Part shown: positions 1 to 64,000 of the stretch, piece after piece
Position numbering within the stretch: position 1 is the first letter of the stretch
Layout of the letters: every line of letters starts with the position of its first letter
NCBI RefSeq assembly: GCF_000003815.2
Contig: NC_049986.1
Location: forward strand, 23,326,876-23,390,875
From: Branchiostoma floridae
Lineage: Eukaryota > Chordata > Leptocardii > Amphioxiformes > Branchiostomatidae
Direction: 5' to 3'
DNA: 64,000 nt
Position numbers and translations under genes: made by a program
The notes under the pieces: model-generated
The model's database searches: none
Told to the model about the DNA's origin: nothing
The model's input: only the letters and a program-made list of their open reading frames with translations

Positions 1-339
1 TAGGTCACTAGTAGTACTGCGTCTGTACAGAAAATACATGCAGTTACTTTTTCTTGTAAATAACAAGGTGCGTTATAGTTTGGTGACATAGTTATGTTGA
101 ATTTGTCTCTCCGTCACTGCTATATTTAATCCAGTGTCAAGGTTTTTAAACATAATGTGATTATGCATGTTTGTGAATTGTAATAACTTTCAGGGTTTTA
201 TGGAATGTAATTCTTTGGCACATTGCATGCGGCAGTTACAATGTCATTTGCCATGCCAAGGACCAATAAAGCTGAATCTATGAGAATCAGAGCAGTACAA
301 GCAAGCATCAGTTTCATTCCTTTCGTGATAAATCTGCAT

Positions 340-1650
340 CTGCATCTGCATCTGCATAAGATACCCCCAAATGACCCCGCGAGGGGCAAAAGTAGGGGGG
401 GGGGGGAGCTGAGGCTCCCGGGTTAGGGCGGGCAGGCCGCCTGCCTGGCACGGAAGTGCTCAACGTTGGGAGCGCTTAAAACCGTGCCAGGCAGGGCATT
501 CCACTCGGGAATTGTGCGTGGGAAAAAAGAAAGTTTGTAGATATCGGTGCGTGCGAATATGTGTTGATATTTGAAGTCCTGACTACCCCGGGTGCGCCCT
601 TGGGCAGGCTTCAGAATATTGCTGGCGTCTATGTTAATATTATTGTTGACTACTTTATAGAAAAAGGTGAGGCGGGCGTTCCTCCTCCTTTCGGAGAGAG
701 GGCGCCACTGCAGGTCTGAAAGCATTTGTGTCACGTGCACGCTGCTAGTCTGCCGGTAGTCATTTAGGGTCACTCGGGCTGCCCTGCGCTGGACGGCCTC
801 CACCGCCTGTATCCCTTTGTTGGTGTACGGGTCCCAGACGATGGCACTATATTCCAAGTGAGGCCGTACCAGCGCTTTGTAACAAGTGGCCTTGACCCTA
901 GATGGACAATGGGTCAAGTTGTGCCGAATGACTCCTAGGACCTTACCAGCTTTGCTAGTGGCGTGGTTGATATGGGTGTCCCACCGCAAATCGTCGGACA
1001 GTTGTACTCCAAGATAGGGGTGGGACTTAACACCGGTAAGGGCTTCTCCACAGAGGGAGTACTGAGTTATGATGGGGTGCTTTTTACGGGTGATATGGAG
1101 GATGTGACATTTAGAAGGGTTGAACGACATGAGCCAACGATTTTGCCATTCTGTTAGCGCATCGAGGTCAGACTGCAGCCCTTGTGCGTCAGAAGGCTTG
1201 CTGATAGTTCGATAAATCAAGCAATCGTCAGCAAACAGTCGAACATGTGAGCCAACGGAATCAGGTAGGTCATTAATGTAGAGCAGGAATAGCAAAGGGC
1301 CTAACACAGTACCCTGCGGAACTCCAGAGGTGACCTTGACAGCTTTAGATGTTCCACCGTCAAAGACAACCCTCTGGGTTCTCTCCGTAAGGAAGGCCCT
1401 AAGCCAAGACTGAAGGAGGCCAGAAATACCATAGTGCTCGAGCTTGCTCAGCAGACGTTCGTGTGGCACAGTATCGAATGCTTTGCTAAAGTCAAGCACC
1501 GCGGCATCGACCTGTTTGTTCTGGTCCATGTTCTTGGCCAGTTCTGGAGGGTAAGCACCAGCTGGCTCTCGCAGGACAGACCCTTCCTGAAGCCGTGTTG
1601 CGCAGGGGACAGAATGCCATGAGCGTCTAGATGTTTCATTTTCATCAGAT
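340..1650 (-). mobile_element. 5'-truncated CR1/L2-like LINE with broken reverse transcriptase
   Basis: Reading on the minus strand, 423-1529 encodes 368 residues of a non-LTR reverse transcriptase: AVLDFSKAFDTVPH, a SGVPQGTVLGPLLFLLYIND block, the catalytic FADD box, and the C-terminal region ending in an 'IPEWNALP' motif typical of jockey/CR1-clade elements. The upstream part (HGILSPAQHGFRKGLSCESQL) lies in another frame; one base appears to be missing near 1545. Nothing RT-like is seen beyond about 1650, so the copy is 5'-truncated and lacks the endonuclease. The 3' end is marked by about four ATGCAG units (about 337-360), a simple-repeat tail as in CR1/L2-type elements. It lies beyond the intron of the leftward zinc-finger promoter at 1998-2152. 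It is a dead copy. Confidence 0.88.
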
Positions 1651-1997
1651 AATCTCTCTTGTTATATTGCATCAAGTAATCGATCGGTCATTTGAAACCT
1701 CTTCACCATTCTTACCTCTGACCCCATAGCTGTATTAAAGAAATTTATTATTGTCCAACACCCCTCCCAACAGATAGTGGACCAGTCTGGTAAAAATAAT
1801 CCTACAATAAACTGCAATGAAAATATCTCCGTACCAGTTACTAATAAGGCGACTTTTCCCGCAAGATCAGGTCACACTCTTACCCCCCTCCCCCAAATTA
1901 TTTAAACCCGATTCCAAACGTTCATTCATACTTCTAATCATTCAAACATGCCACCTTTTTAGTAATTTTACGACCAGCTGAGCCTTGGACTTCTTAC

Positions 1998-2152
1998 CTT
2001 TACGCTTCGAATGTTGCCTGGTTGATTTCGCGTTCAAATCAGTTGGAATTTTCCTTAGATCAGAGAAAAAAAATACTATCTCCGAAGAGCGCAAAATGGC
2101 GGACGGGCCAAAGCATCTAGGGGCAAAGGTCAAGCATAATACCTGATTATCC
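1998..2152 (-). promoter_or_regulatory. Zinc-finger promoter/first-exon module 1 (leftward, orphan)
   Basis: Minus-strand copy of the module found upstream of every zinc-finger gene here. In transcription order: GGATAATCAGGT (2152-2141), CTTGACCTTTGCCC (2134-2121), TCCGCCATTTTG (2103-2092), then a first exon ending with a GTAAG donor at 1997-1993. The sequence around the donor (AACATTCGAAGCGTA) closely matches module 3 at about 6030. A G-rich tract follows at about 1884-1896. The matching zinc-finger exon must be to the left of the window or lost. Confidence 0.75.
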
Positions 2153-2519
2153 AGCTAGGTCACAGGTCACAGTATACTGTACCGCAACAGAGGTACTGGT
2201 ATCCTTATCCATTCAAAAGTCGAAAGTAATTGCCTATAAGCTATCGTTTTCCCGGAAGGTTTGGTATGGAGTGTATTTTCACCAGCAGAATACTTAACAC
2301 CCCCTCCCCCAAGGACGTGCAGTGTTTCGCTCGAGCCGTATACCCATTTATATAATAGTGGATGCATTTCTATAATTTTACACATGTATGTTTTCTCATA
2401 TGTTTGGCCAATGGAAAGCGGCCTGTGCGCTGATTTGAGCATCTATATGAATATACAAGATTCAAACAAACAAAGCTGTAATCAGACATGAGGTCTATCA
2501 GCGACACAATGCGCGATCT

Positions 2520-2677
2520 GGGTAATCAGGTTTGTCAACTTTGACCTCTTGCTTGACCTGTGATTACGACTCTCCGCCATTTTGAGCAGTGAAACCGGTG
2601 CTATATTTCCTTCCAATCCGAGGTGAATTTCTAACTTACTACGCTCCCAATCAGCTATCAACGGCTCCTATAGACAG
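2520..2677 (+). promoter_or_regulatory. Zinc-finger promoter/first-exon module 2
   Basis: Contains GGGTAATCAGGT (2520-2531), AACTTTGACCTC followed by a second TGACCT half-site (2537-2558), and CCGCCATTTTG (2574-2584), then about 90 bases of untranslated exon ending CAG|GTAAG with the donor at 2678. It faces away from module 1, with about 370 bases between the two TAATCAGG boxes. It serves the zinc-finger gene at 3626. Confidence 0.8.
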
Positions 2678-2789
2678 GTAAGACCTTTGTGTACCATCAG
2701 AAAATTACTGTATCACGCTACTGCAGCGTGGCGTGGCGGCTACTTCAAGTAATGGGGTGTGGTTCGGGAAAAAAAAAGAAAAAATTATA

Positions 2790-2958
2790 CAGTAGAAGCC
2801 GCTTATTAATTGCACGGCCTATGAATTTCGTGCTATTACCCGGCTGGTGCAATAATGCGAAGTTATCTAGCTGGACTGCACTGATTTGGGATTTGGGGAA
2901 TCCGTGCAGTTAACAGAAGTGTGCGTCAATCTGTTGTGCAATTAACTGGCTTCTACTG
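2790..2958. mobile_element. Tc1/mariner (pogo/Tigger)-like MITE
   Basis: Terminal inverted repeats start CAGTAGAAGCC and continue into TTAATTGCAC at both ends; the left copy follows a TA, while the right TA is no longer intact. It is the same family as 47726-47899 and has no coding capacity. It sits in the first intron of the gene at 3626 and accounts for the extra distance from the donor to the G-tract at about 3001. Confidence 0.75.
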
Positions 2959-3625
2959 GAATTCTGCGGTTTGTTAAAATAATAACGTTATATACATGCA
3001 TGGGGGAGGGGACTTACAAGCTATCACGCTTTTTTAATAGTTGGCAGCCTATATTAGCCCTGAGTATTCCACCTGCTTTCTACCTGCTCTCTCCCTGCCA
3101 ATGCATCATCGTGACATCATCGTGATCGCTCGTATCATATTGGATGAAATGTTGTTTATAGAATCTACTGTATCTGTCTTCCTTTTTTTTTAGATAGTCT
3201 CTTAAAAAAACATCACATTTTTTTCGGACCAGGTAAGATACGTTGGATAAGTTGTTGAGTGGACTGGAAATAAAGTAAATTTTATTATTCAGTGTACATA
3301 CTATCAAGCTGAAAGAAACAGACTATTTCAAACAGCTGCCACAATTTCACTGAACTTTACCCTTTAGGAGATCACCATAAGGCTATTTTTCTAGTACTAA
3401 AGGCACAAAATCCAAACAAACGTGGGACATTTCATTAACCATTGTCTTCAAACAAGAAGTCAAATCCAACAAAAGTATTTATTATATAATATTGATTAGG
3501 CACTAGTGTTATGTATCACACTATCTACTCTTAGTCTTTGAGATTGCACATATTGTAGCAGTATATAATCAAAATTGTAAAGGTAATCTTTTTCTTTCCC
3601 TTATTTTTTCCCATAGGCCCCAGAA

Positions 3626-5215
3626 ATGGACGGGTCAAGCTATGGGTTTTCTGTTGAAGGGACGTCTCCCGCACACCCTGTGAACGAGACGGCAAAAAGA
3701 GAGGACCTGGCAGCAGAAATGGGAAGAAAGAAGGACAAGAGAAAGAAGACACTTGTCGCGAACACAAACATCAAAGCCTCCGCCGCGCCCGACAAGAAGG
3801 CTTCCTCACGTCAGCTTGAAAAGAACCATGCAGGAAAAAAGGACCCGTCAAAAGCACAGGATTCTGTAAAGACGCCCTCCGTATGCGGAGAGTGTGGGTA
3901 CAGGGCGGCTAGATCTCACCTAGTGATACATATGCGGAAACATACTGGCGAGAAACCCTACAAATGTGACCAGTGCGACTATTCTACTGCACGGAAAAGC
4001 AACTTAAACAAACACATGGCTAGACACGCCGGTAATAAACCATACGTATGTGGAGAATGCGGATACAGGACGGATACCAGGTCTCACCTAGCCCAGCATG
4101 AAAGGAAACATACTGAAGAAAAACCTTACAGTTGCGATCAGTGTGACTTTTCTACCAAGTGGAAGCTAAGTCTTAACAACCACATGGTCGTACATACTGG
4201 CGAGAAACCCTACATGTGTAAGGATTGCGGTTTTAGGGCATCTTACCGATCAACCCTTACTAAACATATGAGAACACACACGGGTAAGAAACTATTCAAG
4301 TATGACCTAAGCGACAATTCCAAAGACACGTTTCCCGGGCACACGCAGAAACAAGCAGGTGAAAAACCCTACATGTGTGAAGAGTGCGGATACAGGACGG
4401 CTGTTAGGTCTGACCTAGCCAGGCATAAAGTTAAACATACAGATGAAAAACCTTACAGTTGCGATCAGTGTGACTTTTCTACAAAGTGGGAGCTAAGTCT
4501 TAACAACCACATGGTCGTACATACTGGCGAGAAACCCTACATGTGTAAGGATTGCGGTTTTAGGGCATCTTACAGATCAACCCTTACTAAACATATGAGA
4601 ACACACACGGGTAAGAAACCGTTCAAGTATGACCTAAGCGACGATTCCAAAGACACTTTTGCCGGGCACACGCAGAAACAAGCAGGTGAAAAACCCTACA
4701 TGTGTGGAGAGTGCGGATACAGGACGGCTGTTAGGTCTGACCTAGCCAGGCATAAAGTTAAACATACAGATGAAAAACCTTACAGTTGCGATCAGTGTGA
4801 CTTTTCCACCAAGTGGAAGCTGAGTCTTCATAATCACATGGTGATGCACACTGGAGATAAGCCCTACATGTGTGGGGAGTGCGGGTATAGGACAGCTTAC
4901 CGGTCAACCTTAACTAAACATATGGCAAGACATACAGGTGTGAAACCCTTCAAATGTGACCAGTGCGACTATTCTGCTGCACTGAAAGGCAGTTTAGCAC
5001 AACACAAGGATAGACATGTGAGAAAACATACAGGTGAGAAACGCCACAAGTGTGACCAGTGCGACTATTCTACCGCACGGAAATCTGATTTGGAACGACA
5101 CATGGCTAATCACGCTGGTAAAAAGCCGTACATGTGTGGGAAGTGCGGATACAGGGCAGCTCAGAAAACTCAACTATCCAGACATATGAGAAACCATAAA
5201 AGTGAGAAATCGTAG
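3626..5215 (+). CDS. C2H2 zinc-finger protein, 529 aa (array gene 1)
   Basis: Single zinc-finger exon. The start follows an acceptor ending CCCCAG|AA ATGG at 3623, the same layout as the sister genes. A basic, Lys-rich N-terminus (residues 1-85) precedes about 14 complete C2H2 fingers joined by TGEKPY-type linkers. Fingers are mainly of two alternating kinds, CDQCDY/FS and CGECGYRT, with the aromatic two residues after Cys2. Two finger units starting FKYDLSD have lost both cysteines. Both lie in an internal tandem duplication of 327 bases, so the damage happened before the duplication. Likely a nuclear DNA-binding protein; the target is unknown. Polyadenylation signal AATAAA at about 5433. 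The 5' exon is 2590s-2677. Confidence 0.9.
   Translation: MDGSSYGFSVEGTSPAHPVNETAKREDLAAEMGRKKDKRKKTLVANTNIKASAAPDKKASSRQLEKNHAGKKDPSKAQDSVKTPSVCGECGYRAARSHLVIHMRKHTGEKPYKCDQCDYSTARKSNLNKHMARHAGNKPYVCGECGYRTDTRSHLAQHERKHTEEKPYSCDQCDFSTKWKLSLNNHMVVHTGEKPYMCKDCGFRASYRSTLTKHMRTHTGKKLFKYDLSDNSKDTFPGHTQKQAGEKPYMCEECGYRTAVRSDLARHKVKHTDEKPYSCDQCDFSTKWELSLNNHMVVHTGEKPYMCKDCGFRASYRSTLTKHMRTHTGKKPFKYDLSDDSKDTFAGHTQKQAGEKPYMCGECGYRTAVRSDLARHKVKHTDEKPYSCDQCDFSTKWKLSLHNHMVMHTGDKPYMCGECGYRTAYRSTLTKHMARHTGVKPFKCDQCDYSAALKGSLAQHKDRHVRKHTGEKRHKCDQCDYSTARKSDLERHMANHAGKKPYMCGKCGYRAAQKTQLSRHMRNHKSEKS
4125..4850 (+). repeat. 327-base internal tandem duplication in finger array
   Basis: Blocks starting near 4125, 4452 and 4779 repeat with a constant offset of 327 bases (for example CACATGGTCG at 4181 and 4508; CTGTTAGGTC at 4401 and 4728). 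The unit is 109 codons: three good fingers plus one degenerate Cys-less finger. The third copy is partial and has a normal finger instead of the degenerate one. Confidence 0.9.
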
Positions 5216-5883
5216 AAATGTAACCACTAGCTGGGAGTATTGCTCGTCACGGAAAGGCACCTTAGTTTGCTCCTAGCACAACACACTGGTGAAACGCCAT
5301 AAGTGTATGTACAAGTACAAGTTACACTACTCATGTCAAGTTCATGTCTTGATTGTAAATGTACTTGTGTAACATTTTAGCTTCTGTACTGTAGATAGTC
5401 TTTCTCAAGAACTGACAATGTGAATGGAAATGAATAAATTTACTCGAAACACTATTTTGCTGGCATTTTAGTAAACGCGTGTTGTGGCTGTTTTGTTCAC
5501 TATCGAATATTATTGATTTATAGAAAGAAATATTGCAACATGCAAATTTAGAAAATACAGTCTATTTTAAAACGACAAAACATGAAATGATACATCGTGG
5601 TATATAGTTTTCTGGTATTGTGATGGACTTTGGATCAGTCTTATGTTCCTTGAAGTAGTCTTTGACCTGTGTGCTTTTGTAAGCAAAACACTTTCGAATA
5701 AAATAGAAATTAAACAGAGCAACGTTAACATACTAGCCAAATACTGTGTGTGTACCAGTAAAACAGTGTTGTAAGATAGACCGTAGTTTACACTAATTAT
5801 GATGATGATGATGAGTTTACACTAATACAGTAGAACGTAATCCGTAACGTTCAGGCGGTTATACTGTGACCTTAGTTCGACCT

Positions 5884-6044
5884 GGGTAATCAGGTTTTCA
5901 ACGTTTAACCTTTGCCCCTTCAAGCTTTGTCCGCCATTTTGAATTGCACGAGGCCAAGGAGGAGACCTATTTTTGTCGATACTTTGAGACAAATTTCAAC
6001 AGACTTTAGCACTACAACAACCAGGCAACATTCCAAGCGTATAG
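5884..6044 (+). promoter_or_regulatory. Zinc-finger promoter/first-exon module 3
   Basis: GGGTAATCAGGT (5884-5895), TTTAACCTTTGCCC (5904-5917), TCCGCCATTTTG (5930-5941), then first exon ending ATAG|GTAAG with the donor at 6045. A run of ten or more G follows at about 6131, as in the sister introns. It serves the gene at 6805. Confidence 0.8.
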
Positions 6045-6291
6045 GTAAGAGGTCCAAGGCTCACTTGATCGTACAAATACGACAGGATTGAACTAAATGT
6101 ACATCGATCTTCAATCGGTTTTGAATGAGAGGGGGGGGGGGGTTAACTAAGAGTGTGACGTGATCTTGGGGGATGTGACCAGTAAAGTTATGAATAAACT
6201 GGTACGGGAATATTTTATAGCAGTTAATAAGGGGTTAGAATGCATGTGCAGCGACAGGAATTCTAGGTAATATGTCAAAGATCGTCAGAGC

Positions 6292-6320
6292 AAGGAGGTT
6301 ATATATGATATAACCTCCTT
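6292..6320. repeat. Perfect 12-bp hairpin in intron
   Basis: AAGGAGGTTATA and its exact reverse complement, separated by five bases. It resembles the longer AAGGAGCTTTTATCAG hairpin at 19760-19796, suggesting a tiny foldback element shared by two introns. Confidence 0.6.
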
Positions 6321-6804
6321 GGTCAGAGGATACAAAACCCGTCTGTACATTGTAATGTGCAAATCGAAACAATGGTCTAGACAAGGACTGTTTACCAATT
6401 CGGGGCTTTGCCCTTTGACATCACCTACAATTCCTGTCACCGCACATACATGCGTTTCGACCCCTGTGAAAATGCTTATCATATGATTATTTCGACTGGA
6501 CTAGTCCATTTTTTGTTGGGGAGGGGGAAGTTGCTGTATGGTTTCTCACATCTGCGGGGTCGGGGGTCAGGAGGTTGATAGGAAGAGGTTTACAGATAGA
6601 TCAAATTATTGCAACAATGAAATAGCATATCACACGAAGTCAGGATGACGATGGTTGTACTGATCTGATTCTCTAATGTTACCATAGGCTGGGCCAAGCA
6701 GTGGAAGAAACGTTGAAGAAGAGGACATCGACACTAGCAGCAGAGAGAACAAGACAGGCACGAGAGGGCAACAAGACAAGGAAAAAGAAAATCTGCTCAA
6801 GGAA

Positions 6805-7878
6805 ATGAGTGGTGTCGACCTTCCACTGACTGACAAGGCACGTTTATCACAGATACAAACTCATCCAGGACAGATGGAAGGGCAAAGTACACAGGATGCT
6901 TTAGATGTTGCTTTGGCTGCATCCCACAGATGCTACCACTGTAAATACAGTGCGCCTTACAAGTCTCAGCTGACCAGGCATATGCGGAAACATACGGGTG
7001 AGAAACCCTTCAAGTGCGACCAGTGTGACTATTCTGCTGCACTGAAAGGCAGTTTAATCAACCATATGAGACAGCATACAGGTGAGAGACCCTACAAATG
7101 TGACCAGTGCGACTATTCTGCTGCACAGAAAGGCAATCTAGATAACCATATGAGAAAACATACAGGCGAGAAGCCATTCAAGTGTGGCCAGTGTGACTAT
7201 TCGGCTGCACATCAAAGCAGTTTAGACTACCATATTATGAGCAAGCATACAGGTGAGAGACCCTACAAATGTAACCAGTGTGACTTTTCTACTGCACAAA
7301 AAGGCAATCTAGATCTCCATATGAGAAAACATACAGGTGAGAGACCCTACAAATGTGACCAGTGTGACTATTCGGCTGCACAGAAAGGACATCTAGATCA
7401 CCATATGAGAAAGCATACAGGCGAGAAACCATTCAAGTGTGACCAGTGTGACTATTCGGCTGCACAGAAATGCAATTTAGACCAGCACATGAGAAAACAT
7501 ACAGGTGAGAAACCCTACAAATGTGACCTGTGTGACTATTCGGCTGCAAAGAAAGGCAGTCTAGATCATCATATTATGAGAAAGCATACAGGTGAGAGAC
7601 CCTACAAATGTGAGCAGTGTGACTATTCTACTGTACGGAAATCTGATGTGGACCACCACATGGCTAAGCACACTGGCGAAAAACCCTACATGTGTGGTGA
7701 ATGCGGGTACAGGACAGAATACAGGCGCTGCCTGACCCGACATATGAGAGCACATACAGGGGAAAATCCCTACAAATGCCATTTGTGCAGCTTTTCTGCT
7801 AAGCAAAAGAATGCTCTGACCATACACATGGCTCGACACACTGATGAAAAGTCCTACATGTGTGGGGACCCTATATGA
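6805..7878 (+). CDS. C2H2 zinc-finger protein, 357 aa (array gene 2), C-terminally truncated
   Basis: Eleven complete fingers after a short N-terminus. Nine of the first fingers are one type (CDQCDYSAAQKG-like), unlike the alternating pattern in sister genes, so this copy grew by single-finger amplification. The frame stops inside a twelfth finger (YMCGDPI, stop at 7876-7878), and decayed finger sequence continues to about 8110. The exon begins after the acceptor TTACCATAG at 6687. The frame is open from there to the ATG at 6805, so an upstream start in the first exon or a lost ATG cannot be excluded. I chose the ATG at 6805 because it is the only one in frame. Promoter is module 3. Confidence 0.85.
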   Translation: MSGVDLPLTDKARLSQIQTHPGQMEGQSTQDALDVALAASHRCYHCKYSAPYKSQLTRHMRKHTGEKPFKCDQCDYSAALKGSLINHMRQHTGERPYKCDQCDYSAAQKGNLDNHMRKHTGEKPFKCGQCDYSAAHQSSLDYHIMSKHTGERPYKCNQCDFSTAQKGNLDLHMRKHTGERPYKCDQCDYSAAQKGHLDHHMRKHTGEKPFKCDQCDYSAAQKCNLDQHMRKHTGEKPYKCDLCDYSAAKKGSLDHHIMRKHTGERPYKCEQCDYSTVRKSDVDHHMAKHTGEKPYMCGECGYRTEYRRCLTRHMRAHTGENPYKCHLCSFSAKQKNALTIHMARHTDEKSYMCGDPI

Positions 7879-8110
7879 CAAACCATACAGACGAGAAGCC
7901 CTACAATTAGTACAAATGTTTCTCCCGCACAGAAATGTAATTTAGACCAACACATGGCTTTACTGGTACACTGGTGAAAATCCCTGCATCTGTGAAGAGT
8001 GCGGGTACAGAACTGCTGAAAGGTCTAACCTATCCTGACATATAAGAAGACATTCAGGTGAAAAACTCTACAAATGTGACATATGGGATCATTCTACTTG
8101 TTTCGAAGAG
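7879..8110 (+). pseudogene. Decayed 3' fingers of array gene 2
   Basis: Downstream of the stop, zinc-finger coding traces continue in shifting frames: GAGAAGCCCTACAA, then TGTGAAGAGTGCGGGTACAG followed by a TGA, then AAACTCTACAAATGTGACAT. They show that the ancestral protein carried at least two more fingers. Confidence 0.75.
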
Positions 8111-8484
8111 TAAAGATACATGTAAATAAGATATTTAGTGGTGTTGTAGCTTGTTTGTTTTCTCTAATCGTTTACTTGCAACATCACATGTAATTTCATT
8201 TTACCTTTAGTCTTCGTACTATTGTTTTTATTTATGTAACACGTCTTGTTTTGTTATTCATGTAGTGGGCCCCACGTGAGAAAGAACATGCTAGTAAATA
8301 TCAATTTAACCTTGTCCATACTGACTCAAAAATTAATACACACGTTTGTACAAATAGACAGTCTGGGAGTTTTATTACTTTATATATTTATGGGATCAAT
8401 TTTACCCCTCTAGCTGCTGGGACGGTCTTATACGTCCTCAGTGTTTTATCCAGAGTACACCACCTTTATGAAGTTTTATTTACA

Positions 8485-8735
8485 TCAGTGCTACACAAAA
8501 AGGCTACACAAAATCATAAACAAATCAGTGCTACACAAAAATGCTACACAAAATCATAAACAAATCAGTGCTACACAAAATCATAAATCACTGCTACACA
8601 AAAAGGCCACACAAAATAATAAACAAATCAGTGCTACACAAAATCATAAATCAGTGCTACACAAAAATGCTACACAAAATCATAAACAAATCAGTGCTAC
8701 ACAAAAATGCTCCACAAAATCATAATCACGACATC
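8485..8735 (+). repeat. Tandem repeat of 40 and 23 bases
   Basis: Units start TCAGTGCTACACAAAA; long units add a second GCTACACAAAATCATAAACAAA part. About seven units in order long, long, short, long, short, long, long. Open frames through it are by-products of the repeat, not genes. Confidence 0.85.
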
Positions 8736-9170
8736 GAATGCACTACCGCAACACCTTATAGAATCTAAGACTACAGATACCTTCAAAGTTGGGGTAGCCA
8801 AGTACTATGGTTACCCCGGCTTCACCCAGCTGTAAGGGTAGGGGCCTGTATCTAGTGTGGCAATATGTACAGTATCACTTGTTCGTTTATTTATGCACCA
8901 CTTTTTTTCTATTTTGTTGACGGCTTGCACCACCACCACCGGCCACACTTGGGTTAGGCCACTGACCATAAGTAAGTCTTGGACATTATGCCCCACGCGG
9001 GGTTTTGTCCAGTATCATCATAATAAGAAGAATACATGTACAAATTTCGTGGCAAACATTAGCATGTTGAAGGTTACGGAATAATACATGACACTATAAT
9101 GACGGTTGGTTACAGAAACACGAAATGCTAAAAATCACATAGTCCTATACTACTGTCGGACATTCGTAGT

Positions 9171-9321
9171 TTAGTGGGATAATTGGGTAAATAAACTTTG
9201 ACCTTTCACCACCGGAAGTGCTGGCCCGAGATACTCCGCCATTTTCGCTATCGGCTGAAAGACAGACTACTTTCCGGACGATTCTCCGCCTTGTTGACTC
9301 CGAAATAGGAGGGGTGCATAG
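9171..9321 (+). promoter_or_regulatory. Zinc-finger promoter/first-exon module 4
   Basis: A diverged first box (GGATAATTGGGT, 9177-9188), AACTTTGACCTTT (9194-9206), CCGCCATTTTCG (9236-9247), then exon ending CATAG|GTAAG with the donor at 9322. GGGGGAGGGGGGC follows at about 9437. It serves the gene at 10998. Confidence 0.75.
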
Positions 9322-9944
9322 GTAAGGCCATTCTTAGTTATTAACGCGCACTAGTCGATGTTATTATGGTAGGTAGATGGTATCAGTACAAGTATACGAA
9401 CGACTGTTGTGAATGATTTGCACAAAGGCTTAGGATGGGGGAGGGGGGCAATACGATGGTGAACGATACAACAAAATTACAAAGTGTGACCTGGACACCG
9501 ATAAGTATTTGAACGATTCCGAGTACGCATGTGCAGCGACAAGAATTGTGGGTAATATGTCAAAGGTCTCTGACTTCTTAAACATTTCTTGTCTCCACTA
9601 TCATATGCATAACAATGTTCAGACGTGATTTGTTTATGTCTCAGGGACCTTCACTTAAAGGTACACTACGTAATATTTTGGCCCCAAGTTAGTAACCCCA
9701 CCCGCGAATTAGACTCTCCTGTTTGTAAACAACAACTTCCTGACCACCAGTAGGCCGCCCCCTAGGGGTGGGGTAATGAGTTAATCACACTCTGGGCTGG
9801 CTACAGGGGAGACCAATCAAGGTCTTCCTCTTTGAAAACACTCATTTTTTTTTCACTTCAGAACAGTATATAATCATACACTTAATCTATCTTTGTAAGG
9901 TATCAACACGTTGAGGTTACATTTCCTTCCAAACTGCATGAAAT

Positions 9945-10220
9945 CTTGCTAAAACGCGTTGGTACACCCGATCCCTCGATCTCGGAAGTTAAGCAACGCG
10001 CGGTCCGGATAGTGCTTGGATGGGGGACCAACCAAGGACGTCCGGATTGCTGTAGCCTCACGAAGTTTTCCACGAAATCGTCTTCCGGTAGGGACGTAAA
10101 ACGGGGGTCCCGTGCTCGAGGAGGTGCCTCGACCACGTTAAACAGCCTCATTACTCATACTTTGGGTACCTACTGGCTGGCAAAATACACCAGATGATTA
10201 TTATTATTATTATTATTAAA
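9945..10220 (+). mobile_element. 5S rRNA-derived (SINE3-type) SINE
   Basis: The first about 110 bases follow a 5S rRNA gene closely, including the internal promoter blocks: GATCTCGGAAGTTAAGCA (box A region) and TGGATGGGGGACC (box C region), ending in a GCTGTAGCC equivalent. About 130 bases of unrelated body follow, then a (TTA)n tail at 10197-10217. The mutated blocks, appended body and tail make this a retroposed SINE, not a 5S gene. It lies in the first intron of the gene at 10998. Confidence 0.82.
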
Positions 10221-10600
10221 ACTATGGTCATCAGACACGCCATGCTCGTAATACTAATGGACACACAAGACAAGTGATAAGCCATATGTGGGCAAGACTC
10301 CCCTCGAAGATCACAGTTTTTAAACATGTTTGTATGATGTAATGATGTTGCAACTTCTCTCACTGAGCATTGGTATGCAATGCTAAAGGTAGATTTAGCT
10401 TACTTATGAAAATAAAATTAAGGAAAATCTACTTTTAGTATTACGTATTAATTTTACGTAGTGAAGTTTTAATATTTACCACAATTCCTGTCGTGAACGT
10501 CCCTATTTCGCACAGATTGGACATTTAAGTTATGAACCACCAACACCGGGAAGGACCTCTTCTCTTTTAAAAGTTTTCGATAAGTGAGGTGGGTTCTTTA

Positions 10601-10740
10601 TAGCCTCCATAGCAGGCTCTCACGCGCCGGGCCGGTAGTCAGAGAAAGCTAGCAATCAGCGACCCAGTACAAAAAGAAATGGCCAGCAAAAGTGTATTAT
10701 GAGCCAAAAAAGACCCGAGAGAGCCTGCTGTGGAGGCTAG
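10601..10740. mobile_element. 140-bp MITE with imperfect 8-bp target duplication
   Basis: Inverted ends TAGCCTCCATAGCAGGCTCT and the matching GAGAGCCTGCTGTGGAGGCTA. Flanked by GTTCTTTA on the left and GTTCTTTG on the right, which fits a hAT-length target duplication. No coding capacity. Confidence 0.7.
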
Positions 10741-10997
10741 GTTCTTTGAACTCTTTTAAAAAATCGGGACTCATTTAACGTCCTGATCAAAGCTAGATAC
10801 AAACATTTTCGTCTCCTGAGAGAAGCAATCAAAGTCATGCAGTGAACCGCCATTTCCAAGGGCACAGTATCAGGGAATGTCAGAGGATTCGAACCCTGGA
10901 CCTCGGTTTCCTCTACTATGACACCACACGATGCCACATGAAGTATGGTAGTCTTTTTGATTTGTCAAGTTTTTGACAATTCAATGTTGTTTCAGAA

Positions 10998-12920
10998 ATG
11001 GATGAGACAAGCAACGAGAGTCCTGTGGGCGAACTGCCAACTGAACACCCTGGGGACGAGAGAAGCAGCGAGAGTCCTGTGGGCGAACTGTCAACTGTAC
11101 ACCCTGGGGACGAGAGAAGCAGCGAGATTCCTGTGGGCGAACTGCGAACTGAACACCCTGGGGACGAGAGAAGCAGCGAAATTCCTGTGGATGAACTACC
11201 AACTGTACACCCTGGGGACGAGAGAAGCAGCGAGATTCCTGTGGACGAACTGCCGACTGTACACCCTGGGGACAAGACAAGCAGCGAGATTCCTGTGGAC
11301 GAACCTCCAACTGGGCATCATTGGAACGAGACAGACATTAGCGAGAAATTAGACATGGGAAGGCAGCAGGACGAGGAAGAGGGTATTTTATATTGGGGAA
11401 AGAGCGAAGTAACATATGGCGATCCTCCCGCCACACAGGATCGAACAGAGCAGACGGAAGGGATTGCTGTGAAAGGTAGTGTGGAGAAAAACTTTACGAA
11501 TACGGAGCTTGACTTCAGAACAGCTTCAAAGAGTGATATATTCGGACACGCCTTGGCCAAACCCCATGCAGGTGAGAAACGTTATACATGTGACCAGTGC
11601 GACTATTCTGCTGCAAGGAAAGACTCTTTAGACCGCCACATTGCCAAACATACTGGAGAAAAACCCTACATATGTGGAGAGTGCGGGCACAGAACAGCTC
11701 ACAGGTCCGACTTAACCAAACACATGAGAATACATTCGGGTGATAAACCCTACAAATGTGACAAGTGCGACTATTCGTCGGTGCGAAAATGTGACTTGGA
11801 CAAGCACAAGTCTAAACACAGCAGAGAAACAGGGCAGACGGACAGGCTTGCGGTGAAAAGTAATGCGGAGAAACGCTTGATCTGTATAGAGTGTGACTAT
11901 AGAACAACTTCAAAGAGAGATTTGGTCAGACACGCCAGAACTCATACAGGGGAGAAACCTTATAAGTGTGACCAGTGCGACTTTTCTGCGGCAAGGAAAG
12001 ACCATTTAAACCGCCACATGTTCCAACACAGTGGAGTAAAACCCTACATGTGTGGAGATTGTGATTATAGAACAGTACGCAAGTCTGACTTGGCCACACA
12101 CATGGCAATACATACAGGTGAGAAACCCTACAAGTGTGGCAAGTGCGACTATTCGTCTGTACGAAAAAATGCCTTGAACAAACATCTTTCTATACACAGC
12201 AGAGAAGCAGAGCACTCGGGCAGGCTTGTAAAACGTACTAAGGAGAAACGCTTCGCATGTGAAAAGTGCGACTTCAAGGCATCTGCAAAGAAAGACTTAT
12301 CCAGGCACACCAGAACACACACAGGTGAGAAACCCCATAAGTGTGACCAGTGCGACTATTCTGCTGCACATGAATTTTATCTTAAGTTGCACATGGCTAA
12401 GCACTCCGGAGAGAAGCCCTACCTTTGCGACGAGTGCGAATTTAGGACGGCCCACCGGTCTGCTTTAGCCAAACATAAGAGAATAAAGCATACAGACGAG
12501 AAACCCTATAAGTGCGACCAATGTAATTATACAGCTCCAAGGAAAAGCTACTTGGACCAACACAAGCTGCGACACACAGGTGAGAAACCTCACTTGTGTT
12601 GGGAGTGCGGATACAGGACCTCCAACAGGTCTGGTCTGAACAAGCACATGAGAACGCACACGGGTGAAAAACCCTATAAGTGTGACCAGTGCAGCTATTG
12701 TGCTGCACAGAAAGGCAAGTTAGACCGTCACAAGCTCACGCATACTGGCGAGAAGCCCTACATGTGTGAAGAGTGTGGGTTCCGGACGGCTCATAGGGCT
12801 ACGCTGACCATTCATAAGAGAAAGCATACGGGCGAGAAACCTTACAAATGTGACCAATGTGACTATTCTACCCGAGCAAAAAATAACCTTAACAAACACA
12901 TGGTCCGACATACGTCTTAA
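10998..12920 (+). CDS. C2H2 zinc-finger protein, 640 aa (array gene 3)
   Basis: The start follows an acceptor (TTTCAG|AA ATGG). The N-terminus is acidic and made of six 18-residue repeats (GDERSSEIPVxELxTxHP; 11001-11324), followed by 15 complete fingers plus one Cys-less remnant (residues about 160-185). Fingers are grouped by two longer spacers of similar sequence (SREx... to EKR), implying duplication of a multi-finger block. Linkers are otherwise canonical TGEKPY. Ends cleanly after finger 15. Probable nuclear DNA-binding factor; target unknown. Polyadenylation signal AATAAA at about 13355. One of the best-preserved genes of the + half of the array. Confidence 0.92.
   Translation: MDETSNESPVGELPTEHPGDERSSESPVGELSTVHPGDERSSEIPVGELRTEHPGDERSSEIPVDELPTVHPGDERSSEIPVDELPTVHPGDKTSSEIPVDEPPTGHHWNETDISEKLDMGRQQDEEEGILYWGKSEVTYGDPPATQDRTEQTEGIAVKGSVEKNFTNTELDFRTASKSDIFGHALAKPHAGEKRYTCDQCDYSAARKDSLDRHIAKHTGEKPYICGECGHRTAHRSDLTKHMRIHSGDKPYKCDKCDYSSVRKCDLDKHKSKHSRETGQTDRLAVKSNAEKRLICIECDYRTTSKRDLVRHARTHTGEKPYKCDQCDFSAARKDHLNRHMFQHSGVKPYMCGDCDYRTVRKSDLATHMAIHTGEKPYKCGKCDYSSVRKNALNKHLSIHSREAEHSGRLVKRTKEKRFACEKCDFKASAKKDLSRHTRTHTGEKPHKCDQCDYSAAHEFYLKLHMAKHSGEKPYLCDECEFRTAHRSALAKHKRIKHTDEKPYKCDQCNYTAPRKSYLDQHKLRHTGEKPHLCWECGYRTSNRSGLNKHMRTHTGEKPYKCDQCSYCAAQKGKLDRHKLTHTGEKPYMCEECGFRTAHRATLTIHKRKHTGEKPYKCDQCDYSTRAKNNLNKHMVRHTS
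11001..11324 (+). repeat. Coding minisatellite, 54 bp x 6
   Basis: Six units of exactly 54 bases from 11001, each beginning GAC/T-GAG-A and ending CACCCTGGG, giving an 18-residue acidic Ser/Pro/Glu repeat. The unit length is a multiple of three, so copy-number change keeps the frame. Confidence 0.93.
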
Positions 12921-14420
12921 TAATATCGTTCACAGTGGAAAAATATACAGTTAACATGAAAGCTGGTAGACAAAGACTGAAGAACAATATAGTATATGTC
13001 TGCTCTAGTGTAACTTATTGTACATGTAACATGTAAATTGTAACTTATTGTAACTTATCGGGTCCGACTTTGTCTGAAACATTGTACGACAAAGGGTCCA
13101 ACCTGTCTTTAATCCACCCCATGGATAAATTTAACTTCATTCTAAGAGAAGAAAACCCTTACGGTGTACCTATAGGAAATATGTCGAAGCATTGTTAGAC
13201 CTTACAACCTTTAGTATGAATGATATATTTAAGTCAACATTTTGATAATTCGTACCTGTTTGTTATAGCACCATAAATGTATTAACGTGCATAGATCTAT
13301 AGGCATAGAAGGCGTTACGAAAGTCTCTGTACTCTGTACTGTCTCTATTGTGTCAATAAAGATGACACTTCATGACTAATGACTTTTACATGGCTATTAT
13401 ATACTAGTATGTTGTATATTTAAAGTGTGTATAAATTTTTAGACTTTGATGATATGTCGATTTATTAATAGTCAAATGTGTACTAGTAATGTTCTGCAAT
13501 GCAGAGAAGTGTATACGTCAGCGGACTTCATGTTTTTGTGGTGTAATCAATAAATTTCAAAGACAATATAACACTGTGCTCATATTGTCTATGCTTTTTA
13601 AATTTTTGTTTCATTTCATTTTTTTATATCATTGATAATTACTATTACTATAGTGTTTTATATGATATGAAAATATCTAATTTGTATGGAAAAATAAGAT
13701 GTACTGTTTGCACAATATAAGTTACAAAGCTGTCTAAAACACATTTTCGTGTTGTCCATACATGTCATCTATATGCACAATATATGGGTAGTGTACAATA
13801 GAGATGTATTGTTACCCAGGGTAGCCCACTCAGTGATTTACATGTACACTGCTTTGCAGTGGGGCCCTGCATTACATGTATGTATGTAACTATGTATGTA
13901 TGTATTACATGAAATTGAAATTTAACATTAACATATGGTGGCATACAACGTATAACGTACAATAAATGAATAACAATAGTAAAGATACTGATGTAAACAA
14001 TAACAACTAAATGATATTAATGATTTATACAAATCATGAAAGAATAATTATGGTAACGAGACTAATTAAAAATATATATAATGATATCAAAATAGATACT
14101 ACCAATGATAATTGTGATAATGCGTATCAATTTGATCAATAATTTTGGCATTTTCCCCTGCCATGTGATTTTTGACGATTCATACATTAACCACCTACCC
14201 GAAGTATGTTTGCTTAATCAGAGTTAAAGGAAATGTTCGCACGATATCCCTCAATTAAAACACGCGAAAACTGAAAGAAAGGGGTCCTAAATTATACCAA
14301 AGTAAGTAAACAATGACAAAAAAAAATCGTAGTTGTAGTGGAGTTAAAAGTTATACTGTGCAGCCATTGCTGTATGTATGTGTTACAGGCAAATATAATA
14401 AATTACCACCACAACGGCAT
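12921..14420. other. Intergenic, AT-rich; no gene seen
   Basis: 3' flank of the gene at 10998, followed by AT-rich sequence with short ATGT repeats (about 13876-13905). I see no open frame with coding character and no clear element ends. Confidence 0.6.
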
Positions 14421-14578
14421 GGGTAATCAGGTATATTAACTTTGACCTTTGACCCCATCATACCAGAAGGGTCAGTTTACCTCTCCGCCATTTTGGTTTC
14501 TCGGAGCACATATAGTTGCTTGCAGTTTTTCGCAGCAGTACATCGTCTCAGCAATATAGCAGGACCATAAACTGGCAG
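14421..14578 (+). promoter_or_regulatory. Zinc-finger promoter/first-exon module 5
   Basis: GGGTAATCAGGT (14421-14432), AACTTTGACCTTTGACCCC (14438-14456; contains TGACCTTTGACCC, a DR1-type nuclear-receptor element), CCGCCATTTTGG (14485-14496), first exon ending GGCAG|GTAAG with the donor at 14579. A G-rich tract follows at about 14698-14709. It serves the gene at 15088. Confidence 0.85.
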
Positions 14579-15087
14579 GTAAGACCCTTTTATATCTGTC
14601 TGTTCAGTCTTGTCTTGGCGTGATAATTCTTGAGTAGTCTAGTCAGGTTTGTGACTGGAATATCATCGTTAGTGTTGTGTCTTTTAGTACTACCGTAGGG
14701 GAGGGGGGCTTAAACCAGCGGTGGACGGTTTGGTACAAATCAAAGCATTCAACAATACTTAGCATGGTCCTCATGTTATGGTGAGGAGAATATTCTTGGC
14801 ATATCGTAAGGCACGGTCAGTTAATTAAGTTTGTGTATCATATGTGTGTGCGTGTGCATTTATGTGCAACTATTATTGAATTGCAAATTAAGTTCACATT
14901 GTTTTCAACAGTTCAGTCACTTAAAGTGAAGATGGACATTCAGTGGTTCATGTGCCCCATTGCACTTTGTGATAGTGGCCTGATAATGACGTGGATCAGA
15001 GTTGTCGTTCTTTTTTATTACAGTCAAGTTCAGTTCAGTCATCCATCTGGTGACACGGTTGTAATTGCTGTTTTTCATGTCTCAGAA

Positions 15088-16419
15088 ATGGAAGAAGCAA
15101 GTTGTGGCGCAGGGCATCCTGGGAACGATGAAGAAATGGTAGAACCAAGCTGTGATGTCTGGGATGATCCGGAAGTGGACACAGAAAGGCAGCAGGACGA
15201 GGGACAGGAAATCCTGTGGGAGGAAACGCAAAGTACGACTTCCAACCAGTGTGAGGAGAGAGGAGCCACACCACAGACACATGTACAGCCCCATACAGGC
15301 CAGATGGTAGCCTTAGTTGACACTGGAGCAGTATTTAGGGAGCATAATTACTCTAAAACGGCTGGCGTCCAGGCTAGGCAGGCGGATGGACATGATGCAA
15401 CAGATACCTCTGGTACAGCCCCTGTAGAGGAGGGTTCTTTACACAAGACGAAGAAGCCGCACAATAGTGGATTTTCTTCGCTGGTTAAAACAGGCTTAAA
15501 TAAACACAAGACTAAACGCACAAAACGCTTCGTATGTGGAGAGTGCGGATACAGGACGGTAAGTATGTCTTACCTTAACAAGCATATCAAGAAGCATCCA
15601 GCTAAGAAACCCTATAAGTGTAAAAAGTGTGACTTTTCTTCTGCACGGAAAAGGTGTTTAGCCACACACATGTTACGGCACACTGGTGAAAAACCCTTCA
15701 TGTGTGGGGAGTGCGGACACAGGACGGTTACTAAATCTGACCTAGCCAAACATATGAGAACACATACAGGTGAGAAACCTCACAAATGTGACCAGTGCGA
15801 CTTTGCCTCCGCATGTAAGGACCGTCTAAGGAGGCACATGTTTAAACATGGTGGTGAGAAACCCTTTCAGTGTGGAGAGTGCGGGTACAGGGCGATTGAT
15901 AGGTTTGATCTATCCATGCATATGAAAAGACATACAGATGGGAAATCCTTTAAATGTGATCAGTGCGACTTTTCTTCTGCGTGGAAAAGGAGTTTAGCCC
16001 GACACATGTTGGTACACACTGAAAATAAACCCTACATGTGTGGAGAGTGCGAGTACAAGACGACTGTGAAAAATTACCTTACCAAGCATATGAAGAAACA
16101 TACAGGTGAGAAACCCTTCAATTGTGATCAGTGCGACTACAGGACGATTACCAAAGATAACCTTACCAAACATATCAGAAAACATACGGGTGAAAAACCC
16201 TATAAGTGTGGAGAGTGTGAGTATCGGACGGCTGATAGGTCTCAACTATCCAAGCATATGAGAACACATACAGGTGAAAAACCCTATAAATGTGACCAGT
16301 GCGACTTTTCTGCTGCACAGAAAGGCAGTTTAGTCCTACACATGTCACGACCACGCTCGTACCCAGCGCCGCGAAGAAGCCATAGGTTTAGATTGTGGGC
16401 TCAACCAATACACAAATAA
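15088..16419 (+). CDS. C2H2 zinc-finger gene 4, interrupted by transposon (5' part)
   Basis: The start at 15088 follows CTCAG|AA ATGG, the array's standard acceptor/start. The upstream open frame from 14833 is intron. The N-terminus (MEEASCGAGHPGNDEEM...DTERQQDEGQEI) is acidic and shared with the gene at 20006. Nine complete fingers follow, and the tenth is cut after 'LVLHMSR' at 16351 by an inserted element. The last about 22 codons and stop are transposon sequence, which also supplies an AATAAA at about 16414. The remainder of the finger array resumes in the correct finger position at 16956. As it stands the allele codes for a protein with half the fingers (443 aa). Confidence 0.88.
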   Translation: MEEASCGAGHPGNDEEMVEPSCDVWDDPEVDTERQQDEGQEILWEETQSTTSNQCEERGATPQTHVQPHTGQMVALVDTGAVFREHNYSKTAGVQARQADGHDATDTSGTAPVEEGSLHKTKKPHNSGFSSLVKTGLNKHKTKRTKRFVCGECGYRTVSMSYLNKHIKKHPAKKPYKCKKCDFSSARKRCLATHMLRHTGEKPFMCGECGHRTVTKSDLAKHMRTHTGEKPHKCDQCDFASACKDRLRRHMFKHGGEKPFQCGECGYRAIDRFDLSMHMKRHTDGKSFKCDQCDFSSAWKRSLARHMLVHTENKPYMCGECEYKTTVKNYLTKHMKKHTGEKPFNCDQCDYRTITKDNLTKHIRKHTGEKPYKCGECEYRTADRSQLSKHMRTHTGEKPYKCDQCDFSAAQKGSLVLHMSRPRSYPAPRRSHRFRLWAQPIHK

Positions 16420-16947
16420 AACTATATGGAATCCACATCTGTCATTTTGTTTTGCTTTATGTTTGTCTCAATTACCTTAGCAAATCGTAAGTTGTGTGAC
16501 CATTCTGTGCGTCTCTATAGACTATACAACGTGAGACTGTACCCCAGTTAGCTAGCGTTTTCTACAGTTACCGAGGCGAAAACAAGACGAAAGTTTACTA
16601 TTTCGGGGGTAAAATGTTGCCACAATGGTGATACGTTATATCAAAGGGAACTTTAAAATGTACCTAATTTGGTGGCGCTGCGAGAGTGTTAGATTACCCC
16701 TCTAGATTGCCGAGAGGGGAGTTATGTCACGGAAGGGAGTTTGCTACGGTCAGCGCGTTTGGCCTTCTCCGCGGACGCGCCAGTAGCTCTCCTTCCCAGG
16801 TTTATATCGCTTCCCCCAGCATGCTTTGCGCGGAAAAGTTACACTCGTACCCAGGACACAAAGACTTGGTAAACACGAAAAGGCGCCCCGCTATGCTCAG
16901 TGGGCCCGGGGCGTGGATCTAATTAAAGGACGCTGTGGAGGAGCGTG
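16352..16947. mobile_element. 596-bp MITE (Mutator-like) inside zinc-finger coding exon
   Basis: Flanked by a perfect 9-base duplication, TGTCACGAC, at 16343-16351 and 16948-16956. Ends are inverted: CACGCTCGTACCCAGCG on the left and CGCTGTGGAGGAGCGTG on the right (first seven bases perfect). A 9-base target duplication suits Mutator-like elements. No transposase frame is visible, so it is non-autonomous. The flanking finger sequence is continuous across it. Confidence 0.88.
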
Positions 16948-17666
16948 TGTCACGACATACTGGCGAGAAACCCTTCATGTGTGGAGAGTGCGAGTTCAGG
17001 ACAGCTCACAGGTCTTCCCTAGCCAAACACAGGATGAAACATACAGGTGAAAATCCCCACAAATATGTGCAGTGGGACTATGCCTCCGCGCTGAAGACTG
17101 ACCTTAGGAAACACAAGTTTATATGTCATGACGAGAAACCTTACAAATGTGACCAGTGCGACTATTCCGCTGCACGGAAACGGTATTTGGATCAACACAT
17201 GGCTAATCACATCGGTAAGAAACCCTACATGTGTGAGAAATGTGGATATATGACTGCTGGCAGGTATGAACTATCAAGGCACATGAGGAAACATACAGGC
17301 GAAAAGCCCTACAAGTGCGACCAATGCGACTATTCTGCTGCACGGAAAGCACATTTAGACAAGCACATGGCAAAGCATACGGGTAACAAGCCCTACTTGT
17401 GTGAGCAGTGCGGGTACAGGTCAGCTAGCAAGTCTGACCTAACTGTACATCTAAGAAAACACACCGGTGAGAAACCTTACAAATGTGACCTGTGTGACCA
17501 TTCTACTACACGGAAAATATATTTGAACCAACACATGGCGACGCAGACAGGCAATAAACCCTACATGTGTGAGGTATGCGGTTACGGAGCAGTGAGCAAG
17601 TCTCGCTTATCTGTACACCTTAGAACACATACAGGTGACAAGCAGAAGAAGAAACACACGACCTAG
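16948..17666 (+). pseudogene. 3' half of zinc-finger gene 4, cut off by transposon
   Basis: Begins with the second copy of the target duplication, then the rest of the broken finger linker (SRHTGEKPF) and eight finger units to a stop at 17664-17666. One unit (HKYVQWDYAS) has lost both cysteines, and another ends in Gln instead of the last His (HMATQ). No promoter or start of its own is seen; a translation start at 16935 would lie in the transposon. Expression would need splicing or readthrough. Confidence 0.82.
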
Positions 17667-17704
17667 ACACCTTGTTTGCTTGGAGACAGCAAGACGGTTG
17701 TTAA

Positions 17705-17944
17705 GGTGTACTCTCACTGGACTTGGGGCACGCTTGCGGCATTGCGGGTTTCGAAAGATACTCAACGAATTTCAGAGATAACGAAGTTTCTTACTTTTTG
17801 TGTATTTTGTCGTCTTCTAAGTCATACTTTTCGGTATTACGCAATATTTAAATTTTGAAAAATCGGAGAAAATAACAAAACAGTGACGCAGTGAACGAAC
17901 CCCGCAATGCTGCAAGCGCGCCCCAAGTCCAGTGATAGTGCACC
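17705..17944. mobile_element. MITE with about 49-bp terminal inverted repeats
   Basis: Left end GGTGTACTCTCACTGGACTT and right end, read in reverse, GGTGCACTATCACTGGACTT; similarity continues for about 49 bases to a GCGGGTTTCG motif. A relative with the same ends is at 24194-24415. Confidence 0.75.
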
Positions 17945-18232
17945 GTTAGCTTTGTCTTTAACCGTGCATGTGAGAAAACACTCCGAGTGTGACGTGAAAA
18001 ATATTTCAAGTTGGATTGCTTTAACTTATTCCCCTAGACTGTATGTTGACTACACATCACTAATAATACTGTGCCGTCATTGTATACTTTATTAAGTTTT
18101 GTTACAACATTAAAAAATCGATAGGTTATGTTTATATCTTAGATTATTAGAAGTACGTTATGTTTAATTAAAATAAAAACGACCAGCTGTAAGTTGCAAA
18201 GCTGTTTGAAATGTGTATTTATTTGGTTCTAA

Positions 18233-18599
18233 GGCCACACCAATTTAATTTCTTGGTTCACGGATTTTTTCATAAAAAATATGGAGCGAGAGGGCGAAAT
18301 AAAAATAAAAATAAAAATTGTAAAATGGTTGGGGTAAAGGTAACGGCTAATCCAAAACATAAAGAATAAAAAGTTTTCAGCTTGAAAAAAGTAAAAAACA
18401 CTATTATTGTACAGTAACAGCACCTGTACCCTCACTTTAAGGAGCTTATAATATAAAGGCCAATTTGCTACACCAGAAAGTTGGTGAATGGTTTCATTTT
18501 GGGTGACAATTTGCTGAGTGGTAATTTTTATTTTTATTTTTTTCTCCAAAAAATAGGAGCGAGCGAATCCGTGAACCAAGAAATTAAATTTGTGTGGCC
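18233..18599. mobile_element. Harbinger-like MITE, 367 bp, TAA target duplication
   Basis: Inverted ends GGCCACACCAATTTAATTTC (left) and, in reverse, GGCCACACAAATTTAATTTC (right), extending into TTGGTTCACGGATT. TAA on both sides (18230-18232 and 18600-18602). Same end family as 58369-58748 and 63365-63610. Confidence 0.82.
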
Positions 18600-18759
18600 T
18601 AAAAATCAGTACATCAATGGAGAAGCTTTATTGACACGACAAAAAGTATAGTGTCTTTTGTAAGGTCAACTGTAAACCAGAGACAATATATCAATTATTT
18701 AAACAACGAATCAATCATTTTGACATTTTCCCATCAATGTGATGTCTGAATGTTCATGT

Positions 18760-18957
18760 AGTCTCTACCAGACTCCGGATCGCTGGAAAATCGTAGAAAT
18801 GGAACAAAAAGAGAGGAATATAACCAGCCAGGGAACAGCTCGCGATCCTAGGAGATCGCGTGCTGTTCCCTGGCCGGTTATATTCCTCTGGCCGGCTTAC
18901 TCCTTTATTTGTTCCATTTCTACGATTTTTCCAGCGATCCGGAGTCTGGTGGAGACT
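18760..18957. mobile_element. 198-bp foldback element, 11-bp target duplication
   Basis: Nearly the whole element is a palindrome: AGTCTCTACCAGACTCCGGA at the left and AGTCTCCACCAGACTCCGGA in reverse at the right, with arms of about 90 bases. Flanked by AATGTTCATGT at 18749-18759 and 18958-18968. Confidence 0.85.
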
Positions 18958-19204
18958 AATGTTCATGTATGTCTACCGAAAGTAAGGTGTCTGTCTAATC
19001 AGTGTGAAAGGCAATTTTCGCACGAATTCCCTCCAGTGCAAAATGCACGAAAACAAGAACAAAGGGTTCCAAATTAGAAACAAATCGTGTGAATACAAGA
19101 AATAGCGTCATTGCAGTGGAGTTATAAGTTTTACTGGGTAGTCCTTGTTCTATGTTTTTGTACAGGCTGTTAAACATAAATCGTCATTGCTTGTGAGTAA
19201 AATA

Positions 19205-19385
19205 CCGGTAATCAGGTATACAATATAAACTTTGACCTCCGCCCTCACAAGACCAGAGGGGTCAGTTTCTTCGCCGCCATTTTGGTTTGTCGGGAGCATC
19301 TTTTCTTTGCAGTACATGCAGTCCGTCGCAATTTTTTTACGACAAGACAACATCACTGCAAATTAGCAGGGCCACAATCCGACAG
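19205..19385 (+). promoter_or_regulatory. Zinc-finger promoter/first-exon module 6
   Basis: CCGGTAATCAGGT (19205-19217), AACTTTGACCTCC (19228-19240), GCCGCCATTTTGG (19273-19285), first exon ending GACAG|GTAAG with the donor at 19386. A G-rich tract follows at about 19491-19505. It serves the gene at 20006. Confidence 0.82.
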
Positions 19386-19517
19386 GTAAGGCATTTGTTA
19401 ACCGTGTTCTCCCTCTAGGATTGCTTATTTTTCAGTAGTCTGGAAACAGAGTTCTCTTTACTGGAAAGTTAGTGTTACATGTTCAGTTTGTAAGAGGGAG
19501 GGGGTGTTTCGAGCTGC

Positions 19518-19745
19518 GTGTATGTGCAGCTCTGTGTATATGTGTGCGTGTATGTGCATCTCTGTGTATATGTGTGCGTTAATGTGCAGCTCTGTATGTA
19601 TGTGTGCGTTAATGTGCAGCTCTGTGTATATGTGTGCGTTAATGTGCAGCTCTGTATGTATGTGTGCGTTAATGTGCATCTCTGTGTATATGTGTGCGTG
19701 TATGTACAGCTCTGTGTATTTGTGTGTGCATGCATGTGCAGCTCT
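19518..19745 (+). repeat. Intronic minisatellite, 30-bp unit
   Basis: About seven to eight units of the form CGTTAATGTGCAGCTCTGTG followed by TATATGTGTG. It accounts for the open frames seen in several phases here. Confidence 0.88.
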
Positions 19746-19759
19746 GTATATATATGTGC

Positions 19760-19796
19760 AAGGAGCTTTTATCAGTTTATCTGATAAAAGCTCCTT
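19760..19796. repeat. Perfect 16-bp hairpin
   Basis: AAGGAGCTTTTATCAG, loop TTTAT, then the exact reverse complement. It is embedded in GT-rich repeat sequence. A single half of it recurs at about 37236-37250. Confidence 0.85.
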
Positions 19797-20005
19797 GATA
19801 TGTGTGTGTGTGTGTGTGTGTATGTTCAGCTTTGTGTATATGTGTGTGCGTGTATGTTCGGTTACTGTTGAAAGCGAAAAACTAGGCCCAATGCCATAAT
19901 ATAATGTCCCATTGTACTCAATGATAGTTACTTAACACAGATGTATATATGGGCGTAATTATCAAAACTGCCGCTGATTTTACTTCTTATTTTTGCTACT
20001 CAGAA

Positions 20006-21625
20006 ATGGAAGAACCAAGCCGTGGTGCAGGGCATCCTGGGAATGATGAAGAAATGGAAGAGCCAAGCTGTGGTGCAGGGCATGCTGGGAACAATGCCGG
20101 GGAAGATCAGGAAGTAGACACAGAAAGGCAGCAGGACGAGGGGCAGGAAATTCTGAGGGAGGAAACACACAGTACGACTTCCAACCCGTCTGACTCTGAG
20201 GAGAGAGGAGCCACACCACAGGCACATGTACAGCCTCATACAGGCCAGATGGAAGCCTGGATACCGGCCTTGTTAGTAACAGTCGGCACTGGAGCACTCA
20301 CTGGGGAACAGAGTGACTCTAACACGGCTGGCGTCCAGGCTAGGCAAACGGATGCACATGATGCGACACAAACTGCTGGTGCTTCCCCTGTAGATGAAGG
20401 TTCTTTACACAAGACAAGAGAGAAGTGGTACAATTGTGACGAGTGCGACTTTTCTTCATCATCTAAAACAAGTGTAAAGAAACACAAGGCTAAGCACACA
20501 AAATCCTTCATGTGTGGAGAGTGTGGGTACAGGACAGTTGATAAATCTTCCCTATGCAAGCACATGAAAACTCATACAGGCGAGAAAGCCTTCAAATGTG
20601 GAGAGTGTGGATACAGGGCGGCAGTCAGGTTTCACCTGTCGGAACATATAAGAACACATACAGGCGAAAAGCCCTACAAGTGTGACCGGTGCGACTATTC
20701 CTCTGCATTTAAATCTGGTTTGAACAGACATATGATCAAACACACTGGAGAAAAACCTTACATGTGTGGAGAATGTGAATACAGGACTGCTGACAGGTCT
20801 TCCTTAACCGTACATATGAGAGAACATACAGGTCAGAAACCCTACAAGTGTGATCAGTGCAACTATTCCTCTGCACGGAAGAATCATCTTAGGAAACATG
20901 CAGTTGAGAAACATTCAGGTGAGAAACCCTACAAATGTGACCAGTGCGAATTTTCTTCTGTGTGGAAAAAGAGTTTAGACCTACACATGGCACGACACAC
21001 TGGTGAGAAGCCCTTCATGTGTGGAGAGTGCGAGTATCAGACGGCTGCTAGGCCTGACCTAGCCAAACATATGAGAAAACATACCGGTGACAAACCTCAC
21101 AAATGTGACCAGTGCGACTTTTCCTCTGCACGGAAGGATAATCTAAGGAAACACATGTTCAAACATACTGGTGATAAACCTTACAAATGTGAGCAGTGCG
21201 AATTTTCTTCTGTGTGGAAAAAGAGTTTAGACCTACACTTGTCACGACACGCTGGTGAAAAGCCCTTCATGTGTGGAGAGTGCGAGTATCGGACGGCTGC
21301 TAGGCCTGACCTAGCCAGACACATGACAAAACATACCGGTGACAAACCTCACAAATGTGACCAGTGCGACTATTCCTCTGCACGGAAGGATAATCTAAGG
21401 AAACACATGTTCAAACATGCTGGTGAGAAACTAGATGATTTCCATCCAGTCTTCGGAGAAAGCCACACCACCACTACAGTGGGTACAGAGACAGATGCTA
21501 GCCTGGATACAGTAACAGTTGGAAGTCGGGCAATTAATGGGGAGCAGAGTGACTTTAACATGGCTGGCGTCCAGGCTAGGCAGACGAATGGACACAATGC
21601 GGCACATGCCGCTGGTGCCCTGTAG
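20006..21625 (+). CDS. C2H2 zinc-finger protein, 539 aa (array gene 5), frameshifted C-terminus
   Basis: The start follows CTCAG|AA ATGG at 20003. The acidic N-terminus (MEEPSRGAGHPGNDEEME... DTERQQDEGQEI) pairs it with the gene at 15088. Twelve complete fingers follow; fingers 7-9 and 10-12 are a recent duplication of a three-finger block (SSVWKKSLDLH, AARPDLA, SSARKDNLRKH). After finger 12 the protein repeats the N-terminal linker (GEQSDxNxAGVQARQTxxH) but stops at 21623-21625. Compared with the first copy of the linker, four bases are missing just before the stop, so the stop results from a frameshift. Promoter is module 6. Confidence 0.9.
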   Translation: MEEPSRGAGHPGNDEEMEEPSCGAGHAGNNAGEDQEVDTERQQDEGQEILREETHSTTSNPSDSEERGATPQAHVQPHTGQMEAWIPALLVTVGTGALTGEQSDSNTAGVQARQTDAHDATQTAGASPVDEGSLHKTREKWYNCDECDFSSSSKTSVKKHKAKHTKSFMCGECGYRTVDKSSLCKHMKTHTGEKAFKCGECGYRAAVRFHLSEHIRTHTGEKPYKCDRCDYSSAFKSGLNRHMIKHTGEKPYMCGECEYRTADRSSLTVHMREHTGQKPYKCDQCNYSSARKNHLRKHAVEKHSGEKPYKCDQCEFSSVWKKSLDLHMARHTGEKPFMCGECEYQTAARPDLAKHMRKHTGDKPHKCDQCDFSSARKDNLRKHMFKHTGDKPYKCEQCEFSSVWKKSLDLHLSRHAGEKPFMCGECEYRTAARPDLARHMTKHTGDKPHKCDQCDYSSARKDNLRKHMFKHAGEKLDDFHPVFGESHTTTTVGTETDASLDTVTVGSRAINGEQSDFNMAGVQARQTNGHNAAHAAGAL

Positions 21626-22275
21626 ATGAGGGTTCCGTACACAAGACAATGGAGAAGTCATACAATTGTGACGAGTGCGACTTTTCTTCGCCTTTTAGAA
21701 GAAATTTGACCATACACAGGGCTAAACACACCAAACCCTACATGTGTGGAGAGTGTGAGTACAGGACCGCTTACAGATCTGCCCTATCCCTACACATGAG
21801 AAATCACACGGGTGAGAAACACACACCCCGTACTTCAAACGAGAAAAAAAACGGCAAGTATAAGTGTGAGGAGTATGATTTCAGGACGGATTATAGATCT
21901 AAGATGTCGGAACACCTGAGGACACATTCAATTCAGGTGAGAAACCCTACAAATGTGACTTATGCGACTATTCTGCTGCACGGAAACGAAGTTTAGCTGC
22001 ACACCTAAGGAAACACACCGGTGAGAAACCCTACAAATGTGACATATGCGACTATTCTGCTGCACGGAAAAGCTGTTTAGACCAGCACATGACGACGCAC
22101 GACGACGAGGCCCTACGTGTGTGAGGAATGTGGTTACGGGACAGTTAGCAAGTCGCACTTAACCATACACCTAAGAAGACATACAGGGGAGAAACCTTAC
22201 AAATGTGACATGTGTGACTATTCAGCTGCACACGCCAACAGTCTAAAACTGCACAAGAAGAAACACATGTGTTAG
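21626..22275 (+). pseudogene. Frameshifted 3' half of zinc-finger gene 5
   Basis: Continues the second linker copy (VDEGSxHKT) and at least seven finger units, but in three frames: an open piece at 21649-21996, a frame change near 21925, another near 22105 (CACGACGACGAGGCCC), and a final good stretch ending CACATGTGTTAG at 22275. Probable remains of a much longer protein; not translated as one chain. Confidence 0.82.
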
Positions 22276-22330
22276 ACGCCGTTTGTGGAGAGTGCAGAAA
22301 CGGGGCGTTTTAGGTCTGTCTTAAAGTTAA

Positions 22331-22633
22331 GGGCACAACCAGCCGTACGTGTTATTTTGTCCGTACGTTTTTTGGCAGGTCACATCCGCCACGTTTTTCT
22401 GAAAACGTTCAGGCTGTACAGGGCAGGCGCGTCGCCCGTACTGGCACGCACGGGGAGCAGCCAGCATGCAGACAAAGTTCTGCCTGCACGTTAAGTTCTA
22501 CGGCATGTTTTCGTGCTCCAAGATCCGTCGGATTCCGTACGAGTTCATACGGAGGAGGTACGTACCACTTACGGATCCCAAAAGATTTGCCCACGATTTT
22601 GCACGTAGACAGCACGTACGGCGGGTTGTGCCC
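22331..22633. mobile_element. 303-bp MITE, TTA-type target site
   Basis: Ends GGGCACAACCAGCCGTACGT and, in reverse from the right, GGGCACAACCCGCCGTACGT. Flanks read TTAA on the left and TTAG on the right. Harbinger-like by ends and target. Confidence 0.78.
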
Positions 22634-22848
22634 TTAGCTTAAGAGAACACACTGAATGTGAGGTACAAACCGTTTGTTGTTGTGATTGATGTCATAATTT
22701 CTCTAAAAATGTATAAACTTGAGACTGAAATATCTAATTTTGTGAACATCTTTATCAGCGCCTGAGTTGATTTTGAGTTGACCGAATCCTTGGACGTCCG
22801 TCGGAAGCAAAGAACATCATCTTCTTCTGATAATGTAGATCACTTTAA

Positions 22849-23790
22849 CCCTATTCAAACCGGGGGGGTTGGGGGGGGGGGGGCTTTTGAGGCCCGCGCT
22901 AACTTCGATGTCCTATAACGCCAGAATGGCTTACGCTAGAGCCACCAAATTTGGTGAGTTTTCCTAAAATATTGTTGGCAACAATTTTACGAAGTTTGAC
23001 AAATTTTTTTATTTTTCTTGTTGCCATGGCAACGTTTGTTGACAGGCAGTTTTGCCAAAAATCACTATTTTTGGTTCTAACTATGTATTTTTCACATTTA
23101 TTTGCTATATTACTGCGATTTTGTTACATAAATGAAATCTTATATTATTCAGCATATCTTTCATAATTATATGTGCATAAATTATGCTAATTTTATGACG
23201 TCATCAGCCCAAAATCCAAGATGGCGGACCGAATGGCCAGATCAAGAATAACAAGCTAATTATCCGTTAAAATTTGTAACTACCTGGTATTTTTTCATCA
23301 AAAACCATCTAAATGAATGAATTTAGTCTATTTCCATTGCCCTTTGTGATTATTTCTTGCAAAAAAAGTATTTTTAAAAATTCAAGGTGGTGGATATAAT
23401 ATGGCGGAGCCCAACTCGTATCTTAGATGTGCATGACGTCATTTTATGACATCATATTGACGTCATTGATGTTGCTATTGGCAACGCAAGTCGTAATAAA
23501 CATTATTATTCTGTTATCTCCACTTGTTACATTTTTGTAGCATAACTTGAAGTTTTCTGAGAATACCCACTTTTCATGGGTTTGGCCAATGTAATCAAAT
23601 TGATGACGTCATAATTACGTCAACGTAACGTCAAACGTCACATACTTGTCAGATATTATGTCGAAATCATGTCCTGAAAATTTGGTGGCCCTACGGCACG
23701 TCGTTTTAGAGTCATAGGACTTAGAAGTGGAGGGCCTCAAAAGCCCTCCCCGGGTCCAGGGATGACCAAAAAAGCCCTGTCTGAATAGGG
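22849..23790. mobile_element. 942-bp piggyBac-like non-autonomous element
   Basis: Bounded by TTAA at 22845-22848 and 23791-23794. Termini are CCCTATTCAAAC and, in reverse from the right, CCCTATTCAGAC; subterminal GGGCTTTTGAGGCCC is also inverted at both ends. CCC termini in TTAA are the piggyBac hallmark. The interior holds TGACGTCAT-like motifs but no transposase. Confidence 0.85.
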
Positions 23791-24193
23791 TTAAGAAGCT
23801 GAAATTTATTGTCTGTATACGCTACATACCAATTTTCCTTTCTGAACACCTGGCAGTTCCTTTTGATAAGCACATGTTTTAAAAAGGTTACAACGTAAAA
23901 GTCTGTGTAACAATCTCCATAATTTAGTTCCGTATTAGCAGTTCTGTTTTTATGCTATAAGACATCAATAGACGTTCCTCAAACGAACCTTAAGTAATAA
24001 ACATCTATATGTTCCTCATTACTGTTGTGTTCAGTTGCCGTTCAAAAATGTGTTTGTAGCTAAGTTTGTACACACACCCCTCGCCCATGGTCATCGCTGG
24101 GTTTGGGATTGTCTTCTCGCCGCAAAGGCGCCGCCTACATTAGCTACTTATAGCGGCGAGAAGCAAAACTCCAGTCTGACGCTCTAGAGTAAA

Positions 24194-24415
24194 GGTGCAC
24201 TCCCACTACACTTGCGTCACTGCGGGGTTCGTTCACTGCGGCACTATATTGTTATTAATCTCCGATCTTGTATGATTTAGGTATTGCATAAAACGTAAAC
24301 GTATAACTTAGAAGACGCCAAAACACACAAAAAGTAAAAAAAATTCGTTCTTTATCTCTGAAAGTTTTTGGGTATCTTTCGAACCCCGCAGTGACGCAAG
24401 CTTGACGAAAGTACA
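24194..24415. mobile_element. MITE related to 17705-17944
   Basis: Left end GGTGCACTCCCACTACACTT, with an inverted CTTGCGTCACTGCGGGGTTC motif at both sides. The outermost right bases are diverged. Confidence 0.65.
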
Positions 24416-25418
24416 ATACTTCACATTACACGATACAGGCAGATTTACCAGTGGCATCAGATAGTATCAAAGCTGGCTAAGGATTATAGCTGGTCAAAGG
24501 GAGTCATCAGCCACTCTCTGGCGATATCCATTGTTCCCAAACAAAGGATGAAACTGCATCAAAGGATGAAACCTGAAGTACTCCGAGGATGATAGTGCAT
24601 GATAAAACTACACGGTGAAACTATTACAACTGAGGTGAGCCACATGTACATGTCTCTTATTGCATAATTCATACACTCTGTAACTTTCTATTTGTTTCTT
24701 TATTATGTTGAAGTCTTTACTATTCTAAGCTATCATACAATTTGCTTACATGTATAAGAAACAAAATATAACCTTACTGGCAAAATTGCATGTCACCTAC
24801 TTGCTAGCTATTGAACAGGTTATGTACGGTTATTATCTTAGTTGTTATTTTTCAAATACTTGTAACAATAAAACGTAGTACATGTAATAACAAGAAAGAA
24901 CATTCATAAACAAGATGAAGAGATGTCACAGTCCTTTTTTGTGATTTTCGTGGTTTTGATATTCTCCAACATAGATATTTCGGCATCATGCTACTTGCCT
25001 GCTCCCCGAGTAAGAGTTTACCATAGTAAGGATTTGTCTACCTGTGCCGTAGACAGTCACAATGTTTGTTACACCTCGCTCTCAAGACGAACTGTACCCC
25101 TTTTCTCAAGTGTTATCACCTTTCTGTCTTGTCTTTCTCCATTAAAATGTTTTCAATGGCGTAAAGCTACAGTGCACCTACCACACACACAAAGGTGTGA
25201 AAAAGTTTCTTCAAAGCCGTATTTTTCCATTGATGTCTTTATGAAAAACAGGTCTCGCAAACGTTTGGTGTCACTTATTATGCTTTATCCCTTCCCTGTC
25301 CATGTGTCTTGTACGATACTGCTTCTCCAGGACGCTTATTGCCAATACTGAAGGCTGCCAACCGTCCTGTAGCCCTTTACTGTTCAGTCTTCCTGGAGCC
25401 ACATTCTTCAAGTACAGT

Positions 25419-25742
25419 TCATTTACAATCGTGTTTGGTCATGTGCTTGTTTAAAGAGCTTTTCTGTGCAGCAGAATAGCTGCACTGGTCACACTTGTAG
25501 GGTTTCTCACCGGTATGTCTTCTCATATGTACGGTTAAGGTAGACCTGTCAGCCGTCCTGTACCCGCACTCCCCACACATGTAGGGTTTTTCACCAGTGT
25601 GTTTCGCCATGTGTCGGTTCAAACTGGCGTTAAATGCAGAAGAATAATCGCACTGGTCACACTTGTAGGGTTTTTCACCTGTATGCTTTTTCATATGTTT
25701 GGATAGGTTAGACTTGAGAGTTGTCCTGAATCCGCACTCCCC
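25419..25742 (-). pseudogene. In-frame 3' fingers beyond the premature stop of gene 6
   Basis: Codes for the rest of finger 16 and three complete fingers ending HMTKHDCK-stop, in the same frame as the main frame and without further lesions. The gene at 37392 ends in a similar HMAKHDCT. The intact frame says the stop is recent, polymorphic, or read through. Confidence 0.85.
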
Positions 25743-27134
25743 TCACATGTAGGGTTTTTCTCCGCCGTGTGTTGCCATGTGTCGGTGTAAAGTAGATTTC
25801 CTTACGGAAGAATACTCACACTTGTCACATTTGTAGGGTTTCTCACCTGCATGTATTTTCACATGTTCGGATAGGCGACACCTGCTAACCGTTCTGTATC
25901 CGCACTCTTCACACACGTACGTTTTGTCACCAGTGTGCTTTGCAATGTGTCGGGATAAAGCATATTTCCCTGTAGAAGAATAGCCACCCTGATCACATTT
26001 ATACGGTTTGTCATCTGTATGTCTTCTCATATCTCGGGAAAGATCGGCACTTCCAGCCGTCCTGTACTCGCTCTCTCCCGACATGTAGAGTTTCTCACTA
26101 TGTTTGACCATGTGTCGGTTCAAAATGATTTTCTGCGCAGCGGAATAGTCGCACTGGTCACATTTGTAGGGTTTCTCACTATGTTTGACCATGTGTCGGT
26201 TCAAAGTGATTTTCTGCGCAGCGGAATAGTCGCACTGGTCACATTTGTAGGGTTTCTCACAATGTTTGGCAATGTGTCGGACCAAATTGATTTTTTGCGC
26301 AGCGGAATAGTCGCACTGGTCGCATTTGTAGGGTTTCTCACCTGTATGTGTTCTCATGTGTAAGGACAGTGAGGAGCTGTGGGCAGTTCTGAATCCACAC
26401 TCCATACACAAGTATGGTTTAGCACCTGTATGTTTTCTCATATGTACGGTTAGGCTAGACTTGTCAGCCGTCCTGTACCCACACTCCCCACACATGAAGG
26501 GTTTTTCACCAGTGTGTTTAGCCATGACGTGTCGGTCTAAAGTAGATTTCCAGGCAGACGAATAGTCGCACTGGTCACATTTGTAGGGTTTCTCATGTTT
26601 GGCAATGTGTCGGATCAAAGTAATTTTCTGGGCAGCAGAATAGTCACACTGGTCACATTTGTAGGGTTTCACACATGCATGTTTTCTCATATGTAAGGAC
26701 AGGGAGGACTTTTGAGCAGTTCTGAATTCGCAATCGCTACACGCGTAAGGTTTCTCACCGGTATGTTTTCTCATATGGACAGTTAACGTACGCATGTTAT
26801 CTGTCCTGTACCCGCACTCCCCGCACATGTACGGTTTTTCATGATATTTTGCAATGTGGTGGTCTAACTGCCATTTCCACTTCGCAGAATAGTCACACTG
26901 GTCACATTTGTTGGGTTTTCGATCGGTATGTCTCCTTGTATTCACATTCAGGCTGGACATGCTATCGGCTACATACCCACATTGCTTGCATATGTGGGAA
27001 CCTTCTTGTTGATGCTTGTCCACCAGCTCTGCCTGTGAAACAGTTTTCTTGTCGGGTGAGGACTCTACATCAAGCGTTTGCTCGCATGGCATTTCCTGGT
27101 TCTCGTTCTGCAATTTTCCATGTACTGTTGCCAT
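25743..27134 (-). CDS. C2H2 zinc-finger protein, 463 aa (array gene 6), nonsense-truncated
   Basis: Minus-strand gene with exon 1 at module 7. About 15 finger units, two of which are degenerate (YMSGESEYRT and YKCDQGGYSS). The N-terminus and fingers 1-3 match the other three minus genes, including the invariant KWKWQLDHHIAK helix. The open frame ends at a TGA (25745-25743) exactly where finger 16 should have its first Cys (YM-stop-GECGFRT). The same frame stays open for 107 more codons to 25419. The usual start position, 60 bases upstream (27194-27192), reads AAG instead of ATG, so the start is moved to 27134. The acceptor is at about 27198. Confidence 0.85.
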   Translation of the reverse strand: MATVHGKLQNENQEMPCEQTLDVESSPDKKTVSQAELVDKHQQEGSHICKQCGYVADSMSSLNVNTRRHTDRKPNKCDQCDYSAKWKWQLDHHIAKYHEKPYMCGECGYRTDNMRTLTVHMRKHTGEKPYACSDCEFRTAQKSSLSLHMRKHACVKPYKCDQCDYSAAQKITLIRHIAKHEKPYKCDQCDYSSAWKSTLDRHVMAKHTGEKPFMCGECGYRTADKSSLTVHMRKHTGAKPYLCMECGFRTAHSSSLSLHMRTHTGEKPYKCDQCDYSAAQKINLVRHIAKHCEKPYKCDQCDYSAAQKITLNRHMVKHSEKPYKCDQCDYSAAQKIILNRHMVKHSEKLYMSGESEYRTAGSADLSRDMRRHTDDKPYKCDQGGYSSTGKYALSRHIAKHTGDKTYVCEECGYRTVSRCRLSEHVKIHAGEKPYKCDKCEYSSVRKSTLHRHMATHGGEKPYM

Positions 27135-27749
27135 TTCTTCTGTTGGATTTTTCTCGATTCCTGCAGGAATCAGCCTAGAGAAATGCTCGTCCTTTCCTGT
27201 GGATGAAGGGAAATAAAAGAAAGTTGAAATAAATTGTAGACAATTCCCCGGTATAAGTTATATCATGTTATTTGTTAGCCTGGGTGCCATCCTCCCTGGT
27301 TAGCTTGCAAAAAGATTGAGCCACGGTTACTATGGAGAATCGTAACCAGGCTAATATCAACTGGGATAATATGAAATTGTGTTATCGCGTTGAACTATAG
27401 TGTGGATACCTCTGATTCAAACATTGCCGACTGTTATAGCCGAACCAAACGTTTTGCCTCTTGGTAAAATATGTGAATATCAAATAGCTTTGCTGCCGAG
27501 TTTGTTACGATTACAAATAGTACATATAGCATCTTCAACCCCATACCCACCCTAGTTTGGGGAATGGCCATAACTACAAGCTATTAGTATTACTAGATTT
27601 GTTGTCGATATGCCCCCCTCCCCCAAGTATACTAGTACCCTACCTATGATTTTTCTCAAATCGTAACGTAACATCGTTTTCTCAAACTTCGCACCCCTGA
27701 GCTATTGAAGCGTATTACAGCAAGTGAAGGAGGTAAACAAAGGCCTTAC

Positions 27750-27913
27750 CTGTCTATCGACAGCTTTTAAGATTGGTATAGACAAGAAGTAAGCTGTAAA
27801 TCGCCTCAGACCAAAGACTGACACGTGGACGCCACCAGCACGACTCAAAATGGCGGACAGGGGTCAACAAATCTGGCACAGGGCAAAGGTCAGAGGTGAC
27901 AAACCTGATGACC
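27750..27913 (-). promoter_or_regulatory. Zinc-finger promoter/first-exon module 7
   Basis: In transcription order: GGTCATCAGGT (27913-27903), TGACCTTTGCCC (27892-27881), GTCCGCCATTTTG (27858-27846), then exon ending GACAG|GTAAGG with the donor at 27749. G-rich tract at 27606-27620 in the intron. Immediately upstream, GAGGTGTCGCT is shared with modules 8 and 9. Confidence 0.82.
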
Positions 27914-27970
27914 GATAGTCGAGAGGTGTCGCTGTGGATCTCTTGCCTTTTTTAAAAAGAGCGAGGCTAT

Positions 27971-28343
27971 TGACACACCCAGTGTGTCGATAGCTTAAAC
28001 AGGCTATTGACAGACTGAGTGTGTCGATAGCCTGTTTAGGCTATTGGCACACTCAGTGGTATCATGAATTCCCGGGTCAACGCTCTATCCACTACGCTAC
28101 GTCAAACATACACGATGACGGCTGTATTATTAGGTATCCAAATGTAGGGCATAACTTGAATACGTCCGTTCATTCCAAGATTCAAAGATTCCAGTGTCTA
28201 ATCTTCCGAACAATGTCTAATCAACTATTGCTTGTGTAAAATATTGCCGGAATGGCATGTTACAAGCTCTGATTGGCTGACTGGCATCTCGGTGTGTCAA
28301 TAGCCTGTTTGGCTATTGGCACACTGAGTGTGTCAATAGCCAC
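27971..28343. mobile_element. Foldback repeat with several GGCTATTGACACAC arms
   Basis: GGCTATTGACACAC and its inverse GTGTGTC(G/A)ATAGCC occur as consecutive hairpins at about 27975-28060, and again at about 28290-28343, enclosing an unrelated 230-base middle. Probably a composite MITE. Confidence 0.65.
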
Positions 28344-29149
28344 AGCGTTTTAAAAATTCAAGCTTCGTCTGTTTGATCAGTTTAGACAACTTCATCCTCA
28401 TTATATTTGAATAAGATACAAACGAAAAAAGACAATATATATGCGTATAAATCAAAGTAATAGTGTAGGCATTCAAAGTAATATTCTAGTGATTCAAAAT
28501 CGACTTTTATTCACGATAAGCACAAAGCATTTGAAATACTGAGGTAAGAGTCACTACAGTTAGTGATGTATGCCATAGGATGCCATCCATACAATAAAAC
28601 CTAAACACAAAATCTAACTTTACTAACTAAAGTGAACGTTACATACTTGCTATTGAACAGGCTCCATATATGGCCATTGTATAGGTTGAATGTTACTTCC
28701 TTTGAATTACATGTCAAACAAATGCATGTAGAAATACAAACTTAACACATTACATGTCAAACAAATGCATGTAGAAATACAAACTTAACACATGCAATAA
28801 CAAGAAAGAATATTCAGAAACAAGATGCAGATATTTTGCATTGTCCTTGTTTGTGATTGTCATGAGTTGTTTTGATATCCTCCATATCAACATCGATTTC
28901 AGCTACATGCATGGCTTTTCCACTTGTGAGGCAAGTAATCGTTAAAAAAAAACAGAGTTCTTGAATACGTTCTGTGACTCTTAAGCTTTCCTACTACTAG
29001 TATCTTGTCCATCTGACTTGTACAATATATTTAGTGCTTCTAAAGATCGCTTCTCACCAATGCTGAAGGCTGTCAAACGTCCTGTAGCCGTGCCACATGA
29101 ACTGTTCAACTTTCGTGAAGCCACGTCCATCGCCAAAGTACGGTTGAGA
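28344..29149. other. Duplication-unit flank and 3' region of gene 7; no separate gene
   Basis: Contains sequence shared with 24.7-25.4, 31.6-31.75 and 36.8-37.3 kb (for example AAGCATTTGAAATACTGAGG; TTGCTATTGAACAGG; ACAAGAAAGAA...CAGAAACAAGATG), that is, the 3' UTR and flank of the tandemly duplicated minus genes. Confidence 0.65.
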
Positions 29150-30373
29150 TTAAGTGTGTTTGGTCATGTGATTGCTTAAAGAACTTTTCCTTGCGACAGA
29201 ATAGTCGCACAGGTCACATTTGTAGGTTTTTGTATGTGTTCTTATGTGCTTTGACAGGTTAGACCTATCAGCCGTCCTGAGGCCGCACTCCCCGCAAATA
29301 TATGGTTTTTCTCCAGTGTGTTTAGCCATGTGTCGGTCTAAACTACCCTTCTGCACAGCAGAATAGTCGCACTGGTCACATTTGTAGGGCCTTTCCCCTG
29401 TATGTGTTCTCAAATGTTTTGACAGGCAGGACCTATCAGCCGTCCTGTACCCACACTCCCCGCACATGTAGCGTTTCTCACCAGTGTGCTTAGCCATGTG
29501 CGTGCCTAAACTCTTTTTCCATGGCGAAGAAAAGTCACACTGATCACATTTGTAGGGCTTTTCGCCAGTATGCACTTTCATATGTTGAGATAGGCGAGAT
29601 TTTGTAGCTGTCCTGTACCCACACTTCTCACACATGTAAGACTTTTCTCCATTGTGTTTATCAGCCATGTGTCGGTCCACAGAAGATTTCCATGCAGCGG
29701 AATAGTCACACTCATCACATTTGTAGGGTTTCTCATCTGTATGTCTCCTCATATGTCGGGATAGTTTAGACCTTTGAGCAGTCGTGTATCCGCACTCATC
29801 ACACGTGTAGCTATAGGGTTTTTCACTAGTGTGTATAGCCTTGTGTTGTTTTAAACTGCCTTTCTGTGCAGCCGAATAGTCACACCTATCACATTTGTAG
29901 GGTTTCTCACCTGTATGCGTTCTCATATGTGTCAACAGGTAGAACTGGTGAGCAGTTCTGTATCCGCACTCCCTACATATATAAGGTTTCTCACCGGTAT
30001 GCGTTCTCATATGTTCTGTTAAGTTAGACATTATATTTGTCCTATACCCGCACTCCCCACACATGTACGGTTTTTCATGGTGTTTTGCAATGTGGTGGTC
30101 TAACTGCCATTTCCACTTCGCAGAATAGTCACACTGGTCACACTTGTTGGGTTTTCGATCGGTGTGTCTACTGGTATGCACGGCCAGGCTGGACATGTTT
30201 TCAGCAGCATACCCACATTGCTTGCACGTGTGGGATCCACCCGTAGCGTCTTCCTGATGCATGTCAGTCAGCTCTGTCTGGGGAGCGGTTTTCTTATCGG
30301 GTAGGGATTCTACAGCAAGAGTTTCCTCGTATGGCATTCCTTGGTTGTGGAATTTTTCCAAGTCTGCTGTCAT
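29150..30373 (-). CDS. C2H2 zinc-finger protein, about 407 aa (array gene 7)
   Basis: Thirteen complete fingers with canonical linkers and a clean end (HMTKHT-stop). The N-terminal region (KNPVGDM... CxxTLAVES... KKTAPQTEL) and finger 2 KWKWQLDHHIAK place it with the other minus genes. The ATG at 30373 is the first in the exon. The sister genes' earlier ATGGAC is absent because the bases next to the acceptor (CCCAG, about 30430) are deleted or replaced. No inactivating lesion in the fingers. Probably the best-preserved of the minus genes. Exon 1 is module 8. Confidence 0.9.
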   Translation of the reverse strand: MTADLEKFHNQGMPYEETLAVESLPDKKTAPQTELTDMHQEDATGGSHTCKQCGYAAENMSSLAVHTSRHTDRKPNKCDQCDYSAKWKWQLDHHIAKHHEKPYMCGECGYRTNIMSNLTEHMRTHTGEKPYICRECGYRTAHQFYLLTHMRTHTGEKPYKCDRCDYSAAQKGSLKQHKAIHTSEKPYSYTCDECGYTTAQRSKLSRHMRRHTDEKPYKCDECDYSAAWKSSVDRHMADKHNGEKSYMCEKCGYRTATKSRLSQHMKVHTGEKPYKCDQCDFSSPWKKSLGTHMAKHTGEKRYMCGECGYRTADRSCLSKHLRTHTGERPYKCDQCDYSAVQKGSLDRHMAKHTGEKPYICGECGLRTADRSNLSKHIRTHTKTYKCDLCDYSVARKSSLSNHMTKHT

Positions 30374-31017
30374 GTCTCCTACTGGATTTTTCTTGATCCC
30401 GGGCGACAATCCAGCGAATAGAAATACTGGGAGTAATTTATAGTTGAAAGTTTCTGAAATGAAATGACATTGTGTTGTGAAAGTTATATATAACGGCCTT
30501 GGTTATATCAAGTTAGCCTGGGTGCCATCCTCCATGGTAAGCAAGCAAAACGATCGATGGTTACTATGGAGAATGATACCCAGGCTGACATCAAGTGGGA
30601 CAACACGACATTGTGTTATCACGTTGAACAATAGTGTGGACACCTCTGATTCCATTCGAATATAGTCGACTGTTAGCCTAATCAAAGACGTATATACCAT
30701 CCTTGGCCGAAATGAGTTTTTACCTCTTTCAGTCTTTGTAAAATATGTGAATATTGATGAGCTGTGCTATCGAGTTTGTTATCGATTAAAAAAAAGTATA
30801 AAAATCCAAATCCAGATTTTGCGTGAAATCTAGCACCTTACTTTTGGGAATGGCCATAGCGTACAATCTATTAGATAGATTTGCTGTCGATATGCCCCCC
30901 TCCCCCAAGTATACCCCAACTATACTATAGTATGACCTTTCTCGAATCGCACACAAGTTGAAGTAGCAGCCATTGAAGCGTGATACAGCCAGTGGAGGTG
31001 ATAAACAAAGGCCTTAC

Positions 31018-31185
31018 CTGTCTACCAACACTTTTTAAGGTTTACATAGAGTCGAAGTAGGCTGAAAATCGCCTCAGACTGCATAGTAACGACCCCACTC
31101 GCATTGATTGCACGGCTCAAATAGCTGACAGGGTCAACTAATCTAGTGCAGGGCAAAGGTCAAAGTGGACAATCGTGATGACCCA
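31018..31185 (-). promoter_or_regulatory. Zinc-finger promoter/first-exon module 8 (YY1 box eroded)
   Basis: GGTCATCACGAT (about 31183-31172), TTTGACCTTTGCCC (31164-31151), then CTGTCAGCTATTTG at about 31131-31118 where sisters have GTCCGCCATTTTG, so the YY1 core is mutated. Donor GTAAG at 31017. G-rich tract at about 30894-30907. Confidence 0.75.
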
Positions 31186-31291
31186 GATTCGAGAGGTGTC
31201 GCTATGGATCCGGATCTCTTGCCACTTTTATTGTAGCGTCGTCTCAGTTTAAACCACTACATTCTCATTAAATTTGCACTTCGTATTTTCC

Positions 31292-31513
31292 CAGAACTAT
31301 CGTAGAGTGGAACTTGTTATCACCAAGAACAGTAGGGGCATCTTCTCTGGGTAGTTTTAAAGAACGCTTGCAGATAGATGAGCAGAAGTTAGGTGTGACG
31401 GATCGTCCAGTGTAATATAACCAGCTGCTGCCGCAACGCGTGCCTGCGAAGCTGGTGTGTTACGCCGAAGGGCGGTTATACCGGCTATATAGATACACAG
31501 ATACAGATACACA
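31292..31513 (+). mobile_element. CR1-like LINE 3' fragment with (GATACA)n tail
   Basis: About 40 terminal codons of a reverse-transcriptase ORF (RTIVEWNLLS... SLGSFKERL... stop), about 75 bases of GC-rich 3' UTR and a tail of ATACAGATACA repeats. The matching position in the duplicate unit at about 36115 lacks the insertion (TTTGCAC then AATGAGAA...), which gives the borders. A close relative is at 59575-59775 on the other strand. Confidence 0.82.
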
Positions 31514-31904
31514 AAAATGAGAATATGTACGGAGATATGTATTAAAGTAAGTGGTATTTAATAAGTAATTGTTTAGACATTCAAAGTAATACTTTAGAAT
31601 ATTATGATTAAAAATCAACCTTTACACACCTGATAAGCACAGAGCATTTGAAATACTGAGGTAAGAGTCATGCAAACACAAAATATAACGTTACTACCAA
31701 AATTGAACGTTACGCACTTGCTATTGAACAGGTTATTTTGATGATGCCTTCTATCTATAATCATGATTTATTGTGTAAAAATAGTAGACGAGTTTTGAAA
31801 ATGTTTCACCAAAAAGTAAGAACCATGTAATGGGCTTTACATTACAATGGGTTAAAGCATTACAATTGTTACGAATAGAATGCTATGGATTGACATTCAA
31901 AATC

Positions 31905-32060
31905 TTATCTTTTATTTTTATTTTTAAATCATCTTTATTACACACAAGATGAATACATACATGTATATATTACAGGCTAAAACCTAGGACAGCCCTTTGT
32001 CTGTTCTCCAGGAGGGCGCAAGGTATTAACAAGAAGTACAATGACAGATTAAAATCGTTT
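31905..32060 (-). mobile_element. Possible LINE-type 3' end
   Basis: Read on the minus strand it ends AATAAAGATGATTTAAAAAT, with an A-rich tail after a stretch starting GCGCCCTCCTGGAGAACAGA. The shape fits the end of a truncated retrotransposon or retroposed transcript; no coding part is visible. Confidence 0.35.
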
Positions 32061-32689
32061 AAAAACCATTAACGTCACATTTAATAAAATCAGACCCAGA
32101 TACATCATAAAATTCAGACCCAGATAAAACTAGTTTCTGTAGATAAACAGTCCTGACGTACAGTCCCAAGTAGGTGTGTTTCGGGCACAGTAGATAGCAT
32201 TATACATAGGATGAACAGAGTGCGCACTTTCCCAGTCTACTTTTAAGATGTCTCACTTCACGGTCTTTGTAGCTGACCGGACAGAGTGACTTCAGCTTTG
32301 CAGTGTTCTCGCCGTTCTCTCGTGTGTTTTTATAATTGATATAGTAATCAATAACCCAACATGAAAATCAACAACCAACAATAAGATTGTTCATGCATGG
32401 TCATAATCCCCTATTCAATACAGTAGCTGTAGAATAATACAAGATATTGGACTGTTCTGGTAAGTTCCGGTTTGTGTGGGAATGCAATTCAATTTGTGGC
32501 TAGTCCTCGTTTGCCACCCACTGACTTCACACTGACTGGGGAAGCAAGTCTCTGAAAGGACTAGAGTTCAGAAGTTTCAGTCCGAACTTCTTGCAGAGTT
32601 GTTCTGATAATGATTTGACAGATCAGCACTTCCACACATGTACAGCCATGTACATTTTTTTGCAGACACGTGTTTGTTCAAATCACTTT

Positions 32690-32849
32690 TTTTTGTAAAG
32701 TAGTATACTCAATGACTCAGACTCGAAGGTTTTTCACCCGCATGTTTTTTTCATGTGTTAAATAGTTAAGCCATACACGTTAGTAGTCGTGTGTCCGCAC
32801 TTTTCACACATGTAGTGTTTTTTTCCGGTGTGTTTAGCCATGTGTTGGC
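32690..32849 (-). pseudogene. Decayed 3' fingers of array gene 8
   Basis: After the stop of the gene above, the minus strand still shows CACATGGCTAAACACACCGG, TACATGTGTGAAAAGTGCGG and similar, but with stops and frame changes. Confidence 0.72.
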
Positions 32850-33587
32850 TTAAAGCATATTTCCGTGCAGAAGAATAGTCATTTTTTCAATGTGCGTAAC
32901 CATATGCTGGTCTAAACTACCTTTCTGTGCAGCAGAATAGTCGCACTGGTCACATTTGTAGGGTTTCTCACCTGTATGTCTTCGCATATGTACGGTTAGT
33001 GTATACCTATCAGCCGTTCTGAACCCACACTCTCCGCACATGTAGGGTTTTTCTCCAGCGTGTTTAGCCATGACGTGTCGGTCTAAAGTGCCTTTCTGTG
33101 CAGCAGAATAGTCACACTGGTCACACTTGTAGGGTTTCTCGCGCTTAGCACCGATGTGTGTTTGCATATGTTCAGTTAACTTAGGCATTTTACCTGTCCT
33201 GTACCCGCACTCCCCGCACATGTACGGTTTTTCATGGTGTTTTGCAATGTGGTGGTCTAACTGCCATTTCCATTTCGCAGAATAGTCACACTGGTCACAC
33301 TTGTTGGGTTTTCGATCGGTATGTCTCCTTGTATGCACATCCAGGCTGGACATGCTATCAGCAATATACCCACATAGACTGCATACGTGCGAACTTTCTT
33401 CTTGATGTTTTTCCACCAGCTCTTCCTGTGAAACGGTTTTCTTGTCGGATGAGGACTCTACAGCAAGAGTTTCCTTGCATGGCATTCCTTGGTTCTCGTT
33501 CTGCCATTTTTCATGTACGGTTGCCATTTTTTCTGCAAAATTTTCCTCGTTTCCTACAGGAATCAGTCCAGAGAAATGCTTGTCCAT
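32850..33587 (-). CDS. C2H2 zinc-finger protein, about 245 aa (array gene 8), truncated
   Basis: The start at 33587 follows CCCAG|AA ATGGAC; the frame upstream of it is intron. The N-terminus and fingers 1-3 are the conserved minus-subfamily version; six fingers are complete. The seventh has lost its Cys-pair segment by deletion (HIEKMTILL), shifting the frame into a stop. Its first intron was enlarged by a 1.2-kb transposon (33687-34900). Exon 1 is module 9, more than 2 kb upstream. Confidence 0.85.
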   Translation of the reverse strand: MDKHFSGLIPVGNEENFAEKMATVHEKWQNENQGMPCKETLAVESSSDKKTVSQEELVEKHQEESSHVCSLCGYIADSMSSLDVHTRRHTDRKPNKCDQCDYSAKWKWQLDHHIAKHHEKPYMCGECGYRTGKMPKLTEHMQTHIGAKREKPYKCDQCDYSAAQKGTLDRHVMAKHAGEKPYMCGECGFRTADRYTLTVHMRRHTGEKPYKCDQCDYSAAQKGSLDQHMVTHIEKMTILLHGNML

Positions 33588-33686
33588 TTCTGGGAATATG
33601 GAAATAGCAGAGATGTGAAGTGAAATGTACATAATTTTCAGGTATAATTTTTAACAAGATAGCCTGGGTACCATCCTCCGTGGTTA

Positions 33687-34900
33687 GGCCATGTTGATTT
33701 GATAATATGGATGACATCCGCGCTTATAGTGGTGCGTACCTAAAGCCCGGACTTGGAATTGGACCTAAAATGTTTGGGTCCAAGTAAAAAAAAAATCTAA
33801 ATGTCCGGAGCCAAGTCCGGACTTGCAAAAAGCTATCTGTCACTTATATTCCCTTTTTTGTTCTAAACCAACTAAAACTTTCCATAGACAGTGAAATTCG
33901 CACTGAAAAAAGACAAAAAACATTTCGTGTTTACACTGACTGTATATAATTTACATGCATTTTTCATATTTCATTTCAATTCATGCTAACATGCAATTTT
34001 ATATGCCCCCTCCCCCTCAAAAAAGGATTAGTAATTCTAGTGCCCATAATATGCAATGATGGGTTCAGGTCCGGACTTAAAGTCCGAACCTGAGCACTGA
34101 AGTGCTAGACCTGAATCCGGACCTGAACCTGAATATGAGTTTAGGTACGCACCAATTTTCGGCCGTTTCCAAAAAAAAGTTTTGGACCACACAGTAAATT
34201 GTGCAAAGCAGCTGTAAAATGAGCACAAATATTCCGTAGATTGAAAAAAAAAGTATCAGAAAACAACTAATGCCATAGAATGCCAAAATAAATATTCAGT
34301 CAAAGAAAAAGATGTGAAAGGACAGAAAGAAAAAAAAAATTATTGTTGGTAGGGGTAGGTACCAGTACAGAAAATTCAGATATAGGTCCCGTTTGGTCAA
34401 TTTTGCTACAAAGGAATCTGTTTTGTGGATTATTGGACTACCACTGACATTTTAAAATACCATCTCCATGTAATCAAGGCTAACTGTCGGTCTACCTTTG
34501 ACTGTAGAAACTTGGTACAATTGACTATAGCCTCTACTCGACTTCGCTTTTGCGGTCTTCTTGGCCCGGTAAGACCCCAAACACCTGCCGACATAGTGTG
34601 TCTATTTTATAATTGGCGAAACCCGTTCTGATTTTTTTTCAGGTCTTTTTTTTTTCGGATTGGTCCAAGAAGAAAAAAAAAACGTTTTGCACCTGTATAA
34701 TGTACTTGTCCCTACACCTAACTGTTGGTATACCATACTATGTTAATATGTTTAGTCCTATGTTCAACCTTCCTGGCCACATTTATTTCATACTGAAGGG
34801 AACTTTTTTTTGGGGGCCAAACTTTTTTTTTTATTCGATCGCTCGCATCAATTTTGGAGTTCCCAGAGGATGTCATCCATATAATCAAATCAACATGGCC
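33687..34900. mobile_element. 1,214-bp Harbinger-like element in intron of gene 8
   Basis: Ends GGCCATGTTGATTTGATAAT and, in reverse from the right, GGCCATGTTGATTTGATTAT; similarity runs about 32 bases to GGATGACATCC. TTA on both sides. The same intron position in genes 6 and 7 reads straight through (GGTTAGCTTGC, GGTAAGCAAGC), so sister introns are empty sites. The interior has no clear transposase and contains a nested element. Confidence 0.85.
33730..34154. mobile_element. Nested inverted-repeat element
   Basis: TGGTGCGTACCTAAA at 33730-33744 and its exact reverse complement at 34140-34154. Between them, further inverted CCGGACTT/AAGTCCGGAC motifs. It lies within the element 33687-34900, so it inserted later. 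Confidence 0.7.
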
Positions 34901-35163
34901 TTAGCAAGCAAAAAAATTGAATCACGGTTACTATGAAGAATCGTAACCGGTCTAATATCAGGTGGGGGAAACATGACATTGTGTTATCGCGTTGAACAAT
35001 AGGGTGGATAACTCTGATTCGAATAAAGTCAACTTGCCGAATCAAGGACGTACATAACATCCTTGATCTTGGACGAATCAAGAGTTTTCAGTTCACCTCT
35101 TTGTAAACTTCGTGAATATTTTATTGCTGAGTTTTGGTAACGATTTTGTTACCGATTGCAAAT

Positions 35164-35406
35164 ATACAAAAGAAAAGTAGCGGTCTCCTCTCTCAGCACT
35201 GGAACACCAGTGCTGAAGTGGTCGTCAGCATTGGAAGTCCAGAGGGTTTAGCACTGGAATTCCAGTGCTGAGGGAGCTTCAGCACTGGAACAAAGCCGGA
35301 AAACCGGTGCTGAACTTTCTTCAGCGCTGGGCGCGCAATGCTGAGGTTGATTCGACCCGTTGATTCAGCACTGGAACACCAGTGCGGAACCCGCTACTCT
35401 TTTGTA
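35164..35406. repeat. Array of five to six short hairpins inside a MITE
   Basis: Successive inverted repeats of the form CAGCACTGGAA...CCAGTGCTG fill the interval, bounded by TACAAAAGAAAAGTAGCGG on the left and CCGCTACTCTTTTGTA on the right. It lies in intron 1 of gene 8 and is absent from the sister introns. Confidence 0.75.
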
Positions 35407-35656
35407 CACTTGCTTACCGATCCACACAGTACAAAAAAACAAATCCTGATTTTGCGTGAAATCTAGCACCTTAGTTTTGGGAAATATGGCCATGGCCTAC
35501 AAGCTATTAGATTTACTGTCGATACAGGTCGATATGCCCCCCCCCCCCCCCCCAGGTATATCCTTTGATTTTTCTCGAATCGCCCCCAGCCCTGAGTTGA
35601 AGTGGCCGCCATTAAATCGTGATACAGCGAATAAAGGTGGTAAACAAAGGCCTTAC

Positions 35657-35815
35657 CTGTCTACCGATACCTTTTAAGGTTGATATAGAGTCGAAGCAGG
35701 CTGAAAATCGCCCCAGACCGAAGAGAAACGACGCCACTCGCAGGCCTCAGCAAATGGCGGATAGGGGTCAACAAATCTGGTGCAGGGCAAAGGTCAGAGT
35801 TGACAAACCTGATGA
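35657..35815 (-). promoter_or_regulatory. Zinc-finger promoter/first-exon module 9
   Basis: GGTCATCAGGTTTGTCAAC (about 35815-35797), TGACCTTTGCCC (35795-35784), CCGCCATTTG (35760-35751; one T short of sisters), donor GTAAGG at 35656. G-tract of 14 or more at about 35537-35553. Confidence 0.78.
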
Positions 35816-35838
35816 CCGAGATTCCAGAGGTGTCGCTA

Positions 35839-36032
35839 TAGCCTGGAATCCAGTCTTGTTAGCTTTGTTCCGCTCCCGAAGGTCGCTACTTGTTGGCGTA
35901 GCCTGGAATCCAGTCTTGTTAGTTTTGTTCCGCTCCCGAAGGTCGCTACTTGTTGGCGTAGCCTGGAATCCAGTCTTGTTAGTTTTGTTCCGCTCCCGAA
36001 GGTCGCTACTCGCGAGACTGGATTCCAGGCTA
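35839..36032. mobile_element. MITE with internal 60-bp triplication, 9-bp target duplication
   Basis: Starts TAGCCTGGAATCCAGTCT, repeats a 60-base unit three times (35839, 35899, 35959) and ends AGACTGGATTCCAGGCTA. GTGTCGCTA flanks it at 35830-35838 and 36033-36041. The duplicates near 27925 and 31195 carry a single uninterrupted GTGTCGCT, so both act as empty sites. It lies just upstream of promoter module 9. Confidence 0.88.
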
Positions 36033-36044
36033 GTGTCGCTACGG

Positions 36045-37391
36045 ATCTCTTTTCGTTTTTATTCCAGCCTAGTCTATTTTATCAGTTTAAACCACTACAT
36101 TCTCATTAAATTTGCACAAGAGACAAAAGAAAATGAGAACATAAACGGAGATATGTATCAAGTTGTATTTAATAATTATACATTCAAAGTAATAGTCAAA
36201 ACCTTCTAATGATTCAGAATCAACGTTTACACAGGATAAGACTACGATAGAGTAAATACAGTAGATAATGTAGGCATTACCCATTACAGGTTCATGATCG
36301 TAAAAAAGTTATTAGAAACTAGAAAGGCCGACATTTGATTGAGAGCAAATACAGCATATTTCAGCCATCTCCAAGAATGGACTCCAGTACACCCCATGAG
36401 AATTTGCACATTAGACCAGTTCAGAAATAATCCCACTGAAAACATGGCCTTTTGAATAAGAAACCGAATCCAAAATTGAAATTAGCAAAAAAGGTCCCCC
36501 GTGCATGAAAAGGTATAATAGACCAGTCTAAAAACACTTTGACATAATCACCAAAGTTTAAAAGTGGAACAACGGAGATAACGAGTTTTGAAGATTTGAC
36601 AGGAAAAGAAGAAAAAGAAGAAACATTACGAATACAATATATTTCACCATACCTATGGTGTGGCTGAAATATAACTATTGCTGCGTACATGTCGGCCACC
36701 TATGTAAAAAAAAGTATACATTACTAGTAGAATTTAATGTCAAGTACTTTCTAGCTATTGAACAAGTTATATATGCCTATCATCTACGTTGTTGTTACTT
36801 TTGAAATACGTGTCAAACAAATACTTGTAACAGTTAATAAAACGTAACACATTTAATAACAAGAAAGAATCTTCAGAAACAAGATGTAGAGATGGTACAT
36901 TTTCCTTGTGTGTGACTGTCATAGTTTGTTTTGATATTCTGCATATCAACATTGATATTTCGGCTACTTGCCTCTTACCCCTACAAGGCAGTGTGCAAAC
37001 GGAGATGGTTGGGTGAACTGCGCCGTGCACAGCCCAAATGTTTATTACACCTCGCTCTCAAGACGAACTGTAAGCCCTTTTCCCACGTGCTATCACATTT
37101 CTGTAAGGTCTTTGTCCTTCAATCTGTTTCCAATATGTGGTTATACTGTGAACGTACCAGACATACAGGTGTGAATACGTTTTTTCATAGCCTTATTTTC
37201 CTATTGTTGTCTTTATGAAACCATCGACTTGATAAAAGCTCCTTGATGAAACACAGTTCCCGCATACGTTCAGTTCACCTTCACTTATGTTCTATCACTT
37301 TCCTGTCCATATGTCTTATACAATACTGCTTCTCCATAGCGCTTCTCGCAAATGCTGAAGTCTTCCTGGAACAGCATTCTTCTAGTACAGT
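36045..37391. other. Flank and 3' UTR of array gene 9; no other gene seen
   Basis: 36070-36300 matches the flanks at 28.4 and 31.5 kb, and 36750-37390 matches the 3' UTR regions of genes 6 and 7. Open frames here are short and unsupported. Confidence 0.6.
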
Positions 37392-39035
37392 TCATGTACA
37401 ATCGTGTTTGGCCATGTGATTGCCAGTATGCGTTTTGATATGTTGAGATAGGCGATATTTTGTAGCTGCCCTGTACCCGCACTCCTCACACTTGTATGGA
37501 GTTTCTCCACTGTGCATAATCATATGTCGGGCTAAAGTAGATTTTATGGCAGAAGAATATTCACACTTGTCACATTTGTAGGGTTTCTCACCGGTATGTG
37601 TTTTCATGTGTTTTGACAGGCAGGATTTATCAGCCGTCCTGTAGCCGCACTCCTCACACATGTAAGGCTTGGCCCCGGTGTGTTTAGCCATGTGTCTGTC
37701 CAAATGTCCTTTCACTGTATAGGAACAGTCGCACTGGTCACATTTGTAGGGTTTCTCACCTGTATGTGTTCTCATATGTAGGGACAGGGAGAACTTGTGT
37801 GCAGTTTTGAATCCGCACTCCCCACACATGTAGGGTTTTTCACCAGTGTGCCTAACCATATGTTGGTCTAAAGTAGATTTCTGTGCAGCAGAATAGTCGC
37901 ACTGGTCACATTTGTAAGGTTTCTCACCGGTATGTTTTTTCATGTGATTAGTTAAGCCAGACACGTTAGCAGTCCTGTGTCCGCACTTTTCACACATGTA
38001 GAGTTTTTCTCCAGTGTGTTTAGACAATTTGTGTTGGGCTAAAGCATTTTTCCATGCAGAGGAATAGTCACATTGGTCACACTTGTAGGGTTTCTCACCT
38101 GTATGTTTTCTCATGTGGTTGGTTAAGTCAGTCCTGCCAGATGCCCTGTAACTGCATTCTTCACACACGTATTCAACGGCTTGTCTGCCCAAATGTACGG
38201 AGGAACTTTTTTTCAGCGAAGAAACGTCACACTTGTTGGGGTTATCTCCTATGTGGGAAGCCATGTGTCGGTCTAAAGTATCTTTCCTTGCTGCAGAATA
38301 GTCACACTGGTCACATTTGTAGGGTTTATCATCCATGTGCTTGGCCCTGTGTCGGTTCAAATTGTTTTTCTGTGTAGCGGAATAGTCACACTGGTCACAT
38401 TTGTAGGGTCTCTCGCCTGTATGTGTTCTCATGTGTTGGGATAGGGCAGACTTGTGAGCAGTTCTGTAATCGCAATCCCTACACATATAATATTTAGTCC
38501 CTACATTGTGTATATGTGTACTCATATGTAGGTACAGGGAAGACCTGTAAGCTGCTCTATAGCCACAATCCCCACACATGTAAGGTTTAACACCAGTATG
38601 TTTTCTCATATGTACAGTCAAGATACACATTTTACCTGTCCTGTACCCGCACTCCCCACACATGTACGGTTTTCCATGGTGTTTTGCAATGTGGTGGTCT
38701 AACTGCCATTTCCATTTAGCAGAATAGTCACACTGGTCACACTTGTTGGGTTTTCTGTCTGTATGTCTCCTTGTATGCACGACCAGGCTGGGCATGCTAT
38801 CAGCAACATACCCGCACTCCTTGCATATGTGGGATCCATCCATAGTGACTTCCTGATGCCTGTCCACTAGCTCTGCGTGTGGAACGTTTTTCTTGTTGGG
38901 TGAGGTGTCCTCAGCAATTGTTTCCTCACATGATATTTCTTTGCTGTCGTTCTGCCAATTTTCCAAGTCTGTCGCCATGTCTTCTGCTGGATTTTTCTCG
39001 ATCGCAGGAAACAGTCCATCCGAATGATCGTCCAT
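37392..39035 (-). CDS. C2H2 zinc-finger protein, about 547 aa (array gene 9)
   Basis: The ATG at 39035 corresponds to the start of sister gene 8 (MDDHSDGL versus MDKHFSGL). The acceptor just upstream reads TTCTTAAG|A, weaker than the CAG of the sisters. Sixteen complete fingers plus one degenerate unit (NKCDVSSLKKSSSVH). Fingers 1-3 are the conserved subfamily version. The C-terminus jumps from a half linker to HMAKHDCT-stop, indicating an in-frame loss of most of one finger near the end. Otherwise intact. Exon 1 is assigned to module 10, about 1.5 kb upstream. Confidence 0.9.
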   Translation of the reverse strand: MDDHSDGLFPAIEKNPAEDMATDLENWQNDSKEISCEETIAEDTSPNKKNVPHAELVDRHQEVTMDGSHICKECGYVADSMPSLVVHTRRHTDRKPNKCDQCDYSAKWKWQLDHHIAKHHGKPYMCGECGYRTGKMCILTVHMRKHTGVKPYMCGDCGYRAAYRSSLYLHMSTHIHNVGTKYYMCRDCDYRTAHKSALSQHMRTHTGERPYKCDQCDYSATQKNNLNRHRAKHMDDKPYKCDQCDYSAARKDTLDRHMASHIGDNPNKCDVSSLKKSSSVHLGRQAVEYVCEECSYRASGRTDLTNHMRKHTGEKPYKCDQCDYSSAWKNALAQHKLSKHTGEKLYMCEKCGHRTANVSGLTNHMKKHTGEKPYKCDQCDYSAAQKSTLDQHMVRHTGEKPYMCGECGFKTAHKFSLSLHMRTHTGEKPYKCDQCDCSYTVKGHLDRHMAKHTGAKPYMCEECGYRTADKSCLSKHMKTHTGEKPYKCDKCEYSSAIKSTLARHMIMHSGETPYKCEECGYRAATKYRLSQHIKTHTGNHMAKHDCT

Positions 39036-39253
39036 TCTTAAGAACAAGGAGGAAAAATGAATGAGAGTAATATTTTGTTGTTATGTCCTATCGTTATATC
39101 AAGTGAAGCTATGTGACATTGCGTTACCACATTGAACAGTAAGTGGATACCTCTGATTCAAATTTACTCGAAAGGTAGCTGAATCGAGAGTTGCATCTGA
39201 GTTTTACCTCTTGCCGATGTGAATATTGACGAGCATCAACATAAACACATGCT

Positions 39254-39278
39254 TCTATTCTATTCTATTCTATTCTAC
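39254..39278. repeat. (ATTCT)n microsatellite
   Basis: Four to five copies of TTCTA in the first intron of gene 9. Confidence 0.8.
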
Positions 39279-39359
39279 CCAACCATCGATACCACCAATG
39301 ACTATCTATTACATAAACAATAGTTCTATCACTATATGACCATCACTATAAGGTCAATG

Positions 39360-40160
39360 TCAAAGAAAAAAACAACAAGAGTTTGGAGACCTCAGGCCTC
39401 CATGAAATATTCCAATTATGCAAATGACTTGCAAATCTGCATAATTCATGCTTGGTTATGTACACCTTTGAATAACTTACACAGGTATACGTATATATAT
39501 TGATAATCCAATCATTTACTACATGTACTTAGATGAATTAGAACACTTTCACATTATTATGCAAATTAGGGACTTATTTGCATAATTGGTATCTTCCACC
39601 TGCCACAAATTACATATGTTAGTACATGTATTTCAGTACCATAATTAAAAATATTGGATTTTATGGATTTTCCTCATTAAGTATGTAAAGTAAGTCCATA
39701 TTTGCATAGTTTGCACTTCATTATGTACATCTCTGCCAAACATACATATGCTAGATATCATGGAAATTCATCGTTCCTATGTTCCATTATGCTCCTTGGA
39801 AGATTTTAACAAAATTGGCCCTGCAGTTCCAGATCATAGAGCAGCCCAAGACTTTATACCCTCTTCCTTACATTAGCAGCTATCTGCCAGCATACAGATC
39901 AAGACCATAGCATGCTCAGGTCAAAAGATACACAAAATCGAAGATCTGCTGCAGTACCAACGTCACACACCAGGGGGCCTAAAATCGACCTTGACCTATA
40001 TCTTCCAAACACCCACATACAAAACAAATATCATTACAATCCATCCATAGGTTCTAAAGTTATGCTGACCACAAATATCAGGACACACACACAGACAGAC
40101 ACACAGAAAGACACACCAAAAACTATACCTCCATTTTTCATGGAGTCCAGGAGATAATGA
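39360..40160. repeat. Unclassified dispersed-repeat-like block
   Basis: AT-rich block starting near GGAGACCTCAGGCCTCCATG and ending with ACACACACACAGACAGACAC and CATTTTTCATGGAGTCCAGG. The similar words at both ends in opposite sense suggest an inserted element, and it is absent from the sister introns. Confidence 0.4.
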
Positions 40161-40516
40161 TAATCAACGCCGTTGGAACTGTCCATCAGTCATGTTACAT
40201 TTTTGCCAAAATTTACGTTATATCCCTAGCTAGGTGTTGCATATACGTTGGAATTTTTTGATACCATCCTCGAGAAGAAGGCGACGCCTGTAGCCTATAG
40301 CTCCCGATCTTCACACTTGCAGAGTGTATTTCTCGCTCTCCCATAGTTTATCATTATGACTTATCAAGCTTTGTTTTAAACTTGCCAAGTTGGCGTCTGT
40401 ACTACCTCCATCCTGTGGCAATTTCGTTCACCACCCTGACGCTGCTTGCTGTCGTACTACTACCATTATCACCACAGACTTATCAGGGGACGTAAAAAGT
40501 TAACAAGGGCCTTACC

Positions 40517-40660
40517 TGCGGTCTACTTCTGCTGTTAGATCGATAGACAGACTTGCGTTGCTTTTGAAACGGCCACGTCTGGGCCAAGAGAAGAGATCCG
40601 TTCCAAAATAAATGGCTTCCGGTGGTGAAAGGTCAAAGTGTACATTCCTTTCCTGATGAT
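40517..40660 (-). promoter_or_regulatory. Zinc-finger promoter/first-exon module 10 (diverged)
   Basis: GGAATCATCAGGA (about 40664-40652), CACTTTGACCTTTCACC (about 40640-40624), a weak GAAGCCATTTATTTTGG at 40619-40602, then exon ending CGCAG|GTAAGG with the donor at 40516. The AACTTTGACCTTTCACCACCGG wording is closest to module 4 on the other strand. Confidence 0.65.
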
Positions 40661-41536
40661 TCCATTGAATTGAGAGGTGTATACTGTGACTGATATCTTT
40701 TGTCTAAATATAGAAAGTTGACCATAAGATTTTGATCTAAAATCATTCTTTTTACATGAAATAGATATCATAGTGCTAACTTGGTATGACAAAATACTGA
40801 AAGGTATCTAATTTATGGTCTAGCCACCCCTCCAAACATTTAAATTGGTGTCGTCCAGCCAAAGTGGGGTCAATCGGGGTCATACCTGAACAGTCATTTC
40901 TTCCACGTAAGCAGGCCGTGGATGTCATCGTTTTCTTCATTTCTATCAACAGTTTCCGTCCGAGTTCGGGTGCCAGGAGAGTGGGGACCGATATAGGTAT
41001 GTTCCAGTCTCAAAAACAAGCCCTCAAAATTAAAAAAAAAAAGTGAGAAGGAAAGGGGATTTATGATAGTTGTCTGTTTACGATGGGGAGGGAGGGGTGT
41101 GTGGTTTATGCCAAGCCAAGGGAATCGTTCAAGTTTGTCCCTCAATAGATAGAAATGTTAAAAGTTCTAGGATGACTGTCAAGCCGGTATTTGTGACAGT
41201 TGTAAGGGTTTCTAAAGAAAGACTCGATGACGGTAATAAAGACAACTCGAACAAGACTGTTTCGATTTGTTTTAACGTTATAAATTTGTCATTCAAAGAA
41301 ACAGTTGAGTCTCAGTGTGTTAGTATTGGGGTAGTTAATATGCCCAAGCCCACCCCAATATCTGCTAGGAGACTTTATTTCTAGAATCGCCCACATTGAA
41401 AACAACAAACAAAAACAACAATAAAAAAGTAGTCCTTTCACCTTCACTTTTTTCCTTTGTTGAGTATTTCAGTTATGATGTCATAAACCCCTGTTCTGAC
41501 TACAATCAGATCTAGAACAGACAGTTCAAGAACAGC

Positions 41537-42204
41537 GGTCAGCCTTTTTACCGGAAAACAGAGGAAAACACAGTTAAACACCGGAAAACACATGAAGGAG
41601 TGTATAATCTACTGAAATACAGTATGTCTTGATGAGTAAACATGACAGGTCGCTATGTTTTGCCACAGAATAATCTACATATGGCCCTGGAATGAAGAAA
41701 TCGTCAGAAAATGCTTGAGACTACTGGCCGGACCGCTGCCGCCACCCGGCGGACTGGACGTGCTGATTGTGCAAAATTATGTAACGTTGACGGCTAGAAA
41801 AAGCAAGCTTTATTAAGGAATACAGAAAACAGATTCTTATCACAATCCGAGTAGATTCATATATATTATATTTATGCCAATATATAACAGATTTTTGCAC
41901 TGAAGTTCGGTAGGTATCAGCTGTCTTGTTGTGAAAGTATCAGACCCCGCTAAACAAACATGTATTCTGCAATGAAAACAAACATGGCCGCCGGGTGGCG
42001 GCGGCGGTCCGGCCCGTCGTCTCATGCATTTTCTGACGATTTCTTTATTCCAGGGCCATATGTAGATTATTCTGTGGCAAAACATAGCGACCTGTCATGT
42101 TTACTCATCAAAACATACTGTATTTCAGTAGATTATACACTCCTTCATGTGTTTTCCGGTGTTTAACTGTGTTTTCCTCTGTTTTCCGGTAAAAAGGCTG
42201 ACCC
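41537..42204. mobile_element. 668-bp long-inverted-repeat (foldback) element
   Basis: Arms of about 225 bases are near-perfect inverse copies: left starts GGTCAGCCTTTTTACCGG, right ends CCGGTAAAAAGGCTGACC. CAAGAACAGC flanks it at 41527-41536 and 42205-42214. Ten-base target duplication and long arms suggest a Mutator-like foldback. The GC-rich GGCGGCGGC sequence is the inner end of the arms, not a CpG promoter. Confidence 0.88.
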
Positions 42205-42257
42205 CAAGAACAGCCCCATTCTCTTCATGACTCCGCTCTTAAACATTAACAGTAATA

Positions 42258-42465
42258 CTGTAAATGCAGAAATGTTTGCGGTGGATTAATGTTCGCGGTT
42301 TTCACGGTGACCACTTCACCGCGTACTTAAAACCACTGCGAACACTTTTTTATTATGGTATTAGACTGCAGTTTATGGCGTTACCGCGAACTTAAATCCA
42401 CCGCAAAAAGTCTCATTTCCCGCTACTGCGAAATTAAATCCCCGCGAACTTAAATGCATTTACAG
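42258..42465. mobile_element. 208-bp Tc1/mariner-like MITE
   Basis: Inverted ends CTGTAAATGCA and TGCATTTACAG, flanked by TA on both sides. The interior repeats (TTTAAGTTCGCGG-like words) are also inverted. Confidence 0.82.
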
Positions 42466-42724
42466 TAGTCAAAGTCACGCACAATGATTTTGTTGGTAAC
42501 ATTCTTGTAAAAAACTGAACATGTTTTCCTGTTCCAAATTGTGTTTTAGAGTTAGTACCTATGTATATGATGAAAGACTCTGAGTAATGTTAAGTGTATT
42601 TGTGTGTGACTATATGATCTGTAACCAGAAGTACTCAATTCACCCGTTACAATTGGCTGCCCGCTTGGTATAATGAAGGGAATAAACCTTTCATCATTCT
42701 GTTTGCAGGGTCGTGACCTTGCCT

Positions 42725-45700
42725 ATGGACGAGGTGACAGGAGACATCGAGATCCCCGCCGACCAACAGAAACAGGGCCTGGCTGGCAAGATGATGACTC
42801 TCAGCAGTCCAGGTAACCTGATAGTCACTAACCATGTAACCTGATACTCATTAATCATGTAACCTGATAGTCAGTAGCCATGAAACAGGGCCTGGCTGGC
42901 AAGATGATGACTCTCAGCAGTCCAGGTTAGTAGGGCAGACATACTGGGCTTGAAATGATAATAATCCTTAGAAAAGCATGTTACAGTAGAGTAGAGTAGA
43001 GATCCTCAGGCACACTGTGACAGGTAGGAACCCCAGCTCCAGTTCCAGTTGAAATACACTGAAAGAAGACTTAAAAAGTACTAACCCAGCCATATCCCGT
43101 TTCCCCCAGCTGCCCGTGAGTGGCTGGAGAAGAGGCGAGGAAACATCCGACCGTGGGCGGAGTTCATCGCCACCGCTAAATTCCGCTCCCCGGCAAACCC
43201 GGCCGCGTGGGGCAAGCGGGTGATGAAAAACGTGGAATTCTACCAGAGCAACTACCTGTTCGTCTTCCTGGGCCTGGTGGGTTAGTTTATTGTTTTTTTT
43301 TATTCTACCCTTTATCCCTATCACAATTAGGGCTCATATTTATTGGTTTATTATCCCATGCAAACCTTGGACTTATAAATGACTTACCATGGACCATAGT
43401 CCTCTTTTCACCAGCAGTAAATCCAATGGTCTGAAATTGAAAATGGACTTACTGAAAGAGGACTGAAGATTGACTTGCTGCCTACATTAGTGTTAATCCC
43501 TTACTCTGGATAATAGTCCATCAAAACTAAAACCAACAGTTCTCAAACATGGCAAAACGGGGTGGACTTACTCCGTGATTAACTCTCCCTCTGACACTTA
43601 AGGCCCAATCTATACACAGTTTTTACCGATATCTGTGGATGTGTCGGGAGGGAACTGGAACGTTGGCCGCGGGACACCCGTGGCGCTTGCAGTCATAAAC
43701 AGCTATATAGCCTAAATGAGCCCGCGTTGTATGCTAATGAGCCTTCCCGAAGTCGGGACACATCTACACGCGCGCGGAAGCTGTCGGGGACCCCTGCTAA
43801 GCTATCGGGGACCCATGCTAAGCTATCGTACGAATGGTCCGGACCTTTCGGGAGAAATTTTCCCGGTATCTTTATGGCGATATTGCAGTTCCATCTAGAC
43901 GCTGAAAAAAAGCTGTCGGCGAGAGGTTGTTGGCTCCCGATATCGGGAAAAACCGTGTATAGATTGTGCCTAAGTCCACCTTCAGTCTTACTCTACATTT
44001 ATCCTCTTTTAGGTCCAAGGTAACAAATACGTGGGAATTGCTACCCTTTGTCCCTGTCAGGGCTAATCTTCCAGGGTTTGATATAACAAAGAAATAAATA
44101 TACACATATACACAGAAGAATTACAAAATCAAAAGAAACACACATCATCTTTATCAGTTAAAAAATCAAAACTATAATGTTGCTTGTAAACAAACTGCAG
44201 ATTTCTTTTTGGAAGTTTACATGGCTGAACAGAGATTTGATGTCAGGGTGTTAAACAGAGTGATAGCTTTTTGATGTTTCGTTGAACAGGTTCATCAGTC
44301 ACATATGAGTAAGTTGATAAAGTAACTCTTCAATAATTGACACTTTAATTAAAACAATTAAAACATGTACCTCCAAATTTTAGATATCTTCACAGCACAC
44401 CGTGATCACAGAATGACCTAGTCTCACGAGATCACAAGACTAGGTCTGGGACTGTGTGGATCTATGTGTTTTACATGTTTTACTATCCCGCAAGTCTTCT
44501 TTCCTGCCACGTACAGTTAGGGACTGGAACTTGTTACCTAAAGCGGCTGTTGAACCACCACCATTGACACTTTTGTGTCATTTGCCACCGAACTCATCTG
44601 AAACTTAGACCTGGGTTGGTGACCTCGCCCATTCCAAGTGACAGAATTATGAGCTTGTTGATAGCGGTCACTTCCATTTAGGAAGAGGTACGTGTTTTCA
44701 AGAGACACTGATTGAAGAAATATTTTATTGATTTACTTTTGATGTTTATTGTGTAGGTGGTGTACTGCATCCTGACCAACCCCCTCCTGCTCATCGCCCT
44801 CGCCGCCTGCCTCGGAGCCTGCTACATCATCAAGATACGCAGTGATGAGAAGAAACTTGTGCTCATGGGAAAGTGGGTCGTGTTTTTTTATTGTTTTGTT
44901 TATTGTTTTTTCCTGACTGTAGGCCCATGACACAATCATGTAGCATGAAACCAAATGTACATGTTATAGTGATTTGGAATGATTTAAACTGGAAAATATT
45001 ATACAAATTTTAAATGTACACGTACTAGCACTAGTAGTAGATATTAAATAAAGAGAGTGCAAGTGTGTGGTTAGATGTTTGTTTGAAATGCTTCCTTCCC
45101 AAGGAGCTGAGCATGGCACAGCAGTAAAGGGTCTCACAGTGCAGTTTTGTGGTTTCACACTGCAGTTCCCTTCCCTCACAGGGAGCTCAGCGTGGCACAG
45201 CTGCAGTAAAGGGTCTCACAGTGCTGTTTTAGGGTCTCACCATGCAGTTTCCTCCCTTCCCAGGGAGCTGAGCATGGTGCAGCAGTACAGGGTCTCACAG
45301 AGCCTCACAGAGCAGTTTAGGGTCTCACACTGCAGTTTCCTTTCCTCCTCCCAGGAAGCAGTTTATTTGTTTATCTGTAGCAGAGGATCTCATAGTGCAG
45401 TGTAAGGGTCTCACACTGCATTTTCCTTCCTTCCCAGGGAGCTGAGCGTGGCACAGCATTACAGCGTCTCACAGTGCGTGCAGTTTTAGGGTCTGACCAT
45501 GCAGTTTCCTTCCCTCCCAGGGAGCTGAGCGTGGCGCAGCAGTACAGGGTCTCACAGAGTAGTTTTGGGTCTCACATTGCAGTTTTCTTCCCTCCCAGGG
45601 AGCTGAGCGTGGCGCAGCAGTACAGGGTCTCACAGTGCAGTTTCCTTCCCTCCCAGGGAGCTGAGCGTGGCGCAGCAGTAAAGGTTCTCACAGTGCAGTT

Positions 45701-46235
45701 TCCTTCCCTCCCAGGGAGCTGAGCGTGGCGCAGCAGTACAGGGTCTCACAGTGCAGTTTCCTTCCCTCCCAGGGAGCTGAGCGTGGCGCAGCAGTACAGG
45801 GTCTCACAGAGTAGTTTTGGGTCTCACATTGCAGTTTTCTTCCCTCCCAGGGAGCTGAGCGTGGCGCAGCAGTACAGGGTCTCACAGTGCAGTTTCCTTC
45901 CCTCCCAGGGAGCTGAGCATGGCGCAGCAGTAAAGGTTCTCACAGTGCAGTTTCCTTCCCTCCCAGGGAGCTGAGCGTGGCGCAGCAGTAAAGGTTCTCA
46001 CAGTGCAGTTGAAGGGTCTCACAGTGCAGTTTCCTTCCCTCCCAGGGAGCTGAGCGTGGCACAGCAGTACGGTGTGGTGGCGGTCGCGTCGTTCCCGCTG
46101 TTCTGGCTGGCGTCGGCGGGCACGGCGGTCTTCTGGGTCATCGGCGCGTCGTTCTTCCTCATCATGCTGCACGCCTCGCTCCACACGGAGGGCGGAGAGG
46201 ACGAGACAGAACCCATGCTCGAGGAGATCGTGTAG
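42725..46235 (+). CDS. RABAC1: Prenylated Rab acceptor protein 1 (PRA1 family)
   Basis: Four coding exons: 42725-42812, 43110-43276, 44757-44872, 46046-46235. Joined they give 186 aa, about the vertebrate length (185). Splicing phases are consistent, and the exon 2 and 3 donors are GTGGGT. Recognisable blocks are REWLEKRRGNIRPWAEFI, FYQSNYLFVFLGL, YCILTNPLLL and FPLFWLASAGTAVFWVIGA. Two hydrophobic hairpins (residues about 78-115 and 130-165) fit the four-segment membrane topology of PRA1 proteins, which bind prenylated Rab GTPases at Golgi/ER membranes (family knowledge). The C-terminus is acidic (EGGEDETEPMLEEIV). An acceptor at 42707-42708 means the 5' UTR starts in an upstream exon not identified. 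Exon edges are tandemly repeated (separate entries). Confidence 0.95.
42769..42927 (+). repeat. Duplicate of RABAC1 exon 1 end and donor
   Basis: The 46 bases 42769-42814 (last 44 exon bases plus GT) recur identically at 42882-42927. The intervening intron start is itself made of about 23-base repeats (AACCTGATAGTCA...). Confidence 0.93.
43602..43970. mobile_element. 369-bp Harbinger-like MITE in RABAC1 intron 2
   Basis: Ends GGCCCAATCTATACACAGTT and, in reverse, GGCACAATCTATACACGGTT, both running into a TTTxACCGATATC-like or CCCGATATCGGGA motif. TAA duplicated at 43599-43601 and 43971-43973. Confidence 0.82.
45099..46045 (+). repeat. Minisatellite of the RABAC1 exon 4 acceptor, about 12 copies
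   Basis: Units of about 58-80 bases each contain CTTCCCTCCCAG followed by GGAGCTGAGCGTGGCGCAGC, that is, the polypyrimidine tract, AG and first about 25 coding bases of exon 4. Copies begin near 45107, 45180, 45265, 45438, 45522, 45600, 45658, 45716, 45774, 45852, 45910 and 45968; the true exon starts at 46046. Copies nearest the exon are the most alike. Confidence 0.93.
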
Positions 46236-46890
46236 CCATGGCAACAACATGGTGATGGTACGGACATGATCACAGCAGTGGTTTAAACAATAGTACTACC
46301 TTCCATATCTGTCCTTCTTTATCCATCTACATGTATCTAAACCTATACTGTAAGAGATCGTGTAGCCATGGCAACGCCATGGTGATGGTACGGACATGAC
46401 CACAGCAGTGTAACTTTTACATAATAGCACCTTCCATATCTGTCCTTCTTTATCCATCTACATGACATTGTACATGTATCTAAACCCATGCTCGAGGAGA
46501 TCGTGTAGTCATGGCAACACCATGGTGATGGTACGGACATGATCACAACAGTGTAACTTTTACACAAAATTATAGCACCTTCTATATCTGTCCTTCTTTA
46601 TTTATCTACATGTATCCAAACCCATACTGGAGGAATTGTGTAGCCATGGCAACCCCATGGTGATGGTACGGACATGATCACAACAGTGTAAGTTTTTCAG
46701 ACTATATTATTCCATAGCTGTTCTTCTTTATTTCCCTGTATCTAGACCCAAGATTGTGTAGTCATAGTAATGAGACAGATTTGGTGACAACAGTCTAAGT
46801 TTTACAGAATAGCACCTTTACTTTTTCATAGCTGTCCTTTATTCTTGTATCTAGGCCCACACTGGAGATTATGTAGCCATGGCAACAGTT
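46195..46890 (+). repeat. Repeat of the RABAC1 stop-codon end in the 3' UTR
   Basis: The sequence coding for the last residues and stop (CCCATGCTCGAGGAGATCGT then GTAG) plus about 110 bases of UTR (CCATGGCAACACCATGGTGA...) recurs from about 46340, 46478, 46615, 46743 and 46853, decaying with distance. Confidence 0.88.
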
Positions 46891-47299
46891 GCTATAGTGA
46901 CAGACAGCCAGGGACCATTATTACATATACAATTCTAAACACAAAAGAGAATGGATTGTATCTTAATTCATTATTTCTGTGTTATATATCTCATCTCTGT
47001 AGGAGACTGATATCTATCTATGACTTTATCAGTCGTAATTGTATATGGTAGTTGGTCAGTCAAAAAAATTGCCTGGCTACCAAGTATTGCTGTTACAATT
47101 GACAGCTACATTTGTACATGACATTGTGTACCTTATGGGAAAATGTTTTGCTTGGACATTCTGGAACCATCCCTGTATTTATGTACTTAGAACTGTGTGT
47201 GCGGGGTGGGGTCAAGGCATAGTCAGCAAAATCATTACTACCATTTGTCATGTAGAAAGTACTACAGTGCATGTATGTGAGAATATTTTCTGTAGTTCT

Positions 47300-50226
47300 G
47301 CACTCTCTTGCCATTGGTGCCTGTCAACTATCATCTGTGCAATAGACCAAAACATCTTGGGAAATTAAATAATATATGTTTAGTTTTCTACCATCTATAA
47401 GCTTTAGTGTAAAGAAGACTTGTGTTTGTTGCAGTTTTGTGTTGGAGTATGGGCCGGGGTGATAACTTAAAGTCATTTCAGTTGTGGAAAATATAATAAC
47501 TTCATGTGCACCAAATTGTTGTCATCAAATGGCACGTAAACTATTGATAATCAAAATAGTTTGTAATAATCACAATGCTAGAAAATAAATCATGACTTTG
47601 TGCACTTTGCTTGGTTTATGTTGTTCTTGGGCCTTTACTCTGTCTTTGATTCAACATTCAAAATTTTGATTCAAATCAACAGTTGATAAAATATCAGATG
47701 GTTATTTTTGAATAAAATACAAATACAGTGGAAGCCAGTTAATTGCACGTCGGATAAACGCACACTTCGGTCAATTGCACGGAATCCCAAAATCCCGTGG
47801 CGGTGCGGTCCAACTGGGTAACTTCGCATTATCGCACACGCCGGAAAATTGCACGGGATTCGCTGGCAAATTGGGTGTGCAATTAAGCGGCTTCCATTGT
47901 ACTCTGTAAAAGGTCTGACTTGACTCAGAACAAGTTAAACCTAATAATATATAGAAAGAGGCAAAAGACAAGACAATTGAGACACAGTACAGATAAAGTT
48001 GGGTACTACATGTAGTATCTCTTTGGAAAAAACAAACATAACATTGTAAAATAAAACCACACAGCTCCTGGCTTAAGTTAGAAACTCATTCCAAAATATA
48101 AAGCTTACGTTCAAAATACATCTAGGCTCTCCATTAAAAACAAAATACACACATCAGCAACCACATAAAAATGTCTAAATCTTACTGAAGTGCCTTAACT
48201 TATATATCCGACTCTTGGCCTTATCATAAATGAGGTAACAACTTCAATCTCATTCTAAGTTATAGTCTTTGGTTCACAGCATTCCCTGTAAAGGTGCCAA
48301 AAAGCATTCCCTGTATGTGAACGCATCAGCTCCAATGAAATTTAGCCTTTAAAAAAGTATTGCTGTCTTTCCAAACACAGATCATAGAGTATCCAGTTAC
48401 AACTGGTAATAGCAGCATTCACATACAGAAGTCGAAACACAACTGTTACAATAACTATTAAAATAATACAGCTCCACTCTACAAGGCTTCAGACTTAACT
48501 TACAGCAGAGCAAACAAAAGGCGCTTACAAATAAATTCAATGCTATCCTTATACTAGCTAGATGCTACAATTAATAAAGAATTACAATAAAAGAGTGGTG
48601 TTTGGAAACATAGGCTGCCAATCTAGAAACAATCAATGAATGCAACGTAGTAATCTTACACAGTCACGTATGCATGAATTAACTCAAGAATGCTAAACAT
48701 ACCTTGTGCTTTTCAATATAACTCAATGGGTTTTACACCCTGCAACAAGTCTAAATGTGGTATAATCGAAAATCCTAACTGAAAAAAAATATAGAATAAA
48801 CCTGAAGAACAATCATTATGGAAAGTAACATCCTGTAACATGATTATGACATGAAGTATTTTTTGTGCGTCAAACTACAGAATGAAAATATCTAACCTTA
48901 TTAAAGTGATTAAACTATCATCTATAACAATTTGCTCATTACCTGATTATCGTAATTAGAAAGCAAATTTCAGCATCCAATCATCTTTAGCAATCTAGCT
49001 AGTAATCAGTCTCTTAATACCATATGCTTTTACGACTTTGGATAAAATAAAAAACGGACCATGGCATGTCATATATACAGTGCTATAGCTTTGTAGAATA
49101 TGGATATTGTCAGTCCAAGAAAATGCTGTGTCCTATCATATGTAATTGCCCAGGAAATCTTAATTTTGGACGCTAAATAAAAGAAAATACTGTATCAAGG
49201 ATTACAAGACAATCTAGTATCTATCATAGATCAGCCTCTTTTTTATGATGCTGAAATCTGTATACAAAATAGATTTGTAACTTTTTCTATACAAAACTTC
49301 CTAACAGTTTTTGATCAAACTTTTGCTGTGTAGACCATACATTATTCAACCTAGCAAGTAACTAGATAAAATATATATAACAGGAAAGCTCACCCAGGCT
49401 CCTAATTGCTTTACATCAAAATATTGTAAACTTTAACATATTTTTCCTGTGCAAAGAGAAATTTGGTCCTACGTTCTACCTTTGCTGCATAAAGGTACAC
49501 ACAACCTTAAGCTCACTTACTGACACTTTTTGTCCTGCTCCTGTCTTTGGTGTGTAATTCAATCTCATTTTATTTTTTGGATGCAGTATTTGCTGGTTTT
49601 AGTGGCATTGGCACACAAAATATATATACCAGTCATATATAGAACAAAACAGTTGCATAGACATGTATTCCAGCTCCACTGCTATTGTAGCTTGCCTTCA
49701 ACATTTTTCTTTTGAATCTAAGATCAATGTTGCCTTTGATATAGTGTATATAATAAAGAGCTCACAACTGCTGAATGTCAGACAGTAATGGTTCATTGTT
49801 GTTATTGACTCAGCAGTTTTGTACAGAGACAAGAACAACATCAATGAAGGACGTGTATCAGCACACACTCATCAATTATTTGTGCGTAGCAATTTTGCAC
49901 GTCAAATAGCACTGAATAAAATGTTCTTTCAACTTCACTCATGCAAACAATCTAAAACTGTACAATAAATCTTTGAAACAGTGCTGAATGTCCCTCGGTT
50001 GTAAGAAACATTCTTTATCACGATGCCTTTACAATGTCATGTATGGTCGAATAATGTTTAAGGCTATTTGAAGTATCTTTGAAGGCACCATTCCATCACA
50101 CATGGTGAAGATAAAGATGATAATGATGACATTTTATGAAGTTGTACTTTCTGGAATTTTCATACTGTGTCATTCTAACCTTTAAAATTTTGTAAGAGGT
50201 ACAAAGGCACCATGGAAGACTCCTCC
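47300..50226. other. AT-rich intergenic stretch; one MITE, no gene seen
   Basis: Between RABAC1 and the stop codon of the minus-strand TRPM2-like gene. Apart from the element at 47726-47899, I see no coding frame or element ends. Part of it may be the 3' UTR of the minus-strand gene. Confidence 0.6.
47726..47899. mobile_element. 174-bp pogo/Tigger-like MITE
   Basis: Ends CAGTGGAAGCCAGTTAATTG and, in reverse, CAATGGAAGCCGCTTAATTG; TA on both sides. Same family as 2790-2958. Confidence 0.85.
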
Positions 50227-53200
50227 TCAGAAGTAGGCGTTGAGTCTTGCTGCTGCCTCCTGGATGACCGAAGCGTGGCTGGCAAACAGCTTCACATGTC
50301 GGGACACTTCCTGCCACCTGCTGCCGGCCTGCAGGTGAAATATACACACTGTCAGGTGAAACAAGTCAGGTAAGAAATACACTCAGGTGTTACTAGGCAG
50401 GTGAGGAATAACAGGTGTTATTATGCCGGTGAGGAATAACAGGTGTTACTAGGCAGGTGAAAAATACAGGTGTTATTAGGCAGCTGAGAAATGCAGGTGT
50501 TACTAGGCAGGTGAGGTATACAGGTGTTACTAAGCAGGTGAAAAATACAGGGAGGTGAGGAATACAGGTGTTACTAGGCAGGTGAGAAATACAGGTGTTA
50601 CAAGACAGGTGAGAAATACAGGTGGCAAAAAGAGGTGAAAAATTGTAGTTGAGAAATACAGGTGAAACAAGGCAGGTGAGACATACAGGTGATACATGTA
50701 CAAGGGGGTGAGAAACACAGGTGAAAGAATACAGGTGATATATACAGGTGAAACAAGGCAAGTGAGGAATATAGGTGGAGAATCAATCAATTGTTCGCTT
50801 GTATCATAAGTTTGCTTGCTTACAGGTAAAAAAAGGCAGGTGAGGAATACAGGTGTAAGAAGGAAGACAGAGGTGTAAGAAATACAGGTGAAACATGGCA
50901 GGGGAGATATACAGGCAAAACAGGACAGGTGAGAAATACAGGTGAAACAACTCAAAACACCTTTTGATGCCCCGCATTACTTTCATTGTAGAGTTGTATT
51001 AAGCACTGGGTATAAGGTGACTGAAATACCTTCCGTGCTGTGTACCAAATGTTTTTGTTCATGTGCAGTGACCTTGCAAAGTGACCTTTATGATGTCACG
51101 TAACGGTAAATACAGATAAGCTGCATGGACTATTCCATTGGAAAGAAGGACTTTCAAAGTAAAACGAGAGATTGAGGTATTTCCTCTCAAAATGATCTGC
51201 AAACATTGAAAACCAAGGGTGTATATAATGATGAAGGACTTAGTGGAAGTTGAACTTGATTTAAGGGGAAAGATGTATTTTTTCCTTGTCCCTCTGTAAA
51301 GTCGTGTGTGGCTCAGGCGGCTATGCACACATGACGTGTGTTTGACGTGTCCACAATTATGTTCAACAGTCAGGCCAGGTAAGCTGCCGCGTTGATAAAC
51401 TTGACAAAATTACTGACAATGGGGTTGTATAAAATGGTTAAAGACTATAGTTCATGTCGACAAGAAAAGAAAGTTCTGTCACAATTACTCAAGCATTCTT
51501 GGTCTTTGAAATACAGATAAAAACCATACTACGAGTCTTTTGTATTACATCAGCATAGCCACAAGTGAAAGATACATTTGTTACCACGGCACAAAAACTG
51601 ACGTATTGTGTATTTACTGTGCGCACAGTCTTCGTTACAACTTAGACTGGTTGTTAAGCCCCTTGACTGGCAGGGGCTACCCTGCATTGAGCGTGAGCTC
51701 AGGCAGGGCGCTAAAAAAGTCTGGTTGGGCCTGCATGGTTGCCCGTGAGGGCCCGTGAACATGGCTAGCTACCAGTCTAAGTTGTCTACAACTAAGGAAG
51801 TCTTACACCACACTCAAACCCACTTTGGCCCCTGTTACCTGGTGGGGACTAGAAGACTTAGAAACTCAATTTTTGAACTGTAAATTTTCAAATCTGATTT
51901 CAGTCTAAAGATATCTCAGTGTAATATAGTGTAATATATAGTAGATAGATTTGAAGTGTTCCTGGTTAACTATCATTTAATGCACTTTAAGGGCAACTTA
52001 AAAGTTAAAGTCTAAAGATGAGAGATGGAGCATGTAGGCTTGTAAGGAAAGCACAGATAAAACAGGTGCTACCATGGGAAGTTAAATTGTGCACCAGAAA
52101 TGCCTGGCTCTTCAAATGAGTATGCTACATTGTAAGTCTACAAACTGTGTATCATGTACAATATTTGATGTGAACAGTATTTTCAGATTTCTCACAAACA
52201 CCTGACTAAGCAGTACTTGGCACACGTAGTAGTTTCCCTTACTGGTTTCACAGTGTCAGAATTCAACGACTTCAATGCAGTGTTGCTGCCAAATGTTGTT
52301 GCGAGCTTACAGTGACTTATTTATTCAGTGGTAACCTGAGATGTTTCCATAGAGAACTGCTCTATTATCAAGCAAGGGTAAGAGTTCAAGCACTTGTCGT
52401 TTAGAAAATTAAAGTTTGAAACAAAATAAGGTACTCATGTTATGGCATGGATTACCATGAAGAGTGTTATTCAATTTTTTTTTTTGTTTCAAAGGAAGAA
52501 ATTAGAGGCACAAACTCAAATACGATGTTTTTATAAATGTTGTGGAATTGAATTGTCCTGCGTAAACATTTGAAACCCAATCCACTGCATGTATTATGTT
52601 AATCAGGTCTTTGCGGAGGGTATTATGTTAATCAGGTCTTTGTGGCAGGTGGGAATTCAGGTTGTCATACATCAAATCTTATAAAATAGGAATGAAGGAA
52701 TACAACTCAATCCTCAAGTTCATGCGGGTAAGAAAACAAACCTTTCCCCAAATTGTCCATGTGTTTCTAGTCCACAAAGAGAAAATAACAGTCATGTATG
52801 GGCTTTGTGATTGTACACAGACATAGCCACAAGCAATCTTGGACACCTCCTGATAGACACTAATGCTGTAACTGGTGTTTAAGGTATTGCACCGATGTTT
52901 GTGCATAATAACATAGCTCCCCATGGCTGAGCCCCTCTCCAGGGGGGGCTCCCCAGGGACTGGGCTGGCACCTGGTTGGGACTAGCAATAGTCCCATGCT
53001 AGCCTGTAAAATGGGCTAGATCCACCAGGCCATGGGTTGAGCTCAGAACATCATTTATAACCAAAGAAGTTTAACACAACACACACACACCACAGCTTAT
53101 GCCTACCATGCATCTGAGAGATTCACTCATTCACCCACTCTCACTCACTCACTCATTCACCCACTCACTCATTCACTCAAAATAACACCCACTCAACCAC

Positions 53201-55797
53201 TCACACATTCACTCACTCACAAAATAACTTACCCACTCACTCACTCACCCTCTCGCTCACTCACTCACTCACTCACTCACTCACTCACTCACTCACTTAT
53301 TTACTCACTTATTTACTCATTCACTCACTCACAAAATAACTTACCCACTCACTCACTCACCCTCTCACTCACTCACTCACTCACTCACACTCACTCACAC
53401 ACTCACACACTCACTCACTCACTCACTCACTCACTCACTTATTTACTCACTTATTTACTCATTCACTCACTAAACGACTCACTCACGCGCTCACTCACTT
53501 ACTCACTCACTCACTCACACCTTTCTAAAACTCAGACCTTGCCATGATTTTGCCCCTGAAATTCACCCTATTCTAATTACAGTATATTCTCTTATCCTGG
53601 TTTGAACTTTTTAAAAATAATCTATTTTGGGTAATGCTACAATTTTCAACTTAGTCTAATAATAGATCCTTTTTGGTCATACAGTCAAACCTGTCTATAG
53701 CGGCCACTCAAGGGACTGGTCAAAATTGGCCACTATAGAGAGGTGGCCACTATAGAGAATATGCTAATTAATTGACCACAAGCAATAAGTTACACATGGT
53801 TTTAGTACCCACTGATCTTTATTCACATAATACAGTACTGTACATGTACTGCAATGATTTTTACACTATATGTATTAAGAAAACAAAAGCTATAAAAAGT
53901 TTTAAATGTTCTACAGTTGATATTGTCTAAAGAGACCGGTATCGTCATATTTCTTTGATCTTTCGTCTTGTATCCTTTGATACTTCGCCGTCCGTGTGTT
54001 CCTGCTCGCGTTCACACGTCAGATTCTAATGTGGTACTCACAAGAAAAGTCACATCATTTTAGACTTATCTCTTAATAAATGTAAGAATAAAATCCATCA
54101 TAGTATGAAGTTCATATCATTTTCTCTTTGTAACAATTTATTTAGAAATTTTTGTGATGTGAATTAACCTAAGCGATAGTGTATTAGAACGTAACTTTAA
54201 CACAATTTACCTCCGTAATATTGGTGTCGTCTATTGACCTTATATGACCTCGTTTGTCAGCGGGTATGGGTAGCGCCAGTTTATGAAGTTTTGTTTTGAA
54301 AATAAGTCAAAGAGGTTTTAAATCCGGCGTAGGGTGACAATACGGCCGCTGCATATGGCCGAACGCGTGCCGAAACATAGATCAGCGGTCCGCGTGGCCG
54401 TAATCGGCAGTGTTTTTGTACCTGCGGGACTGGAAATCGTGTGGCCGTGACCGCGTTGGACAGGTGGCCGCTAAGCCTATCTCTTAATCGTTATCTTAAT
54501 CTTAATCCAAGGGACAAAAACACTGCCGATGGGCAGGTGGCCGTTATGCAAAGGTGGCCGCTAATACAGGTTTGACTGTATTTGCTTTGCTTTCTACATC
54601 ATCCTTTTTGTCAAAATCTAACTTACTACCTAACTGTAACAATTAATCCATCTCGCCATGTTGTATGCACCGCAGCTGCTGACTGTTTAAGGTGTCTGGG
54701 TAAAATACCTTTTGGGCAGTAAACCAAATGTCTTTGTTCATGTGCAGTGACCTTGCAAAGTAATCTTCGCGTGACGTAAATAGAGACATTTGCATGGGCT
54801 ATTCCATTTGAGCAAAAATGGAACTCAGATTAAGAAGGGAGATTAAGGTTACCATATGCATATTTGTCTCAAAATGATCTGCAAACCTGAGGAATGTTAT
54901 GAAGAGGGATCACATCTTAATAGAAATTGAACTAAGTTAAAGACTTGATGTGGAGGGAAAAAGACTTTCTTAGCCCCTTCAAAAGTATTGACATGGGAAT
55001 GACTGAGGCGGACTACGCAAATATCTGACGTGTTTGACATATCCACAAATTATGCTAAGCAGGGCTTCAACCCGGGTATGAGGCAACGTTTTTGTACCTG
55101 AAATGCGTGTATAACATGAATAAATGAAACTGCTGAAGTTTAAAATTCAAGCCAACAAGAAAAGAAGCTTTAGCTGAATCTCTGTTAAAAATCTCTTGTC
55201 CTAAATGACAAAACAAAGACTTGTAACAACTGATTCTAGCGCAACAATATAGCCACAGCTGAACAGGTCAACTACCATCATGACCACCTGGCACTGTCAT
55301 TTGAACAGTAGATGATGCTCAACTTCAGCCGAGGAGTCTCTTCCAGGGGGGGCTGCCCAAAAAGGGTGTCGTTAACCTGGTTGGGCTGGTCCAGTCTCAC
55401 ATGCTGGCCCTTAAAACAGGCTGGGCCCTTTACTCCGGCCATTGGCTGAAGTTGAGCGTTGCCTTAACAACTAAAGAAGCACACCACACACTTAAGACTC
55501 ACACCTTCACCTGATATTCACATCAAATTTCAAAACAAGTCATTGCCAACTTAAAGAGGGCCACCATAAAGTTAAACCTAGTCTTACTCTTGATTGAGAT
55601 GGGGGAATGAAGACAAAGTTCGGCCTCAATTATGTTTAGTAAAAAAAATGTAATCTTAGTATTAGGTCCTTTCCATGCAAACAATCATGTAAAGGTGGGG
55701 CAAAGTGACCTACTTAGAAGTCATACTAATTTTAGATGTCATTGAATTATGGCTGTTATGCATGGTAGTCTGCTGAATAGAGTTTTGAATTGTGTAT

Positions 55798-55837
<40 letters not shown>

Positions 55838-58800
55838 CATTCATACCTTTTTGCCAAGAAACATAAATTCAATGTAAATACAATGATCATTAATTACCCT
55901 AGCCTTTTCTTAAGAGAAAGAGACTTTTTCCTTACCCTACATTGTACATACTGACTTATATTCGGATAAATTAAATGTAAAATGAATTGTAAGCTTACAG
56001 CAACCATCTCCTCCTCCAGGAAATTTTCTCCGCTCTCATAGTGAAAGTGCCATGCCTCCGTCTCGACCCAGGCGCTGTCCGTGTTCCGAGGGTCGTCCAC
56101 GTAACCGCGGTAGATCATGGCAGCTGAGAAGGTCTCGATGGGGTCGTCTCGTTCGGAGGGGGTGCAGTCTCTCTCATCCACTGTGTACGCTTCAAACAAC
56201 TGTAAAACGATACACAGAAGTTCAATAATGTTGCAGGGATTCGTAGTTATAGGCGAACAATTCTTTTGTCTCTAAGAAGCAATTCTGTACAAAAACAAAC
56301 ATTTGCGTTTGAATATAAGTTCATCTGTGACGGTAGTCAATGTTGTGTTACAATTTTGGTCTGGATGTGTGACTTAGGCTTTGGGTCATCTTCTGTGTAG
56401 GCTTCAAACAGCTGTGAAACAAAATATTCTATAACAATTTTTTTTTTTTCATTTCAAGTATTTTGCTATATACATCAGATTCTTAGACAGAAGAAGACAT
56501 AGATAGAAGGTTTTGATGGGGTTGTCCCGCTCAGAGGGAGGGCAGTCTCTCTCATCTACTGTGTAGGCTTCAAACAGCTGTGGAACAAAACATTTCATAT
56601 GACATAATTGATCAAGATTTCTTATTTCAAGTACTGATGATTAATTTTACTTATCAAGTACTTGAATGTCACCCTGGCTTGTAAGACTGATAACAAAATA
56701 AAAATGGATGCTAACCAGATAGTGAATGTCTTTTTATTGAGAAAAGAGAAAACAACTCAAGACTTAATCCTGTAAGTAGAAAGTCTTTGAATAACCAATC
56801 ATGGTAGCTCCAAAGAAGATGCTTGTCAGTTAATCTGTCAATCAATGAATCAATCTAATCATTGATTCTATATCTAGACCAATTGCATAACTCCTCAAAT
56901 GTCTTTAGATATCTGAGAACAAAATTAACAAATTGGTATGGTCTTTGAAATCACCAGTTGGACCATGACTATATAATATATAGTACAGTGACCTTGAGCC
57001 TCACCTGTTTGACCTTGCTCTCATCCATGTGCCTGTTTACCACTGCCAGCTGTTTCCCAAGAGCCTTTGTGCAGAAGGCTCGATGCAGCACGCTGTACTT
57101 ACTCTCCAACCCTGCTGTCATAGCCTGGACACATCAATCAATCAATCAGTTAATCAATCAATCAACCAACTAACCAACCAATAAATCAATGATCTATAAA
57201 TCAATCAATGAGTTGATGACCAATTTATCAATCAATCCGCTACCACAAGCTGTTTTCTGAGTGTTTTGGTGCAGCACACTGTGTGCTTCCTAATTCTGCA
57301 TGCTGTTACAGCCTCGGTACATCAATCACTCAATCAATCAATCAAACACAGACTGTTTGCCAAGTACCTCTGTCATTGTCCAGTTTTGTTGTCAAGGTCT
57401 ATACAAAAGTTTCAATGAAATTAACTTCAGAATCTTGGGAAATTGCGAGACATGTACACGATTGTAGTACACATAGCCCATTCTACATGAAAGACGTACT
57501 GTGTCATACACATTTACAATATTCTGCTATTCTATTAGACATTTATCCGGAATGTGGCCACTTTAATTTGGCTCACCCCAGGTATGGCCCACTCACCCCA
57601 GGTATGGCCCACTCACCCCAGGTATGGCCCACTCACCCCAGGTATGGCCCACTCACCCCAGGTATGGCCCACTCACCCCAGGTATGGCCCACTCCTCAAA
57701 GTCAGGCTCCTTGTAAGACAGGAACTCCAGAACTCTCTTCCCCTCCACCAGCAGATACTCCTCCTGCTCATCTCCTGTAGCTGGGTCCACCGAGCGCTTC
57801 CATCTGGCAGGGGAAATGTTACAGGAAAGTTCAAGTATGATTTGTTCAATGCACAATAAAATCAGAAGGGTACGTTTAATAGTCAAGAAGGTTGGATATC
57901 CAGGTAAACGGCACGGTGTATAAAAACAATTCAATCTCTACAACTGGATATGATTTGAAAAACATACAGTCACATCTAACTGGAAAAACAACAACAGTTG
58001 CCTTGGACATGTAAATTTGTCACTGATTCATAACAATCCTATGCAAGCAAACCCAAGCAAATTAATTCCAGCTGCAGTTTTAAAACGTGCCAAATATGTG
58101 TTACTTATCTATCATAGTCTAATGACTATAAAAAATCTTTATGGCAGTGACATAGCCTGTCACATGCATGTGAGCCTATAAATCATAAGTATTATCACCT
58201 TGTGCAGATGGCCAGCATGCTGTGGTTGGGGCCCCATCTAAAGAGCGCCCCCTTGCCTCTCAGCCCGGTCCTGCCCATCGGGTTCCTGAAAAGGCAACAG
58301 CGGCCAGATCAACTCACTAAATAGGGACATTTTCTGAAGAAAAAGCCATGTGAACATCTGAAGCATAAGGCCATACCAATTTGCTTTGTTGTTCTCGAAT
58401 TTTCAAAACTAATGCTGACAATAAATATAGACGGTAACATGAAAGCAGGGTCTGTGGGAAAGTCTGAGCCTTCAATCATTATGGTAAACAAAGAGTGAAT
58501 TAGTAGTCAGATGGAAGTTATGTGCCTACTCCTTTTGTTTGAGCAAGAAAAGAATCATTGGCCGAGAACCAAGATAATAGATTTTCCAAGAGAGGGACAC
58601 ATCAGCATTGGGTCATGCAGAAGTCCATGCATGGTGGAATGCAGTGACTGACTGTCATATACAGGTTTTCCTCTTGACCCTTTGCTTTTATGATGTCTGC
58701 TAAAGTTATTCCCATAAAATGAGAACCAAAGAAATAAATTGGTGTCACTATAAGGATGTCTTTTTTAAAATAAAAGAAGTTTGCTTAGAAGGTCACACTT

Positions 58801-61800
58801 ACTGAGGTACACCCTCTGACGTGATGTTGTATCTGATGCCGACTCCTTTGTCCTTGTCTTCGATCCATGACCTTCGATCGACCTCCATGACCTCCTCCAG
58901 CTGTTCCCTCTCGCCCCCCTCCCCCTCGCGCCAGATCTGCATCTTGTACCCAACAACCTCGTTCCACACAGGGGCTGGCTTCTGGGTGCTGAAAATACCA
59001 TATTAATCAAAATGGTAAATTTAACAATTTAGAACATCAAAATATTGTCATCACTGTACCAGGTTGATAATTTGGGTTATCACACGGGCCAGATCTGCAT
59101 CTTGTATCCCAACAACCTCGTTCCACACGGGGGCTGGCTTTTGGGTGCTGAAAGTTATGGTAAATTCAACCATTAGAATAATATAATATTGTCATCATTG
59201 TAGCAGGTTGATGATTTGATCATCACACGGGCTTCTACTATTATCACGGAATTCCATAGAATCATTCAAACGCACTTTGAGTGTGCGGAGTGCACGTTTG
59301 TCGATTATTTGAATACCCGGGATTTGGACCTTGAAATTGCTGTAAATTGTTAACATTTTTTGTTTGAGGATACAAAACTTCCATTGTACAGCAAACATAA
59401 TGTATTCCGCATCAATGGGAACGATGACACAAAGAGATAATGATAATAAAGATTACCTGCCGAAAAATCAGGACCGTAAGGTAAAATTTATTTCTAGCTT
59501 TTCAGATATTTTCAGAAAAAAGATGGACCAGCAGGTCGAAAGAAAAATGGTCTGTCAGTGGTGAATTAGAATATACGCTAATTATTCTGTATCTGTATCT
59601 ATATAACCTCCCTTCGGCGTAACACACCAGCTTCGCAGGCACGCGGTGCGGCAGCAGCTGGTTATATTACACTGAACGATCTGTCACACCTAACTTCTGC
59701 ACATCTATCTGCAAGCGTTCTTTAAAACTATCCAGAGAAGAGGCCCCTACTATGCTTGGTGATAACAAGTGATATTGATAATCGTTGATAAACCGACCTT
59801 GGATCGACCTCGTCAGCAAACTGGCGGAACCACTCGGAGAAGTACTCCATGGGAGCGGTGTAGCGGGGAGGGTCGTACTCCACGAACAGGACCTTCCAGG
59901 GAACGTACTTGTCAAACACGGGGAAACGCTTCTTCTTGGTGCCGAAGTAGGGAGACTGTCGGGCTGCGATGTGGAGAATTGCTCCTGTCTGTGTCGTGGA
60001 GACACCTTCAACCTCTCTACTCTCTGTAACATACAATACAGATCATTACACATTTAAAGCAGGAATACTGGTGATATGTTAGAGTTCAGGAAGAAAACTA
60101 CAGTCAGACTGAAGTAGGGAGACTACCGGGCAGCTATGTACAGAATTGCTCCCTCTGGGTGGTGGGTTAAGCTTTAGGATTCTAATTCCCTTCTCTCTTA
60201 ACACATTTATTTGTGAAGCAGGGACACTAGTCTGGTGATTATGTTAGAGTTCAGGTAGAAAACTAATGTCAGGTTGAAGTACAAGGAGACTGTTTGGCTG
60301 TGATGTGAAGGATTGGTGGTGGGCACACCTTCTACTTCCCTAATCTCTGCAACACACAAACTTAACACATCAGGAAAGCAGCTAAAAAAAATCATTAGTA
60401 AGAGCTAAAAAGTACAAAATGAAATCACTGTAGGGAGACTGTTTGCAATGTGGAGCACAGCTTCAGTTTGAATGTGAGTGTGTGAGCCTTGTGTCATAAA
60501 ATGGCCTCTTTTCCTTTGGCTGGTTCCGGCACCTACATTGTGTATTTATTAATTTTGTCATGCAGTTCTGAGAAGGAGAGATTATTCAATTTTTTCTCAA
60601 ACTTTTACAATCTCTTTCCATTGTTGCAGGACAATATATCTAAGTTAAAGTTGTCACAGCCATTCAAATCACAGGAAACTCTGGGACACACAAACACCAC
60701 AAGTCGTTTCTCAATTCACTTTAATGTTATTTGTCAGTAAAATATCACACTCTGTAGTTATTATACACTCAGGAGATCTACATGTAAATTAACATTGAAC
60801 ATTTTTCATTTGAAGCACCATAATGATTAGAACTTTCCATTCCTTGTAACAAAGTTATCTTAAATTTGTTTCTAAAGAGTCTTTATCATTGCTTCTTGCT
60901 AATCCAACATGGCTGAAACATTACAACGTTTGTGAATTATCAGTCTACAGTCTGACAGATGGTTTCAAGTTCAATAGTTCTGGAGTACAGAAACTGTGTG
61001 GTTCCAAAAGGTCACCACCAGCTGACCCTGTGTTGCCATGGCAACAGCAAGTGGCGCCTCCATGTTAGTGGCAATGTGTTTGAGGAATCTTCCTGTCTTG
61101 TCAAACATCTCCACACGGCTGTTTCCACTGTCTGCCACGATGATGTTACCTTCCTTGTCTGTGCAGATGCCATGGGGATTGTACATTTGACCTTCACCAC
61201 TTCCCCTACCACCAAACTTAAAAAGAAACTGTCCGTCTTCATTGTACACAAAGACACAGTGATTGTCCCAATCTGACAAAAGGATATTCCCTTCCACATC
61301 TGTGGTGATGCCTCGTGGGTACATCATCCCCTGCTGCTGACCCACAATTCTCACAAGTTTCACACCTTCAACTTGGCTGAGTACATTCACTTCACCCTGT
61401 TGGTTGCTCCAGCCTCCTTTCGTTTGTGTAATGAGGATGTGGTTCCTCCTGGTGTCCATAGCAACTCCTCTTTCCCATTTTGTCACATATAGGGGCAAGT
61501 ACCACAACATCATGCCCTGTTTGTTGTACTTAACAGCAAACTCAGCAGAGTCTGTGCCCCCTACAACAAGTAGGTTTCCCTCTCCGTCCATGGCCACATC
61601 ATGGGGGTACATCTTCTGTTGTTCACCTGACACATTTGCAACTGTTGGGAACTGTTGGACAAATGTTCCTTGCTGGGTAAAGACTTGGATTCTCTGGTTC
61701 GCCCCATCCACAACAAAAATCTCCCCTTCACCTGAAACTGCCACAGCTCTTGGACCATTGAACTGTCCTGTTCCTGAGCCCTCTCCACCGAATGTAACTC

Positions 61801-63905
61801 TCTGGCACCAATGCCCCCCTAACATTTGGTTACCATGGTGTTGACCTCTGACCTTGGCTGCAGGTACTGTTGGGATTGCTGCAGATGTGAGTGGCTGGGG
61901 CATCACATGTCCCAATACTGGCACTGGGGTGTCTGTGGGCTGAAAGACAGCAGACTGGGTCTGTACAGGAGTTGGTGCTGCTTTAACTCTGTACTTTCCT
62001 ACCACCTCTGTCAAAACAGTCTCCTGACTAAGTAATACAAGCCCTCCCTGTTCCATTTCTTGCTCTGCTCGATCACAGGCAGCAGACAATTCATTGACAT
62101 CTCTCAAAACTCTGTCCCTTCCATTTCCTATGGTTTCCAAGTTTTTCCCTTGGCTCTGTTCTGCTTCAGCTAAGAGCTGGTCTTTTTGCTCTGTAAGTTT
62201 CTGCACTCTTTCGTCGTAGGCCTGAATGATGCTGTTTTTGTTCTGCTCTATCTGTTTAATCAGGGTTTTCTCCTCTTCCCCAAGACCTTTGATGAAGCCA
62301 CAGTAACGTTCCAGAATGTTCCTCCCCTCACTGATCAAGGCCTGGACTGTAGACCTCCTTTCCTGCGCAGCTTTGTTGATGGTTGTTGTGTAATGATCAT
62401 CATGAGCTTCCTCTAGACACAGTTCGCAGATAGGCATCTGACATGGTTTACAATAGAGCCTCAATTTCTCGGATGGGTGAATGCCGCACCTGTGTTCTGC
62501 TTTAGGTAGTTCTGCTTTTTCTGACAGTGTAGCCTGCTTTTGGAGTGCAACACAAAGACTTGTAACTAGGTGGTTGTCTGGTAATCCTGGCACCCCTTGA
62601 CTTGGCAGCCTGACCTGCTGACGACAGATTGGGCACTTGAAAGTCCCTCCCTTTCCTGCATGGTTCTGTAGACTGAGTCCTGGCAGAAGGTGTGCTGACA
62701 GGGCAGCACCTTGGGCCTGGTGAACAGCTCCAGGCAGATGCTGCAGGTCAGTTCTTCCTTGAATTTTTTGCCCAAAGCTGAAGGGGCAGTTGCCATACTT
62801 TTTCTTTATATCACTAACTCAGAGGTGGTAGTCCCTCCCCAAGTCAAAGTACAGGTTATGACATGTTTGATTTGGTCTAGTCCCATTGAAGGTAACAGGA
62901 ATTTTTCCAATGCACCTTTGAGACCTCTGTCTGTTTGGCAACTTAGTTATAAATAATCTAACTGAAATTGACTGTTTTCAAGCAAAAAAGCACTTTTTTC
63001 AGTTTAATTATGGCATAATGATAATTAAAAACAAATGGCTGACTGTAACCCCCTTTGCTGATTTGCGAGTTGGTACAACCCAACATTAATAATTAATAAC
63101 AGACATGTTCAGATGTTCAGTTAGTCAAGTGTTTATCATGTGCTTGTTTGTTCTCAGGTGGTTGAGATAAGATAGAAGTTGATCATGCTTACCCCCCAAT
63201 CTGCTCCAGTATGGAACAGTCCATTGAACTTTGCACTACAGACAGATTCTAGCCACAGTTTATTGACTAAGTCAATACATGTATTGTTCAGAGATATGAA
63301 AGTATGCATGAGGGACCAATAGCTCTGACATCTAGACAGTTTGGACATGAAAATCTACAGGTTAGGCCACACCAATGATATTTGCTGGTTCTCGGATTGA
63401 ATGAATGCTTATTATAATAATTGAAATGTCAACATAAAAACAGAGTCTGAGGGATCCAGATGTACAAAGATTTGGTAGTAACTTGCAATTGGTATGAAAT
63501 TTAAGGACGTAAATGTACATGAAGTAAGATGCAAGTTTTCCTCACAGCTTTCTTTTTCCATCGTGAGAGATATCTAAAGTTATCCTTCAAGAAAATAAAT
63601 TGGTGGGGCCTTAGGCAAGAAATCTGACAGGGTTAGCCTGTTTTCCTCAGCAAAAAATTAAAAATACTAGATGAAACCAACATGAATAGCAACAGTCCCC
63701 TTGAGCAACAGTTGCCATAGCAACAGTAACCATGGTGACCCACCTTTCGTCAGGAGCAGGTGTTTGATGATCTCCAGGGTCAGCATGCTCTCCTGCATCA
63801 TCTTTCAACCCTACATAGCATTAGTTCCCATGGCAACAGTAACCAAGGTGACCCACCTTTCGTCAGCAGCAGATGTTTGATGGTTTCAAGGGTGAGCATG
63901 CTCTC
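50227..63905 (-). CDS. TRPM2-like channel, C-terminal exons with NUDT9-homology domain (partial)
   Basis: Coding exons in transcription order: 63792-63744 ([16 protein letters not shown]), 60023-59798, 58988-58803, 58285-58199, 57803-57677, 57124-57005, 56199-55999, 50328-50227 (stop). All junction phases agree. Landmarks are [48 protein letters not shown] and [20 protein letters not shown], ending AAARLNAYF. These are NUDT9/TRPM2 NUDT9-H signatures (ADP-ribose binding). The Nudix box position of NUDT9 (RExxEE) reads RAFCTK, so hydrolysis is unlikely. The end immediately after the domain resembles TRPM2 more than NUDT9. The upstream Leu-rich exon could be the end of the TRPM coiled coil (inference). 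Channel-pore exons would be beyond the window. A catalytically dead NUDT9 is the alternative. Confidence 0.72.
50330..50945 (-). repeat. Minisatellite upstream of the last TRPM2-like exon acceptor
   Basis: Units of about 27 bases, on the minus strand CCTGTATTTCTCACCTGCCT..., beginning right at the acceptor of the last exon, whose own sequence is TATTTCACCTGCAG. The array looks derived from that polypyrimidine/acceptor segment, without exon bases. Confidence 0.7.
51015..51560. repeat. Intronic block duplicated at 54688-55260 (copy 1)
   Basis: Shares AAATG-T-TTTGTTCATGTGCA, GTGACCTTGCAAAGT, TCAAAATGATCTGCAAAC, GACGTGTTTGAC-like words and AACAAGAAAAGAA-like words in the same order with the second block. 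Confidence 0.75.
51638..51784. repeat. GC-rich dispersed repeat, copy 1
   Basis: Bounded by CAACTTAGACTGGT and ACCAGTCTAAGTTG in inverted orientation, with a CTGGTTGGGCCTGCATG core and followed by ACAACTAAGGAAG. Related to 52918-53090 and 55317-55500. Confidence 0.6.
52918..53090. repeat. GC-rich dispersed repeat, copy 2
   Basis: Core CCAGGGGGGGCTCCCCAGGG, CCTGGTTGGGACTAG, CCCATGCTAGCC; followed by AACCAAAGAAG and an ACACACAC run. Same order as copy 3. Confidence 0.6.
53121..53520. repeat. (CACT)n microsatellite, about 400 bp
   Basis: Long runs of CACTCACTCACT broken by CATTCACC, AAAATAACTTACC and TTATTTACTC variants that themselves recur, so the array has a higher-order pattern. Confidence 0.95.
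53682..54578. mobile_element. 897-bp Tigger/pogo-like non-autonomous element
   Basis: Ends CAGTCAAACCTGTCTATAGC and, in reverse, CAGTCAAACCTGTATTAGCG, followed at both ends by GGCCACCT/GGCCACT words; TA on both sides (53680-53681, 54579-54580). No transposase frame. Confidence 0.88.
54688..55260. repeat. Intronic block duplicated from 51015-51560 (copy 2)
   Basis: See the first copy; both are followed by a copy of the GC-rich dispersed repeat, so block and repeat were duplicated together. Confidence 0.72.
55317..55500. repeat. GC-rich dispersed repeat, copy 3
   Basis: Bounded by GCTCAACTTCAGCC and GGCTGAAGTTGAGC. Core CCAGGGGGGGCTGCCCA, CCTGGTTGGGCTGG, CACATGCTGGCCC; followed by ACAACTAAAGAAGCACACCA. 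Confidence 0.65.
55803..55837. repeat. (TG)n microsatellite
   Basis: An uninterrupted run of about 17 TG units. Confidence 0.95.
56376..56582 (-). repeat. Two partial copies of the acceptor and start of exon 56199-55999
   Basis: On the minus strand, CACAG|CTGTTTGAAGCCTACACA recurs at about 56415 and 56581. The farther copy extends about 70 bases into exon sequence (GATGAGAGAGACTGCCCTCC... GACAACCCCATC). Confidence 0.88.
57240..57315 (-). repeat. Partial copy of exon 57124-57005
   Basis: Minus-strand GGCTGTAACAGCATGCAGAA... TGTGCTGCACCAAAACACTC follows the exon's GCTATGACAGCAGGG... TGCACAAAGGCTCTTGGG with substitutions. A further fragment lies at about 57343-57375. Confidence 0.75.
57571..57690 (-). 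repeat. Ladder of six 5' splice sites at the end of exon 57803-57677
   Basis: The 20-base unit GGCCATACCTGGGGTGAGTG (minus strand) covers the last coding bases and the donor and is repeated six times with almost no change. Every unit carries a GGG|GTGAGT donor. Confidence 0.95.
58369..58748. mobile_element. Harbinger-like MITE, diverged
   Basis: Left end after TAA: GGCCATACCAATTTGCTTTG...GTTCTCG; right end in reverse: GTGACACCAATTTATTTCTT...GGTTCTCA. Same end family as 18233-18599. Confidence 0.65.
59080..59145 (-). repeat. Copy of the acceptor and start of exon 58988-58803
   Basis: Minus strand CAGCACCCAAAAGCCAGCCC then CGTGTGGAACGAGGTTGTTG and an ATCTGGCCC end, about 60 bases matching the exon start with a few changes. 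Confidence 0.92.
59575..59775 (-). mobile_element. CR1-like LINE 3' fragment with (GATACA)n tail
   Basis: Minus-strand codons [20 protein letters not shown]... to stop, then the same GC-rich 3' UTR as at 31.4 kb and an AGATACAGATAC tail at the left end. It lies immediately after the donor of exon 60023-59798. Confidence 0.85.
60110..60480 (-). repeat. Three decayed copies of the start of exon 60023-59798
   Basis: On the minus strand, sequence like GAAGTAGAAGGTGTGCCCAC... CAGTCTCC appears at about 60350-60272 with an intact GCAG acceptor, and in weaker form at about 60200-60110 and 60470-60425. Confidence 0.78.
60971..62796 (-). CDS. TRIM-NHL protein (RING, B-box, coiled coil, NHL), RING frameshifted
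   Basis: Intronless. From the ATG at 62796 the first frame gives the RING start ([23 protein letters not shown]) but shifts after it. The second frame, from about 62690 to the stop at 60971, has the rest: a Cys/His B-box ([33 protein letters not shown]), a coiled coil (residues about 60-180 of the 540-aa frame) and about six NHL repeats ([40 protein letters not shown]). One base seems missing near 62680, where the RING should read QDC. Family members are E3 ubiquitin ligases with an NHL propeller for target or RNA binding (family knowledge). No filamin domain. It lies within an intron of the TRPM2-like gene on the same strand. It could be a recent pseudogene, a polymorphic allele or a sequence error. 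Confidence 0.88.
63365..63610. mobile_element. 246-bp Harbinger-like MITE
   Basis: Ends GGCCACACCAATGATATTTG and, in reverse, GGCCCCACCAATTTATTTTC; TTA duplicated at 63362-63364 and 63611-63613. Confidence 0.82.
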
Positions 63906-64000
63906 CTGCATCATCTTTCAACCTTACATAGCAACAGTTCCCATAGCAACAGTAACCAACCTTTTGTGAGGAGCAGGTGTTTGATGGTCTCCAGAGTGAG
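63744..64000 (-). repeat. Tandem triplication of a 49-base coding exon
   Basis: Copies at 63792-63744, 63905-63857 and 64000-63961 (cut by the window end), offset about 113 bases, each with donor GTGGGT or GTTGGT. Their encoded ESMLTLE(I/T)IKHLLLTK is nearly constant, while third codon positions differ. Confidence 0.85.

Follow-up and report, generated by a model that had tools for sequence, protein, structure and literature searches.

Ten copies of a compact module, identified in a 64,000-nucleotide stretch of the Branchiostoma floridae genome (hereafter, the window), probably represent the core promoter and untranslated first exon of a single, lineage-expanded family of poly-zinc-finger genes. 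In all ten segments, box A (GGGTAATCAGGT-like) is followed by box B (TTTGACCTTTGACC, DR1-like), a YY1-type box (CCGCCATTTTG) and a GTAAG splice donor. As an earlier note on this DNA had claimed, there is one module per finger gene: the ten modules correspond to ten C2H2 arrays, each located downstream on the module's own strand. The same note described the box order as invariable, which is true of order and placement in all ten copies, although the boxes themselves are imperfect, with the YY1 box eroded in modules 8 and 10. The modules and finger genes are arranged as follows.

1998..2149, minus strand: module 1 (box A from 2149, box B from 2133, YY1 box from 2102, exon 1 end at 1998)
-965 to -485 in window coordinates, just left of the window: finger array of module 1 (locus L001)
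2523..2677, plus strand: module 2 (box A 2523, box B 2541, YY1 box 2574, exon 1 end 2677)
3617..5215, plus strand: coding exon of gene 2 (ATG 3626; candidate CAG acceptor ending at 3623; fingers from 3965)
5887..6044, plus strand: module 3 (box A 5887, box B 5905, YY1 box 5931, exon 1 end 6044)
6688..7878, plus strand: finger exon of gene 3 (fingers from 6931)
9180..9321, plus strand: module 4 (box A 9180, TAATTGGG; box B 9198, then ETS-like CCGGAAG; YY1 box 9236; exon 1 end 9321)
10977..12920, plus strand: finger exon of gene 4 (fingers from 11589)
14424..14578, plus strand: module 5, with 0 mismatches (box A 14424, box B 14442, YY1 box 14485, exon 1 end 14578)
14785..17666, plus strand: gene 5 (ATG 15088; candidate CAG acceptor ending at 15085)
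15535-16207 and, within a second open reading frame, 16980 to 17568, plus strand: fingers of gene 5
19209..19385, plus strand: module 6 (box A 19209, box B 19232, YY1 box 19274, exon 1 end 19385)
19928..21625, plus strand: coding exon of gene 6 (ATG 20006; candidate CAG acceptor ending at 20003; fingers from 20435)
25743..27257, minus strand: finger exon of gene 7
27750..27911, minus strand: module 7 (box A 27911, box B 27893, YY1 box 27856, exon 1 end 27750)
29150..30502, minus strand: finger exon of gene 8
31018..31181, minus strand: module 8, eroded (box A 31181, TCATCACG; box B 31163, intact; YY1 box 31127, CAGCTATTTGA; exon 1 end 31018)
32850..33650, minus strand: finger exon of gene 9 (6 motifs found; ATG 33587; candidate CAG acceptor ending at 33590)
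35657..35815, minus strand: module 9 (box A 35815, box B 35797, YY1 box 35760 with one T fewer, exon 1 end 35657)
37392..39080, minus strand: finger exon of gene 10 (closest coding relatives in the window, genes 7-9)
40516..40659, minus strand: module 10 (box A 40659, box B 40636 with ETS-like CCGGAAG, YY1 box eroded, terminal donor)

Modules 1 and 2 are oriented head-to-head, with their box A starts separated by 374 bp.

Among the ten modules read, box A is an exact TAATCAGG in modules 1, 2, 3, 5 and 6, and takes the form TCATCAGG in modules 7, 9 and 10, TAATTGGG in module 4 and TCATCACG in module 8; it may resemble NF-Y (CCAATCAG) or SIX/MEF3 (TCAGGTT) sites. Box B is present in every module with 0-2 mismatches to TTGACCTTT. 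Its consensus, TTTgACCTTtgaCC, was obtained from an alignment of 21 modules, namely, the ten from the window and 11 of the 12 unselected modules from contig C200 (the twelfth, in which box A is eroded and the score is 6, was omitted from the alignment and from the identity comparisons below). This consensus consists of two half-sites in direct repeat with a 1-nt spacer, the second half-site being the weaker, as in the structure of a DR1 nuclear-receptor element. The YY1 box, starting 18-58 nt downstream of the box B start, is exact (CCGCCATTTTG) in modules 1, 2, 3, 5, 6 and 7, altered at its final base in module 4, one T shorter in module 9, and clearly eroded in modules 8 (CAGCTATTTGA) and 10, where GCCATTT alone remains. 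The GTAAG donor lies 86-114 nt downstream of the YY1 start in all ten window modules, so that a YY1-type site, eroded in two of them, occupies a fairly fixed position relative to exon 1 throughout; this exon is free of ATG in eight modules. The offset between boxes A and B is 18 nt in 14 of the 21 aligned modules and in 41 of the first 100 of 170 A+B matches found in the genome, including 27 of the 35 places at 19.5-23.4 Mb of contig C8 among these first 100. No common TATA box was seen by eye in the aligned module core.

On the coding side, a candidate CAG acceptor is found 2 nt ahead of the finger-exon ATG in four of the ten genes (2, 5, 6 and 9), and candidate acceptors lie 62 and 80 nt from the ATG in genes 7 and 8, respectively; under the same rule, no ATG-proximal candidate was found in genes 1, 3, 4 and 10. 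Modules 8 and 10 have lost a good YY1 site, yet the finger open reading frames behind them remain open. Pfam searches with nine window proteins returned essentially zinc-finger models alone, with no match to KRAB, SCAN, BTB or ZAD, and residue entropy within the fingers peaks at helix positions -1, 2, 3, 5 and 6. One additional exact CCGCCATNTTG, the seventh in the window, is located at 23227 on the minus strand; its best upstream A+B combination has 5 mismatches, and neither a donor nor downstream fingers were found for it.

The boxes are far better conserved than the DNA in which they are embedded. Alignment of the ten segments confirmed that the boxes were kept while their flanks diverged, with mean pairwise identities of 0.85 for the boxes versus 0.31 elsewhere. 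When one copy per subfamily was considered, the contrast was 0.90 versus 0.31, with the individual boxes at 0.87-0.96 and the upstream region, spacers, exon 1 and intron at 0.27-0.35; among 11 of the 12 unselected C200 copies, it was 0.88 versus 0.44. In a null set of 96 pieces of 4 kb each, the best three-box score was never below 7 mismatches, whereas the ten modules score 0-6. One could argue that the boxes are simply a residue of neutral duplication, not yet diverged and free of selection, given that related copies are plentiful and that, in the trio of modules 7, 8 and 9 and the pair of modules 4 and 10, many shifted masks match the box identity. Thus, the expectation of the earlier note that the boxes exceed neighboring duplicated DNA in conservation is borne out overall but not within these two groups. 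Nevertheless, apart from the subfamily comparison, among 499 mask shifts the box mask was equalled only by a one-base shift in the ten-copy set and only by a three-base shift in the C200 set, and in the pair of modules 1 and 3, box identity is 0.97 versus 0.57. Neutral residue is therefore largely refuted for the old copies and is, on the whole, quite improbable.

The module is not confined to this cluster: it also serves arrays at 19.5-22.3 Mb of contig C8 and on contigs C10, C13 and C200, in addition to scattered genes. The three-box pattern has 57 matches in the genome, compared to none for the reversed pattern; the A+B pair has 170 versus 4, and B+YY1 has 20 (4 of which were inspected by hand) versus none. 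Finger motifs follow in sense in 47 of the 57 three-box matches, and 3 more have family evidence; in the remaining 7, no fingers were found in the DNA examined. When C200 was approached from the arrays, 12 of the 13 arrays not preselected by the exact pattern proved to have an upstream module with 1-6 mismatches, the shared elements being in the same order and strand as in all ten window copies. The window with its flanks and the loci longer than 2.5 kb contain 44 distinct YY1 sites that match exactly; 41 are accompanied by A+B within 3 mismatches, 1 belongs to a module that has lost box A and stands ahead of fingers, and 2 lie outside modules, with neither donor nor fingers. A pattern search for GGTRAG yielded a donor in 38 of 47 distinct modules.

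The YY1 box alone matches at 9,744 places in the genome (1,286 for the reversed pattern) and was rejected as a family signature on this count. Its abundance is compatible with a generic lancelet promoter type, that is, the YY1 class supplemented with boxes A and B, of which finger genes would be frequent users without A and B being specific to the family. The YY1 motif is indeed plotted for ubiquitous promoters in a lancelet study (PMC6292497), and A+B matches exist beyond finger arrays, many of them lacking a known link to finger genes. Moreover, a near-match on contig C15 combines a box A that differs at one base, at a 17-nt offset, with exact box B and YY1 box, and neither a donor nor fingers were found in 1.6 kb; it is followed by a 151-aa open reading frame of a different kind (Chitin_bind_1, E 0.02, below the cut-off). 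On contig C204, the boxes and a donor are present, with no fingers within 1.6 kb. This explanation is nevertheless unlikely in view of the 47 of 57 three-box matches with fingers downstream in sense; no three-box match was seen ahead of a recognized gene of another type, in a search for such genes that was not systematic. The expectation that matches outside the cluster precede finger exons thus held for most sites, the 7 fingerless matches and the C15 site being the exceptions, on account of which the module may not be exclusive to finger genes. Still less probable, indeed barely credible, is the insertion of a mobile-element piece ahead of finger genes: the module does occur on many contigs, but the upstream flanks of different subfamilies are not alignable (0.27 identity), and most matches hold their position and strand relative to the finger exon, unlike random insertions. 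As judged from these patterns, the combination of A and B (often at 18 nt), YY1 box and donor is the mark of the family.

The earlier proposal that promoter and gene were copied together is upheld on average: promoter and coding distances are correlated (Mantel r 0.62, with 37 of 9,999 permutations equally high). Joint copying in every case is rejected by module 10 and perhaps by module 2, in that the promoter relationship of module 10, and probably that of module 2, disagrees with its own coding exon. Specifically, the module 10 promoter differs from the type found in modules 7-9, although the coding sequence of gene 10 is closest to genes 7-9. Clade support on the coding side is strong (100/99), and the clade tests (p 0.019 and 0.0446) are weak because the clades were named after viewing the identity tables. 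Modules 4 and 10 share a stretch from ACTTTGACC to CCGGAAG, and we considered that box B of module 10 might have been taken from a module 4-like promoter; however, distant C8 modules carry a similar ETS-like form, so that shared ancestry of this stretch fits equally well. The discordance between promoters and coding exons suggests that promoters are separable from, or traded among, family members.

Under the promoter interpretation, a factor on box A and a DR1-binding nuclear receptor on box B, presumably of the HNF4, COUP-TF or RXR class, would assemble jointly, and YY1 would bind at the start site, making the promoter broadly active; the transcript would then be spliced from exon 1 onto the finger exon. 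Family members would share a single expression program while their DNA contacts diversify, with copies spreading chiefly by duplication of promoter and gene and occasionally by their separation, and selection maintaining the boxes. Transcription would start at the module, and the genes would be co-regulated. According to figure legends of a Branchiostoma lanceolatum CAGE study, plots for ubiquitous promoters show the YY1 motif, and those for embryonic and tissue promoters show the TATA box (PMC6292497). The YY1 protein of Branchiostoma belcheri is described as binding a CGCCATNTT-type motif and being abundant throughout life; it represses the tested target and is described as lacking an activation domain, which renders an activator role of YY1 in this module uncertain (PMC7481187).

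Several known systems resemble this arrangement. Vertebrate KRAB zinc-finger clusters similarly consist of poly-finger genes in tandem whose DNA-contact residues are diverse, but differ from the lancelet family, where the nine proteins lack KRAB, SCAN, BTB and ZAD matches. Zebrafish FiNZ (FZNF) genes, like the lancelet family, form large lineage-specific poly-finger arrays, with an early class described as having a distinct common promoter architecture (PMC10547256), and 25 zebrafish 'sharp peak' genes with conserved 5' ends are reported to be jointly active in early embryos (PMC6370886); however, a TATA box marks the early FiNZ class, whereas the lancelet module combines box A, the DR1-like box and YY1. 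Olfactory receptor promoters, with O/E and homeodomain sites, also exemplify a big family with a common combination of short sites (PMC3247239), but operate under one-gene-per-cell choice, and the lancelet module is distinguished by a preferred A-B offset, a YY1 site where transcription presumably starts and a donor whose distance varies little. The ubiquitous YY1-class promoters of Branchiostoma likewise carry the motif around the start site (PMC6292497), and the module goes beyond them in having boxes A and B and a strong tie to one gene family. The module is best read as a core promoter specific to this family, and as a variant of the kind of shared promoter already known in olfactory receptor and zebrafish finger-gene arrays. 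Judged by titles and the beginnings of abstracts, none of the open-access papers listed in literature searches deals with a promoter common to lancelet finger genes.

Fast-evolving finger-gene arrays arose independently in several animal groups, and, to our knowledge, little is known outside vertebrates about their regulation during duplication and diversification. The short, sequence-defined signature described here provides a candidate regulon list from DNA alone, could predict finger genes absent from the annotation, and allows a direct test, with lancelet CAGE and ATAC data, of whether the arrays switch on as a unit. More speculatively, boxes A and B at 18 nt might be the recognition site through which one dedicated factor pair controls, as one regulon, most of the lineage-specific poly-finger genes of this animal, a KRAB-less arsenal switched together, with the switch transferable between genes by recombination; such an arsenal of fast-diversifying binders is possibly a genome-defense system. 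The conserved order of three signals amid changed DNA suggests a common promoter design for a large, fast-changing set of putative DNA-binding proteins.

Ten C2H2 zinc-finger genes are tied to the window, C8:23326876-23390875, and each is preceded by a module comprising box A, the DR1-like box B, a YY1-type box and a GTAAG donor, which together form a candidate promoter with an untranslated first exon. Five of the genes lie downstream of the plus-strand modules 2-6 and four downstream of the minus-strand modules 7-10, with the fingers of the gene belonging to module 1 just outside the left edge of the window. Each array has one same-strand module 0.96-2.6 kb upstream of its first finger; for comparison, an array start lies 0.9-2.7 kb downstream of 14% of positions in the window (strand-aware), a range picked after the distances were known. 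When mismatches are summed over the three boxes, modules 1-10 score 0, 1, 1, 3, 0, 2, 1, 6, 3 and 5, respectively, and the minimum among 96 null stretches of 4 kb (20 taken from the window's right-hand part, 16 antisense pieces and 60 Markov shuffles) is 7. The ordered box module that the earlier note placed before the finger genes is real, and the case for it is stronger than that note could know. An additional finger stretch at 16980 lacks its own module (best score, 9) and is regarded as a continuation of gene 5, the fingers of which are divided between two ORFs (gap 16207-16980); gene 5 may be broken or may contain one more intron.

Pfam searches of the nine proteins encoded within the window (that of gene 1 lies outside) yielded zinc-finger models and a few marginal others, with DUF7838 at the cut-off in one protein; KRAB, SCAN, BTB and ZAD had no match in these nine. 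Across 113 fingers, entropy is 3.1-3.7 bits at positions -1, 2, 3, 5 and 6 and 0.1-2.2 bits at the other positions of the 12-residue finger stretch. The leader of gene 4 (10998-11300) carries short tandem repeats of an HPGDERSSE-like unit ahead of the fingers. Elsewhere in the window, a minus-strand ORF (60971-62818) resembles, by eye, a TRIM-NHL protein.

The consensus of 21 modules, ten from the window and eleven from contig C200, reads, in order, ..gGGgTaATCAGGTata,.AacTTTgACCTTtgaCCtcc, CCGCCATTTTG and AGGTAAG (donor from 20 modules; lower case, 50-79%). Box B is offset from box A by 18 nt in 14 of the 21 aligned modules, and the YY1 box follows box B at 18-58 nt. In the window modules, exon 1, measured between the YY1 start and the donor, is 86-114 nt long and is free of ATG in eight of ten. 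A candidate CAG acceptor lies 2 nt upstream of the ATG opening the finger frame in genes 2, 5, 6 and 9, and 62 and 80 nt from the ATG in genes 7 and 8; by the same rule, none was found for genes 1, 3, 4 and 10. Modules 4 and 10 (9180-9250; 40604-40659) have an ETS-like CCGGAAG immediately 3' of box B. Some modules at 19.5-22.3 Mb on C8 carry it as well, and it perhaps marks an older version of the module. Many C200 modules have, by eye, a second YY1-like site, GCCRTTT, in exon 1 about 40-50 nt after the first. Modules 1 and 2 (1998-2677) are arranged head-to-head, in a bidirectional layout with box A starts 374 bp apart; 25% of neighbouring lancelet genes have a bidirectional promoter in common, according to PMC6292497.

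Aligning the ten copies bears out the claim that the boxes were kept while the flanks diverged: mean pairwise identity is 0.83 for box A, 0.88 for box B, 0.83 for the YY1 box and 0.77 for the donor, versus 0.26 upstream, 0.38 for the spacers, 0.37 for exon 1 and 0.31 for the intron. The excess persists with one copy per subfamily (0.90 versus 0.31) and among eleven C200 copies (0.88 versus 0.44), which were not picked via the exact pattern, a twelfth with an eroded box A being excluded. By identity, the promoters form subfamilies m1/m3, m5/m6 and m7/m8/m9, with m2 closest to the last. Within m1/m3 (0.97 in boxes versus 0.57) and m5/m6 (0.93 versus 0.57) the values are in line with the box excess; m7/m8/m9 (0.84 versus 0.60) and m4/m10 (0.66 versus 0.43) add no separate support, because many masks shifted along the alignment equal the boxes.

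Across the 513.4-Mb genome (431 contigs), the three-box pattern has 57 matches versus none for the reversed control, A+B 170 versus 4, B+YY1 20 versus 0, and the YY1 box alone 9,744 versus 1,286. The interpretation in the earlier note was too narrow in range. Among the matches listed, the 18-nt offset occurs in 41 of 100 A+B places (the first 100 of 170) and, on C8 at 19.5-23.4 Mb, in 27 of 35. The 653,616-bp C200, which holds a large finger-gene array, contains 21 of the 57 three-box matches. At least one sense C2H2-type motif was found downstream of 47 of the 57, in some loci just one or two motifs before the DNA ended (e.g., L003, L006, L030, L031, L032 and L058).

Census of fingers downstream of three-box matches
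30 loci of the three-box genome scan: fingers in 26
Long C200 loci: fingers in 11 of 12
C13: fingers in 2 of 3 examined
C17: fingers in 1
Further C200 matches: fingers in 7 of 9

For 35 of the 47 (manual count), the distance from module start to first motif is 0.7-1.5 kb; antisense downstream, there was a single finger motif (L053). At L014 and L027 the fingers start ~3.4-3.7 kb away and could be another gene's. Two loci, L057 and L061, show a coding exon after an acceptor, with the DNA ending ahead of any fingers; the L061 leader and the leader of the finger gene on C17 are 55% identical over 141 residues, and the L057 leader gives a weaker match (E 1.6e-5) and by eye resembles the m5/m6 leader. 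Minus-strand L029 represents module 1 on C10, with 77-98% identity by segments. Seven further matches show none of this in the DNA examined: L004 (extension about half N), L008, L017, L038, L060 (donor absent), and L063 and L064 (DNA covering just 0.7 to 1.9 kb). Because the C200 arrays are dense, downstream fingers there are by themselves weak evidence, and the weight is carried by the narrow distance and an array-first test. Of 24 arrays in the fetched C200 stretches, 11 follow pattern-chosen modules and 12 of the remaining 13 also have a module (scores 1-6), in stretches that were picked for containing modules and so do not represent a randomly drawn set of finger genes; for the thirteenth, close behind another array, no module was found.

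In loci over 2.5 kb plus the window and its flanks, 41 of 44 distinct exact YY1 sites have A+B within three mismatches, one lies in a module without box A yet upstream of fingers, and two lack A/B, donor or fingers. By pattern, 38 of 47 distinct modules have a GGTRAG donor after the YY1 box. Of the 20 places matching B+YY1, four were inspected by hand.

C3: degenerate box A (2 mismatches, 29 nt), donor present, fingers at 1.0 kb
C204: box A with 1 mismatch, 19 nt; donor present; no fingers in 1.6 kb
C19: without box A, GGTRAG donor, fingers
C15 (L073, C15:15637305-15639005): box A with 1 mismatch, 17 nt; no donor; no fingers in 1.6 kb

The C15 site, followed ~0.8 kb onward by a cysteine-rich 151-aa ORF (Chitin_bind_1 at E 0.02, below the cut-off), is the strongest candidate for a three-box-like site outside the finger family, and the box combination may therefore not be exclusive to finger genes. 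Small A+B clusters with offsets of 14, 17 or 18 nt also occur outside known finger arrays, at C5:24.76-24.84 Mb and C4:30.33-30.39 Mb.

Joint copying of promoter and gene agrees with the correlation between promoter and coding identities (Mantel r 0.62; as high in 37 of 9999 permutations), but gene 10, and probably gene 2, conflict with it. The coding part of gene 10 clusters with genes 7-9 (support 100/99), a grouping that the promoter tree rejects for module 10 (p-AU 0.019); conversely, module 2 clusters with modules 7-9 in the promoter tree (79/87, an unstarred branch), and the coding data reject the corresponding group for gene 2 (p-AU 0.0013). Promoters and finger exons were therefore probably separated at times, by intron recombination or conversion, or by unequal loss, so that the interpretation in the earlier note, right in outline, is too simple as to copying. 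Between window 1-3600 and C10:11438870-11442350 (L029, L030), the three-box strings of modules 1 and 2 are identical and the flanks 77-98% alike by segments, which reflects either duplication between chromosomes or an artefact of the assembly. A reverse-transcriptase-bearing element (335-1643; ORF 423-1661, minus strand) lies within the presumed gene 1 intron; the closely similar C10 copy lacks ~1.3 kb at its place, and the element may therefore postdate the C8/C10 duplication.

DR1 elements are bound by HNF4/COUP-TF/RXR-type receptors, and a CCATTTT site can serve as a YY1 initiator. Beyond the anatomy, box order, offset, conservation and finger link observed here, transcription would start at the YY1 box, the module-bearing genes would be jointly expressed, and selection may have favoured a common expression programme. 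PMC6292497 plots the YY1 motif around ubiquitous promoters of lancelets; according to PMC7481187, the lancelet YY1 protein binds sites of this type but repressed the target tested. The closest precedent comes from zebrafish, in which, according to PMC10547256, early finger genes have a common TATA-type architecture.
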